Below are positions 1 to 64,000 of a stretch of 64,000 nucleotides of DNA, one piece after another; the first letter of the stretch is position 1, and each line of letters begins with the position of its first letter. The DNA is from Holothuria scabra (taxonomy: Eukaryota > Echinodermata > Holothuroidea > Aspidochirotida > Holothuriidae). Below the pieces are notes generated by a model. The model worked only from the letters and a program-made list of their open reading frames with translations, had not been told where the DNA came from and searched no databases. Both the position numbers and the translations under genes were made by a program. The DNA is taken from contig CM074188.1 of the NCBI GenBank assembly GCA_037179385.1, positions 24,631,318 through 24,695,317 of the forward strand. The letters run 5' to 3'.

Positions 1-1737
1 ACAGCCCATTTATCAAAAGGGTTTTTGTTTCATTGTTTCAGAAAAAAATTTCATCTCAGAGTTGAGTACATGTGTCCGTCTAAATACACAATGTGAAAGC
101 ATTTGTGATGAGCAGGGATTGTTCTGAGATAGCGCAGAATGTCGAAAGAAAACAAGTTCCCTTTTTAATGTGGAAGGTACTACCTTCCGCAAAAGTAACG
201 TTAAACAGCAATTTTCAAAATTCTTCTGTGGGGGAATTTGTGACTGAAATGGTGCAAAATGATTATCAAGGGACTATTCCCTGTTTATATTGTAATGTTT
301 AGAGACGCGGGACATTTATCAAATTGGTATCACGGCAAACAGGATCCGCCTCTTCCCGTAGCCTACGCCTTTGTGGATTTTTTGAAATGACGGTACCCGA
401 TATGTTTTTTTTAAATATATCAACTTGAAAATTTTTTACCATTTCCGCATTTTTAATCTTAGTTTCAGTCGGTTGAGCATAACTTTACTAAAGCTGGACC
501 GACTTCCTTGGTTCAAGATCATTTGGTGTCTAATTATGACTGAATTCGATTCCGTCAAAAGTCAGATACAAATTCAATCCTTGAAACTCGTTTGAACTTG
601 GTGCGGGTGCGGCAAAGATATACGGAAGGTCACTGCAAGCGCTACTTTGGATTCGATGTCCCGCATGCGGTGTGTATGAGAACATTTGACTTCGGTAGGC
701 CAAAGCTTCCCTGCCTGGAACGGTCTTTCTCGAGAGACTATCTTCAATTGGCGCGGAGCTCATACAAAATTTTGAAAAATCGCGACCCCTCAGACCCGCA
801 GACCCCGATGACATTTCAAAAGTTTCCCAAATTTTGTTGTCCTTTTAGACAAAATATTTCAAAATCAAGAACTTTAATTGTAGAAAAATTGGAATGATAT
901 GAAAGACAGGTCACAAAAATAGCAACATAGTGTCTCTTCATGATGTGGTGTCACAATGGTAATTTAAATATCCGATTTTGTGCAAGTTATTTTCAGAGCT
1001 CAGAAAAGTTTAGTGAGAAATAGTGCACTTTATGTTGCATAATGCGGCGAGCAAAGCGCGCCGGAAATTTCGCTGTTTTTTGAGATTTGGAAAATTAAAA
1101 AAGGGGTTTCTGACTCATGGGAAGTGGGGGAGCGGAAGCATGCTTCCGCCCCTCATTTTTCACTGGGGGGGGGGGGGGAGCTTTCTCCCCCAGCCCCCAC
1201 TTCCTACTCCTATGCTTAAAAAAGTTTTTTTTTCTTTTAACTTTTCGAAAGGTATGCCTACCATTTCAAACCAATTGTGCTCAAAGGGTTCCAAATGAAA
1301 TGTTTACCTATAAAATACATGCAAAATCAAGCGTTATGAATAAGTGCATGGCAGGTTCGAACCACTGGTTGTTGTGATTATATCTCTGGGAATCTTGGGC
1401 CCCTCTCCATCTGAAAGAAGATAATGTATTGATACAGGACAGCTCTCACCCCGGTCTTTTTCACATTTTGTAAACTTTACCCCACGATCGGTTCCCTTTT
1501 TTCCTGGCAGACAGAGATGCTGGCGATCAGTTCTACTACATGATGCTAAGTTTCTCGTAGGAAATTTGAGATTGGTTCTTTGATGATAGATCATATAGTT
1601 TGAACTTACTTGGAGTGAACGGCCAAGGCTTCATGGAGTTTCGACGCTGGTTCAAAATCATGCAGGCATGCTCACTAGAAGAGATTATACTTTACAGTTT
1701 AAGGTATAGTCAAAGTTTTTTGGCAGCCCAGCTGAAA

Positions 1738-1945
1738 ATTGGAACCCTTTTGGGTTAAACCCTTTGAACCCAAAGGGTTTCAAGTGATACCTTTTGTAAA
1801 TACCCTTTTCATTTAAAGGGCAGTCCCTTTGGTAGATGATGGAAATTGGTCAAAACTCAAAGGGAATTATAAAATTACCCTTTTTATAAACCAAACCCTT
1901 TTGAAAACCCGTTACCATCTGGAAACTGTTGAAACCTTTTGGTTA
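1738..1945. repeat. AACCCTTTTGGGTT-type palindromic repeat cluster
   Basis: About 200 bp built from many copies of ACCCTTT/AAAGGGT in both orientations, so the stretch can fold on itself many times. It resembles in style the AGAGTGAA/TTCACTCT elements at 42.4-43.1 kb. No gene in it. Confidence 0.5.
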
Positions 1946-3933
1946 ATTTGGACAAAAGATCTCAATGGGAATTAAGTTCTGCTTGGCCGCAAGGAGTGTC
2001 CATTGAGGCCTTTCCTCTAAAGTCGGTTAGATGGACGGAGTTTTACATAACGGCCCATATGGCCAGCTTCTTACCAATTGGTTTATGTCGAGCCGCCACA
2101 TATCGAAAAGTTTTGATCATAAACCTCCCAAATGCGTTACAGTGTGCGGGCGCATTTTGTATTTTTAGGTTTTTCGCTTCATGTAGTATTCGGGGTTGTG
2201 TCTTAAGGTCTGGCTAAACTGGATTTGTGATGTTCATACTATTGCAAACTCTAGTGAATGCTTTTTTGACTGGACACCCCTCTTACTTTTGTCGAAAATC
2301 ATTAATTTATGGGATTTGATGTCTATGGGCTAAAAAACGTTTTTCATCCCAATTTTACATAATTTAGAGGATTAACACTTCTTTCCACAAATATATTGAC
2401 ACAGCTAAACGCGTTTCTGGGAGCTGCATGTCACAGGTAACAGGAGGAGAAGAATTGCTTTTATTTCGATCTATATTTTTTGTCGTAAAATGCTTGTAGT
2501 AAAGGCATAAAATGGCCCATTAATTTGGGGAAATTCCCCAAATTATGATGTCACAAAATTTTGAAATCGTCAAAAATCAAGTATTTTGAATGAAAATCGG
2601 CATTTCATGAGTTCCTCTCACCTTGACATATCATTCCAAAACATAACCGATTTAGCTTACCTTAATTAGAACACTTAAAAAAATTTGATATAGAATGAGC
2701 AAATGATCGTTTTTGTATAAAACTTCGATATGCGGACTAGCTTTTCCAGTTATGACTAACTGGCTTGTTTTTCCTACTAAATTTCTTTACGCTGTGTTTT
2801 TTACAGTCTTCAGTATGACCAGGACAATACTCAAACTCCTGACCTCCCAACTGCAAGTCCAGGCGCGGATTCGCACATTCAAAAAAAGGGGGAGGGGCTG
2901 ACCTAAGAGAAAACAGGGGTGAGAGGGAACTGCACTGCTAATTTTCGATATGTTTTATTGTTGATGTGGCGAAAAAGAGAGGGCTGGGGCGTAAGCCCCC
3001 ACCCCATGTACTCGCGCCTGAAGTCGGATGCTTTAACCACTTGACCATATGCCGTACGTTATTTACTCTCTCATAACTCTGCTGCAAACCAGACTTGATT
3101 GAACAATATCATGTGAATCATCTATTGGTATCCTTACTGAACGCATCTCTTCTCTCTGTTTCTTGTTTTTCATGTCAAGTGTGTTTATTTCCTTCCTCTT
3201 TTCTATTCCAAATTCTTATTCTTGTTTTGTCCTATAGGCCTATTTCATTTTCCTTCTTCGCTATCCTTTCGCTATCCTTTCTCGTTCCAGTTTCTGATTT
3301 GTTCAACCTTTCCCTAGATGAGGGGAAAGTTGTCATACTCCCCCCCCCCCGGTCAATTAATTGACATAAAAGTTTATCCCTATTGCCCGGCGCATATTGT
3401 ACAAATTTTGTACGTGTCAGAAAATTCGTGGAACTAGTATCTACAATGAACGTTGGCCACAAAAAGCCAACAATTCACCCTCAAATTTCTCTTCGTAGGC
3501 CAACTCGTTCGCTTGTGGTAATTGATATGATGTTCAAAAGGTTAAAATTGACCTTCGTGGGTAATTTTTATGCCGACCCTCAGATGTGCGTCACGAAAGT
3601 TAAAAACGAAAGCACTTTTTCGTGTACGGCCCGCTGCCTAATTATAGCCTTGTTCCTTTCAATTTTGGAGACTTCACTCTCTACATTGCAAAACACAGGT
3701 CGCAATTTTAAATGCACCTAGATGCAATTTCCCAGCATCTGGGAAGCATATTTTCCATATTCCATCTATAGACTTTCCATAAAGGGGGTGGGGAGGGGGA
3801 GGGGCATGCTATGGGTGGACTCCCTCCTGGAAGGAAAATTTCTACCAGAAGAGCCAGATTTTTGCGAGCTTCATGCGCATGTGCATACGTAAAATCGACA
3901 CTGTTAAGCTGTGCAACTTCTCTGGCGAAGGAA

Positions 3934-4110
3934 ACTTGCCAAAGTTTAAAGGAATATCAGCCAATTATTTGGCAAAGTTTGTAATCTAAACTACATTTAC
4001 TCAAATGCTAAGTTCACCAACTAGTTGGCAAAATTTGCAAAAATTCAAAGGAAAATGTGCCAATTATTTGGCAAAGTTTGCAATCTTAAAATATATTTAC
4101 TACCAACTAG
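3934..4110. repeat. Short tandem duplication (TTGGCAAAGTTTG unit)
   Basis: Three related segments share CCAATTATTTGGCAAAGTTTG and similar text, about 50-120 bases apart. Noncoding. Confidence 0.45.
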
Positions 4111-4523
4111 GCTACGGTACTTGGTGAAATTTTCACACTATAGTTGGAAGAGAGTTCTAGGAAAACACTTGTTAATTTGCAATGTTTTTCTTTGCACTAA
4201 CCTGGGCCGTAGCATGAGGGGGGTAAGAGGGGGGCAGTTGCCCCTCTCGAGATTTCCAAATGGTACATACACCACTGGCTAACTGATGGTGGTGCTCTAC
4301 ACTGGCAGTGTTGGCCATACTGGAAAGTAGGGCCTCTCACAGAAAGATCTTTGGCGTACGGAAATGTACACTGACATATCTGGCGTACGGCGTACCCGGC
4401 TGCTACATGGAAATTTACAACAGCTGGCATACAATTGCAACAATTGGTGTGGTGTATAATGCCAAACACCTCCACCGTGGCATGATTCTTTGGCGTATGG
4501 GAAATGTACTTTCCGGTGTGGAG

Positions 4524-5290
4524 TGTTGGAACCACAGGTCGTCCTAGCATTATTTAGTATATATATATAAAAAGGAAAAGGTTGGTCACATCGCCTAACA
4601 CCAATGCAGTGCTTCGCACAAAACTATTCATGATTCCTCACCTTCCACTAGATTTTACCCCTTCAAATCTCTCGAAACCATTTCTTCATCTTTCTCTGAT
4701 AATACAAAACAAACGTTGAGAAAAAACTAACATCTAATGCAAGAAATCTTCTCATCTGATTCTTCGTTAACCACAATCTAGATCACTCTTCTCCAATTCC
4801 TGACGTCACATTACGTAATGGGAATTGCCCTCTACCAATCCGGTTCTCCCATTGGATAGTTCGAACTGCTTTCAAATCTGTCAACGACCAGACTAATTTT
4901 TTTTCTGCTCTGGGAACGTGAACAAGAAATGGAAAACACAAGCATACAATTCCCCAAGCTGTGCTACGAAAAAAAAAACTTTGTGTGGGGCCTACGTGCG
5001 GGCTTTACGTACTGCATGCACACAACAGGCGTTCTCAGCATTTACATGCACTGAGTACCGGATTCGTAGGGGGCAATTCCCATTACGTAATGTGACGTCA
5101 GGAATTGGAGAAGAGTGATCTAGATTGTGGTTAACGAAGAATCAGATGAGATTTCTTGCATTAGATGTGGAAAGTGAGGAATCATGAATAGTTTTGTGCC
5201 AAGCACTGCATTGGTGTTAGGCAATGTGACCAACCTTTTCCTTTTTATATATATATACTATACAACGCTAGGACGACCTGTGGTTGGAAC
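4524..5290. mobile_element. Foldback/MITE-like element with very long inverted arms
   Basis: About 767 bp. The outer arms begin GTTGGAACCACAGGTCGTCC and are nearly identical for more than 200 bases, including a TATATATATA stretch and inner blocks around ACGTCACATTACGTAATGGG. The left arm carries about 80 bases absent from the right arm. The central spacer is about 200 bp. No transposase. Confidence 0.8.
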
Positions 5291-5825
5291 TGTCCCCTAG
5301 GCTAGAGGTTTTGCTCAGGCTACAGCCTTGCTAACTGTCACTAAACATATCTTTTATATTTAATCTTATATAGGAGTTAAAAATTGCTAAATTTAAAACT
5401 GCCTAGGCCCTAGCCTAGAACAGGCCTAACAGTAACACTAACAGTCTTAGGCCTAGTCTAGCTAGTCACTGAACGTGACCGTATAATCCGCTCCTTGTAG
5501 TCACTCCTTACTACGGTCACTGGCCTACATGTACAAAGGTAACGACATTTTAAGCCAAAACAACAAACTGAGTTCTAATTACGATGGTATGGTTCATGGA
5601 ACAGATTTGAGTTAACATAATGATTTTGAGCATTCTTAAATACCATTTATACCTTCTGGAATGTTTAATACCAGCGAATTCATAGCAAAAGGCAGGAAAA
5701 ATGTGGTGCCATCCTTCTTAGTAACATTTACATCTTGATCGTCTGCTACTGTGTTGCATGATGGGAAGGACTTCTGCTCGACAAGCTATCGAAGACCAAT
5801 TAGAATCCCCACCATGATTATACTA

Positions 5826-6590
5826 TGAATGGTACTAATTTGAACAAAGTGACTTCTGAGAAAGACCTTGGTATAGTTATTACAAGAGATTTAAAGTCAT
5901 CTAGGCAGTGTGCAGCTACTGCTGCAAGGGCAAATAGGGTGCTTGGGTTGATCAGGAGGAATTTAAGAGTTTTAGTAAAGAAATTGTGCTAAATTTGTAT
6001 AAGCAGCTGGTTCGACCCCATCTCGACTATGCTGCACAAGCCTGGAGTCCCTTCTTTGAAAAGGACAAATTGCTTTTAGAGCAAGTTCAGAAGAGAGCTA
6101 CCCAACTCATACCTGAGGTTAAAAATCTACCTTATTCCCAAAGGCTTAAGCTGCTTGGGCTTACCACTTTGGAGCTGAGAAGGATTAGGGGGGACATGCT
6201 CCAGGTATACAAATTTCTATCTGAAGGGAATTCTTTGTTAGCCTGCAGTTATTTAAAGGTCCAGAGTAATCCTCGGGTTAGAGGCCATTGCAAAAAGCTT
6301 GAAAAGTCTTTTGCTAGACTTGACATTAGGAAGTTCGTTTCTCTCATAGGGTTGTTAGTGAGTGGAATAGCCTGCCTGAGTGGGTTGTTAACTCCACATC
6401 AGTGCACCATTTTAAGGTTAATATTGACAAGTTTTTCCATGACTGTGGTAGAATCTAATCTTTCTGGGCTCTTAAGGTGTTGGTGGTTTGCTTTGTTTTG
6501 GGGGGTTTTTGGATTACAGGGCATCTTATGGGGCCTTTACAGCCCTCCTTTGCCCTTTAACCTGTTATGTTATGTTATGTTATGTAAGCG
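5826..6590 (+). pseudogene. LINE reverse transcriptase, 3' end fragment (CR1/Rex-like), broken
   Basis: 5'-truncated non-LTR retrotransposon. The first reading frame codes for KDLGIVITRDLKSS...ANRVLGLIRRNL. A one-base shift near 5978 leads into EIVLNLYKQLVRPHLDYAAQAWSP...EQVQKRATQLIP...RLKLLGLTTLELRRIRGDMLQVYK, the standard C-terminal RT/thumb pattern of CR1-like LINEs. A second shift near 6335 moves into a frame with VVSEWNSLPEWVV. The 3' end is a short TTATG tandem tail (about 6561-6585), typical of this LINE group. At least two frameshifts make it inactive. Confidence 0.85.
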
Positions 6591-6599
6591 CAGCTAGTC

Positions 6600-8515
6600 A
6601 ATACTTGTACGTCATATAGTAAGCTCTCTGTACATTATGAAATTGTACAGTCACTGCGTAGGTTTCCCGTTTGATATGAGGTCACATGACAAACACTGAC
6701 TGAAAAATTACTCTGCACAGGCTTAACGTTACTCGCAGAATTATCCAGCCGAAATTTCCCTTTTAAAGGTCTTATTTCGTCAACAGACTTGTGTGGAAGG
6801 TGAATGTGATGACACAGATCATCTGTGGAAAGTTTGGTGAGAAAAGGTGTCTTTTTGGGGTCGTGAGGGATGCCTACTCACGCGGGAGTAGGCAAATGAG
6901 CTGTGTTTTTGTGTATACTGGGCAAGGGCCCAGAAATGAAGTGTATAGCATAAAAACGTAATGCTGGGTCCTGTTCAAGGGCTAAGCCTAGCCTTCTTGA
7001 GCTCACAACCTTCATGGTTTCACAGAGGCAGCGCATATCGCCCTTCCAGCGTCTCACCCTGCCTCTTCATAATAAATAGCCTACCTGAATATGAAGGTTA
7101 CTGGGCGAGGCCAGGCTAGACCGAGGCTAAGTGGCATTCGCCTAACGTTAATTAACCATTAGGCCTAAGTTTGTATTAGCAAAGCCTTACGTTAGGCTTT
7201 CATTATTTAGTTAGGCAACACATATTAACTTAGGCCTAACGTTACAAATGATTAGACAAGCGATACAAACCGCGTTCTTACCCTGTTTTGCCTTACTCTC
7301 AGTGCCATGACTTTCAATCGGTTCAAGGTATTCCAGAAATAGGCTAGGCCCTGCTAATATTCTCAATTTCTCAGTTTTAACCTTGTAGTATTCTACATGC
7401 AGTGACTTATTCCGAATTTAAATGTCCGAAATTAGCATAGACTAAGTATAACGTTACAGCTCTCAACACCCGCAGTTAGTTATCGTCGTTATGGTTCGTG
7501 GTATATGCTCTAATTAATTGTATACTGGCATATGTCGGCTAGACTCGCGTGTACGTTCGTACGTAACTACATGTACTTAGTTAACAATGCATAGAACACA
7601 CGATATACTGTAAGTATGCATTCTTTCTTTGAATACATACACAAGCGAATACCAAGCAAGTGATTGGTGGAGACTACCAGATCTCAAAGATATGATTGGC
7701 TAAAGATGTAAACAAGCTCACATGGGATCAGCTGTTGAAGGGTCAATACACTTTTGAATGCTGTTATGAGGATAATCGGACGAATAGTAATTGCTATGAT
7801 ATTGTAACCTGCTAGTAATCAGGGTATTGTTCTTTCAGCTACAAGAACAGTTCAGTTCGTAAACAGCATATTTAATAACAATATTTTGCTTTGGTATTGT
7901 CGCTTGAAGTGAGTCTGTGCATGACGAGTACTTCCATCCAGACGGGTAGCCAGGATTGTGTCATGTGGGAGGGTTTTGGTGTCGGGGGGAGGGGGGGGGG
8001 GCACGATACAGTGGCGGATTAAGGCGGGGCGCACCCGGCGCGCGCCCCCTAAAATTTTTCAAAGCTTATTTTTTTTTAAATAAATCACTTAGCCTACTTG
8101 TTTCTATATAATGTTGTATTGTCTTATAATTTTCAAACTATGTAATTATAATTGTTACAAACTAATAGCTATTTAGAGCACACGGTTTCAAGTTTTCCGA
8201 TAAAATGTCAATAGAGTGATATCAAAGGTCTCAACCCTATTTTGGACCACGCTTTATGTAGAACACTAAACTTTTTCTTACAATCCATCTGCTATTTAGG
8301 TTCATCGGATGTGGAGTTTTTTAATCAACGGAAATCCTCGTTAATGTTATCCTGCACTCGTCATGGAAAAAAAAACCATCATGAAAATGCCCATAGAGTT
8401 CTACAGGAATGTTTGGCTTGTATTAATGTTTGTATTCCCTAAGTCGGTAATCTCTTTTCTGTCAGTCTCTCAGAGAAAAAAGATTGTAAAACACATTAAT
8501 TTTCATGAACATCAG
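6600..8515. other. No supported gene
   Basis: Noncoding, with repeated TAGGCCTAACGTTA text (7140-7260) and a CAGTGGCGGATTAAGG hAT-like end at about 8010 that has no clear partner. Confidence 0.6.
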
Positions 8516-9883
8516 CAGTGGCAGATTTAGGGGGGGTGACTAGGGTGGCTAGCCACCCCCTTTTTTGACCAAAAAAAAAAAAAAAATAACAAAAAGTAGA
8601 CATTGTTTTCACATGCTATCGTCTTCCTATTATTATTTCCTATGGAACGCGAACAACAATTTTAGAAGTACATGTTTAAAAGTGGATTAATTAAAATGTT
8701 AAATGCAGCAACACCAAAGACTAATTTAATCTGACAGTCTGGCACGAACATAGAAAAGAGCTTGAAGGTGCAACCGTATTACTTTAGTGCTTCCCAAAGG
8801 TGTAGACAAATTGCAATGATCACACACACCCGAGTCATTATTACGCCTAACGTTAGGTTGTAGATGTTTACCGCATACTTCATTGCTAGCATATATATGA
8901 TACAGAAATACCAAACTTAATTGGATTATACATGAAACAATGGAAAATCCCCCGAAGAAAAAGAGGTGTTGTAAGCAACAGGCTTTGGATTTTTTTTATT
9001 TATTTTTTTGATTTTGTAGTTAACAAGGATGTACGGCAGAATGAAGAAGACCCTCTCGAAAGTGAAAGGCTAAATCAAGGGTGCGCTGGGTCTATGATCG
9101 TAGAGAACATTTATGAGGAAGTGTCTACGTCGCTTCAACCTCCAGAAACGCATAATGCACCGCAACTGGCAGCATCTGGTAATGCAACTGCCAACTGTAG
9201 CTCAATATGAGAGCCCCGTGCAAACGGCTGTATCTCCAAATGATATTTCCCAAGTCATTCACACATCTGAACTGCTAAAAGATGCAAGAAAAGTGGAAAT
9301 CGTGAATAATTGCTGGAAACCCGACTCCTTACACACACTTCATAGTCGACAGTTTAAGGGAGGCAAACGTGTAACATTCCAGCGGAGATGGATTGAGCAG
9401 CGTAGATGGCTTGCCGAACAGCAGTCGTCCCGATTTCATAGGGGGGGGGGGGTGTCTACCATGTGTTTTGTTTCTTAGTTTTAAGTATGTTTTAAAAATA
9501 TTAAATTTTTAAAGCTTCAGTAAGTATTTTTTTATGGATTTCTGGCTTAATGAAGAATTACAAACCTATCGCACTTGATATCTCCCTCACTTAACAGGGC
9601 CAAATATGAAGGGCCAATAATCCTCCATAAAGTGTGTCAAATACTTGACTTGAACTTAAAAAAATATTGCTTTCGCCTTAACTTTGGAGGGTCATTTTTT
9701 TTTGGGGGGGGGGGAGCTCCATACCATTCATTTCGTTTGCCCTATCCCCCTTTCGGTGGCACTAGTCCTTCCCATCACACACCTCACATGGTTTTTAAAA
9801 AATGGCGAAATACATATTTTTTCTAAAATATTCCAAACCCAAACCCTAGCCACCCCCTTTTTAAAACCCTAGATCCGCCACTG
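8516..9883 (+). mobile_element. hAT-like DNA transposon, non-autonomous copy
   Basis: Ends CAGTGGCAGATTTAGG and CCTAGATCCGCCACTG are inverted repeats of the hAT type, each followed by a GGGTGGCTAG block. About 1.37 kb. It contains a transposase N-terminal remnant. I could not find a clean 8-bp target duplication, so one end may be eroded. Confidence 0.7.
8940..9478 (+). pseudogene. hAT transposase N-terminus with TTF-type zinc finger, broken
   Basis: A start at 8940 codes for MENPPKKKRCCKQQALDFF, the basic leader seen in TTF-zinc-finger/ZMYM-like hAT transposases, then shifts frame in a poly-T run. A later frame holds PNDISQ...VNNCWKPDSLHTLHSRQFKGGKR and VTFQRRWIEQRRWL...TMCFV, which resembles the TTF zinc finger (RxFQxxWxxxxxWL...C). 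A G10 run and a stop end it, and the catalytic RNase-H part is absent. The domain call is by pattern only. Confidence 0.55.
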
Positions 9884-11926
9884 ATTCAGAAATAAATTAC
9901 GTCTCCATGCATTTCTGAGATATTTGAGAATGAATATTCAATCGACATAGCCTAACTTTTTACAATTACTTTAGTGTACTGATTATAGCATCGACCACAA
10001 CGTGGGATTGATTTCTTTTTTGCGGTAAAGGCTGTGTCATATTATCCACATACACGTTCATTCTAAAAACCATTCAACACATAATAAGACTTTCAAATTG
10101 AAAAATCACTGCTTGGTCACGGTGTATAGAAAGTATAAAAAGCGCATGGCCAAACTTCACATGAGCTTAATATCTATGTTCACTTATTTTATACAATCTG
10201 TGATCCCGTTTCTTCCTTTTTTCGTGAACTAGAGAGTAAATTTATAAATTTATTTGGTCACACAAACCAGACAATTAGGGGGAAATGTTCTGTTCTAATA
10301 TGTGTAAAATGTGAAGGTGGTTTAGGAATGGTCGAATTATGCTCTTTTGCTTATAGCTTAAAGTGTAAATGAGGGAAAATTATTTTCGGGATGGCTTTAC
10401 TTTTGGGAAAGTTTTGTTTGATAGTAAGCTCAAGAAATATGACGAAATATATGTTTTAATGTAACCTTTTCAATTAATATGTTATCATTGAAAACAAGTA
10501 TTTATGCTGTCTGTTGCACTTGATCTTATTTTACGCCCTCCGGATGTGTATGCTAATCAATATATTTTGAATAATTCTTATTAAAATTGACAATAAACTT
10601 ATCTATGCAAGAACTCTCATGGTCACTAAAACTTACAGAGTAATTTTTTTAATGAGAGAGTCGACTGAGCACGATTTCTGCCATAAATGTAATTTTACTT
10701 GTATTTTTCCTTTTACATTATATTATGGAAAAATTCTGCTATCCCGAGGGAGTGGAGACTGAATCTACACGCCAGTAATGAAAGCAATGATAACGCAAAG
10801 CGTTTAACAATGTTTATCTCTCATGCACATGGCAATAAGTGGTATATTTCATCAAGCAAAATACTTTAAAAGATACTGCGATCTCAAATATGAATCTTAC
10901 AGCAGTGCATCGTATTCTTGGTCAGATATTTTCACCATCGTCTTTGAAGCTGTTGGAGACCCCAAAATTCAATTCTTTCAGTTTCTTTACGTTCATAGAA
11001 TTACAGGTTGTAACGAATTTTTATTCAAAATTAAAAAGAAAAGATTCTCCTCTCTGCACCTTGTCTGAGGATCCCCCTTATCTTTAGACCATTTTTCCGG
11101 ACCTATAACATTACGACATATTTTTGGAAAGATATTTCATCAAAAGTGTTTAAAGAGTGATCTTAGCTTAATTCAAGATCAAGTAAATTTTGGTTTAGTT
11201 CATAAAGCAAGTTTTTGCAAGTTTCTCACTTTTAATTGAAGGGAACATTTTTATTTTGGCAAACAAAAGCTCAAAGTAACGGCTGCTTAGGTGTCTACTT
11301 ACAGGCCTGGGAAATCCCATTTCCGGCTATTTGAGGGGTCGCGATTTTTCCAAATTTTCTGTACGCTCCTACGCCAACTGATGGTGGCGCTCCGCTAGAT
11401 ATTTGTTCGGGCAGATGATCGACCGTCAGCGTCCCCCCCCCCCCCCAACGAAAAATCCTAGATCCGCCCTTGCGATATGAGGGAAAAGTATAAGGAGAAA
11501 AAACCTCAATGTTTAGGTTTTTTTAAATTGCAAGGTTGGGTCATGGGGGGGGGGGGGGGGTTCTAACCCCCAAAACCTTCCCGTGGCTATGCCGCTGCTT
11601 CCATCATGGGCGGCGATCATGTGGACCGCGGACATCATGAGAAATCGCCCATTGACTTTTACATTTTCAAACAACCTTTTTTTTTGAGCATGTGGTCCCT
11701 CATTATTGAAAACAAATCGCCTTCCTTGGCTTCAATGCTGCAATATGATTAGTCCTTGTCCAACGTGGCTCAGCCACATCACTGATGCGGTCTTAGCCAA
11801 TTCTGCCTTGAGAGACAGTACTCATCTCTGAAGAGGTCAGGGATGTCAGGGACCATCTCCGCAGTCCCTGCACACACCTTAGCTTTTCAAGGGGCGGGGA
11901 ACGTGCCGCCCCGGCAAACCTTGTGC
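9884..11926. other. No supported gene; G/C-run repeat scraps
   Basis: 9.9-11.2 kb is AT-rich with nothing recognised. 11.3-11.6 kb has C13 and G16 runs and CCTAGATCCGCC, a hAT-like scrap related to text at 14.8, 17.0 and 36.0 kb. Confidence 0.55.
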
Positions 11927-14900
11927 CAAGGGTGGCGCCAGCCGAAGGGGGGGGGCGGGCTCAAAATTAAAAAATAATAATAAAACTGAAGTTACTGGAT
12001 GGGTGAACATATTTTTGGTTTTGTAATGTTATTTTAATACATATAGGCTACCGGAATCTATTTTAAAGGCATGTTCTGGTGGCTTTTCACCTATGTCTTG
12101 TAAGAAAAACAAAAACATTCAACAACGTGTCCTTCAAACCCTATCACAATACCCTTTTCCTAACTCAAGATATCTCACTTTAAAGATTGATTATTTCTAT
12201 TAAAAAAACCTCTGCCTTCCAACAAAGCCACCGGAATTTATGTAATGTGGGCACATTGTTTCAATCTTTTTTTTTTTTCTTTATTATTAAACATCCTGTT
12301 TGTCCTTGAAATTTGATACTGTTGGGACGTTTGAATATCTTTTCCTGAAGATCTAGCATCACCCTTCACCATACGTAGAGCACAACCAATAATGCTGCTT
12401 AATATTGCCTGCAGCGGCATAATAATTATAAGTTAATTGAATGCAATGTCAAATTAATGTGCCACGATGACATCACAGATTTCCCATGATGCATCATATT
12501 CCAAGGAAAATTTGCAACACTTTATAAATTTGTATCTTCCGAACGCTATAAGCTATTGAAATGCAGTTTTTGCCGTCTGAAAGAGAAATTTTTTCTGCTT
12601 ATTTTGAAGTTAATGAATTTTGTCTCCAGAATATGCCTTTAAATCTCTTCTTCTAAGCTCTGTTATACCTCATCCCATGCACCTTGTCCCAGTATCTCTT
12701 CCCCGTCGGGGAAGGACGGCATTTTTTCTGGGAGACCGAAAAATAGAAAAACGTGAAAGACTGAAGTTACCGGATGGATGATCGTGAACTTACTTTTTTT
12801 TACTTTCTGAGCTGTCTTTTTGTAACGCTATTTTAATGCATATCTGAACTCATTTTTAAACAATTCTTGCTAGCTCTGCTATCCCTGATCTCATCTTCAT
12901 TCCGCAAGGTCCTGCCCCATCGGGGAGAAGCTACCCTAACCACTGTTGTTGAAAAAAAAAATTCGTCGGGAGCCTTCATCTACAGGCCCACTTTAAGATG
13001 TGGCTCTAATAAACAGTCACCCGGACGATCTTCTTGATTTTGCCTATTAGAAGACCATATTCTTCAAGGAAACTCACAATTCATAATTTTCCTTACAAAA
13101 ACGGACGAGCCTCGTTGTTCATGTGCATGCAGTACCCAATGGTCTGCCATCTGGCCTACCCCGACAGCCAAATTCTAGCAACGGTAGTGAAAATAGCTCA
13201 GGCCGTTTTAAGCTACACATAATGATACACAGTAGTATGAGAATCTCTCCCAATAATCTGTCTGAAAATTTGTTTGCAGCCTCCCTGCAACGTGACATTT
13301 TTTCACTAAATACGTTGGAAGTAAAATCATTTATAGTTTGGAGTTCGGGCAGTCACGAAGAAAATTTCATCTATTTCGCGGACTTGCAACTGCATACAAC
13401 GAAGATTCTTAACAGAGTCAGGAACATAAGGTGTCCACAGTGGCGCAGTTTTTCGGGGGAAGGGGGTAGGTAAGCATCCAAATTTTACGATTTTTCAAGT
13501 GTGAACACCACTGAACGAAGGACGTAATTTGTGGCGCGCGAAGCGCGCTGAAGCTTTTGTCCTTTTTCGAATATTTGAAAATATGGAGCTCGTATTGCAG
13601 AAAAGTTTGGATTCTGAGTTTCCTGTCAGGAAATTTGAAATATTGGAGGATTACTGAAAAATTTGTAATTTTTAATAGGGGAAGGTATGGGCAAGTACCT
13701 CTGTCTAGGAATTTCAATTTGAGCCGCGCGACGCGCACGGAAAGTTTCGCTTTTTTTGAAACAACTAATGACGAATATGGACCTTTGATTGGAGAAAATT
13801 TGGAATTTCGGAATTTCATGAGTTGTCAAAACCACATTGTAGACTGGTTCCACAAATGGCAAATTTCCGAATACTTCTTTTTTCAGAGCAGCCTGTCTCC
13901 TTAGCTACGCCACTGGGTGTCTGAGAAAAGGGGCCCAGATGCAACATGGTGCTGAATGTTTCAATATTTTGAGTTACTAGGAAACTTCAAAGTTTTCAAA
14001 ACATGGTCTTGAAAGTGTGGGTAATTACTTCAACGGACTATACGGTCAATGTGAATTTAAATATCGGGTATACAAATAGAACTGCAGCGAAAATTGTGAT
14101 ATTTTGCGAAGGATTTGTAAAAAGTTTTAATAGTTAGGAACCATTTTTGATGAAAGAAGGTAAAATCCATAAATTTATCAAAGCACACCTCAATCTACTG
14201 CAGGGAAATCACAGATCGATGGGGGGGGGGGGTGGTACCCTCTGGTGTTACTGAGACACCGTTGCATAGGCCCACCCGTGTAATATTGTTGATACAAAAA
14301 ACATTTAAAAAAATCCTTTCGAAGTTTAGAACGACACCTCATCGTACACTATCTGCAGACAGAGGATGGAGGTGTACCTCTAATTCCTGTCTTAATGCAG
14401 CAAAATTCAGTGTGATTTTACTTCTCTAATAATGGTTTAAATATGGAATGGTCGAATCGCTATACGAATGTAAGATGTGCTCGTGTCGAAATTTTGCATT
14501 TGAAATTAGTTATTTTTCTGAAAAAGTTGCACTCAGACTGTGCTCCGAGACATTTTCCTTAAAATGTGTTAAGCCTGCCAGGCTGGTCATTCACTAAAGA
14601 TTACAAACTGTGTGAGGGTTAAACGCCCCTTGTCCACGCCCCTTGTCCACCCCCCTCATAATCGACACCCATGGTAACAAGTCTGGGAAATTTCATTCCG
14701 GCTGTCTGAAGGGGTGAGAATTTTTAACAATTTTCTAATGGTAGCACTTCGCTTAGATAGCGTTTTGGTCGAACGAACAATGCATGCTTGCAATTTATTC
14801 TCCTTTTTTGGGGCAGTATTATGAAATGAAAATTTTATTGCGAACGAAAACTCAAAGTAATGATCTGTTTCTAGTTACGATCCCGGAAAATGCCATTCCC

Positions 14901-15905
14901 TGCTTACTGCACGGGGGTTCTCAATTTTCAAAATTTCTGTGCGCTCCACTTACATAGTATTTCGGCCATGATTACATTTTTCTGACTAAAAAGAAAATCC
15001 TGCCCCTCTCATACTGAAACGCTCCCGTATGCCTATGCCAATATATAAAATATAAAACTTCAAATAGGCCTCTATAACGAACCAAACTTTTCTGCCGGAA
15101 AATTTTATAATATGGTCCAAGGGCCTGAATCTGCATGATAATATTTAGTTACCCCAACAAAACAACAGATCAACCCAAACTTGATTTTATTTAAAAGAAA
15201 TTAAGTCAATTTTTTTTCATAAAAACACCCAAATCTGTCATAAAATGACACTTTTTCTACAATAGAAGCTTCAGATGGTTAAAAGTGGCATAATTCTCCA
15301 ATTTCGATGGATAATCCGTACAATAAATAGCCAAAGCCAACTCTGTTAATTACCCCGACATTCTACTTAATTTTGCTCTTGGAAGGTATATCATTTAATA
15401 AAAAACCGAAAGTTTTCGTTGTAACCTTACTAAAAAACCAAATTTTCCATCATTAAATTCCAAATTTTTCAAATATAATAAGCTCATAATTTTCAAACCT
15501 TCGTACAAAAAAGGGAAAACACTTTTCGGGTAGGCAGGTAAGCTTCTAGACTCGTCTTGAATCCTTAGTACTTAGGATTAGTACGATTAAAGGAGAAACC
15601 CCCGGCCCAAAAATTTCAGCTGTCGCATATATAACGTTTTTGGTTTTTGCCCATAGGAAGGACATATTCTTCAATAAACACTCCGACTTTTTTATGGTCC
15701 TAACAAAAGCCAAATTTCTTGCAAAAGGTTTAATTTTTTCCTTCAAAATAAACTCCAGATATTCAGGTGTTTGTTAGAAGGTTAGCCAAAAATATAAGAT
15801 ATCAAATATCAAATATCTCATATTTTGCCATCGGCACATAACACCGCCTTTGTCGGGGCCTTGAAATGCTGGCACCCTGTCGGGCAAATCCTGACCCTAC
15901 CCCTG
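11927..15905. mobile_element. hAT-like element copy 1, about 4 kb, with 8-bp target duplication
   Basis: Begins CAAGGGTGGCGCCAG and ends CCTGACCCTACCCCTG. Flanked by identical CCTTGTGC at 11919-11926 and 15906-15913. It shares several blocks, in the same order, with the 2-kb element at 34983-37030, for example the GTCGGGGAAGG block, the CCCCGACAGCC block and the GTCGGGCAAATCCTG end. It holds a nested element at 13438-13915. No transposase seen. Confidence 0.85.
13438..13915. mobile_element. CAGTGGCG-ended hAT-like element nested in copy 1
   Basis: Ends CAGTGGCGCAG and TAGCTACGCCACTG. Flanks GGTGTCCA and GGTGTCTG match at 6 of 8 positions, an aged target duplication. Short overlapping ORFs on both strands here are repeat sequence, not genes. 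Confidence 0.75.
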
Positions 15906-16055
15906 CCTTGTGCTGTCACTGTGTGCCCCCAAATAAGATTTGTAATTTTCAAAAAGATATTTTTTTGTGTAATGAGAGAGTAAGTGCCAGATTTCGCATG
16001 AATTGATTCTTTTTTTGGACAAGAAAGGTAGTCATATATATAGTGACTAAATAGT

Positions 16056-16314
16056 TTAAAGGGCAAGAGCAGTCACCCCAACATGAGGTAGCGTGGTAGA
16101 CTGTTCTGTTTCATGATTGGCTGTTGAGAGTCACGTGACAACATTATTTCTCTTCAAATGTCAAATTTACTTAAAGAAACTGCTTGGTTTACCTTGCATA
16201 TGCAATATTGAAGTCATAAAATATGATGAAAGATACTTTGAATAGAAATAAGATCAAAATTGTGATATTTAGCTGTTGCTCCAAAATAAGTTTGGGGACT
16301 GCTCTTCACCTTTA
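16056..16314 (+). mobile_element. TTAA-type MITE family 1, copy a
   Basis: Starts TTAAAGGGCAAGAGCAGTC and ends near GGGGACTGCTCTTCACCTTTA, an imperfect inverted repeat. About 260 bp. Same internal text as copies at 21.5, 24.8, 30.9, 33.8 and 34.2 kb. Confidence 0.8.
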
Positions 16315-16405
16315 GGCACCTGTCCGATCTGTTTCGTTTTTCCAAAGTTTTCGCTCTTGACCAATTGAAGTTGGTCCTCAGTTCAGGTAGCCTTTCAAGC
16401 AAGAT

Positions 16406-17178
16406 CATGGGCGTCCGCAAGGGGGGGGGGGCAAGGGGGGCACTTACCCCCCGGAAAATCAAACTTGTGAAAAATTAATTAAAAATTAAAACAAAAAAAT
16501 TAAAGATAAATCATCAAAATATCTTCACTCACAACGTCAGTTTCTACTAGTGAAATATGCGGATATTTGACATTTTGAATAGCAAAAGAGAAGATGGTAT
16601 GCTGAATAGTGAAATAGTATCTATTGGAAATTTGTAATTGTAAAAAATATGCCAAAATTGTACTAGTTGGCAAATATGTAGTGTGCTTATGGCATCCGAC
16701 TATTGATGATTGCGTTGGTCTTGGTTTGGTCCCGTGCTGATCTCAAGTGGCGACGCGCCGCGGATGTAACTGGGATATACAAGGTGAATGTGGGGGGGGG
16801 GGGGGGGTATGATTCATAATTGGGTATCGGATATAGGCCTATATAGGCTGTTTGACAGTTTTAAGTTTTATCGTGCATAGGCGTGCGAGGCTGTGATCGA
16901 GAGGCAGATTTCCCTTCAATAATGTTTTACATTGAAAATTCTAAAAATCTAAAAAAATTAAAGACATGAAATTCCTGTTTCAGGGCTGGTACATGCAGCT
17001 TAGAACACTCGCCCAAGTGTCGTTTCCGGCCATCTGGAGGGTATGTAAGCTCCAAACTTTTCTTGGACGCTCCGCGCCAACTGACGGTGGCGCTCCGCTT
17101 AGATAGTGTACACAATTCAATCATCCGTGAATGACCTTGCCCCCCCCCCCCTTATGAAAATTTCTCCGGACGCCAATG
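16406..17178. mobile_element. GGGCGTCCGC-ended hAT-like element, copy a
   Basis: Ends CATGGGCGTCCGC and GGACGCCAATG, with G10 and C11 runs just inside. Flanks AGCAAGAT and GGCAAGGT match at 6 of 8. The body is the same, in opposite orientation, as 26079-26833. Confidence 0.78.
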
Positions 17179-19146
17179 GGCAAGGTTACATGTTTTCTTT
17201 AGGAAATAATATTTAACTGCCCATCAACTGCTTTCTCTATAGTTACCCCTTTTCTCTTTTTAAAAAATATCTACAGAATCCGCTCCTGGTAGTTGTTACC
17301 AATAAAATCTTGCTTTAATTTGTTATAGGCCTATTTACTTTAGTCGAGTGTTAGCCAAAATAATAAACCGTAAATGAAGATTTTCATACCTCACGAAACG
17401 TAAGAGTCGGGACCTTCCGAGGGCTTCTCCCCTGAACCCCTACCGGGACTGTCGCTGAACTCCACCATGAGCCCTAGAGCCGTACCATGGAAGATGATCA
17501 TGGGGAGAGGGTGCGCGTGTCTCCAATATTTTAGGGAGGATATCCTATTAAATATTTACCAATATTCTAGTAATTGAAGCAAAAGAAAAATATATGTTAG
17601 CCGACTTATACTTTTTGTCATATTTAGTAGATCACAATCGCCTCTAAACCAAATTAAACAAAGTCCCCCCAAATCAAATGGTATATTATCTTTTATCCAT
17701 TCAACATGGTAGCAACCCTTCCCCTTTCCCTCCCTTCAATGTTGGTTGGGGAAAATTGACCAAGTCTTGAGTGTAACAACATTGAAAGAGGGAAGGGAGG
17801 CGTTTGTTTCATTTAATTTTGGCGGCGATTGCATTCAGTAAATTTTGCGATTGATTTGATCTACTTGATAAAATTTGCGATTGATTTGATGTGAAGTGTT
17901 TAATTTCTATTCGACGCGAGTTTCCGATATGTGGATTGAATATAGTTTCTCCAACGGCCTGTCTATTAGTATTAGACGTCGGAGTGGGCGTTATCCTATA
18001 CCAAAACACGATATTAACTCCATAAAAGTTCTTTCTTTGCTTCTGTTTGGATGCTCTTTATTCAAATGGCAACAACACATTGTGAAGAAAAGTAAGTGTC
18101 TTGATGAAAAGTTCATCGACGTGGAAGCAGATAATCCCCGGAAATCCGATGTTCTGGTTTTTCACTTCAAGTTGGACAAGTAAACTTCTGACTCGGAAGA
18201 AAAGGGCGCAGGATCGCTAACATTACTTAACATTCACGGAGAGTTTACCGATTACTATGTTTGATTTGCATGCCCCTCAGAATAATTTTGTAAACCATGC
18301 AGTCAGGCAGAGTAGGAGGTTTGCATTCGTGCGCAAGGAAGAGCTCAAGACGGTGCTAGGATTGGCTAGGAATAAGTTAGTTGGGAAAATGGAAATGTCT
18401 AGTTTGAGCCCTGGGAACGTTATTTTCATGATTTCCCCCTGTTTCTTTCGGGATATTGTTTCAAAATTGGAGTAAAGCTAAGGGCAAAGGATAATGTTTG
18501 GGGCAAAAATTTTCGGGTGCAGCGCGAAGCCGAGCCCGAAGGGCGGTTGGGGTTCAGGCGGCGAAGTGCTTTGGAAACCCTGATCGAGGTTTTACTGAGC
18601 ATCTCTTTGGACAGATGAAAAATTAAGCCTCTGCATAGGTATATTATTTATCGGTAACCCAAATCCCAACTGACCTTACTTGGGGAGGGGAGAAAGTTCG
18701 GACAAGGAAACATTTGGCGGAAGACTTTCCCTCTTGCCCCGTACCGTCGCTACTACCCCTCCTCTTGTCATGTATATCCTTTCATGATTTCCTGGCCCGT
18801 TAGTCTGATAGCTGGATTTAATTATGAGGCAAATAAATTCCTTGTAAAATGGCGAAGAGCTCCAACTACATAGCATTAACTTTCAGCAGTAATCCGCTTT
18901 CCACTCCAAACGGATACATTCCTTCCGTGCATGACCCCTTCGGGTTTCATGTAGCAGCATTATTGAGTATTGGCAACTAATTTAACATAACCAACGTGAT
19001 GACATGGATAGTTGATATTGAACTCTTCCTGAGTGGTACCACAAATTTAGTTCAAAGTTTATATTTTCTCTCCGTCGTGAAAAAAAAACGTTCGGTTAAA
19101 AAACAAAACAAAAACAAAACAAAAATCACTTTTACAACTACCCCTA
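17179..19146. other. No supported gene
   Basis: Two adjacent plus-strand ORFs (17896-18183 and 18257-18475) code for 95 and 72 residues with no recognised motif. A GC-rich block at 18510-18580 resembles the middle of the 52.1-kb MITE. Confidence 0.5.
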
Positions 19147-20495
19147 CACTGTTAAAAATTTCTGTAAATTTACAGACTTTTTTAACTTAAACTTTTTGTA
19201 TTTTACTTTTAATAGAGATTTTCTGTATCTTTACAGACACTTTGTATTGCTACAATAAAAAGAGGTTGTTTAACATGTAGTTTCGGTTTATTTGAAAAAC
19301 CATTTGTGACTGCTTTTTTAACCAAATTTTACTGCTTTGTAAAACTTGTTCTGTAAATTTACAGAAATTTTAACAGTATTTTGTATTTTTCTGATTTCAC
19401 ATAAAAATACTGTCATTTAAAAAACATTCATTTCGTTTTTAAGCTGAAAAAGAAACAAAAATAAGCCCAAACAAACAAATAAGAAACAGCCAGAAAATTT
19501 TCAATATATAACATGCATCGTTCTGCGAAGTTTCAGTTTAAAAAAAAAAAAACATTTTTGGCAAATTTATGGCCCTATTTGAAAATTAACTTACATTTAT
19601 TATAAAAGCATACCTAGTTATTACGTTCTTAGTTATAAATTTCATACAACTGGTGTTTTGTCACACATTTTTAAGTCAAAAGAAATTGTAAGGCCCTAAT
19701 TTCAGAGCACTGACAATTGGTATACTGATGTCAACTCATCGCCACAGGCGCTCATGCACTTGATCGGAGCAAATTAAAAACGTTTCACAAATTTACTTGA
19801 AAGAGTCTGTAAATTTACCACTTTATGACGTAAATCTCATTTTGCATAAATGGGTGGAGCTTATTTTGTAGGCATTTTCCTAACAAAAGGATTGCTGTTG
19901 CTTTGAATAATATCTTCTTTGGCGTTTTTTAATCAGGAAGTGATAAACTTATTGTTTACCCTGTCTGGAAATGTTTGCAATCAATGTATTTGCATTCTTT
20001 GTCATATTTATTTTAAAAACAATTATTATATCGTACAAAAATGTGACTTTCCAATTACAAAGTTCCTAGAGATAGCAGTCTACTTGACAACAATATGACA
20101 ACAAAGGATCCTCAATGTGTTTTGATTGAAAACAACTTCGTAACGACACATTACGTTGATAAGCAAATACCTGATCTACGTAATGATGAAGTGTATGTTA
20201 CGTAATAACATATGAAAGGTAAAAAAGCGATATTATAATAAATATTAAAACGTCGGGAATGAAAACAGTAGGCTCTAAATTCACATAAAATTAAGGTAAA
20301 CAAAACAGAACAATTCTGTAATTCGATTTTACAGTAGACTTTTGTAAACTAATTTACATGCAAAAACTGTAAAGAAAAAACAAACCCTTAATGTTTTTTC
20401 ATGATTACAGTCTGGCTGTAAAAAAAACATTATTTGGTTGGAAAAAAATTTGCCATAAAAATTATGTAAATTTACAGCGAATTTTTTTAACAGTG
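19147..20495. mobile_element. CACTGTTAAAA-ended TIR element, about 1.35 kb, TA-flanked
   Basis: Ends CACTGTTAAAAATTTCTG and a matching reverse complement with AACAGTG, and TA directly outside each end. The body is full of CTGTAAATTTACAG palindromes. No coding potential seen. Confidence 0.75.
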
Positions 20496-21503
20496 TACTT
20501 ATGAATGACTCTGTCATTCAATGTATTGCTCAACTGAGATTCATGCTGTTTTGCAAAGGAAAGTGGAAATATACTCACAAAGAGAAAAGAATTCGCCCCT
20601 TCTCGCTCATGGGCAACCCATCAGTCTCATAGAGAAATTCTGGGCTATGGCAGGCTTGAGGTGTCATGTGTGATTCTTGCAAACAGTGGTTATCACATGA
20701 TGTGACAACTGACTTCAAACATTTCTCCTCGCCGGTGCCTCCCCCATATCAGAGTCTCTAGTTTCCCGCCATATTGGTCGTGCAAATGTCCCCCAATATC
20801 TGAAACAGATCGTTGCCCTTGATCCCTGCTTGAGATTGTACTCAGAAGTGGAATCCTGCCTTACCTTTTTACGCAGGTGCCTTCTGTATAGGGGGCGTCT
20901 TCATTTTAAGTAAATGCAAAAAGGTACTTACTTGGAATTGTGTAATAACTTTTAAATATTGAGAGCAGGAACATCGTCCAAAACTTACTTTCAATTCATT
21001 TATTTCTTTTTATCTCAACAGTACCTGGACATGATAACAGACATATACAATTGATGATGGTTATAAAACAAATGTGGTGAATGGAAGAACTCTTAAAGAC
21101 CCTTCTGAGCTTGAGAAACAAAAGCACTCCCGGAGAGAGAAGGCGCGAAATTAAACAAAAGAGCAAAAGAACCCCCCCCCCCCACACTCCCTACCCAACA
21201 ACCTAACGTACGCCTAGAACATAAATAAGTACTGACAAAATATTTAGATAAACCTTTCCTCAAAGACACAACTGACGGACCAGAGAGCTTATAATTCTGG
21301 GGTAGCTAAGTAAGAAAGTGAAGCTCATTTTGGATGGGATTCTGATCGTATTTTTCTTTTGATAAAATCTTCTCCATCTCTGGTAGGAATGGGCCAAAAA
21401 TTTGTCAGTCGTTGTAAATATATGATTTGCATCTGATATCTGCCAACTGATATTTTCTTGACGTCAGACTCCGATCCGAATTTGTTGTAGTGTGATCGCG
21501 GCT

Positions 21504-21763
21504 TAAAGGGCAAGAGCAGTCGTCTCGACTCGAAGAAGTGTAGTAGACTGTCCTGTTGCATGGTTGGCTCTTTGGAGTCGTGTGGCGATATTTTTTCTCC
21601 TCAAATGTGAAATTAACTAAGAGTAACTGCTTGATTTACCTTGAATGTGCAATATGAAGGTCCTAAAATACTATAAGAGATACTTTGAAGAGAAATAAAG
21701 GGAAAATTGTGACCTTTAGCTGTTGTTCAAAACAAGATTGGGGCGACTGCTCTTGCTCTTTTT
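21504..21763 (+). mobile_element. TTAA-type MITE family 1, copy b
   Basis: Starts TTAAAGGGCAAGAGCAGTC and ends GGCGACTGCTCTTGCTCTTT. Same body as copy a. Confidence 0.8.
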
Positions 21764-21940
21764 GACGATTTAGATTGAAAATGGCACGATAAAGCTTTGA
21801 ACTGATTATGTTTTTGCCCAATAATTCTCTTCAGAAAGTGGAATTTTGGATGCGGCACCTTTCCAGCGCTAGTAACAAAAAGTTAGAGCATCTCGCCGCT
21901 GTGAAGGTAGGCTTAACAGGATAATTACAAAATTGAAGAC

Positions 21941-22195
21941 CGTGTGTTTGGTCTAACGGTTGAGCATCCGCCTCTCACGCGGAAGACCCGGGTTCGCTTC
22001 CCAGGTCGAGTCATACCAAAGACTCTAAAAAAGGAACCTACTGCCGTTGTGCATGATGCTCCGCATAAGCAATGGAGTAGGGAAAACAAGCCAATGAGCC
22101 AGTGGAAAAAAGGCCCTGGCCAAACCAATAGTTGGAAACTGTGCCGTGGCCGAACCAATAGGTTAGAAACTGGGCCGTAAAACTCTATCTAACGA
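21941..22195 (+). mobile_element. tRNA-derived SINE, full-length copy
   Basis: The first 70 bases look like a tRNA (Glu-like): box A TGGTCTAACGG fits TRGYNNARNNG and box B is GGTTCGCTTCC. A non-tRNA body with GGAAACTGTGCCG and GGTTAGAAACTGGGCC motifs follows, then a CTATCTAAC tail. The tRNA part would not fold as a working tRNA in this context. Body shared with 25488-25732. Confidence 0.8.
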
Positions 22196-22238
22196 ACTCC
22201 AAAATTGAAACACATGACCATGATGATTTGAGCTGAAA

Positions 22239-22928
22239 TTTAAAGGCGTTCACCTTTGACCCCAATCTACAATCTTTGTAGTAGTCTAGAGAAATTCTCA
22301 ATTGGCACATATCTTTGACTGACAGCAAGTTCAAAAATGCAAGGTACTATAGCTTATATATCACAGCATATACTGTAATGAGAGTATTTTCCTTACTCAT
22401 AATACTCACCCTGAAGACATAAACTGATGAGATTGTGTCTTAAAGAGGATTAATATTAGAAAGTTGATAAAGGGCTTAAGTGGACCTATTTTAATTGTAA
22501 TGCTTGATCTTTTGCTGCACTGGACTGAATCCGTGTTTTTCCGCTGTTACCCAAGTGGGTGGGTGGGGGGAGAGGGGGTTAGTCGGGGGTGGGGTATGGT
22601 GTTTTATTTTGTCACCCTCTTTGTTTTAGTGGTTTAGGTTTCTCCGAGGGTTGGTTTGTTTTTTCTACGTCTCATCTTGTTGATTTTTTGTTTCTGCTTT
22701 TGTACGTTGCTTTGTTTTTTTGTTATGCTAGGGAGTCCATATTCCAAGCCCAACAGGGTTTTTCGTGTACTTCCCTTCACGTCATGCATATATGCCTATA
22801 TTAAGTTTCATCTAATGTTTGTAATTATTTTCTTTTTATGTATGAAGTGTTAAATCAAATAAACGAAACGAAACGAAGTACTGGTTAGGAGAACTGGAAC
22901 TGTTTGGATAAGCGGATTAGGCCTTTAA
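22239..22928 (+). mobile_element. MITE family 2, copy a, interrupted
   Basis: Two parts, about 22239-22481 and 22879-22928, match the family at 39.3 and 61.7 kb (AAAGGTCTAATCC-type ends, CAATTGGCACAGCTCTTTG inside). A LINE 3' fragment sits between them. Confidence 0.7.
22482..22878 (+). mobile_element. 5'-truncated LINE 3' end inserted in MITE family 2
   Basis: About 400 bp of G/T-rich 3'-UTR-like sequence ending AAATCAAATAAACGAAACG with a short AAACG tandem tail. AAGT stands at both junctions and may be the target duplication. No RT remains. Confidence 0.6.
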
Positions 22929-24815
22929 TATCAACGTCCACACGGACTTCTAATTTATAAGCCGTTGGTGAAGACTATACTTTTATTCAATCAATCATAT
23001 TCGAATATGATGGAGGGTGTACAAGAACTAATCATTCTAATGGGGTTGGTTGGGTGGCCGCAGGTTATGGGCCTGAGTGGGTGGGGAGAACACTTATTTT
23101 CGCCCGCATCTTGATGAAATTGTACTGTACATTGCCTTCAACACTACCAAATGATATTTCTCCAGCGCTTTAATGTCTCTCACTCCTGTTGTGCTAATGA
23201 ACATCTGGGACTAGAGTCAGGTTAATAAATGTTGAACGAAAATTGATAAATATTTGTCGGGTAACAAAATCTCACACAGATGCAAGACTAGACAGTCTCC
23301 AGTACATAAAGAAGGTTATGATGAAAAAACAAAGCTTTACCAAGAAAAAAATGGAACCCAACGAAATAGTTAGAAAGTGAAGTGAGAGAAATAATTTAAA
23401 GGAAAAGCATACGTAAAACAGTTTGATATCAGAAACATTAGGAATTACAACACTAACATATCTGGGAAGAAAGCGGTATTACTTCATCATAAACATTTCT
23501 AAACTTCTAAAAATAGTTATACCGAGCAAATAATAGAAACGTAAATAAATGCAACTCAATAACGTTCGCAATGGGGAGCTAAAGGTCCAACGTCCCATTA
23601 CCCTTAAAGTAATCGTTAGAAAAGCAGCTATTCGGGGGAAATCACTCGGAATAAGTCCGGTCGAGTCTGACGGAGCAACATGATCGCACCCCTGTTGACC
23701 ACCATTTGTCATTAAATTTACTTGAAACTGCAAAACTTTGCAAAGGGAAGGGGATAATCCCTCTGTTGTGGAAAGACCCCCTCCTCAGGACAACGCTAAC
23801 TTAAACTTTGCCACCCCTCTGTTGAAACTTCATAGATATTTTCCCTTTCAATTGGTAAGCACAAAGTAGCACAATAGTTCCCGATGTCTCTAGTATACTA
23901 TTGACCCTCATATGGTCTTTACGGGACACCATGCACTTTGCGTTTAATCAGGTTCGGTGGTAAACTTACTAACTTTCCGGTGTCTCGGTGGGCCCTTACC
24001 CATGTCCATCTTGCAATTTCGGCACAAGTCACTGCCGCGTAAGAAGTGGATGCACGACCATAACTTTTAGAGAAAGAAATATTATTTCTCAGGGGAGCAT
24101 ATGCAAGGACAGTAGCGTTTTATTTAAAAAACTACAAAATTTTAAGTGTGGTTTGTAACTTTTGTAGTGGGTGGAATTTGTGTCTAAAGGGAGGCTCATG
24201 TCCTTGTAAATGAAAAAAAGGGTCTTTTAAGGCCAACATCTTATTATATTTTACCCCATTCTTTTGTTAAAATGACTTTATGTTATTAATTAATTATTAT
24301 TTTTTATAAATTATTAATTTTATTTATTAATTATTATTCTTACTGTTCAGATCACTTATCACGTTACTACATTTTACGTTTTTTCTAGAACATGAGTTTA
24401 AGTACAGATTGTGCAAAATTCAAGGCAATTCGACCACTTTTAGTGTCATTTTTGATTGCACAACTTCCGCTGTGGTGTGTCGTCTTTGAGTACGTAACGA
24501 ACATGGCTAGAAACACGTTCCTATTTATTCGAGGCGTTTCAGCTCAAAATGTCAGTGTTTATGATACAGAAATTTCAAAGTACCATAGGATCTTTAAGAC
24601 CTACATCTAGGCGACGCGCAAGCGGTCCTACTAATGAATGCCCGTGAATGCCCGGCCTCTGCAATGAATGCCTCGCCTCTGTCAATGAATGCCTGGTTAG
24701 CCCGTGATGCATTATTGTGACTTTAGCCAAAAAATGTTTTCTCTTCTTTTGCTACTTACCCATTTTTTCAAACACTGAGGTGCAAGACAATTCGCCATTA
24801 ATTTTAAGTATTGAC
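22929..24815. other. No supported gene
   Basis: AT-rich, with an ATTAATTATT simple stretch at about 24285-24350. Small ORFs on either strand have no recognised domain. Confidence 0.55.
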
Positions 24816-25076
24816 TCAAAAGGCAAGAGCAGTCATCCCAAATTGAAGTAGTGTAGTAGACTGTCCAGTTTCATGATTGACTGTTGGGAGTCATGAGACA
24901 AAATTTTTTCTCTTCAAATGTGAAATTCACTAGAAATAACTGCTTGGTTTACTTTGAATGTGCAATATTGAAGTCATAAAATATGATAAAAGATACTTTG
25001 AAGAGAAACAAGACGAAAATTGTGCTAATTAGCTTTTTCTTCGAAATAAGATTTGGGGGACTGCTCTTTACCTGTA
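24816..25076 (+). mobile_element. TTAA-type MITE family 1, copy c
   Basis: Starts AAAAGGCAAGAGCAGTC and ends GGGGGACTGCTCTTTACC. Ends more worn than in other copies. Confidence 0.75.
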
Positions 25077-25299
25077 AGTATTGACTACCTGCAGGACATT
25101 GATCTGATATCTTGTACAACGAATCGCTGGATAGGTTTAAGAAGGCAGTGACGTACGAGGCGGGAGGGGGGAGCCCCCCTCCCAAATCCCAAATTTCTGT
25201 AAAGTTTAAACTTGGGCAGGAATTTCGGGAAAATTCTGCCAGATATTTACGAACTCAGAAAAGGCTCGAGGGCATGTTTTTTCATTTTTTCAAAAAATG

Positions 25300-25486
25300 G
25301 CAGTGGCGTAGCCACTGGCCGTGGGTTAGAACCCCCCCCCCATGACCAACCTTGCAATGCAATACAAAAAAAAAACCTCAAAAAAGCGGTTTTTCTTCTC
25401 TATCCTTATACTTTCCCTCATATCGTGACCCAACCCCCTCCATAACACCAAAACCCTCCCCGTGACACAATCCTAGCTACGCGCCT
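25300..25486. mobile_element. Short hAT-like MITE with CAGTGGCGTAGC end
   Basis: Left end CAGTGGCGTAGCCA, right end CCTAGCTACGCGCCTG, with a C9 run inside. It lies directly against the truncated SINE at 25488. Confidence 0.55.
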
Positions 25487-25487
25487 G

Positions 25488-25732
25488 ACTAACGGTAGAG
25501 CAACCGCACGCGAAAGATCCGGGTTCGATTCCAAGGTCGAGTCATAACAAAGACTTTAAAAATGGAACATACTGCCCTTGTGCGTGATGCTCTGCATGAG
25601 CAATGGAGTAGGCAGGTAGCCTGGAAAACAAGCCAGAGAGCCACAACTGGAAAAAAGACCTTGGCCGGCTCGACTTGAACCAATAGGTTGGAAACCGGGC
25701 CGTGAAACTCCATCTAACTAACTAACTAACTA
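25488..25732 (+). mobile_element. tRNA-derived SINE, 5'-truncated copy
   Basis: Box B GGTTCGATTCC is intact and box A is partly lost. Same body as 21941-22195. It ends in a CTAA tandem tail (CATCTAACTAACTAAC), which marks the SINE 3' end. Confidence 0.8.
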
Positions 25733-26078
25733 AGAAAGACACTTTATCCATATAACTCTTTCACATCAATGTAACAAATTAAGAAGACATCTCATTTGGG
25801 TTCATAAAAAATAATAATAGTAATGTAGCCCAATCCCTCGATTCATCAGGGTTTATTTGTGAAGGGGAACAAATCATCACATCAGAAGCATTTGCATTTA
25901 ATGGAAGTGTGATTCCTGCAAAATGACACAAGTTTACTATTCACGCGCTTTCAGCTCAAAATCTCGTTGGTGGCCGCAGTGTGAACATTTCAATGTATCA
26001 GCAAACGCCAGCCCGTGAGCCTTGAGGTGACGTATATTTCTGGCAAGGGGCTGAGAGGCCAAACATAAGTCCGTTAAG

Positions 26079-26833
26079 CATGGGCGTCCGCAGAAATTTT
26101 TACAAGGGGGGGGGCAAGGTCATTCATGGATGATTGAATTATGTGCACTATCTAAGCGGAGCGTACAAGAAAATTTTGGGCCTTACAAACCCTCCAGATG
26201 GCCGAAAACGACACTTGGCGAGTGTTATAAGCTGCATGTACCCAGCCCTGAAACAGGAATTTCATGTCTGTAATTTTTAGATTTTTAGAATTTTCAATGT
26301 AAAAAAAACTGTTGAAGGGAAATCTGCCTCTCGGTAACGGCCTCGCACGTCTATGCACGATAAAACTTACAACTGTCAAACAGCCTATATTGGCCTGTAT
26401 CCGTTACTCAGTTATGAATCATACCCCCCCTCCCCATATATATCCCAGTTACATCCAAGCGTTGCCACTTGAGATCAGCACGGGACCAAACCAAGACCAA
26501 CGCATTCGTCAATAGTCGGATGCCATATGCGCACTACATACCTGACAACTAGTACAATTTTGGCAGTTTTTACAATTACGAATTTCCAATAGATATCACG
26601 AATGATGGTCCCCAATAACGATTTCACTATTCAGCATACCGTCTTCTCTTTTGCTATTCCTGGTCAAATGTCCACATATTTCAGGAGTAAAAACTGACTC
26701 TGTGAGTGAAGATATTTTGATGATTTATTTTTAGTTTTTAATTCAAGTTTTAATTATTTTTTTCCAAAGTTTGATTTTCCGGGGGGGGGGGGGGGCAAGT
26801 GCCCCCTTGTTCCCCCCCTTCCGGACTCCCATG
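26079..26833. mobile_element. GGGCGTCCGC-ended hAT-like element, copy b, with 8-bp target duplication
   Basis: CATGGGCGTCCGCAG at the left, GGACTCCCATG at the right, and identical CCGTTAAG at 26071-26078 and 26834-26841. Body is the reverse complement of 16406-17178, including a G14 run. Confidence 0.88.
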
Positions 26834-27664
26834 CCGTTAAGTGTGTAAGCTAATGAAATCAACCAATGGTGGAGCACCACTTAAAGGTGCAGCATGAACG
26901 TTGCAAGAGAAAGGCGCGTGGGTGAAAGGAAAATCCACTGTTTTGCTAAAAAAAACAAAATCCGAAAATGCGGGATGAAACTCCTCCTCTCAACATCCTC
27001 TTGCAAACCGCCTTCATTGTCAGTTCTTCAGGCTGTGCTCGTCGAGGAGCTTGGTTCTCCTGTGGGTTAAGTACTAGACTTATCCAAGTAACGCATTTAT
27101 CGTTATCTATAATATCCTGATAAAAATGTCTCTCGAAGAAATTAAGAAAAATTATTTTCAACGGATTAATACAAAGTAACACTTGTTCTAATAAGTCACA
27201 CTTGTTCTAATCTAAAAGGCCTCTTCACTGTTTATCGCAGAAAGAAAAAAAAAACAGTGGAGTATGGAAAAACTTTCACTTCCACAGCTGAATTAAAAAC
27301 CGGGAGCATTTTGAATCATTCATAATTCTGTTCAAGAACGGTTAGGAAATCTTTTTGCTTACATCGTTAATTACGTATGTAACGTAGATACATCGAACTA
27401 TAGTGGATCTTGTACTAGCAAACAGGCAAACGACTGATTTGGCTGTCTGCATACGAAGATTTGAAATTTGTGCATACATTTTCAGTTTTAAAGGACATCG
27501 GCCCCATACAATGATCCCTCATCCCCGATTAATTTTCTGCAAACAAACGTATGGAATATTTTTGTGTTATTTTATTGGAACAGTTCATTGAAAGAACATT
27601 TTAAATGCCATTGGAAGTCAAAAGCTTCTCCTCATCTGCAGTCGCTACAAAGAAAACTATCAGT

Positions 27665-27911
27665 CATGGGCGTCCGCAGAAAAAGTCAGGGGAGGGGGCA
27701 AAATTTCTAGGGATGGGCAAAACCTCCAAGTCACCATGAATTGACACAAAGCATGCGAAAATTTCAGCCCAAAATGCCTCCCAGATCGCCGGAAATGGCA
27801 TTTCTAAAGCCTATTTTTCTCAAAGAAACTTCTAAAACACGTTTTGTTCGGGTTTTTGCTTTGATTTTATACGTTTTTTCAAAATTTTCGATTTTCCTGC
27901 GGACGCCCATG
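27665..27911. mobile_element. 247-bp hAT-type MITE with perfect ends and target duplication
   Basis: CATGGGCGTCCGCAG and CTGCGGACGCCCATG are perfect inverted repeats, flanked by identical CTATCAGT at 27657-27664 and 27912-27919. Same ends as the elements at 16.4 and 26.1 kb, so probably moved by the same transposase. It looks recent. Confidence 0.92.
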
Positions 27912-29113
27912 CTATCAGTGCTAGCAAAACGGTTCAATTCTCGGTTTTTATGGTGTTTTGCTAACAACGACAGCTCATCCCTACCCCTTAAATATCATGT
28001 GTACTATTGAAGAATATTGATTAATATTTAAATCTGCAAGATTTCATTTTAAAGCCGTGACGACTTAGCGTTCAGTACCCAAACTAGTTCGCCCCGTCAA
28101 ACTGCTGATGTGGCAACTGAGATAATATTGTCCAAAAAATTCGAAGTTAAAATGAAATACTGCGTTTGTTTTGCAGAAAAAAAATTATCTTTTTAAAATT
28201 AATGTTCATTGACACAAGGTGATGATAGATTATCAAAAATAAGGCAGCATGATGGCCTTCTTTTCAAGAAATAAGTTTCCCACAGATAGAAATTCAGTTG
28301 TTGGTTGCTCAAGAACAATTTGTTCACCCAAAGTGTCAACATTTCAAAAGATGCAACGACCATGGCTCTTCTTGCGCATAGAATTTTGAAGAGACATAGC
28401 TATTGCTGGGGTTTATGATTAAGACTGAATTGTTGGATAGTGTCTGAGCCATTTTCTTTGTACTCTTTGTTGGAGCATTTTAAACACAATATTTTCCTTT
28501 AAGTTATTCAATCAGAGTGTAGCGCAGATAATGGTAGGAAGGGTTTGTAGATTTGGAGAATCCACTCTCAATACAAGACATATCGTATCGTATTGCAAAG
28601 AGTGACGCTACATCATGTTGGAAAGTGTAAAGGACAACACTCGAAGTGTCGTAATCACCACGTAGAAGAGTTCCGTACCGTGCAATCTAAAGTCACTTAT
28701 CAACTATCTTATAGAGACAAAAATTGTAATAATACGAAAATCACGACCAGAAGTTATCTCTTCTCCCATCAGCGAGAGAATCCATAAGAAGTTGAGATGT
28801 AACATAAAAGTAGAAATATTTTTTCAATCACTTTATTTTACATAATACTTAGGTCATCCAGGGAGTTGCATCTCCCTGGTTTATCAAAGTATGAAACAAA
28901 TTTTCTACGTCTGCATGTCAGCTAAGAAGACGAAAATGTAAATAAATTTAATTTATGGACATTTAATCTTAACTTCAAGCCTCTTGTTCTCTGGTTTCAA
29001 ATATACCTTTATTAAGTAAACATAAGGAGGGCTCTGTATAAGTATTGTCATGGTTCTCTATTACACGATTATTTGAATCATGCTTTTACAAAATGAAATT
29101 AAGTGATAACTTT

Positions 29114-30303
29114 AAAGGGTCAATCCTCTTACCCCAAAGTACAATTCTTATAGGGGTTTCCCAAAATTCTCAATTGGCTCAGCTCTTTAATTGAAAGATA
29201 ATTCAAACAATGCAGAGTACCCCAAAGCTTATATTACACAGCATGGACTATACTGAGTGTCTTGATTATACACATTGAGCTTTTCTATACTCACCCTGAA
29301 GCAATAGACTGAGTTGTGTCTGGATGAGGATGAATTCCAGACAATTGGGAGAGGGGCTCAAGTAAGAAGGTTAGGAAAACTAGTGTTGTATGGCACGCCA
29401 AAAGGCTCACCAGATATGATGATGTTCTAAAAATACACGTTCATGTACTAAAATTACACGTTCATGTACCAAAAATATAAGATGATGTACTAACTTCATA
29501 TGATCATGATGTAAATTTACACCATCATGTACTAAAACCATAAGTTCATCATGTTAAATGTTACGTTGTACATGTAAAATCACACGTTGTAGATCTTAAA
29601 ACACACGTTGTACATGTAAAAACGTAAGATCATCATGTTATTATTGTCTCTTCCGCACGCCATACAGAGTGAGCCTTTCGGCGTACCAGAAGTCCGCCAA
29701 ATGGCTCACCGAATTTGATGTAGTAAAAGTACACGTTCATGTACTAACTGCTTACGATCATGTACAAATTTCATACGTTCATGTACTGATTTCATACGTT
29801 CATGTACCGATTTCATACGATCATGTACTAAATGTCAGTACATGATCGTAAGAAATCAGTACATGAACGTAAGCAAACAGTACATGAACGTATGAAATCT
29901 GTACATGATCGTAAGCAGTTAGTACATGAACGTGTACTTTTACTACATCAAATTCGGTGAGCCATTTGGCGGACTTCTGGTACGCCGAAAGGCTCACTCT
30001 GTATGGCGTGCGGAAGAGACAATAATAACATGATGATCTTACGTTTTTACATGTACAGCGTGTGTTTTAAGATGTACAACGTGTGATTTTACATGTACAA
30101 CGTAACATTTAACATGATGAACTTATGGTTTTAGTACATGATGGTGTAAATTTACATCATGATCATATGAAGTTAGTACATCATCGTATATTTTTGGTAC
30201 ATGAACGTGTAATTTTAGTACATGAACGTGTATTTTTAGAACATCATCATATTTGGTGAGCCTTTTGGCGTGCCATAGTTTGGAGTGAGAGAATTGGCCC
30301 TTT
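29114..30303 (+). mobile_element. MITE family 2, copy b, split by a palindromic element
   Basis: 29114-29389 and 30277-30303 together make one family 2 copy (AAAGGGTCAATCC start, GAATTGGCCCTTTA end). The palindrome at 29390-30276 sits between AACTAGTGTTGT and AGTTTGGAG. Confidence 0.75.
29390..30276. repeat. Nearly perfect 887-bp palindrome
   Basis: Both arms (about 440 bases each) start ATGGCACGCCAAAAGGCTCACC-like from the outside and can be aligned base for base with only scattered differences, most of them near the centre around 29832. The loop is under 15 bases. Each arm holds tandem units of the type TACGTTCATGTACT or ATACGATCATGTACT, and a second pair of ends (GTGAGCCTTTCGGCGTACC) about 280 bases in, so one foldback may lie within another. 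No coding potential. Confidence 0.92.
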
Positions 30304-30936
30304 ACTATTTCAAGCTTTCTAGCGTGGAAGACGTCTGATACAAGATCGCTAACTGCTTTCCAAATGTGTGGGTGAGGTAGGTTGGGGTCGGGAGACATGA
30401 AAATCTTCTCAAAAGTGGAAAAGTGGACATGACTTTGACTGCAACTACTTCAAATGAGAATCCTGAAGGACTTAAAGTGAGGAACTCGAGGCTCACCGAA
30501 AAGCACAAACTGGAAAACTTTGAAGACTCTAAGGCTTGTGTGTTTTTAGGGGAGAACCCGGACACCTAGGCTAAAAGTATAATCGCGGGTGGGTCTGACA
30601 GCCACAACAGTACCTTGTTCACAATTGTGAGGAACGTTTTTACGTGCCTGGAAACGGACACGAAGGGGAAAAGTCCCCAATAAAAATCGGAAGTGAAGAC
30701 AAACACTACGACTTTAACATTTGTAGTGAAAATATACAAGACACAGTATAAAATAATATTTACAAGGGTATGATTATACAACAATGACACCGTCCCAGCA
30801 TCAGACATCCTCCAAGACAACAAAGGCTCGCCTCCGTGATTACAGATATGTACTTATCCATCCTTGCTTCCAGGGAGTTGGTTGCGCTAATGTAATCTGT
30901 TGTGTGGAGCATTTAGGTAAACAATGATTTTATTTA

Positions 30937-31190
30937 TTTAAGCTCAAGATCAGTCACCCAACGCTTATTTCGAAGCAGCGGCTAAATCTCACAATTAAGT
31001 TTCTCGACAAGTATCTTTCATAACATTTTAGGACTTCAATATTACATTTGTAAACCAAGCATTACCTACTATTAAATTTTACATTTGAAGAGGAAATATA
31101 TTGTCACATGACTATCAAGAGCCAACCATAAAACAGGATAGTCTAATACGCCTCTTCAAGTTTGGGTGAATGCGGTTCTTGCCCTTTAAA
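30937..31190 (-). mobile_element. TTAA-type MITE family 1, copy d
   Basis: Reverse orientation. Starts TTTAAGCTCAAGATCAGTC and ends TTCTTGCCCTTTAA. Confidence 0.75.
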
Positions 31191-33390
31191 TGGTTGAACC
31201 TGCAACAATTTTCAAGTTTGCATAGTTTGCATCAAGTTTATATATTACTGCTATGAGTATACGGAAAAACTTTTTTCTGATGTTTCGATGTCTGTTCTAT
31301 AGTATCCCAATTTTTTTTTTATGTAATTGAACATGAATTATGGCACCAAAATTAACATTACTTGTTGGTCAGGCGACCGGGGTTCCACACAGGCCTCCAA
31401 ATTTATACGCTCATGTTATATACAGCTCACAGAACCGGACACAGGGATAAAAATACTAATGATTTCTGCTGGAAAAACTTCTCATAACCTTGGAGATAAT
31501 GAATATATTTTCTTAATTTCTTTAAAACGCAGCGATTTTTCCAATTCAAAGTTTTCTTTATTTATTGCACCAATCTTTATCTGAGGGCCCTTAAAAATTA
31601 GCCCTTCCTTCTCACAACACCCCTTGCGCTGTATCGCATAATATTTTAATACTGAAAAATTGAGTTAGTCCATACTTTTTAAATAAGCCATAAGAAGCAG
31701 TGATAGAGTCTAAAATCGTTTAGGTGAATTTTGTTTTCACAGTTTTGGCAGAGGAAAAATAAGGGTTTTTTTTGTCTTTGAATTCAGAGGAACCGCATGC
31801 AACCCTCCTCTGAAATAACGTTTAATCCTCTACCACAGTCAAAAGCAGTTTTCTGAACCTATGTTTTTTGCCTTTTTTTTTTTGAAGTGTGACAAGTTCA
31901 CATCATAATAGGCTAATGACAGTCGCGTCATGGCCATTTAGGCTCAAATTGTGAGGGCGCTTTTCTTCACGTTATTCTGTGCCTATATGATCAAGATGAG
32001 AATTGTTTATGTTTCTATTAGTAGTCACCTTTGTGGTAGAATTGTGGGATCCCCCTCTTTGTTGGAGAATTGCAGATTAAAGGATCCCCCCTTCTTGTAT
32101 GGTAGAATTGCAGGATCTCCTCTCCTCCTCTGCCCCAATTTGTGATGTACACCGAAGATAAGATTAATTTTTTCACTCTCTAGGAAGGTGTACCTATGCA
32201 TAACCTTTTGAAATACATACAAACATCCGAAGTTTACACTTGGAAAATGGCAAAGTCCGATAAGGGACAGGTTTTATGTGTGAAATGGATAAAGCAGTTG
32301 TTTATCACTCGGTAGTCAGACCTTGGTCACCTAAGCTAATCCTATTGGTGATATATCATCAACGAATATTAATAATATTGTAAATAAAAAATGCAGATTA
32401 ATTACAATCAATCAGACCATGCTCTGCCTTATATTTACAGACTTATATATTTACAATGCCTTGAACGATATGACATGCTTTTTATTATTCCCACTCTTGA
32501 TATATTTGTTGAGATCCCAAATTTACTCAGGTTCAGGTGGGCCCTGAATAATTTAAAAATGAATCCTAATGACTTGAACATCTACGTTCAATGGTTATCC
32601 ACCCCTATGTCATGGCTGATAGTCTGATATTTGTTTTTCTTCAATATAAGGGTGCATGACAACTAAAAACACAGTAATAGTGTAATAGAAGGCGCATTCA
32701 TAAAAGTAGCTATTAGAACGTTGTACTCTATACCCAACAACAATTCTAAGGTTTTCAGTCTGCATGGCTATTAAGACAAACTTCCGTACTGCCATTGGCG
32801 GTTCCACGGGGACAAAAGGGGTATTTTCCCTCAGATTTTTCCTTGCCCCCCCCCCCCCAAGTTAGTTCAGTAAGGACAGTAATAGTGTAATATTTTTTAT
32901 TGTTTTGGTTAGCCAAACCAATAAAAATATACGTCTAGTGGGACTTAATTTTCCATCGAGACATATGATAAGATCTCAGACCTTCCGGGGACTTCTCCCA
33001 CTGCACACCACTCCCAAATATCTTTGCCCACCTACATTATCCTTTGCCCTCAGTTTGCCCCTAATTTTGATATTCTGCTACGTATACAACCAGCTTAAGT
33101 TCTCAGAGAGGAGCTAAAATATCAAGAACCTTCACCAATTCATCCATGTTAGTCTGTACTATAATACACTTATCAATCTGTGATGTGACTGCAGTATCTT
33201 TCATTTGTGAAACATTTTCACAATGAGAAAGTTGTTTTCCGGGTTAGTTATAAAAGGGAACCCATGACAGTATTTCCTCACGAGGAATATCGTAAAAGAG
33301 ACGAGTTTCATTTGACAGAATTTCTGCACTGCAGTGGATTTAGAGTTGCCTAGTGACAAATTGCTGCTCACATCCATCTCCGCTGTTAGG
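31191..33390. other. No supported gene downstream of the RPTP-like gene
   Basis: AT-rich, with GTAGAATTG...GGATCCCCC tandem-like text at 32035-32120 and a C12 run at about 32846. Nothing coding recognised. Confidence 0.55.
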
Positions 33391-33396
33391 TTTATT
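33391..33396 (-). promoter_or_regulatory. Candidate polyadenylation signal AATAAA of the RPTP-like gene
   Basis: AATAAA on the minus strand about 250 bases after the stop codon, the first such hexamer downstream of it. This would give a 3' UTR of about 270 bases. Seen as sequence only. Confidence 0.55.
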
Positions 33397-33642
33397 TTGC
33401 AAGCTATGCTAAATGCGTATAGACCTTATGCATATGATGTCACAGCTAGCAAGAGGTACGCCCTCCTTTGGGGCCAAAACGAACCAACACCGACAAATAC
33501 AGACAGCAGATTTTGTCAACAGGTCGAATACGGGCATAGTCTGCTATACGTGTAGGGCGAATTCTTATGCCTGCTGCTACGTCTTCCATTGTTTTCTCCC
33601 AAGGATGACGTCAGTGTGTCGTCAATGCATAAGGTATATACA

Positions 33643-33729
33643 TTACATATCCGAAGGTAGAGTTTCATAGTCGTGCTCTCGAGCATCTAAGATTCCTTTG
33701 ATTACGCGGTAACATAGAAAGTAGTCATC
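33643..33729 (-). CDS. RPTP-like exon w21: last coding exon and stop codon
   Basis: 87 bp, acceptor CTCAACAG after a T-rich tract. It codes for DDYFLCYRVIKGIL..., the D2 end helix (usual EQYxFxYxxxxxxL), then a short acidic tail ending LPSDM and TAA at 33645-33643. A 3.4-kb intron with a 2-kb transposon separates it from w20. Confidence 0.88.
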   Translation of the reverse strand, partial: DDYFLCYRVIKGILDAREHDYETLPSDM

Positions 33730-36700
33730 CTGTTGAGAAATACAAAAAAATATTGATTATTAACGAATTTAAAATTAAGAAGGGTTTTCTTCTAATGGGA
33801 AAAAATGATTAAAGGGCAAGCGCAGCTTGAAGTAGTGTAGTAGACTGTCCTGTTTCAAGATTGGCTCGTGAAAGTCATGTGACAATATTTTTTCTTCTCG
33901 AATGTGAAATTTACAGGAGTAACTGCTTGGTTTACTTTGAATATGTAATATTGAAGTCCTAATATATTATAAAAGATACTTTTAGGAGAAACAAATAGAA
34001 AATTATGAGATTATGGCTGCTGCTTCAAAACAAGTTTGGGAGATTTCTTTTGCCCATTAAACATCATATCAGGTGTTGATTTATTGTAGTACCGATTTAC
34101 GATATCTTTACACGTAGCTACGTACATGTAAAAACCCAACACTCATTTGGAAGTAAACTTTCACTCAAAACGTTCTTTTAGTACTTAAAGTGCAAGGGCA
34201 GTCTCCAAAACTAATTTTGAAGCAACCGCTGAATGTCACGATTTCCTTCTTGTTTCTCTTCGAAATATCTTCCATGATATTTTAAGATTTCGATATTGCA
34301 TATTCAAGGTAAACTAAGCAGGCACTACGCATAAATTTCACATTTGAAGAGAAAAGATGTTGTCACGTGACCTTGAAGAGCCAATCATGAAACAGGACAG
34401 TCTACTAGAATACTTCAAGTTGGGGTGACTGCTCTTGTCCTTTAAGGTATTTCAAGCAATTACTCCTCGCAAAGTCCACAATTGAAGAGAAAAAGTATGA
34501 TTTGATTCTCAAGAGGAGAGAAAAAAATATTGTCGTTTGATTTTCAAGAGCCATTTATGAAACAAGATAGTCTACTATACTAATTCAAGTCGGTCTACCT
34601 GCACTATACCATAAAAATTGAAAAAGTAATTCGAATGTTGGAGAGTAACTATTTCTTTGTACCCAGTTTTACTCTTCAGTCCTTGCTGGCTCAAAAAATA
34701 CAGACATAAAATACAAATAAATCATAAAGATAGTAGTTTAAAGTTCTTGGACGAGAGGGGAGACATCATTTATTTTTTACCATCGAACTTTAAATTGCCC
34801 ATCTCTGAAGTCGTCCCCTATAATTTTACGGTTTTTGAGTCTCAGAGACCGCGAGGGATATTACTGGCTGAAGGCCTCCCCTCTTTAAAAGAGCAAAAAA
34901 GTTGTTCTGCTTTCGGAAGGGAGAAACCTTTCAACCTATACTCTTAGCGGTCAGTTTGAGACTTTAAACATAGAATTAGAAGCAGGGGTGGCGCCAGCGG
35001 GGGGGGGGGGGGGCATGGCCCCCTCGTCGGGGAACACTGGCCTCCCCGTCGGGGAAGGTCGGCGATTTCGTCGGGGAGGCCTAGAAAAATAAAAAAAACT
35101 ATAAAAAACCCCAATAACTGAATTTACTGAATGGGTGATTTTAAACATCATTTTTTCTGTTATAACACAATTTTAATACATATCGGAATCGATTTTCAAT
35201 TACTTCTCATGGCTCATAGTTCATAGCTCTGTTAAAACTCATTACATGTACCTTGTCCCATCTTAAATCCGTGCGCGCAAGGTCACCCATAACCAAGACT
35301 TGTGTTGCAGACCAGGGAGCTGGAAATTCCACGTGCAGACGTAACCAAGGGTGGCACCAGCGGAGAACCAGGTGCCATACCCCCGTCGGGGAAGGCTGCC
35401 CTTCCCCTGTCGTTGAGAAGATCCAGTTTCGTCGGGAGCCTTCATCTATAGGCCCACGATAAAAGATGTAAGCCCGATTAACATTAGTCCCCGAGCGATC
35501 TTCTTGATTTTGCTTTACTAGTTTTCCTTACAAAACGGACGAGAAGTTCTCCAGGTGCATGCAGTGCCCAATGGTTTGCCATCTGTCCTGCCCCGACAGC
35601 CGAATTCGAGCAACGGTAATGACAATCGACCAAGCCGTTTTCAGTCATACATAATGGTTAACAGAAGTGTGGGAATGCGTCCTGTCCTGATAAGTCTGAC
35701 TGAAAACTCATTTGAAGCCATCTTGTTGTAACGTGACATATTTTCAAAGACGTCGGAAGTAAAATCATTTATTGTCGGGAGTTCGGATAGTCACATAAAA
35801 AAATTCATAAACTTAGTGGTCCTCGCAGTTGAATACAGCGAGGAGTCTCAATAGAGTAAAAAAAAATTGGTATCTTTTCAATTCGGTTGCACAGTTTTTC
35901 CACGAGAAAAAGACAAGACCATTTCATTTAATTGTAGCGTTACCTTTTTTCTGGTTATTTTCTGATCACATAGCAAGTTGGTTTTTTTTTTTCAATTGAA
36001 GTGAAGTGAAACTTTCATACATAACGACTGCTTCATTTCTAGTTAAAAGTCTGGGAAATGCCATTTCCAGCTGTCTGGGGTTTTCAATTTTTCAAAAATT
36101 TCTGAGCATTTCTGGTTAGTTTTCGGTCAGGATTACACTTTTTTAGACAAAATAGACTATTCTGCCTCCTACCAAGTTAAAACACTCCCGGCCACATATG
36201 TCAATATACATAATATAAAACTTGAAATATATGGAAAGCCAAACTTTTCCGCGAGTAAAATTCCGAGGGCCTAAGTCTCCATGATGTTATTTAGAAACCC
36301 CAACAAAACCAGAAATCACCTCCTACTTGATTTTTCTCATAGGAGGGTCAGATTCTTCCATAAACCCCCAAAATCTGTCATAAAATTACAGTTCTGTCAA
36401 TATCACCTTCGGATTCTCTAATATTTGTTAAAAATGGCAAACTTTTTCATTTTCGATGAATACTCCGTACAATAAAACACCCAAGCGAACACTCTTAGTC
36501 ACTGCGACAAATGCTCTTGACACGCATATCAATGAATATGAAGCCCAAAATTTTTCATTGTTACCTTACCCCCCAAAAAACAATTTGTTTCATAAAATTC
36601 TAAAACTTCTCCAATATGCTGTTAATTTTCAAATCTTCGTTCAAAAAAGGGAAAAATTTTTCTGGAAAATTTCCAGTTTCGTGTGAAAGCCTTATAGTAC

Positions 36701-39700
36701 CAAGGCCTGGTACGATGAAATGCGTAACCCCAAAAGAGTTCAAGCTGTCGCCCATGTAACTTTTTTGATTTCGCCCATATGAAGGGCAGATTCTTCAATT
36801 AACACCCCAACTTTTCAATGGTACTTACAAAAGCCAAATTTTGATTAAAACTTTTTCTTCTTAACAAACTCCAGATTTTAAAATTTTTGTTTAAAAAAAT
36901 CCAAATAATTCGGCGGGCTTCGCGCGCCTCAGATTCTACCAAGTCAATTCCCACTGGAACTAACTCATTGCCTCTATCGAGGACTCGAAATGCTGGCCCC
37001 CCTGTCGGGCAAATCCTGGCGCCACCCCTGATTAGAAGAGACGACTTTAGAAAAGAGCAATATTGAATTTGATGGTGAAAACATCGGTAAAAAAAGTAAA
37101 TAGTTACTTTCCTGCGTAATAAACTAAGACCAAACATACTCACAAATTTTGTAATCACATGACGGCATCTTCCTTTCAATTCGTAGACTGTTTGAAACAC
37201 ATCAATATCTCCACGGTTCTTCAAATTTCCCATTTCAGTTGCGATGGCAACGAAGACACCACACCTACTGCCCCCATCTCTGAAAGAATGAAAAGATAAT
37301 AATGTTATAATCTTAACAAACATACATTTGCGTCAAAAAGTGAAAGGAGAAAGTTTGCAAGTTTTTTTGTAGTATTAAGGCAGCCATTCAGAGCACAACT
37401 TTGCAAAAAAAAAAAAAAAATGGTTGAATCCAGTATTGTGTACACAAACCATCATTGGTGGCAAAATTTTTCTTAAACGTTTTTCTAGGAGACTACATGC
37501 AAGACAAGAGTACATTGGCGTAGCCAGGAGGTAGGGAGAGGCTTATAATCCCTAATCAAAATTCTCTCAAAAAATTGAAATGAAACAAAAAAAAAAACAA
37601 AAAACTTCAAGTGATGCTAAATGTTGCACTTTCGTAATCATATGGTTGTATTATTGTAACATGGGGTTACTTAAATTGTCCGAAATTTCTCAAAAGGTAA
37701 TCAGGCCCCATACCCAAGGCCGGTGATCTCCAATTCAGCAATTGGCCACGTGCCCTCGAACAAAAGTTAGCCTGTACGGCAGATAACACTTGTAGTTACT
37801 AACCGAGATTGCTTTATGTATACAAAATCAGACAGCTGCGCATGTTCCTTATAGACGAATCCTATCAGCACTTGCTTTTAGTGACTGTAGGCAGCCATTT
37901 GCGGGGTCAATCTGCCTTAAATTGTCCTCATTTTTCGTCTATATGTAATTTCAAAACCTCAAATACAGTGAAAGTGAGTGAATCAAGAGGCATTTCAGTG
38001 TACAACCATTCATGGTACAGTTACGCAAAGGAATTGAAAGATTAGAAGGTTAGAGGCCCCTCAATGGCTGACTAAAATCAGACCATCACTAGCTGTCCGG
38101 ATTCGTCTATAAGGACTTACAGGCAATGAACGGTCACCGTCCCTTTGGTTTTCACCACTTGTTGCATTTTGACCATTATTCTGATAAATCCAGCCATCTG
38201 ACTCTCATCTCGAGGCCACGAAGGAAGTTGAAAATGATTCACTTCAAGTTTTTTCTGTTTGTTAGAAAGAAATATATCATCACTTTTTTGAAGAAAAAGA
38301 TTATTTCCATCCTGAAACATATGTAGATATAATGAAACAATTAAAAAAGTTGACGATTAATTAGAACAGAAATAAATAGCATATTTACAACACGACTCAA
38401 TCGTGATAGGTCGATGAAGAGATTTTGCTTTATAAACTGATTTTTCACCAAAATATCGAGACGTTGAAGGTGTCTGTCAGCGGTCAGGTGAAAGGAAATG
38501 TTCATTACTGTTGTAATTACTGTTAAATGAGAATTACGGGGTATTTTAGGGTAAAGATTCACGTTAATTCTATGCAAGACAAGACAGATACTCACACGAG
38601 GTGATGAATAAAAACCGAAGATTAAGGACCATGATGGCAGGTCATTTTGTGCTGCTGCTGGTAATTAATAAATGCACGATTGTGGTGCAGAATCAATGTG
38701 ACGAAAATTTTGAAAACAAACTCTGATTGTCGCTCTAAAATCAACGGAGTAGAAATACCCCAGGGGCTCATGAGCAAGACAGCGAAGGGTCCAAATTAAT
38801 AATATCACAAACTCGATTTTCCAAAACAACTTCAGACAATCCTGTATAGACTCTAGTACAGTCCTATCTGTAGATGGTCGCCACTGACTGGGACAAAAAG
38901 GGCGCACCAAGATATCCGCCGTGAACCTATAAATCGTCTGATTTGACGACGACTCTGTAATATTTAAAGCAAAAGTTTAACTTTAATGGAACAATATCAT
39001 ATTCCTGCAATGCGTGAAGTGATTTTGACCTTAAATTGCCATATTTCAAAAATATTTCAACTTTCTTGCAAAATATGGCAATATACTTGAGCAAGTGTTA
39101 GCTTTCGCACAAAACCATAGCAGACGGCTATTTTGGTGCGCTTTTTCTCCCAATACGGTAGCGACAATGTACCGTGCAGTATGCTCTGTCCATGTATAGG
39201 AAGTCCGTGGTTTAAGTATATCTAAGTATATCTAAGATGAGAGCATGTATGCTTTCCTCTTATTTATTGAAATGCACGTGGACCACTTTTCAATTAATTA
39301 TATCCAAGTATACTTAAGAATATGTAAGTACACTTAAAGGGCGATTCTTTTTACCCCAAACTTACAGTTTTTGTAGTAGTCCACAAAAATTCTCAGTTGG
39401 TCAATCTCTTTGATTGACAGCCATTTAAAAAAAGGATGAATACCAAAGCTCTTATTACACCGCGTGTACTGTACTGAAAGTGTTTTGATTACTACAATGG
39501 GGGGTTTGTATACTCTTCTTGAAGCAATAATGCAGTGATGGGAGGGGCTTAAGTTAATAGGTTAGGAGAACTGGAAGTGTTAAGGTGAGAGGATTCGACC
39601 TTTACTCACCTTTGAAGAGGAATGTGACAGACTAAGTCTTTGTTGAAGAACACCACCAGAATTCTCTGGGTTGCCGATGCACTTGACGTGAATCTTGCCA

Positions 39701-42700
39701 TACCTCTTTTGCCCTATTTTGGGCAAGTAAGTTCCAATAATCTGTAAAATTAAAATCGATATTTGTATAAATAGGTTTAAAAGAACCGATTTACATGAGA
39801 AACATTTGTCAATATATTCTTCGTAACATTAACTTAATCGGAAACTCCAAATACCTCCCCTTTAGCTTCAATATAAACATAGATTGCAAGTATTATTTTC
39901 TTACAGAATCAGTGAACAGTGCTTTTATTATTTTAATATTTGTGACTAAATTTGTACAACTAAACTATGCCTGTGGTTAAATAATAAACCATCCAAGAAC
40001 TTTCAATTCATGTCGATAGGGTGTCGAACTCAGGCCAAATGCTAGTTGCGAAAAAACCCAAGCAGCAAAACTTTAGATACCAAGAGAATGTATTGTTTAA
40101 TGTAACTTGGAAGGGTTTTCACCACATTGGATTAAATCTACGGTATCCAGGGAAACAAGAACCAGCTTTAGAATTCACAACGCGTACCTCATTTACAACG
40201 AAAGGATATAATTAGTTCTATGCCGATAGGAGCACAACCCGAAATGACGCTGTATACCATTACCAACTTGTTAAACGGCAAGAGCGGCAAAGCGGGGTCT
40301 GACGCCCGGATCGTGAAATCTTAAGCTCACTATTGCTGGAAATACATCGGAACATTTACGTACTCACTAAACGGTTATTTAGGTCAGAACAATTATATTA
40401 CACTCAAACAGAATTTAGACTATATCACACCAATTGTGACTTATTTTGACCATCAAGGTCCTTTTCTTACACTACTGAACCATTTTGCTGGAGAACCCCG
40501 GATTGAATCCAATAGAGATTTCCACTGATCCGAACCATCCTGGCAACTAAAAAAATGAGGAGGGGGCGCTCTAGACCTGTCATTTCTTCCATGTAAAGCT
40601 AACTTGAGTAACTTCCCTGGTAACCCTTTTCAAGCTGACAATGTGATAATGCGATTAAAGTTGGAATGCATGAAGCTTTTGTAACGATTTTCAATATGAT
40701 ATACCCTTGTATTTCTCAAAATCAATTTTTTTAATAGGTTTTATAGTATTTATTCTATAACTTGATGACTTGCAGAATGCTACCACTCTTCTGAGAATGG
40801 AAAACAAAACTCCCTTAAGTAAACTTGAAGATTTCAAAATTGTTTCTTATTAGTTCACAACCACGCCCATTATCAAGACATATTTTGTAAAAGAGAAAGC
40901 ACGATATATTCCAAATTTAAATAAAAGACAAATAATCTTTCTTCCTGTAAATATGTTCAAGTTACAATAACCATTACAAAAACAATTTTAAAAACGAGAG
41001 CATATGTCATAAAACGCGTTTTCCGAATATTTCCTTAAATGTTTATTATTAATGTCACAACTTTTTATTTGGATATGATTTTTTCCTTTCGTCACGTGAA
41101 GTCACAAAAGAAAACAAATCATTAATATGGCGGGAACTGTCTTGCAATATTTTTTTACAGATCTTTCAACAAGTTTATTACAACCGTTCGCCTTAACATC
41201 TCAACGAATTAGTGATGCAGTGTAGTCCGGACTCGTGATTTCACAATTTGAAAGTCTCGGCCAGAATGGTTCATTTTTCCCCATTGAGAAAGTATAAGGA
41301 TTCTAGTCAGAGTCCGGATTCGAGTCCTTGAAAATTGAAAATTGCCGGACTCGTGACTTGAAGTCTCCAGACTCTACTGCAGCTCTGCAACTCGTGAAAT
41401 ACTCGTGAAGCACAGTTTTGGGATGAATTAAGAAACAATTGGGGCCAATTGATTTATTTCAATTCCAGTTATGGGAATTATTCCGTTTTGGTAGAGAAAA
41501 TTTACGAAGTTGGTCGCTTAGACCGATTGACAACTTAAATTTATGTAGCTTAGTGATTTTTTATTGAATAAAACAACCTCATAATAACTGGCCACCTTAT
41601 GCCAAAATAAATAGTTTACGCCAAAATTTCATTTTCGAATGAAGTTATTAATATCCATGTTTAGTCCTAGTCATAGTTCCTTGCTCCCTACCCTATGTTT
41701 AATCTATTCCGTCAGAATATTTTGCATTTAACTTGCATATGGTGTGGCTTTCTCAAATTCATCACAAAAATGAACCATTCAATCCTTACCTCGTTCTGGG
41801 AGTCGGTATCATTCAGCGATATGACGGAAGAACATTCATACTGGTATATCATTCTCCAGAAATTATCATTGGTGGACGGTAAAGGAGATTGTGCCATAAT
41901 AAATGATGTATCAGAGACCGCACTCTGCCCATAGAAAAGAGACAATTGAAAGTTAGGGAGGTGTAACACCTCATTGGGTTAGCCAAGAAATCAGGGAGTT
42001 GGCATACCTCTTTGGGTTAGCCAAGCAGCCTCTTCTTTAAAATTACCCATTAATGGCTGTTTTCACCATTTTGGGTGTCATTTTATCGAGTCAACTATTT
42101 TGCAACTTTTGAGACTAGATATGTACTCGTTCTTATGAGACAGAGCTTATTCTAGAGAAAGTGTTTGGTATAGTAGCATCCTCTTCAAAAATTTAGGATA
42201 AACCCTTTCCCCTCCCTCCCCAAATGTTGAAGAACACGCTATATTTCAGAACAAATATCATGATGAAACAATCTACAAAAATACGGAACTCTTTCTTAAC
42301 GGAGGAACAACAAACAAACAAACAAACAAAAATACAAAAAAAAAAAAAAAACCCAACAACAACAACAAAAAACAAGGAGCGGAAATTCACTCCAATAAGA
42401 GTGAAATTCACTCAAAAAGAGCAAAGTTTCACTCTTGATAGTGCCTATAGGGGTTCACTCTTAAAAAACAGTAATCCCCGAGGGCACTCGTTAAAGAGTG
42501 AATTTTCACTATTCTGGGAGTGAATTAACCCAATGGAGAGAATTCACACTTTCTACTCTATTAAAGAGTGACTTAGTTCAGTCTTGCTTTTAGAGTGCCA
42601 TCAATCCAACTTGAGTTAGTGTAGCAGACTATCCTGTTTCGTAATTGGCTCTTAAGGATCGTATGGCACTTTTTCTTCTCAATTTAGAAATTTGCTAGGG

Positions 42701-45700
42701 ATAGCTGCTTTGTTTCCCCCAATATGCAATAGTGAAATCCTTCACTCTAAAAGTAAAAGAGTAAACTTATTCACTCTTTGATAGAGTGAAAAGTGTAAAT
42801 TCACTCCATTAGCGTGATAATTCACTCCAAGAGGAGAGAAACTCACTCCAAAAGGAGTGAAATTCACTCCAGGAAGAGGGAAAATTCACTCTCCCACGAA
42901 TGCCTGCAATGATCACTCTTTTTTAAAGAGCGATCACTGTAGGCACTCCATCAAGAGTGAAACTTCGCTCGTTTAAGGGAATTTCGCTCTTTTTGGAGTG
43001 AATTTCAATCTTCTTGGAGTGAATTATCACTCGAATGGAGTGAATTCATACTTTTCACTCTATCAAAGAGTGATTAAGTTCACTCTTTTTGATTTTAGAG
43101 TGTAAAATATTATGAAAGACATGTAGTAGAGGAACAATCAGAACATTTAGAGATTTAGCTCTACAGCTGCTTCAAAATAAATTTTGGTGACTGTTCATGC
43201 CCTTTGGTTTTGAAATATTGTACATGATTAAAAGTAGAAAATGAAAGTGAAATTTAGCGCGAGTCAATGGAAGAATAATTTGATGGGCAAGTTCTGTCAA
43301 TGAAATCTAGCATGGAAACAAAGAAAATGGCTTACATTGACCAAGGTTGCATTAATGTAAGAACCGTTTCCTGACTTCTCCAGAGATTTCAAAACAACAC
43401 GATAAGAGTCCACTGTTGTAAAAATAAAAAAAAAACCACACATTTTTTCACCCATTTGCATCACCTTTTCAGTACACAATCTCTAGTCAGCTCTAGCTGT
43501 TATGGCATAAGTTGGTCTTGGCGGTATGGGACTGTTTCTCTCGGAAGGGGGGGGGGGGGAACTATTTATCCAACTTCAGATCCCACTTCATTGCAAAATC
43601 TCTGTCAGACTGAGGCACCGAACTATGCCCGATTCAGGAAGGTTTTTTTCCAGTTGGGGGTTGCTGCAAATCCCGGCCCCGTCCCGTACGGCCATGGGGA
43701 GGGAGTCCAATAAAACTAATGGCCCTGCCCAGGGGTGCCAGCACGATGAGTCTATAGTTTCGAACATACGGTTTTGACACTATAAGGCAATGTAAAATAA
43801 TATCAAATTCTGCACTGTGGTACACAAAATGCCTTAAATTTGACGGAAAAGTCACACGGGTAGCCATGCATTAAACACGAACCCACTTCCCCATCATTTA
43901 ATGATAAAGACGTCGATCGTCCCAGGGGCTGGGCAGTTTCGCTCAAGACTACAATACATCTCGACAAACTTAAACCCTAGATTATGGCTAGCCGGGACAT
44001 GGAAGAGTGCGCTGCAACCTAGACCATGCACTTGGATTAATGGACTATAGACGAATCCGAGCAGTTATTTGAGTCGCCCATTAGTGGAGCTCATCAGGCA
44101 TAAATTAATTAAATAAATTAATTAAATTAATAATGTAATTGTCGACATGCAGTTCTATGCCTTCATATTCAGTAAATGAAGAGCTAATTTTAGTGTGCGA
44201 CCATTCATGACACAGGAAAACAGAGAATTTGAAAGATTCAAGTTGATGGACCCCAATTACGGCTAACAAATACGACTCACACACTCTCACCTGACTGTTC
44301 GTTCGACTATAGATACTAAACTCACAAGAGTGGAGCGATGGCAATTACTTAAAAAAGGTAACAGAAGAGCCAAGATAGAACTATTTTTTAGAATGTCAAC
44401 ATGTTCTCTTGTAAAACAAGAAGACAAAATTAATCCACGGATACTAACATCACATTTATTATGTGTAGGGGAATATAACAGTTATAGTCGCCGAATGAAT
44501 AGCCTATTTCAAAACAAAAATATATAGTAGTTTGGGGTTCGTTACTATGACACATACATTATTGTGATGGGATGTGACATTTTGCAGAAGGAGTAAACAA
44601 GAAGTTTTCTTCTTTAAAGTCTTAACCAAGGGGAGCCTTTAACCCCGGCTTCTAGCCTTCTAGTATGTCCTTTTCTGTGGCGTTAAGTCGTATGGGGCGG
44701 AACAAACAACAATGCAGTTCAATATTTATGGGAAAAGAATACTTTGGACCTCTTTCGCGTGACTATCTTTCCGTGAAGACCATGCTTCACGAACCTAAAA
44801 CCTTCTTGTAGTCACAGGAATCTTTCACAAGAGAACATACCACCACACTTTGAAAAAATATAGGCATACCTTGAGGCACGTATCCAGGATTGTGTTGGGG
44901 GGGGGGGGGCTGGGGAGCTATGACCCCCCCCCCTCGTGACTACGCCACTGCCTACCTTATTATATTAAGTTATGATAAGTTTTTTTCAAAACATGTTGCA
45001 ATATTTGTTTTTGAAAGGTGTAAGTTAAACGGAGTGCGAAATAATTTTCTTGGTTACAATCTAAATTCAACATAGACCTATGGATTTATCATAAAAAAAA
45101 GTCCTGTGAAGGGGAAAGAGGGATTTTTTAAATTCAGCTGAAATTTAAAAATAAAATTTAGTCTACTGCTTATTTCCTTATAATTTTGATAAATAGGCCT
45201 ATGGGAATTTTGTCGATGAAAATTGCTTACGAGGTAGAACTTCGGGATATCTGTTTTTGGAAACGTTGCTTTCATGAGCTCCAGCATTTGTACTGCGTGG
45301 TAGGGATAACTTATTCAGTTTCGTCAATGTCTGCAAAAACAGAAACAAAAATTATCGTTAAAAACTTAATAACGTGTGCTAAAAATATCTGTTTTTCTGA
45401 ATAGGTTATGGCATCATAAAAACTTTGGCTTCTTGAGTTAAAATAATGCCCTAGTTTGGTGTTGTGGTGAATTTGGCAGTTGTGAATGTGTGCAGCCAGA
45501 TTCAAATCGGAAGTAGTTAGTTAAAAATGTGGACCTAGACAGAAGTTGGAAGGAGTTTTCTTACTGCACCGGTTCTGGAGTTTGTTGGAACTCCCTTTTT
45601 AAAGATGGGAATAATGAGGCTGCGTTTTGCCCGAACTACCCCTGACACCCTCGGGCAAGAAGCTCCTGTGCTTGCCCAAGGCTTTTTGCGTTTTGTTGCC

Positions 45701-48700
45701 TCGGACGTGTTGTTTGCCTCCGGGCGTGTTGTTAAGAAAAACAGAACTTTCACATACCATAACAAAATCCTAAAAATTGCGAGACATCCTTTTTCGTTTC
45801 GGGAGTTCCAACGGAACGATTTGCTGGGTAGTATTTGGGTGAAAATATTCATCGAGTCACGACAATTTACAGGACAGGTGGACAGCTCCCAAAGGTGTAA
45901 GCCATTTTTTAACTTCGATTGAAGGAAACAGCCGTTCAGTAAATGACGACTGCCTGGTAGAATTTTCCCAAATGAACAAGAGATTCGGGAGATGACATCT
46001 GACTTACATAAATGTACCGTGCTACAGTTTATAAATAAGTTTTTTTTTTTTTTTTTATGTAAGTTAGTTTGTTGTTACTAACCCAGAAAATAATAATTGC
46101 CAAAAATCATAATTTCATGATTTTTGCATTAGAAACGTTATTTTTAAACCATGATATCGAAACTTTTTCTTTTTTGTTAAAAACCTGATGACACTCAGAC
46201 AGTCAGATCCCTACGTCATAAACTTAACAATTGTCTTCCAAAACTAGTCCCCCTCCCTCCGTGGGATAAGGTTTGTGGAATATTCCACGGTATTTTCTAC
46301 CTGTCGTATAGAGACTACTGAAGGGAGGATTTGAATAGTGTTTGTACTGTATTTGAATCCGCATTTACTTTAGGCCTACCTTTTTTATCTAGTTGGCACT
46401 AAATACAGCACTTTTCTTGTTAGCGTGTCCTTTAATCCCATCTAACTGTCAACTAATTCGAAAGGATATTTGAATTCTTGGGATGTAACGTAATGCTTTG
46501 GAACATCTTGTTTGTGTTGACGAATCATAACCAAAATGGCAGATGACTTCATGTCTAACCGAGGTTCACTCTTTACGGGGGGGGGGGGGGAGATCCCCAG
46601 GAGGGGGAAGAGAATGTGCCACCAATAGTCGCAAAATTGCCCATTGAGTTTCATTTTTCAAGCAGTAATTTTTTGAGAAAGAGGTATTTAAATGTCCCTT
46701 TCGATACGGAGAACAAATCACATGCCCTTGTCAAGTTATCACTCTTATGAAGAAATGTTGAGTACTTTGAAAGTTGGGTCTTACGAAAACTGAAACATAA
46801 GCTGGGCACTTCCTTGTAATAATATTACACAATAACGTTGTATATTTTCATTTGTACAGAGTGACATATTAACTCATATTTTTCATCAAACAAACTCTCT
46901 TTATACAACGAAATTATACCCCAATGTTTGGATTAAATATTTGATTATCAGTTCCAAGGTTTATAAATTGTATAAATAAGTTGTTTTAAGAGCGTACCTC
47001 AAATTCTCGTTCCAGCGCGTCCTGTCGCTCAGCTAAGTCCATTCTCATGAGCAGATCGACCGTAACGGCCTTTTCAGGAGCCAGAACGATTGAGATGAGT
47101 GTTTCATATACCAATAAGTATTCACTCTGAAAGAAAGAAAAAGGAAAGAGATCCCTTACTGGATATTTGTTTTAAGCCTTATTCTGAAACAAGTAGTTTT
47201 CTTTTAAAGTACTGTCCATGCTATGAATTATAATGTAACTTCTGTATCAATCTGTTAAATGGGAAGATAATATACAAATGTAAAAAAAAAATAACAAATA
47301 ATAATAAAACACATTCTCTCTTAAGGAGGGATCACTGCAGGCACCCCATTGAAAGTGAAACTTCGGTCTTTTTTTTTTGGGGGGGGGGGGGGGAATTTCA
47401 CTCTCTTTTTTTTGGAGTAAATTTCACTCTTCTTGGAGGTACTAACGCTCTAACGCGGACCCACTGATTTACCCGAATCGGGAGGTTGATACCCTCCCCC
47501 GGCATTCGCCTCTGACGCCTATGGTTAAGATATATTTGGTGACTATCAGATATCTCCTGCATTATGTACTGTGCTAAAACATGATGACGATATATTGAAT
47601 ATTTAATGAGCGAGTTCACTATAATCACAGAGTTAAAATGTATGAAGGGAAGGGCGGAACTTGTGTCGTTATGACATATGCTGTCTTGTGTCTTTAGTAT
47701 TATAGTAAATACAATAGAGAGTATAAACAATTAGTGGTGAGGTCAGCAATATTGTTTATATGCTCCCAGTTGTCATTTTTTTTATGTGGTGCATTTATTA
47801 ATGAACGTTAAGCCCAAGCTGATAATATGCATTGTAAAATTTTGTAGAAGCGACGTTCGACGTAAATTATTATGGAGAAAAGCATTATTTGATATTTTAT
47901 TTTTAAAAAAAGTCTTTTAAATTGAGATATGATTGGTCAAATTAACATTACATTTAAAGATTGAAGAGAAACAGTCACCCCGAGCCATTTTTTGCAAACT
48001 CTTGGCAGAATAAATCTGGTGATAAATATAAAATTCCGAAACTCTCTTATTTCGAATAGATAGATAGGCTTAGATGTGATGCACGTGACGTTAGCGCGTT
48101 TAAATTTGGCATAGACGAATCCGACCAACGCTTGTGTTTAGTGACTGTAAGCAGCCATTAGTGGAGTGCATCCGTCTTAAATAGGCTTCGTTTATTGTCG
48201 AAATGTAATTTCAAACCCTCGTTTACAGTGAAATTTAGAGAATCAAGAGGCGATACAGTGTGCAATTATCGACGGTACCGGTAAGCCAAGAAATTGAACG
48301 ATTAAAAGATGATATACCCTACTTATGGCGGACTAAAATCAGACCATCACTTGCTGTCAGGATTCGTCTATACTGGATGGTACTAATCAGGCGCAGGACA
48401 TGACGTGTTGCCAATACGAGCGCACAACAGCAGCTTGGTAAGAATCGTTGTGCAATTTAGACACCTGGGTCGCAAAATAGACGCGCAACTTAGTGACGTC
48501 GGGTGCATGACCTCTATAGTAGTTATACTTTGAATTGCCTCAAAGAATGCATGTTTAGACAAAACTTACCCTTGACTGCACCATGTCCACTCGGTGTTGT
48601 CTCATATTCCTCACGAACTCATGGACACTCAGAGGACTTCCTCTGTTAGACTTCAGGTGATTTAGTAAAGAATAGACAGCGATGAAAACTCCGGTTGCTC

Positions 48701-51700
48701 CTACACCGTTACTGGGAATAGGAACCAAAAGAGTATATTACCCGCATAGAAACAGACACGTATATTTATGGATACTACAGGAAAGTGGAAACAGACAATT
48801 TCACATTCAATATGCAAACTGAGTTCCGTATCAATTATGCGCTGTGATAATCGGGACGGGGGATACCCGTGCAAACTTTGAGTGCGGGACATAGTATATC
48901 AAAAGCCCCCAATACTTTGAAATAGTATTCAGAAAATATTTGTAGCTCAACATATCTTGCCATTTTTTGTGCACTACCTCGGAGGTGGTACTTCCATGGT
49001 CAACCCCTACACTGTAAAAGCAAATTAGTCAAACAATGCGTTAACCGACCAATCACGTCTGTCAAAAACATTGATGAATATTTGACTAATATTTGACCCA
49101 GTCGAATAAGTTGCTACAAATATTAAGCCTTCCTGACTAAGTTTTGACTGATATTCTTTAGAAATTAATCAAGTGTCATAACAAATTTGTCAAATATGAG
49201 CGAGTAACGTGGTGAGTCAATTCAAATACCACTTGACCAACTTGTGTTTATAGTGTATCTCGTGTTCTTGCTTGACCGCTTGCTAGAAAACATGCCTGTT
49301 TTCGTTTGATACAAAAATGCTTAACAGAATGGTCCAGAGTCAAATTTATTTTTAGTATCTTGAAGAAGAACATATTCTAAGCATTCTGGTGAAAGTTGCA
49401 TTCAGTTCACATGTTCCGTTCTCGAGATATTAGCAATTAAAGTTGGCACATTTTTCAGAGAAAGTGAACTTGAAGCAAACATGTGTGATGTCATGGATTC
49501 ACATTCTTGCCCAGTGTTTTGTTTTCCCTATTTTTCATCCTATTTGTTTGACCTTGAATTGATTAGACATGCCCCTGAAGCGTATACAGGTTTTAAAATT
49601 CCATTGCTCAGAATGAGCCCATGGTATAAATATATTAAGGTTTAGTTGCATAAAATTCGTGGTAAATTATGCATTAGAGCAATAAATTGGTTAAAAAAGT
49701 GAATCCATGACATCATGCCTGCTTGCTTCAAGTTCATTCTATGTTGAAAATTTGCCATATTCAGTTGCCAATATCTCGAGAACCGAACATGGGAAATAAA
49801 TATAAATTTCACCAGAGTGCTTAAAATATGTCCCTCTTTAACATATCAAAAATAAATGTGACTTTGGACTATTCTTATAATGTAGAAGTAAACTTACCTG
49901 CATTGAACAATAATTGGAACAGATTCCTTCCTGCGAACAGATTTCACGTGCCGGACAAAGGTTATCACCGAAGAAGAAGAAGGGAGACGGCACGTTTCAT
50001 GCCATACCAGATGTTGGCAAATTTTGACGTTTTGAACGGCATTCCCCTGAAATGTAAAGCATTGCGTTGCTATTGTCAGTCGCATACACAGAAAAGGAGT
50101 CTGGAGTTCGACTTGTGGGAGGATCATCCCGAAGATTTTAAAACCTACTGCCATTTGCCCGGTGCTCAACATGGCATAAACAATGGCGTAGGGTAATAGC
50201 AGCTAACCTTAATTGTACCAGACATCCAGCCAATTGGTTACAAACTGGACCGCAAAACTCCCTCTAGCTACAGAGAATGGTCCTTCCTCTAAACACACAG
50301 ATTTTTTTGCTATAAAATTGTTAGGCTATATATTACTTTGTTTGATATTTTCTGTTGTGTTGCGTTATGAGGAACGGCAATATGTTTTGTAAAGTTCCAT
50401 GTTATGTTATGTTGTGTTGCGTTGTGCTGTGCTCTCGTTTGTTATTCCGTCTTATTGTATTGTGCTGTTCTGCGCTATGCTATGTTCTGCTATGCTCTGC
50501 TTCATTATGTTGTGCTCTATTATGTTGTGAAATACTATGCTTACAAGGCTGTATTCTGCTATATGTTACCGGCATGTTGTGTAACGTTTTGTTGTAATGT
50601 TCTATCACATTTTGCTATGTAACGTTGTGTTCTGTTACTTTATGTCACAAGAGCTTTTCTTTAGAAAGTTGTATGGCTTTGAGTGTTTTCACTGACGTCA
50701 CAAGTACCCCCCCCCCCGTTCCCCAATCTTGACTGCCGAACAAAAATGTTATGTAGTACGTATAGCTAGCTAAGAAGAAGCAGCTAACGATCATCGTGAC
50801 GACTGTTGAATTTTGGCCCTGCAGTGGACGTGGCTAATAAATTATGACTTCACGTTAAAACATTCAAATATTTAAGCAATAGAAGGGACAATAATGCAAA
50901 AAGTGTTTCTTGTTACTCTTTCTAAAGCTCTCCCAAAGTTATCGAAAATTGGCGGGATGAGACTACCATCTGAAAATTGCTTCTCTATCGTCGAATGCAA
51001 CACTTGCTACTGACAATTGATATACTATTTAACAACCTCACCGAAAGAATTTAAGTGAGTAATAAATATATTATTTTCTTTATTTAGCGCACCTAGCGTT
51101 GCAAATTTAAATGTAAGGTCAACGGTGGTACCAAAGTTTCAAAATAGATGAAACTATTGGGGAACAATAAAAAATAGAATATCAGTCATACAAATGTTTC
51201 TTGTTTAGGATAAAGAAATAGAAATTGAAGGGGGGAAAGAGATTCGCTTTAAAAGTGCCATATGAACACTCCGATGCACCGTGGACAGTGTCACATCCAC
51301 TGTGAACAGTGTTCTATTCCCAAAAAAGCCTTATTCAAAATGTGATAGACGAGAGTACGCTAGCCCCGTCCTCTCTAGTCAAGGAAAAATCTTCCTTAGT
51401 AACACCCTCTGTAGGGATAGATCAAACAATGTGCAAAAAGTTCCTTAAATTTGTCCAACAATTTGTATCAGACTTTGAGTAAGACCTCTCAAATATTCAA
51501 AACATTTTCAAGGACAGGGCACTTTCTTTCAAAGTAGAATTTGACACCTTTCTCATAGGAGTCCGCAGTTTCCTGTATAACTGTAAAGAAGATAGACGAA
51601 TCCGATCAGCTCTTGTATTTAATGACTGTATGCAGCCATGAGTAGAGTCTATTAGCCTTGAATCACCTTCATTTACTGTCTACATGAATTTCAAACCCTC

Positions 51701-54700
51701 ATATTCAGTAAAATCAAGGTACAATTTAGTGAACAACCGTCCAAAATACAGGTAAGCAAGGAAATTGAAAGATTAAGAGGTGATTGACCCCAGTTATGGC
51801 CGAATGAAATGAGACCATCACTTGCTTCTCCGGATTTGTCTATATGAGTAATTTACCTTCTTCATTTCGAGTTGTCTAATGTAGAACTCCTTGGAATTTT
51901 CTAAAATCGAAGTCCATGTTAATGTCAACCTCCCAACGCTCTTCTTTGCGTCTTTTTCCGAGGGCAGGTACTGAATGAGAGAATAAAAAATTAACACGAA
52001 ACTGATTACGCAGATGTACTGATATCCAGGGGCGCAAATCTCTGTTTGAGAGTGGGGGCGAAAATGCTAATGATGTGTCCATGAGTATTAAACTGTGCAC
52101 GCGTGGCTGGCACCGCGACCGCGAAGCGCGAAGCCCCAAAGGGCCCCAGGTGGGATCAAGGGGAAAAGCCCCCGTGGGGGTCCAGGGGGCGAAGCCCGCG
52201 GAAGCTCTTGTGTTCTAGCATTTCCGAAGCTTCGGAAAAACTGTTTCGAACGAAAAAAAAAAAACGAAAAAAGGTGACCATATTTTTAGGTCTACTCAAA
52301 TTTTGAGGGGGCCAAATTACGATTTGGCCCCCACTTTTTCACTTGAGGGGGCGAAGGCCCCCTTGCCCCCCCCCCCGGGATTTGCGCCCATGCTGATATC
52401 CATTGAAATCCTTAACTAAGGGTTCCCCTGATGATATCACAGTATTATAGAGGCTTTTCAAATAACGTCATAACACTTCCCGGCAACTATTTTGAAGCCT
52501 TACTACCTTAGTGGACCCCGTAGAACATAGAAATCCTAAGCTTTAGAATTTCTTCGAGCAGACCACACTGTAAAAATTACGGTAGATTTACAGAACAACA
52601 AAATAAAGAGATGAATAAGGATAACAGAAAAGTTCTGGAAACTTATTACCAAAACTTTTCTGTAATCTTAATGTTTCTCTTAATTTTTTGTTCTGTAAAT
52701 TTACAGGGATTTTGTATCATTTTTACAGTGCACACGCGACGCTCTTACTCCCGCACACCACACTGCTCACTGTGCAGTGCGTTCAGCAAAAAAGCCCCAT
52801 GTATTTGGCATGATTATCCTCCAACATGGCGGATTTGTGACGTAATAGCAAATCCCTTATACTAATGCCCATATTATTCACTGAAAAGGTTTAAAATCTT
52901 AAAACAATGTCCTGTAATTGTATAAAATCTTAATACAAATTGGAAAAGGTGATGATGATCACGATTCAGTGTAATGAAAAAAAAAACCAAAAATGATGAC
53001 CTTCTCTTCGAAAAGGTTGAATGTTACTTTTGAAAAGTGTGACCTCTTAATATGTCTATTACTAAGATGAGATTTAATGATACACCAACACGAATGTGTT
53101 GTATAGTGTCAGTTTGATGAAAGTGGTAAGTTTCAATATGGCATCAGAAACTGTTCGTGTTCGGTTTCAAAGCCTTTCAAGTAGACTACTCTCTTTCCGT
53201 CACCTCTTAGGAGAGACGAGGAATACTGAGGGCATATTCTACAATCCCCAGTCAATTGACTCTTCTCCACACAAAATCTTGTAATTATGTAAAGATCAAA
53301 TGCTATTACAAAAAAAAAAAAAAAATAGTCCAATCAATACATCATATACAGTACACAAAAGCGAAACTTGTGGTTTATAAGTTGCTTCAATACCTAACAG
53401 GTACTCGCAATTGTTACTGCACAATAGTGTTACATTGAACGAAACTTTAAAATCTGTTGCAGTATATGTAAGTTTTCAAATATATGCCATAACTAACTCA
53501 CACTTTTCCCGCTTGCAAGAATCACAACAAGTTCTGTCTTTGATTCCCACACCATCTGCCAATAGTTTTCCGTTGTTGCTTTTTTGGGAACTGACAAAAT
53601 ACAAAACACGAAAATAGGTTAGATTCAATGTACGTAAAAGGCATGTACAACTTAAGTGACATGCTGAGGTGGCTTTCATTTTTCACCTCGTGCTTAATAA
53701 GCAAATAAATTGGACGCAGGCTACGCAGGTGAGATGACATTTTTGTATGAAAACTGTAGGCCTAATTTCTACTGGTCGCTATCCTAAAGCAGTTAAAAGA
53801 AGCAATACTATATGTAAATCATTCATTACGTATTCTAAAATTTTTAATTTATGTTAGTATCGTGTGGACTTTTGGGGAACAAGTGATTAATTTTGATTTA
53901 TTAATAAATGTTACTAAACTTAGTTCCCGAGTAGCATTTGTAAAACAGAGAATGAAAGAATGACATACCTTTCGCTGCAATAAAGTTTATTTTGTTAAAC
54001 TGATCCTGAAATGCAAACAAACACAATTTCGTTTAGCAATAGAATATTACAAAGAGACATTAGGAAAAATTCGTCTAGACAACTATGTTTCTTATTCCAC
54101 AGATTAAGTTAAGTGAGTCTTCAAGACTTTGATCATGGCCATTCACATATGAAAAGGCGTATCGTGAAAAAAATTATTTTACAAGATTAAAAAATCACGT
54201 ATTTTCATTGAAAAATGTACGCCTCAGTAACAAAGACTGCAATGATAACATAAACATATTTTCAGTTGTAAACGAGAGTCCACGTGAGGACAATTTTCAT
54301 AAAAATTCAGTACAATAAGGCCGAACTGAAACGACACCATGAGCTTTTTCCGAAAGCTAAATTTCTGGTTGAATAGAAGATTCATGGCCATGAAAGTGAC
54401 AAATATTAGTGCAACGGATTTTAACAGACACCATTGACATGGTAAAATTTGTAATTTGTACTCTTGGTGTATCCGGGTCAGTACTGTAGTTGAGAGGGGG
54501 TTAATATGGGGGGAAATTTATGTGCACACTCTAAGAAATTTAACAATTACACATGAATATATTTTGCTTCCTCTTTGTAAACACGTTTTAGTTTTAAATA
54601 TGTCTAGTTTTATTAAGTAATACATATTTAGCAATTTAACTTATTTTTGAACGAAATGTTTTGGAATTAGACACGTGACACATGTCTTTCCTCATCTTAT

Positions 54701-57700
54701 CTTGATAAAGTATTGGATTATTTCAATGTGGTGGTGAAATGTTGACTTACCTTAATATAACTTCCATTGTAGTAATCAGATTTGGAGTCTCCTGAAATAT
54801 CTTGCAGTTTAACCCGAGAATGATCATCTGAAAACAGAGGAAGGGAGATGAGGATTAAAAAGCAGCTGGAGTCATCTCAAAAGACTTTACACACTAAAGT
54901 CACAGGAGTGTAAATATAGGAGCACCTACTCCCACGAGGTAGAATCCAACCGTACCGGCTCAAACTCACGCGGGTATTCTATCCGAATCCGAACAGAGCT
55001 TGAGTTTGGTGACTGTAGGCAGCCATTGGTGTGGTCCTTCAGTCTTAAATCGTCTTAATTTATTGTCTACATGAAATTTAAACCCTCATATTCAGTGAAA
55101 ATTGAAAGAATTAAGATACAATTTAGTGTACAACCAACCATGATACAGGTAATCGAGGAAATCGAAAGATTAAAAGGTGATAGACCACAGATATGGCCGA
55201 TTGAAATCAAACCATCACTTGTTGTCCGGATTCGTTTATATAGCGCCCATATACGTGACTTCAGTGCGTTTCAATTTGGCATAGCCTACTGGATGAAACT
55301 GATCATGCACAGTACGCGTGTCACCGATACCGAGCGCACGACAGCACCTTATAGTTGTTGTATAATGGACTTCTTGATTTCAAAATAGACGCGGAACGCA
55401 CTAACGTCGGTGCATGGCCTCTATACATTCACAATATGAGCTGTTTGCATTGTGTCGGTATGAGTTGTAACGCTGAAAGCGCACGCTTTGTAGAAACGTT
55501 TGATTTCTTCTGTTACTAAAGAATGAGACCAATCGGGAAATACATTTTGGTTGCACCGACAGTCTGGAAAAGGTCATGGCAGTAACCAATGGAGGAGTGA
55601 CTATTTTTGCCAAGCCAGATTAAAACGTCACATTATTCAATTCATTATTCATGTCATTTTCTGCAAAAGTTTTTTCTCAGTCGCCTTTGATATCAGTCTA
55701 GCCGTAGTTTCTTACCCCCAAATTTTACTATGAGTAGTATGAAGTAACTTTACTATCTCGTATCTGTTGTGGTACACTTTCCTTCCCATCATGAAGTGAA
55801 CGCAGTTGTTCCCCAACTAGACCATTGTAAGCAAAAAGTTTTCTTGTTCCAGAATACGCATAAAGTTGTAATAAATTAAAATTGAAAATGTGTGTCCTGA
55901 TTACTTCTGCGAATGTGATAACATCAATGCCCCATTAGATGCCTGTTCGTCAATACAGTGGGGTAACATGACTCTGGTTTTGGTAAAGAGTACTAGAGTA
56001 GGATACAAGTGAAAGGAGTTGAGTAAGTTCGGATGATGATATTTCAGCTCAGTTAGAGGTAGTTAAAAACTTACATGGAAGGAGTCCTGAATCGACATCA
56101 TCGTCCCTCGCTTTTGCATCTGTCCAAGGATGTTGCTGACCACGAGGTAAAGTCTTAATGGTGGGAAACAAAAGTTGAATAAATGAATGTATACACTCTG
56201 ATAAGCAACGTACTTAGCGATTAAAGACTTATTTTGCCCCTACTTTATAAACACGTTTAAATTCTGAACATGTTTAGTAATTAAATACTAGATGTTTAGA
56301 AATTAAACGTATCTAAAACGGAATGTATAGAAATTAGACACACGTGTTTAACATCTGAACATGTTTACAAAGTTGGGGCAGGAAAGTGTTTAGAAAGGCA
56401 TTTAATTACTTAACACTTTTTGCAGTGTATAATTATAGGCCAAAGGAGCATATTGTAATACACCCAATCTTGAATTTAAAACCAACTCTACGATAGGCCG
56501 TAGTCCTTATCAAGGAAGGAAAGATTGAAAGGAAAACGTTTTTATCTTAAGACTGGGTTGCCTCAAGGATATTAAGGCTTGTTAAGTCTACGTGAAAAAG
56601 TGTTTACAAAATGTTTAATTCCTAAACACCCTTTTTTGGGTGTTGTTACCTGAAATTCTTCCGTCAAAGTAATCTCAGGTGACGACGATCCATTCCATAA
56701 CTGTCGTGGTAGGTTTTTGATTTTAATTTCTCCAAGAACACCCGATTCGGTCGTAAGACTATCCTGAAAGCTTCCGTAAGCTGGTATTGCCTGGTAAAGT
56801 CCTTCGGGCTCTGTTTCTCCTAATAATTCATCATTCTTAGTTTCTTCATAAGTTACTTCATCGTCCACAGTAAAACTTTGTTGAGTCTGCATTTTTTTCT
56901 CGTTCAGGTTCTGTTTGTGTGTACCATTTATCGAGTTCTGTTCATCAATCCTATCATGTTCGGTGGTCTCGTATGTAGTATCCGCTTCTTCGTCGCTTGC
57001 AATAGGTTCAATGTAATTCCTAGAAGTGTAACCTGAAGTTTTGTCAGTGTTACCCTTTGAATCAACAGATTTATGGTAGTATCCTGCATTCGCTTTTCGG
57101 AGTGCTTCCCTCCATCTTTCTCTACTATTCGCTGGATTAGTGCGATCTGCCGCAGGTTTGTCGCTTGGTATTTGCTTTTGATCTCCCTCCATATGTGTGA
57201 ATGATGTCTCGTAAGCCATCCTTTTAGACTTTTCCCCTCTTTGGGGAATCCGTGTTCCTTTCTTGTCCACGGGTGATGTTATTCCATCCGTAGAGTAAAT
57301 TTTTGAAGAATTTTTCTCAGTCATTCTGAGGTGCTTTTTCATTTCTGGTATCATTTCGTAATTTTCTAACCTATTTCGTATCACTTCCGGGTCATCAATA
57401 TGGTCTTCGTTATCTGCGATTGGTTCAAAGTATTCCCTCGAAGCGTTGCTCTTCATTGTTCCCGTTTGAGAGATAAAATACTTAGAATTGTCTGCCAACC
57501 TGCTCCCAGAGGTGTCAAGGCGTCCATATCCTGATGCAGCATCTTCGTAAGCAGACGAATTGTGTTTGCGGTTGGATAAATTCTTCAAAGGGAGTTCGGC
57601 ACCGAGCAACGATTTCTCATACGGTAATCTCGCAGGAATTTTTGATTTTTTACTCTGAGCTGTATTGACAGATTGGGAATAGTTCGTTCTTCCATATTTT

Positions 57701-60700
57701 GATCCTTTCTTTTGAGAATTTCGAAGACTGTCTGGAATGGTTTCGTAGACTTCACGAGATGACCTGGTATAGATGCTGTCTTTTTTCGCTGTCGTGCTCG
57801 TGTGATCGTCACTCTCGATCGGCTCAAAGTACTCCTTAGATGTACGATTCGGCTCGTCGTCATTCTGTGGTAATATTGTTTTTAACTGAGAACCATTTTT
57901 ACCGAGTGCACTGGGATTTTTTAAAGGTTGACCAATTTCGTCGAGGGGCTTTTCATAGCTGCCAGTTGCACTCTCGTATGATTCTGACTCACGACCTTTG
58001 CCCATTTTACGTTTTAAGAATGGATTAAGGGGGACCTGTAAGGACGTCTCGTATGAAGCCCGTGTCTTTCCGTAAACAGATGCATTATACGGATTCTCAT
58101 TGCCCTCCTCTTCGTCTGCAATTGGTTCAAAGTAAGAAATGCGGTCCTCTTCCGAACCGATGTGTTCAAAATATGGTACCTGAAGTAGCATTTCATCCGG
58201 AATAACATTGCGTTCGTATTGTTCCCGACGAACCGTCTGCTTAGAACCGTTTTCTGAGCTGTCTACGCCCCCTTGTGTAATTCCATTCAAAACGCTGTTA
58301 CCATTGCTATCATCTTGTTTGGAGCTTTCCGTTGGTTGGTCGCTTGGTTTGGGAGATGGAGTCTGGAAAGTAGACACGCCACCTGAAAATATATTGCCCC
58401 GTTAAAATAAAATTAGATAATGATCACAATACTAAAATTGAGGAAAGTACAAATTGAGACTCTCGGCTTGGAATTTTCGTTAATCTGAAGACATTGATCA
58501 ATAAAAGAAAGTGTACATGAATAAACGGTTGAATGAATGGATGAATAAAATTAATCGCGATAGTGCTTTCTGTGCAAAGTCATAACTTCCATTCTGCTCT
58601 CCTCTCCTTAGCATTCCTTTCCAACTTAAAGTACAAGTTACGGAAAGTAAGTCGTAAGTGAAAGTATCACTCTTACAAAAGCACGCACCTTGCTACATGA
58701 ATTACGACATCATGCATGCATTCGATGTGTTCTTTTCCGGCATGAGATACCTAATCCCTTCGTACTATCTTACTACCTAAGCACCATTAAAACTAATTCG
58801 GTGCTTTACAAAGAAAATATTTCTGGGCACAGTTAAGGTTGCAGATACAACGTGACAGAAATTTCCTGCGTGGCTGTACGGCATGTTCTTCATCACTCCT
58901 ATTGTAGCAGCCCAGTTGGCAAATTTTTACAGAGGTGCTGAGCACACAGAGCCCCCGGGATGGAAAGAGAGCTTAAAGATCTGTTTGACCCTGACCCATA
59001 AAACCACACAAGTTACCGAAGGGGCAAAAAGGCAATTTGCAGAGGATGAAAAAAATAAGGGGCTTTGACTTTGTCACGTTGTCTAAATGGCACTTCGACG
59101 TGACGTCACAACTGTTAAGCAACGCGCACTGTTAGGCAAAATCAACAATGTATAAGTGCAAAGGTCACGCATGGGTCGTGAGCTGCTGCTCAGCTAGCTT
59201 TACTAGCGAGTGCAATACACTTGTTTTGCCCGTCAAAAGGGGCTGGACTTGTGGCTCCCGATAAAGCACTTGACATGACTCTTCCAAAGCTCCGTTCCAC
59301 TTTTTATTTTCTAATTCAAACAATTTTTTGTCAGGCTATTGCTCAGTGCCCTGTCTTATCAATAGAAACGTCGAGTCAAATAGTTTACCCAACATTTTTG
59401 AGGGAGGAGTGAAGGAAGGAAAACTGACTGTTAAAGATTAGACCACGGGTGTATTTACTCACCATTCTCTCCCGAAACGTCAGTTGGTGTAGGAGCCGGT
59501 GTATCGCCGTTCTTCGAGTTAGATAATAATTTAGTGTAATCCGAATTCCGGTTTCTGTTTTGCAATCCCATATATCCGTTAGGATCTTTCAACGTGTCTG
59601 TGGAATAAACACGACCTTTATTTATCATCGTGGAGGAAAACAACTCTTTTGCTAACATGTCTACACATTGACGTACCCACTCAACTTTTTCACGTAAATG
59701 TCGTCGGTGACTGGTGAAGGATGTGGGGGAAAAAATTTCGGTCGAAATTTCCACTAATACGCAAAATGTAACCAGCTTTATAAATCAGACCTGTCATCAC
59801 ACAATGAAAGATAGAGATACATACATGAAGACAATGGTGTAGACATGTTTAGATGCTGAACACACGAACCCAAGTCCTCAACATTTTGCTGTTGAACACG
59901 TTTAATTTCTAAACATTCAGTGTTTAAAAGCTAAACATTTTTTTGAATTTATACGTGTTTACAAAGTGGGTGTAAAGTAAATGTTTAATTGCTAAACACG
60001 TTTTTAGAGTGTAGGGTTTTATTTACACCCCAAGCGATTGGGGCATGCCAAAAGCCGTCCATTTTTGTCACCTACCTCTCTATTTCTGAGGAAATGATAC
60101 TGTCCAAACTATTTTGATTGACTGTAAACAAAGGTTAATTTGTACCCTTACTTTTATTTCCGTTCTCGTCATTTGTGTTTTCTGTAGTCGAGCCTTCTTT
60201 ATTAGGGAGAAGCTGAGTGTAATCTTTATCAGATGGTCTCTGTGTTAAGCCTGCGTAGCCGGAGGCATCAAGGCTGGGTTCTGTGGGAAGATATGCATGA
60301 GGTGTTATCGTCACATGCCCATTGGAGATGACATTCAAACATTACAACATAACAAAGGGTAACGAGTGTATAACATCCATCCACGGACTTATATACATGG
60401 ACACAGCATGTAACGTATACATCCTATCCGTAGATGGTTGTCACTGGCTGGGACAAAAAGGGGCGCCAAGATGGCCACCGTGAAGCTATAAATCGTCTGA
60501 TTTGACGACGACTCTGTAATATTTTAAACAAAAGTTAAACTTGAATGGGAAACAATATCATATTCCTGCAATACATGAAATGTCTTTGACCTTACCTTGG
60601 CATATTTCAAAAATATTTCAACATTCTTGCAAAATATGGGAATATACTTGAGCAAGTCCAAACTTCCACACAAAACCATAGCAAAACGGCCAACTTGGTG

Positions 60701-63700
60701 CGCTTTTTCTCACACGTACGGTAGCGACAATGTACAGTGCAGTATGCTCTGTCCATGCATAGGAAGTCCGTGCATCCATCGAATTGTAATACCCGTACTC
60801 GTACCCAAATCATTACGCCAGTCATAATATTTCTTTTGTCCATGTTTGCTATCAACATAATTGGGAAGGGGAGGGGGGGGGTGTGAAGGCGCACATATCT
60901 GAATAAGTCCTCCTCAACTCTATGGGAAACCCCTAGTGGAAAATTCATGAAGAGTGAAACTAATTAGCTCATTTTGTATTGCAGCACTTCGAACTGAAAC
61001 TTTGGAACGACCAAGAAGCTCAAGCAAAAAGTGTATGCTGCAGTACGTCATTGTATGGCATAGCGTCTGGAAGCAAACCCGTACCCCTAATACTATCTAT
61101 AGTTCATTTTATAAATTCTTTAAGAAAGAATTGCTAAATATGCTCTTTAAGATGATCACAAACCAAACAATAAGACCTGTTAAACAGGTCATTTTGATTT
61201 GAGGGTTAAAGCCAAAATTTATTTTGACGGTATAGTATGTAAGAGGAAGAGGCGCTTTTTAATCATACCGGTGAAATTCTAAGCTTTGCCTATGGGAATG
61301 AAAGGTGCAAAATTTTCAAACTTCTCAGAAGTTAACATCACAAAAACATAAGATCATGATGAAGAATTCGCAAAGCTTTCAGAAAAAGAACTGTTACGTG
61401 AGTTTATGTTACGTGAACTAGATGCAGTTGTACCTGTGGTAAGATAACATCCTCTTATATCTCTAGACGGATAGGGAGATAGTCGATGTAACTTTTATGT
61501 TTACGACAATTACTTCTATTAGACATATTTCTGCTTCTTAAAAAGCTTAATTTCATCCCTTTTTAGTTTCTTCAAAGTGATCAATCTTACAGTACATTCG
61601 CGATGAACACGTGTTACAATTGTAAAACAATAACGCTCAAGTAACATGGAGAAGAGCTTTACGAAACCTTACAGGTCTAATCCTCTCACCCCAAATAGTT
61701 CCAATTCTCTTAACCTACTAGCTTAAGCCCCGCCTGCCGCAAACTGTCTAAAATTCATCCTCATCATTATAAAATCGCAGTTTATTGCTTCAGGGTGAGT
61801 ATGCAAGACCCAATGTGTAATCGAAACACTCTCAGTACAGTGTATGCTGTTTAAAATATGAACTTCGGTACTCTGCCTTTTTTAAACTTCCTGTCAATCA
61901 AAGAGCTGTGCCAATTGAGAATTTCTGTGGACTACTACCAAAATTGTAAGTTGGGGTGAATGGATTAGGCCTTTAACTAGAATGTCTATGCACCCGAAGG
62001 ACCAGTAAAAGCGAGAACTGGTCGTCAACCCCTATTATATTGTGTCTTTATCGAAAACCCTCAAATAATAATAATATCAATTGCAGGGGACTCAACCTGT
62101 TCCTGTGGGTACCAACTGTGTGAGCACAAATTAACAGAAAATTCACTTGCTTTTTTATTTTTTTGGGGGTGGGGGTTGGGCGGGGTAGGAATGTATCAAC
62201 AATTATTTAAGCAAATGACCATCTTAAATGGATTACTCTCGAGACAACAACAAAATGGGATAATTTGTAGGTGAAACTTTTTACCTGCAACATCTAAAGA
62301 TGAACTATTTCTTTGTGATACGTTGATACCCGTGTACAGTTTGTTATCTTCGTCACCTTGTCCATACATCATGTAGGTAGATGGTCCAAAGTCACCGATC
62401 TTCATGTACCTCGTAAGATCTTCTGCCCGTTTGTGCAACTGTTGGTATGGTGAAGGTCCATTGGCAAGACCTTGGTAAAATGAGAAACAAAAAGTTTGAA
62501 ATATCGAAACAGGTGGAAGGATCACACGACTTTTTGACAATTGTGTGGTTTAAAGTTATTTTTGATATATTAAGGTATTACATAATAAGGACACAAAGTA
62601 GAAAGTCTGGTGTCAGGTTCATCCCTTTTAAGATGAGTTCACCCCAACGACGAAATCTGCTGCTGTTGATCGGCAGGACGAAATTTTTTTTATGATAGCT
62701 TGAATAGGGGAATTTTTAAGACAAAAAATGGCAAAGTCCTATTCCTACTGATATCAAAACTGTTGCGTCCCGCCCGCAATTCGCAACCGAATCTGGTTCA
62801 ACCATGAACCCTCTTTTAGACTGAACAGATACACAAATATTTTAGATAGCATGCGCAAAAAGAAGAAGTAAGTGTCTTTACTTCCAGGATACAATTTTTC
62901 TACACTTACCAGTTTCGGCAGGTAATTTTTCCTTTTCTTTGACTTGTAGCTTTCTCTTTGTACGGATTATGAGGCTAAAACAAGAAATGGATACGCTGGT
63001 GAATATGATCATATGTCAACTTCTTTTTTATTGAACTAAACGAAATTTGTAGGTTCTAGAACTTTCAAACTGATTTTAAATTACCCCCCCCCCCCCTTCA
63101 TTGAGCAATGTCGCTTCGAGAAAAGAACTAACACAGAATTCATCCGTGCGTCACCTCCTAAAATTGTTGGATAAGGAACAGTGGCGACGCTGGAGGGGGG
63201 GGGGGAGGGGGTGAGAGCAGACACCCCTCCCCCCGATTTTGTCCTTGCCTCCCCACTTGACTTCCAAGTTAGGTCATGTAGGAGTTGGGTTAGTCGAAAA
63301 ATGTACCTCTCCTGAGGACTGCGCCCCCTGGACCCCCTTACCAGGAAGGGGAGCTGTCGTTTCCCCTTTTTTCTTCTGATCCCCCAAAATTATCATTTGT
63401 CTTTTATTTGCTTCAAAAGGAAGAAAAAGGAATCACCTAAGGGGTTTGCAAAGTGTCAGCCTTCTTGGTAATAATTTGCTCAACATGGGTACTTGCTAGA
63501 CAACCTTTTGAATTTCTTCAACCACTATTTCAAAAAGATGACATACCGATCTACCAATTATTTTTAGAGTGCACCACATTTCAAGAGAAATATTTCATTC
63601 CTAATCAATTTTCCTGTTTAATTCACTACACTTGTTTCAATTTATATCAAATCGAGTTTTTCTTACCAAACACAAACCAAGGAAACCAAAAATAGCGAGA

Positions 63701-63817
63701 TTGCGATCACGATAACAATAACAGTAATTCCTACATCGACAACTTTCTTAGTCCCTGCAGTCGTCAGTATAACAGGCCCGGTTGACGGAGTTGTTGAAAT
63801 AGTTCTTGGCTCTGATC
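33643..63817 (-). CDS. Receptor-type protein tyrosine phosphatase-like gene, 5'-partial, 21 exons in window; tyrosine-rich tail and degenerate tandem PTP domains
   Basis: Single-pass membrane receptor built from 21 exons whose GT/AG sites and phases all match: 63817-63667, 62974-62910, 62470-62285, 60280-60152, 59597-59463, 58382-56650, 56153-56075, 54827-54751, 54005-53969, 53590-53502, 51970-51857, 50046-49898, 48711-48570, 47126-46998, 45330-45231, 43412-43336, 41924-41790, 39741-39610, 38311-38121, 37279-37144, 33729-33643. Seen: stalk 1-27, membrane span about 28-53, ITAM-like pairs at Tyr80/93, 142/154 and 185/197, tyrosine-rich region 223-799, PTP D1 about 800-1070, PTP D2 about 1072-1356. 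Family knowledge: RPTPs reverse tyrosine phosphorylation through D1, while D2 is usually regulatory. Here D1 has lost its key residues, so the protein is more likely a scaffold or pseudophosphatase receptor (inference). The ectodomain and start codon lie beyond the window edge. The closest named vertebrate member cannot be settled from the sequence alone. Confidence 0.93.
33809..34060 (+). mobile_element. TTAA-type MITE family 1, copy e
   Basis: Starts TTAAAGGGCAAGCGCAG and ends TTTTGCCCATTAA. Lies in the last intron of the RPTP-like gene, about 80 bases upstream of the last acceptor in gene orientation. Confidence 0.78.
34185..34445 (-). mobile_element. TTAA-type MITE family 1, copy f
   Basis: Starts TTAAAGTGCAAGGGCAGTC and ends GACTGCTCTTGTCCTTTAA. 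Inverse orientation to copy e, 125 bases away, so the two could pair in the transcript. Confidence 0.8.
34480..34612 (-). mobile_element. TTAA-type MITE family 1, fragment g
   Basis: Half-length copy with the GAGCCATTTATGAAACAAGATAG-type block, directly beside copy f. Confidence 0.6.
34983..37030. mobile_element. hAT-like element copy 2, 2.05 kb, in the last RPTP intron, 8-bp target duplication
   Basis: Ends CAGGGGTGGCGCCAG and CTGGCGCCACCCCTG are perfect inverted repeats. ATTAGAAG flanks both sides (34975-34982 and 37031-37038). It shares ordered blocks with copy 1 at 11.9-15.9 kb. Non-autonomous: no transposase. Confidence 0.93.
37144..37279 (-). CDS. RPTP-like exon w20: PTP D2 P-loop
   Basis: 136 bp, acceptor TTTCAG, donor GTGAGT. 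With w19 the P-loop reads HCLDGGSRCGVF, so Cys1282 and Arg1288 of HCX5R are both kept. DIDVFQTVYELKGRCRHVIT follows, as in other D2 domains. Confidence 0.93.
37849..38111 (+). mobile_element. TA-type MITE family 3, copy a
   Basis: Ends TATAGACGAATCC and GGATTCGTCTATA, about 263 bp. Its right end is nine bases from the 5' splice site of exon w19. Confidence 0.85.
38121..38311 (-). CDS. RPTP-like exon w19: PTP D2 WPD-loop and catalytic Cys
   Basis: 191 bp, acceptor TTTCAG, donor GTAAGT. VNHFQLPSWPRDESQ shows the D2 WPD loop as WPR (1251-1253). The exon ends VTVHC (His1281, Cys1282). A TA-flanked MITE begins about nine bases into the following intron. Confidence 0.92.
38850..39225. repeat. Dispersed repeat, partner of 60385-60775
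   Basis: Around 370 bases align with 60.4-60.8 kb, for example AAATCGTCTGATTTGACGAC and the shared right end AGGAAGTCCGTG. Left end not resolved. Confidence 0.75.
39336..39603 (+). mobile_element. MITE family 2, copy c
   Basis: AAAGGGCGATTC start and GGATTCGACCTTT end, with the family's internal text. The right end stops about six bases from the 5' splice site of exon w18. Confidence 0.8.
39610..39741 (-). CDS. RPTP-like exon w18: PTP D2, YLP segment
   Basis: 132 bp, phase 0, acceptor TTTACAG, donor GTGAGT. It codes for YLPKIGQKRYGKIHV, the D2 form of the YWPxxG...YG-x-I-x-V strand. A MITE begins about six bases into the following intron. Confidence 0.88.
41205..41410. repeat. GGACTCGTGA-type repeat
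   Basis: AGTCCGGACTCGTG, GAGTCCGGATTCGAGTC and GCCGGACTCGTGACTTG occur within 200 bases, forming inverted and direct repeats. No gene. Confidence 0.45.
41790..41924 (-). CDS. RPTP-like exon w17: PTP D2, FIMAQSPLP-FWRMIY segment
   Basis: 135 bp, phase 0, acceptor GGGCAG, donor GTAAGG. FIMAQSPLPST and NFWRMIYQ are the D2 counterparts of FIATQGPLPxT and DFWRMVWE. Here one exon covers what two exons (w9, w10) cover in D1. Confidence 0.9.
42388..42596. mobile_element. AGAGTG palindromic element family 4, truncated copy
   Basis: Many GAGTGAAATTCACTC-like palindromes; right end CTTTTAGAGTG. It directly abuts the family 1 copy at 42597. Confidence 0.65.
42597..43206 (+). mobile_element. TTAA-type MITE family 1, copy h, interrupted
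   Basis: 42597-42742 and 43103-43206 are the two parts of one family 1 copy, ending in GACTGTTCATGCCCTTT. A family 4 element sits between them. Confidence 0.75.
42743..43102. mobile_element. AGAGTG palindromic element family 4, complete copy
   Basis: Ends CACTCTAAAA and TTTTAGAGTG are perfect inverted repeats. The body is packed with AGAGTGAA and TTCACTCT units. It is cleanly inserted into a family 1 MITE between CCTT and TAAAATATT. Confidence 0.85.
43336..43412 (-). CDS. RPTP-like exon w16: PTP D2, YRVVL-YINA segment
   Basis: 77 bp, acceptor CAACAG, donor GTAAGC. It codes for DSYRVVLKSLEK...GSYINATLVN, matching the D-x-x-RVxL...YINAxxV core. It has the same length and phase as exon w8 of D1, which reflects the old tandem duplication of the PTP domain. 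Confidence 0.9.
44046..44312 (+). mobile_element. TA-type MITE family 3, copy b
   Basis: TATAGACGAATCCGAGCAG start. End worn (GTTCGACTATA). Contains an AT-rich ATTAATTAAAT insertion. Confidence 0.7.
45231..45330 (-). CDS. RPTP-like exon w15: N-terminal part of PTP D2
   Basis: 100 bp, acceptor TTTTGCAG, donor GTAAGC. It contains KNRYPEVLP, a good match to the KNRYxNILP motif. D2 thus keeps the KNRY loop that D1 has lost. Its phases fit w14 and w16 exactly. It has no long open frame of its own and was found by homology and phase. Confidence 0.87.
46998..47126 (-). CDS. RPTP-like exon w14: end of PTP D1 and linker
   Basis: 129 bp, phase 0, acceptor TTTCAG, donor GTACGC. EYLLVYETLI closes D1 (usual EQYxFIxxAL). 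A helical linker then ends in ALEREFE, the start of D2. Confidence 0.88.
47315..47440. repeat. Family 4-like fragment with G15 run
   Basis: AAAGTGAAACTTCGGTC, TTTCACTCTC and TTTCACTCTTCTTGGAGG recall the 42.7-kb element. Incomplete. Confidence 0.5.
48071..48518 (+). mobile_element. MITE family 6, copy interrupted by a family 3 element
   Basis: Outer parts match 55239-55424 (GCGCGTTTAAATTTGGC start side, GCATGACCTCTATA end). The family 3 copy lies at 48111-48372. Confidence 0.78.
48111..48372 (+). mobile_element. TA-type MITE family 3, copy c (nested)
   Basis: ATAGACGAATCCGACCAACG start and GGATTCGTCTATA end. The uninterrupted family 6 copy at 55.3 kb reads TTTGGCATAGCCTACTGG where this one is filled, which shows the insertion point at TA. 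Confidence 0.85.
48570..48711 (-). CDS. RPTP-like exon w13: PTP D1 P-loop end (catalytic Arg replaced)
   Basis: 142 bp, acceptor TTCCCAG, donor GTAAGT. It continues the P-loop as NGVGATG, so the signature reads Cys980-Ser-Asn-Gly-Val-Gly-Ala986: the catalytic Arg of CX5R is Ala. The following GVFIA, VHEFVRNMRQHRVDMVQ is otherwise typical of D1, and the Q-loop Gln is kept. Confidence 0.92.
49318..49882. mobile_element. Foldback element with long arms beside exon w12
   Basis: The arms at about 49318-49505 and 49693-49882 are inverted copies (shared blocks CTCGAGATATT, GAACTTGAAGCAA, TGATGTCATGGATTCAC). About 190 bases per arm. The right arm ends about 15 bases from the 5' splice site of exon w12. 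Confidence 0.8.
49898..50046 (-). CDS. RPTP-like exon w12: PTP D1 WPD-loop and P-loop start (degenerate)
   Basis: 149 bp, acceptor TTTCAG, donor GTAAGT. The general-acid loop WPD is WHE (946-948). The P-loop begins VQC (Gln979, Cys980) where active enzymes have VHC. The FVRHVKSVR helix between them is well conserved, so the alignment is firm. A 149-bp exon ending just after the catalytic Cys, with Ser981 split across the intron, suits an RPTP gene. Confidence 0.9.
50141..50275 (+). mobile_element. Worn SINE fragment, same family as 21.9 kb
   Basis: Shares CTACTGCC...TGCTC...CAATGG and GGTTACAAACTGGACCGCAAAACTC with the SINE bodies. The tRNA part is lost. Confidence 0.5.
50350..50645. repeat. 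Degenerate TTATG-type pentamer array
   Basis: About 300 bases of units such as GTTAT, GTTGT, GCTAT and GTTCT. The Cys-rich ORFs here are produced by the repeat. The same pentamer ends the LINE at 6.5 kb, so this may be an expanded LINE tail. Confidence 0.7.
51591..51845 (+). mobile_element. TA-type MITE family 3, copy d
   Basis: ATAGACGAATCCGATCAGC start and GGATTTGTCTATA end. The right end is about 12 bases from the 5' splice site of exon w11. Confidence 0.82.
51857..51970 (-). CDS. RPTP-like exon w11: PTP D1, YLP segment
   Basis: 114 bp, 38 codons in phase 0, acceptor CATTCAG, donor GTAAAT. It starts YLPSEKD, equivalent to the YWP of the PTP core, and ends in the strand that carries the conserved IRxxxxxK pattern. 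An inverted-repeat element begins about 12 nt into the following intron. Confidence 0.88.
52028..52393. mobile_element. GGGGCGCAAATC-ended hAT-like MITE with 8-bp target duplication
   Basis: Ends AGGGGCGCAAATC and GATTTGCGCCCATGC. TGATATCC lies at 52020-52027 and 52394-52401. The GC-rich middle (GGCGAAGCCCGCGGAAGC) resembles 18.5 kb. Confidence 0.88.
52566..52730. mobile_element. CACTGTAAAAAT-ended MITE, 165 bp
   Basis: CACTGTAAAAATTACGG and ATTTTTACAGTG ends, with CTGTAAATTTACAG inside. A small relative of the 1.35-kb element at 19.1 kb. Confidence 0.75.
53502..53590 (-). CDS. RPTP-like exon w10: PTP D1, YWQMVWE segment
   Basis: 89 bp, acceptor TTGTCAG, donor GTGAGT. It codes for TENYWQMVWESKTELVVIL, a clear match to the T-x-x-FWxMVWE...IVML core of PTPs. 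It ends in ASGKS. Compared with D2 of the same protein, about eight residues are missing before the next exon's YLP. Confidence 0.9.
53969..54005 (-). CDS. RPTP-like exon w9: PTP D1, 37-bp exon
   Basis: 37 bp, acceptor TTTCAG, donor GTATGT. It codes for DQFNKINFIAAK, the counterpart of the x-FIATQ strand; a short exon here is familiar from animal RPTP genes. The Gln of the usual TQGP motif is a Lys (AAKVPK). Confidence 0.87.
54526..54672. repeat. GTGTTTAGAAATTAAAC-type repeat (family 7), copy a
   Basis: CACACTCTAAGAAATTTAAC start and inner TTAAATATG and TTTAGCAATTTAAC motifs. Worn. Confidence 0.5.
54751..54827 (-). CDS. RPTP-like exon w8: PTP D1, DHSRV segment
   Basis: 77 bp, acceptor TTTTCAG, donor GTAAGT. 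It codes for DHSRVKL...SDYYNGSYIK, matching the conserved DHSRVxL...SDYINAxYI of classical PTPs, with INA changed to YNG. Phases match both neighbours. Confidence 0.9.
54977..55240 (+). mobile_element. TA-type MITE family 3, copy e
   Basis: CTATCCGAATCCGAACAG start and GTCCGGATTCGTTTATA end. It adjoins the family 6 copy directly. Confidence 0.8.
55239..55424 (+). mobile_element. MITE family 6, uninterrupted copy
   Basis: About 185 bp. Its two ends (TATAGCGCCCATATACGTG and TGCATGGCCTCTATA) are imperfect inverted repeats. Gives the empty-site text for the family 3 insertion at 48.1 kb. Confidence 0.72.
56075..56153 (-). CDS. RPTP-like exon w7: N-terminal edge of PTP domain 1
   Basis: 79 bp, donor GTAAGT. 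With the end of w6 it reads EEFQTLPRGQ..., the usual start of an RPTP D1. It ends at the LP of LPYDHSRV, whose Tyr826 codon is split. The usual KNRY phosphotyrosine-loop motif just before it is absent (VDSG in its place). The acceptor (AAG before ACTTTACC) is a weaker match. A CAG 15 bases further in would keep frame but remove conserved residues. Confidence 0.8.
56192..56429. mobile_element. Family 7 MITE, copy b
   Basis: TACACTCTG start and GCAGTGTA end. Repeated GTTTAGAAATTAAAC-like units and AAACACGTTT inside. Confidence 0.6.
56590..56645. repeat. Family 7 fragment at the exon w6 donor
   Basis: AAAGTGTTTACAAAATG and TTAATTCCTAAACACCC, like the other family 7 copies. Starts within about ten bases of the 5' splice site after exon w6. 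Confidence 0.5.
56650..58382 (-). CDS. RPTP-like exon w6: 577-residue tyrosine-rich repeat (docking) region
   Basis: One 1,733-bp exon, acceptor TTTTCAG, donor GTAACA. It codes for residues 223-799 with 29 tyrosines and no cysteine, rich in Ser, Asn, Lys and Glu, so probably disordered. Degenerate repeats of roughly 100-140 residues are visible. The marker Y-F/I-E-P-I stands at Tyr305, 406, 539 and 678, usually after S-K/R-E/N and before an acidic run. YEx(S)L/F stands at 332, 476 and 612, and YExIP at 434 and 563. SYESATGSY and AYEDAASGY form another matched pair. Five tyrosines are YxxP sites of the kind bound by Crk/Nck SH2 domains, and eleven are followed directly by Glu. The open frame runs 25 codons past the donor, but the next exon supplies the PTP start, so splicing at 56650 is preferred. 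Confidence 0.88.
59463..59597 (-). CDS. RPTP-like exon w5: third ITAM-like tyrosine module
   Basis: 135 bp, acceptor TTCCACAG, donor GTGAGT. Tyr185 in YMGL and Tyr197 in YTKL are eight residues apart. It is paralogous to exon w4 and has the same phases at both ends (it begins with two bases and ends with one base of a split codon), so duplication of a whole exon would keep the frame. It ends in a Pro/Thr linker. Confidence 0.85.
59833..60014. mobile_element. Family 7 MITE, copy c
   Basis: AACACGTTTAATTTCTAAAC, GTGTTTAAAAGC and a TTTTTAGAGTGTA end. Confidence 0.6.
60152..60280 (-). CDS. RPTP-like exon w4: second ITAM-like tyrosine module
   Basis: 129 bp, acceptor CCCACAG, donor GTAAGG. Tyr142 in YAGL and Tyr154 in YTQL are eight residues apart, a textbook ITAM spacing. 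The peptide SGYAGL also fits the looser ITIM pattern S/I/V/LxYxxL. The exon resembles w5 in order and spacing (D-x-x-G-Y-x-G-L, then D-Y-T-x-L-L-x-N), so the two look like an exon duplication. A Thr/Asn/Glu-rich linker follows. Confidence 0.85.
60385..60775. mobile_element. CACGGACTT-ended MITE
   Basis: CACGGACTTATATACATGG at the left and CCATGCATAGGAAGTCCGTG at the right are imperfect inverted repeats. Body shared with 38850-39225. Confidence 0.72.
61673..61977 (-). mobile_element. MITE family 2, copy d
   Basis: Reverse orientation. AGGTCTAATCCTCTCACCCC start and GGGGTGAATGGATTAGGCCT end. Complete and useful as the family reference. Confidence 0.82.
62285..62470 (-). CDS. RPTP-like exon w3: first ITAM-like tyrosine module
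   Basis: 186 bp, acceptor TACCAAG, donor GTAAAA. It holds Tyr80 in YQQL and Tyr93 in YMKI with nine residues between the two motifs, which fits the ITAM spacing YxxL/I-x(6-12)-YxxL/I. Further tyrosines follow at 104, 107 and 117 (YTGI). The acceptor ends in AAG, not CAG, but the reading frame and codon phase hold on both sides. Confidence 0.83.
62910..62974 (-). CDS. RPTP-like exon w2: stop-transfer and basic juxtamembrane
   Basis: 65 bp, acceptor TTTTAG, donor GTAAGT. It finishes the membrane span (LII) and adds a strongly charged juxtamembrane piece rich in Lys, Arg and Glu (residues 51-71). Both split codons join cleanly: Cys50 upstream and Gly72 downstream. Confidence 0.85.
63667..63817 (-). 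CDS. RPTP-like exon w1: Ser/Thr stalk and transmembrane segment
   Basis: The acceptor is CTTGCAG and the donor GTAAGA. It codes for a Thr/Ser/Pro-rich stalk (residues 1-27) and then an uninterrupted Val/Ile/Leu-rich span (about 28-53, completed in the next exon), followed by Arg-Thr-Lys-Arg-Lys. The basic residues after the span place the tail inside the cell. The exon starts with two bases of a split codon, so at least one more coding exon lies upstream beyond position 64000. Confidence 0.88.
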
Positions 63818-63887
63818 CTGCAAGGAAGACCAACAATTAGACCCATTACTGCCGAAAAATGTACATCCTACATCCATCAAATGTATG

Positions 63888-64000
63888 TAATCAAAGCTCA
63901 GTACCCCACATTCTGTGTTATATGACCCACAGTATACTCAGCATTTTTTTAACTTTCACTGAAGAGCTGTGCCAGTGGGGAATTTCTCTAGACTACTACA
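63888..64000 (-). mobile_element. MITE family 2, copy e, cut by the window end
   Basis: GAGCTGTGCCAGTGGGGAAT and CTCTAGACTACTAC match the family. The rest lies outside the window. Confidence 0.65.

What the first reader, a model, noticed from the sequence alone, without database searches (positions are those of the whole stretch)
33643..63817. Receptor combining ITAM-like motifs, a large tyrosine-repeat scaffold and tandem degenerate PTP domains
Exon by exon, one minus-strand gene joins a membrane span, three ITAM-like tyrosine pairs, a 577-residue Tyr-rich repeat and two PTP domains. Known RPTPs have short juxtamembrane regions and an active D1. ITAMs normally recruit Syk-family kinases through tandem SH2 domains. 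I know of no described RPTP with this layout. Inference: the protein is a phosphotyrosine hub, perhaps an immune or adhesion receptor, whose PTP-like domains bind or shield phosphotyrosines and do not remove them.
Basis: partly seen in the sequence, partly recalled or inferred. Interest (0 to 1): 0.88.

Follow-up and report, generated by a model that had tools for sequence, protein, structure and literature searches.

The report
Sea cucumber receptor with dead phosphatases
This gene, apparently from a sea cucumber, encodes a cell-surface receptor built from a phosphatase whose two enzyme domains look dead and whose inner tail carries immune-type tyrosine switches, so a protein type that normally removes a signal seems to have become one that carries and perhaps holds it.

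Summary
One minus-strand gene runs through 21 exons at exactly 63817-33643: one open frame, every internal splice GT-AG, phases consistent. Six more exons beyond the window (to about 79155) complete a 1784-residue protein with FN3-type ectodomain and one clear membrane span. A relative (P0001, 1832 residues on a 6403-base contig, so I infer cDNA) has the same order of parts, 1266/1768 residues identical. This answers the "different mRNAs" objection for a relative, not for this species.

Three ITAM-like pairs exceed chance (0 of 100,000 shuffles). D1 lost the CX5R arginine (QCSNGVGATG) and WPD aspartate. D2 keeps KNRY and CX5R but lacks the WPD aspartate and Q-loop glutamine, perhaps a natural substrate trap. 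All 8 annotated members of this sea cucumber clade carry NGVGA[TN]G in D1 and long tails with 7-12 tyrosines; 15 other RPTPs do not. The genome also encodes a Syk/ZAP-70-type SH2 kinase.

Best reading: a dual-pseudophosphatase receptor signalling through its phosphorylated tail; a new variant of RPTP. Function is inferred.

The parts
63667..63817 (-). E1: stalk end and transmembrane segment
   Evidence: AG/GT flanks, hydrophobic run; only 9/46 aligned residues identical to P0001
62910..62974 (-). E2: basic juxtamembrane exon (KRKLQVKEKEK)
   Evidence: best of 5 phase-compatible candidates, but the next scored close (9.7 v 9.2); chosen for the basic run and backed by P0001, 10/17 identical
62285..62470 (-). 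E3: ITAM-like pair 1 (YQQL-x9-YMKI), phase 1-1 exon
   Evidence: 49/61 identical to P0001
60152..60280 (-). E4: ITAM-like pair 2 (YAGL-x8-YTQL), phase 1-1 exon
   Evidence: 25/42 identical
59463..59597 (-). E5: ITAM-like pair 3 (YMGL-x8-YTKL), phase 1-1 exon
   Evidence: P0001 has this cassette twice
56650..58382 (-). E6: 577-residue exon with 29 Tyr (5 YFEP/YIEP/YFEH-type, 11 YE)
   Evidence: one locus among the 26 matches scored (of 555 candidates) in the genome
56075..56153 (-). E7: start of D1; KNRY replaced by DDVD
54751..54827 (-). E8: D1
53969..54005 (-). E9: D1 micro-exon
   Evidence: matches P0001
53502..53590 (-). E10: D1
51857..51970 (-). E11: D1
49898..50046 (-). E12: D1 WPD region (VWHE) and P-loop Cys (IVQC)
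48570..48711 (-). E13: D1 P-loop remainder (SNGVGATG; Arg to Ala)
46998..47126 (-). E14: end of D1 and D1-D2 linker
45231..45330 (-). E15: start of D2 with intact KNRY
43336..43412 (-). E16: D2
41790..41924 (-). E17: D2
39610..39741 (-). E18: D2
38121..38254 (-). E19: D2 WPD region (WPRDE) and HC of the P-loop
37144..37279 (-). E20: D2 P-loop remainder (HCLDGGSRCG keeps CX5R); Q-loop Gln lost
33643..33729 (-). E21: end of D2, C-terminus and stop

Best explanation
It is a single-pass receptor, most likely of a sea cucumber, descended from a tandem-domain receptor tyrosine phosphatase that has lost its catalytic residues and whose tail has become a phosphotyrosine platform. Shown from sequence: gene structure, order of parts, loss of the D1 catalytic residues, retention of KNRY and CX5R in D2 with loss of the WPD aspartate and Q-loop glutamine, conservation of the tail tyrosines in a relative, a Syk/ZAP-70-type SH2 kinase in the same genome. 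Inferred: a ligand clusters the FN3-type ectodomain; Src-family kinases phosphorylate the three ITAM pairs; tandem-SH2 Syk docks there (the Tyr-to-Tyr spacing is that of ITAMs, as recalled) and, with Src kinases, phosphorylates the long tail, which then recruits further SH2 proteins much as LAT does; D1 is a structural pseudodomain; D2 can hold but not hydrolyse phosphotyrosine and so protects, or competes for, particular phosphosites.
For: Continuous 1784-residue frame through 27 exons; same full order in P0001, whose 6403-base contig could not hold this gene as genomic DNA if its introns resemble the 45 kb here. ITAM pairs above chance; 9/9 tyrosines of E3-E5 kept in P0001. E6 tyrosines kept 26/29 against 387/548 other residues (Fisher 0.017). 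NGVGA[TN]G in D1 of 8 of 8 annotated members of the sea cucumber clade (P0006-P0012 and P0020; in P0012 the preceding HC is missing), of P0001 and of the window gene, while the 15 other RPTPs, an A. japonicus LAR-type among them, keep the arginine, 15 of 15. Juxtamembrane 149-790 residues with 7-40 Tyr in these 10 against 55-137 residues with 0-5 Tyr in the 15. Eight CX5A D1 domains form one clade (98/93). Syk-type N-SH2 exon: 6e-33 to ZAP-70, 1e-14 to the next family; C-SH2 and kinase exons in order downstream; a Src-like SH2 exon (L105, 48%) also exists.
Against: No expression, phosphorylation or binding data. The tail layout is known from two sequences; a tail search that scored 7998 candidates returned nothing else. 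Tyrosine density does not separate the groups: 0.037-0.067 in the 10 members, 0.000-0.055 in the 15 others; length and number do. The 10 and the 15 contain near-copies and are not random samples. Four tail sites fit the loose ITIM pattern with Ser at -2. In E6 phenylalanine (9/11) and tryptophan (2/2) are conserved too, and P values are only about 0.02. The comparison of D2 with engineered trapping mutants is recalled. Three H. leucospilota relatives (P0011, P0012, P0020) have lost the D2 CX5R arginine (HCINGVGLSA), so a D2 trap is not family-wide. One H. leucospilota record also holds an apparently active D1.
Confidence: 0.5

Rival explanations
1. Inhibitory receptor: the YxxL/I sites act as ITIMs and recruit SHP-2 rather than Syk, so the receptor replaces its own lost phosphatase by a docked one.
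For: Four sites fit [SIVL]xYxx[LIV]; exons close to the SHP-2 N-SH2 bait exist in the genome (L089 73%, L096 63-69%).
Against: Pairs are 12-13 residues apart Tyr to Tyr, the ITAM spacing; tandem ITIMs that bind SHP-2 are usually spaced further (recalled). All four fits use Ser at -2, the weakest form (recalled).
Confidence: 0.2
2. Substrate-shielding decoy of PTPRU type: the PTP domains compete with active RPTPs for shared substrates at cell contacts, and the tail is only a regulatory spacer.
For: Two pseudo domains, as in PTPRU, which binds substrates of related phosphatases (PMC7320164); many RPTP paralogues with intact P-loops in the same genome could share substrates (39 of 49 P-loop loci read).
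Against: D1 lacks the arginine that holds phosphate, unlike PTPRU D1, which keeps it (recalled); the tail is much longer than in 15 other RPTPs and its tyrosines are conserved.
Confidence: 0.2
3. An active phosphatase after all: D2 (HCLDGGSRCG, KNRY) has residual or unusual activity, for example on another substrate.
For: D2 keeps CX5R and KNRY.
Against: WPD is WPR followed by an alignment gap, and the Q-loop Gln is Thr; D2 domains of human RPTPs are described as inactive (PMC7320164, abstract).
Confidence: 0.07
4. A decaying pseudogene or relict without function.
For: Catalytic residues are lost; only one locus of this tail was found in the genome.
Against: 5,355 coding bases (stop included) stay open through 27 exons; D1 and D2 are 86% and 84% identical to P0001 although the stalk/TM/basic part is 31%; the relative is apparently transcribed (inferred).
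Confidence: 0.03

Closest known systems
Sea cucumber proteins annotated as RPTP mu/T/F/kappa-like or uncharacterized (Apostichopus japonicus P0006-P0009; Holothuria leucospilota P0010, P0011, P0012, P0020)
   Same: PTP domains in tandem (P0020's D2 is incomplete as annotated), NGVGA[TN]G in D1, long juxtamembrane with 7-12 Tyr; those put in the trees fall in one clade
   Different: Tails 149-222 residues; no close-spaced ITAM triplet and no 577-residue exon, though P0010, P0011 and P0020 have one wide-spaced pair; ectodomains differ (FN3, EGF-type, sushi by precomputed Pfam); 31-40% identity in D1-D2
PTPRU (vertebrate R2B RPTP)
   Same: Receptor with two pseudophosphatase domains (PMC7320164, abstract and passages)
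   Different: Other changes in D1 (WPE, GSRQ; same passages); no ITAMs or long Tyr tail (recalled); MAM-Ig-FN3 ectodomain (recalled)
Trojan family of birds (Mystran, Trojan, Thracian)
   Same: FN3-bearing receptors, Trojan leukocyte-specific; one neighbour is a predicted RPTP (Mystran), another has an ITAM (Thracian) (PMC4372362, abstract and passages)
   Different: There ITAM and PTP lie in separate proteins; here both are in one chain
ITAM receptors and LAT-type adaptors
   Same: Close-spaced YxxL/I pairs; long membrane-anchored tyrosine tail
   Different: No PTP domains in those (recalled); for the tunicate Botryllus LAT and SLP-76 are named as missing parts of an otherwise present ITAM/ITIM pathway (PMC12065747, passage cut off)

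Membership tests
Tandem-domain receptor protein tyrosine phosphatase (by descent) | Two PF00102 domains in tandem after one membrane span | tested here: met
Tandem-domain receptor protein tyrosine phosphatase (by descent) | Adhesion-type ectodomain with FN3 | tested here: met
   three fn3 stretches in P0001; window gene's ectodomain 276/444 identical to it, not scanned on its own
Active receptor tyrosine phosphatase | D1 HCX5R | tested here: not met
   QCSNGVGA
Active receptor tyrosine phosphatase | D1 WPD aspartate and KNRY loop | tested here: not met
   WHE and DDVD
ITAM receptor | YxxL/I-x6-9-YxxL/I in a cytoplasmic tail above chance | tested here: met
   three; 0 of 100,000 shuffles of E3-E5, 1 of 20,000 of the whole tail
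ITAM receptor | Tandem-SH2 Syk-family kinase encoded in the organism | tested here: met
   (exons in order; no spliced model built)
ITAM receptor | Phosphorylation by Src kinases and Syk docking | not testable with these tools
   needs biochemistry
PTPRU-type pseudophosphatase RPTP | No catalytic competence in either PTP domain | tested here: inconclusive
   sequence predicts it for both; activity not measurable here
PTPRU-type pseudophosphatase RPTP | R2B MAM-Ig-FN3 ectodomain (recalled) | tested here: not met
   in P0001's ectodomain only fn3 passes its Pfam cut-off
Trojan family | CCP plus FN3 ectodomain (PMC4372362, passages) | tested here: not met
   no CCP/sushi match up to E 1 in P0001

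The most novel reading that the evidence does not exclude
Sea cucumbers turned a receptor phosphatase into its opposite: a one-chain immune-type receptor that fuses, in cis, the roles that vertebrate lymphocytes divide among CD3-zeta (ITAMs), LAT (long tyrosine scaffold) and a phosphotyrosine-holding domain (D2 as a natural substrate trap), with D1 fixed as a non-binding spacer. The arginine loss in D1 arose once and preceded a radiation of receptors with diverse ectodomains and longer tyrosine tails.
Probability: 0.25. Interest if true: 0.88.

Novelty: new variant of a known kind. Interest (0 to 1): 0.72.

Why it matters
RPTPs are known as erasers of ITAM signals (CD45 and CD148 act so on Dectin-1; PMC10815196, passages). 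Here ITAM-like pairs and RPTP domains sit in one molecule and the eraser looks dead. If the reading is right, it shows how an enzyme family can be turned into a signal-bearing receptor family, offers a candidate for the ITAM-bearing upstream receptors that PMC5978004 (passages) infers for invertebrates with a Syk/CARD-CC/Bcl10 pathway, and gives a natural test of substrate-trapping pseudophosphatases.

Tried and rejected
Considered and rejected: two separate genes (P0001 joins all parts); assembly or exon-joining artefact (27 exons, consistent phases, relative collinear); chance motifs; bacterial effector origin (two NCBIfam effector models matched at 8.7e-5 to 1.6e-3, far below their cut-offs; I read this as the shared PTP fold); multi-copy element (one locus carries E6 among the matches scored); a tandem repeat in E6. 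Led nowhere: tail-only protein search (only P0001); self-BLAST of E6 (nothing for it and nothing for the shuffles, so no test); a genome search with the ITAM exons alone (not completed); literature searches for a description of this receptor or of sea cucumber pseudo-RPTPs (none seen in the listings of an open-licence library that lacks most subscription papers; a 2006 sea urchin phosphatase survey is recalled and was not read). Structure prediction was not run: the spliced protein is not contiguous in the window and P0001 exceeds the length limit.

Dropped before counts: I left out P0012, P0016, P0017, P0018 and P0023, all domains covering 150 or fewer profile positions (so P0010's first set and P0020's D2), and P0005 and P0030-P0032. 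In one search, at least one listed hit that spans the P-loop (C8:10613524-10613742) had not been fetched, and two others stop near it (C10:48253213, C8:31323994). Only 30 of 61 SH2 matches were examined.

Full report
GENE. The window is C10:24631318-24695317 of an unnamed 1.19-Gb genome. On the minus strand 21 exons from 63817 to a stop at 33643 give one open frame; all internal introns are GT-AG and all phases agree. Comparison with P0001 moved the start of E7 from 56135 to 56153. E2 is the least certain exon: five candidates fit the phase and the best two scored 9.7 and 9.2; P0001 supports the one chosen (10/17 identical). Reading 50 kb beyond the window with P0001 as guide located six further exons at window-scale positions 79155-79074, 74390-74130, 69697-69368, 68051-67728, 66480-66239 and 64882-64783; the start codon was chosen by eye. 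The product is 1784 residues: hydrophobic, signal-like N-terminus, a Cys-rich segment, FN3-type region, membrane span, basic stretch, three ITAM-like pairs, the 577-residue exon, D1, D2.

RELATIVE. P0001 has 1832 residues on a 6403-base contig. The window gene needs about 45 kb for the same protein, so I infer that P0001 is a cDNA; its source carries no name. Over 1768 aligned residues 1266 are identical: ectodomain 276/444, stalk-TM-basic 20/64, ITAM exons 102/150, Tyr-rich 414/574, D1 231/270, D2 223/266. P0001 has four ITAM pairs, the last two in near-identical cassettes. E3-E5 all begin and end in phase 1, so they can be copied or skipped without breaking the frame.

WHAT ANIMAL. The nearest named proteins by D1-D2 are from the sea cucumbers Apostichopus japonicus (E to 5e-125) and Holothuria leucospilota (E to 7e-107), both Holothuroidea. 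Some C8 paralogues in this genome look close to H. leucospilota sequences by eye. I infer a holothuroid; the species is not shown.

PTP DOMAINS. Both are PF00102 domains (4.5e-49, 2.9e-49), and the pair aligns across solved RPTP tandem domains. Motif table: D1 KNRY becomes DDVD, WPD becomes WHE, HCSAGVGRTG becomes QCSNGVGATG. D2 keeps KNRY and reads HCLDGGSRCG, but WPD is WPR followed by a gap, and the Q-loop glutamine is threonine. D1 therefore lacks residues that hold phosphate, though not the cysteine itself. D2 has lost the general acid and the Q-loop glutamine but keeps the binding frame; from memory, those are the positions changed in engineered substrate-trapping mutants. That D2 traps phosphotyrosine is inference.

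FAMILY. Of the 8 annotated members of the sea cucumber clade (P0006-P0012, P0020), 8 have NGVGA[TN]G in D1 (in P0012 the annotation lacks the preceding HC; P0007 has NGVGANG). Two other A. japonicus hits (P0014, P0023, delta/LAR-like) keep the arginine. In the H. leucospilota record P0010 a second PTP set looks active in D1 (WPDMLVP, HCSAGIGRTG). In trees (rows left out as told in Tried and rejected) eight CX5A D1 domains form one clade (98/93) and seven D2 domains of the family one clade (99/99, with a long-branch warning); the second D1 of P0010 joins the D1 clade with weaker support (84/56) and in the combined tree pairs instead with a D1 of the sponge Oopsacas. In this genome the DNA pattern for NGVGATG occurs at 9 places against 0 for the reversed control: six lie in PTP exons seen or 60 (four on C8, the window gene, one on C12), one more on C8 lies about 6 kb from a PF00102 match, and C1 and C11 were not examined. 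Of 49 P-loop loci fetched, 39 keep the arginine, 4 have alanine, 5 have lysine and one lacks the loop in that exon. They were chosen from the best PF00102 hits, so dead copies are probably under-counted.

TAIL. One search compares juxtamembrane segments. In the 10 CX5A receptors (window gene and P0001 included) they are 149-790 residues with 7-40 tyrosines; in 15 other RPTPs 55-137 residues with 0-5. Tyrosine density overlaps (0.037-0.067 against 0.000-0.055), so what differs is length and number. TM position was set by a hydropathy maximum, so lengths are approximate; both sets contain near-copies and are hits of two searches, not random samples. ITAM-like pairs: three here, four in P0001, one wide-spaced pair each in P0010, P0011 and P0020, none in the other five members or in the 15. 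Shuffling gives three close-spaced pairs in 0 of 100,000 trials for E3-E5 and in 1 of 20,000 for the whole 750-residue tail. Tyrosine conservation: E6 26/29 against 387/548 (P 0.017), E3-E5 9/9 against 92/140 (P 0.027); F 9/11 and W 2/2 in E6 are also high. Motifs in the tail: YxxP five times, YFEP/YIEP/YFEH five times, YE eleven times, no YxN and no YxxM.

PARTNER KINASE. Among 61 SH2 matches in the genome (30 examined) is C8:44965408-44965641, whose best solved relatives are ZAP-70 and Syk N-SH2 (6e-33 to 3e-30), the next family (Abl) lying at 1e-14. Downstream, in order, are three pieces of a C-SH2 and two kinase pieces before the fetched stretch ends; the kinase pieces lie some 20 kb further on, so their membership in the same gene is inferred (bait recalled). 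SHP-2-like N-SH2 and Src-like SH2 exons also exist.

LITERATURE SEEN. PMC7320164 (abstract and passages): PTPRU has two pseudophosphatase domains and binds substrates. PMC4372362 (abstract and passages): Trojan family. PMC5978004 (abstract and passages): Syk with CARD-CC/Bcl10 in invertebrates. PMC12065747 (passages): ITAM/ITIM signalling in Botryllus and Hydractinia. PMC10815196 (passages): CD45 and CD148 dephosphorylate the Dectin-1 ITAM. PMC13409769 (passages): a receptor-type tyrosine phosphatase F-like protein in starfish coelomocytes. PMC4883820 (one passage): Syk in oyster. No listing that I saw describes this receptor (searches named in Tried and rejected).

VERDICT. The architecture is real and, so far as could be searched, undescribed. 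It is an RPTP by descent, not by predicted activity. What it does is inference: most likely a phosphotyrosine-bearing receptor using Syk-type kinases, with D2 as possible holder of phosphosites.

Noticed in passing
G000 contig C8, about 3.6-48.7 Mb: Very large set of PTP exons on one chromosome: 152 PF00102 matches genome-wide (lower bound); by my count 112 of 150 listed rows are on C8. Most P-loops read look intact (39 of 49).
   Followed up: partly
G000:C8:31204955-31463595 (L070, L072, L076, L078, L079): Five exons with P-loop SAGIGKTG: the catalytic arginine replaced by lysine.
   Followed up: no
P0010 (Holothuria leucospilota): One annotated protein holds two membrane spans (by eye) and two PTP sets, one with a CX5A D1 and one apparently active; probably two neighbouring genes fused by annotation.
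   Followed up: partly
P0001 residues 634-693: Two near-identical ITAM cassettes side by side, where the window gene has one: looks like a recent phase-1 exon duplication.
   Followed up: partly
P0001 residues 35-123; window-scale 74390-74130: Cys-rich N-terminal segment, 72% identical between the two species, with no Pfam match up to E 1.
   Followed up: no
window 63667-63817: The stalk/TM exon is only 9/46 identical to P0001 although its neighbours are about 60% (E2 10/17, ectodomain 276/444).
   Followed up: no
G000:C8:44936000-44965641: Syk/ZAP-70-type kinase gene: N-SH2, C-SH2 and kinase pieces in order.
   Followed up: partly
window 5938-6594 (+): 219-codon open frame that looks like the end of a LINE-type reverse transcriptase (by eye).
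   Followed up: no
window about 60523 and 38976 (-): A shared translated string (NITESSSNQTIY) in two introns of the gene, so probably an interspersed repeat (by eye).
   Followed up: no
G000:C1:2555713, G000:C11:9415042, G000:C8:3871897: Further exact DNA matches to NGVGATG whose own context was not read; possible extra CX5A receptors.
   Followed up: no
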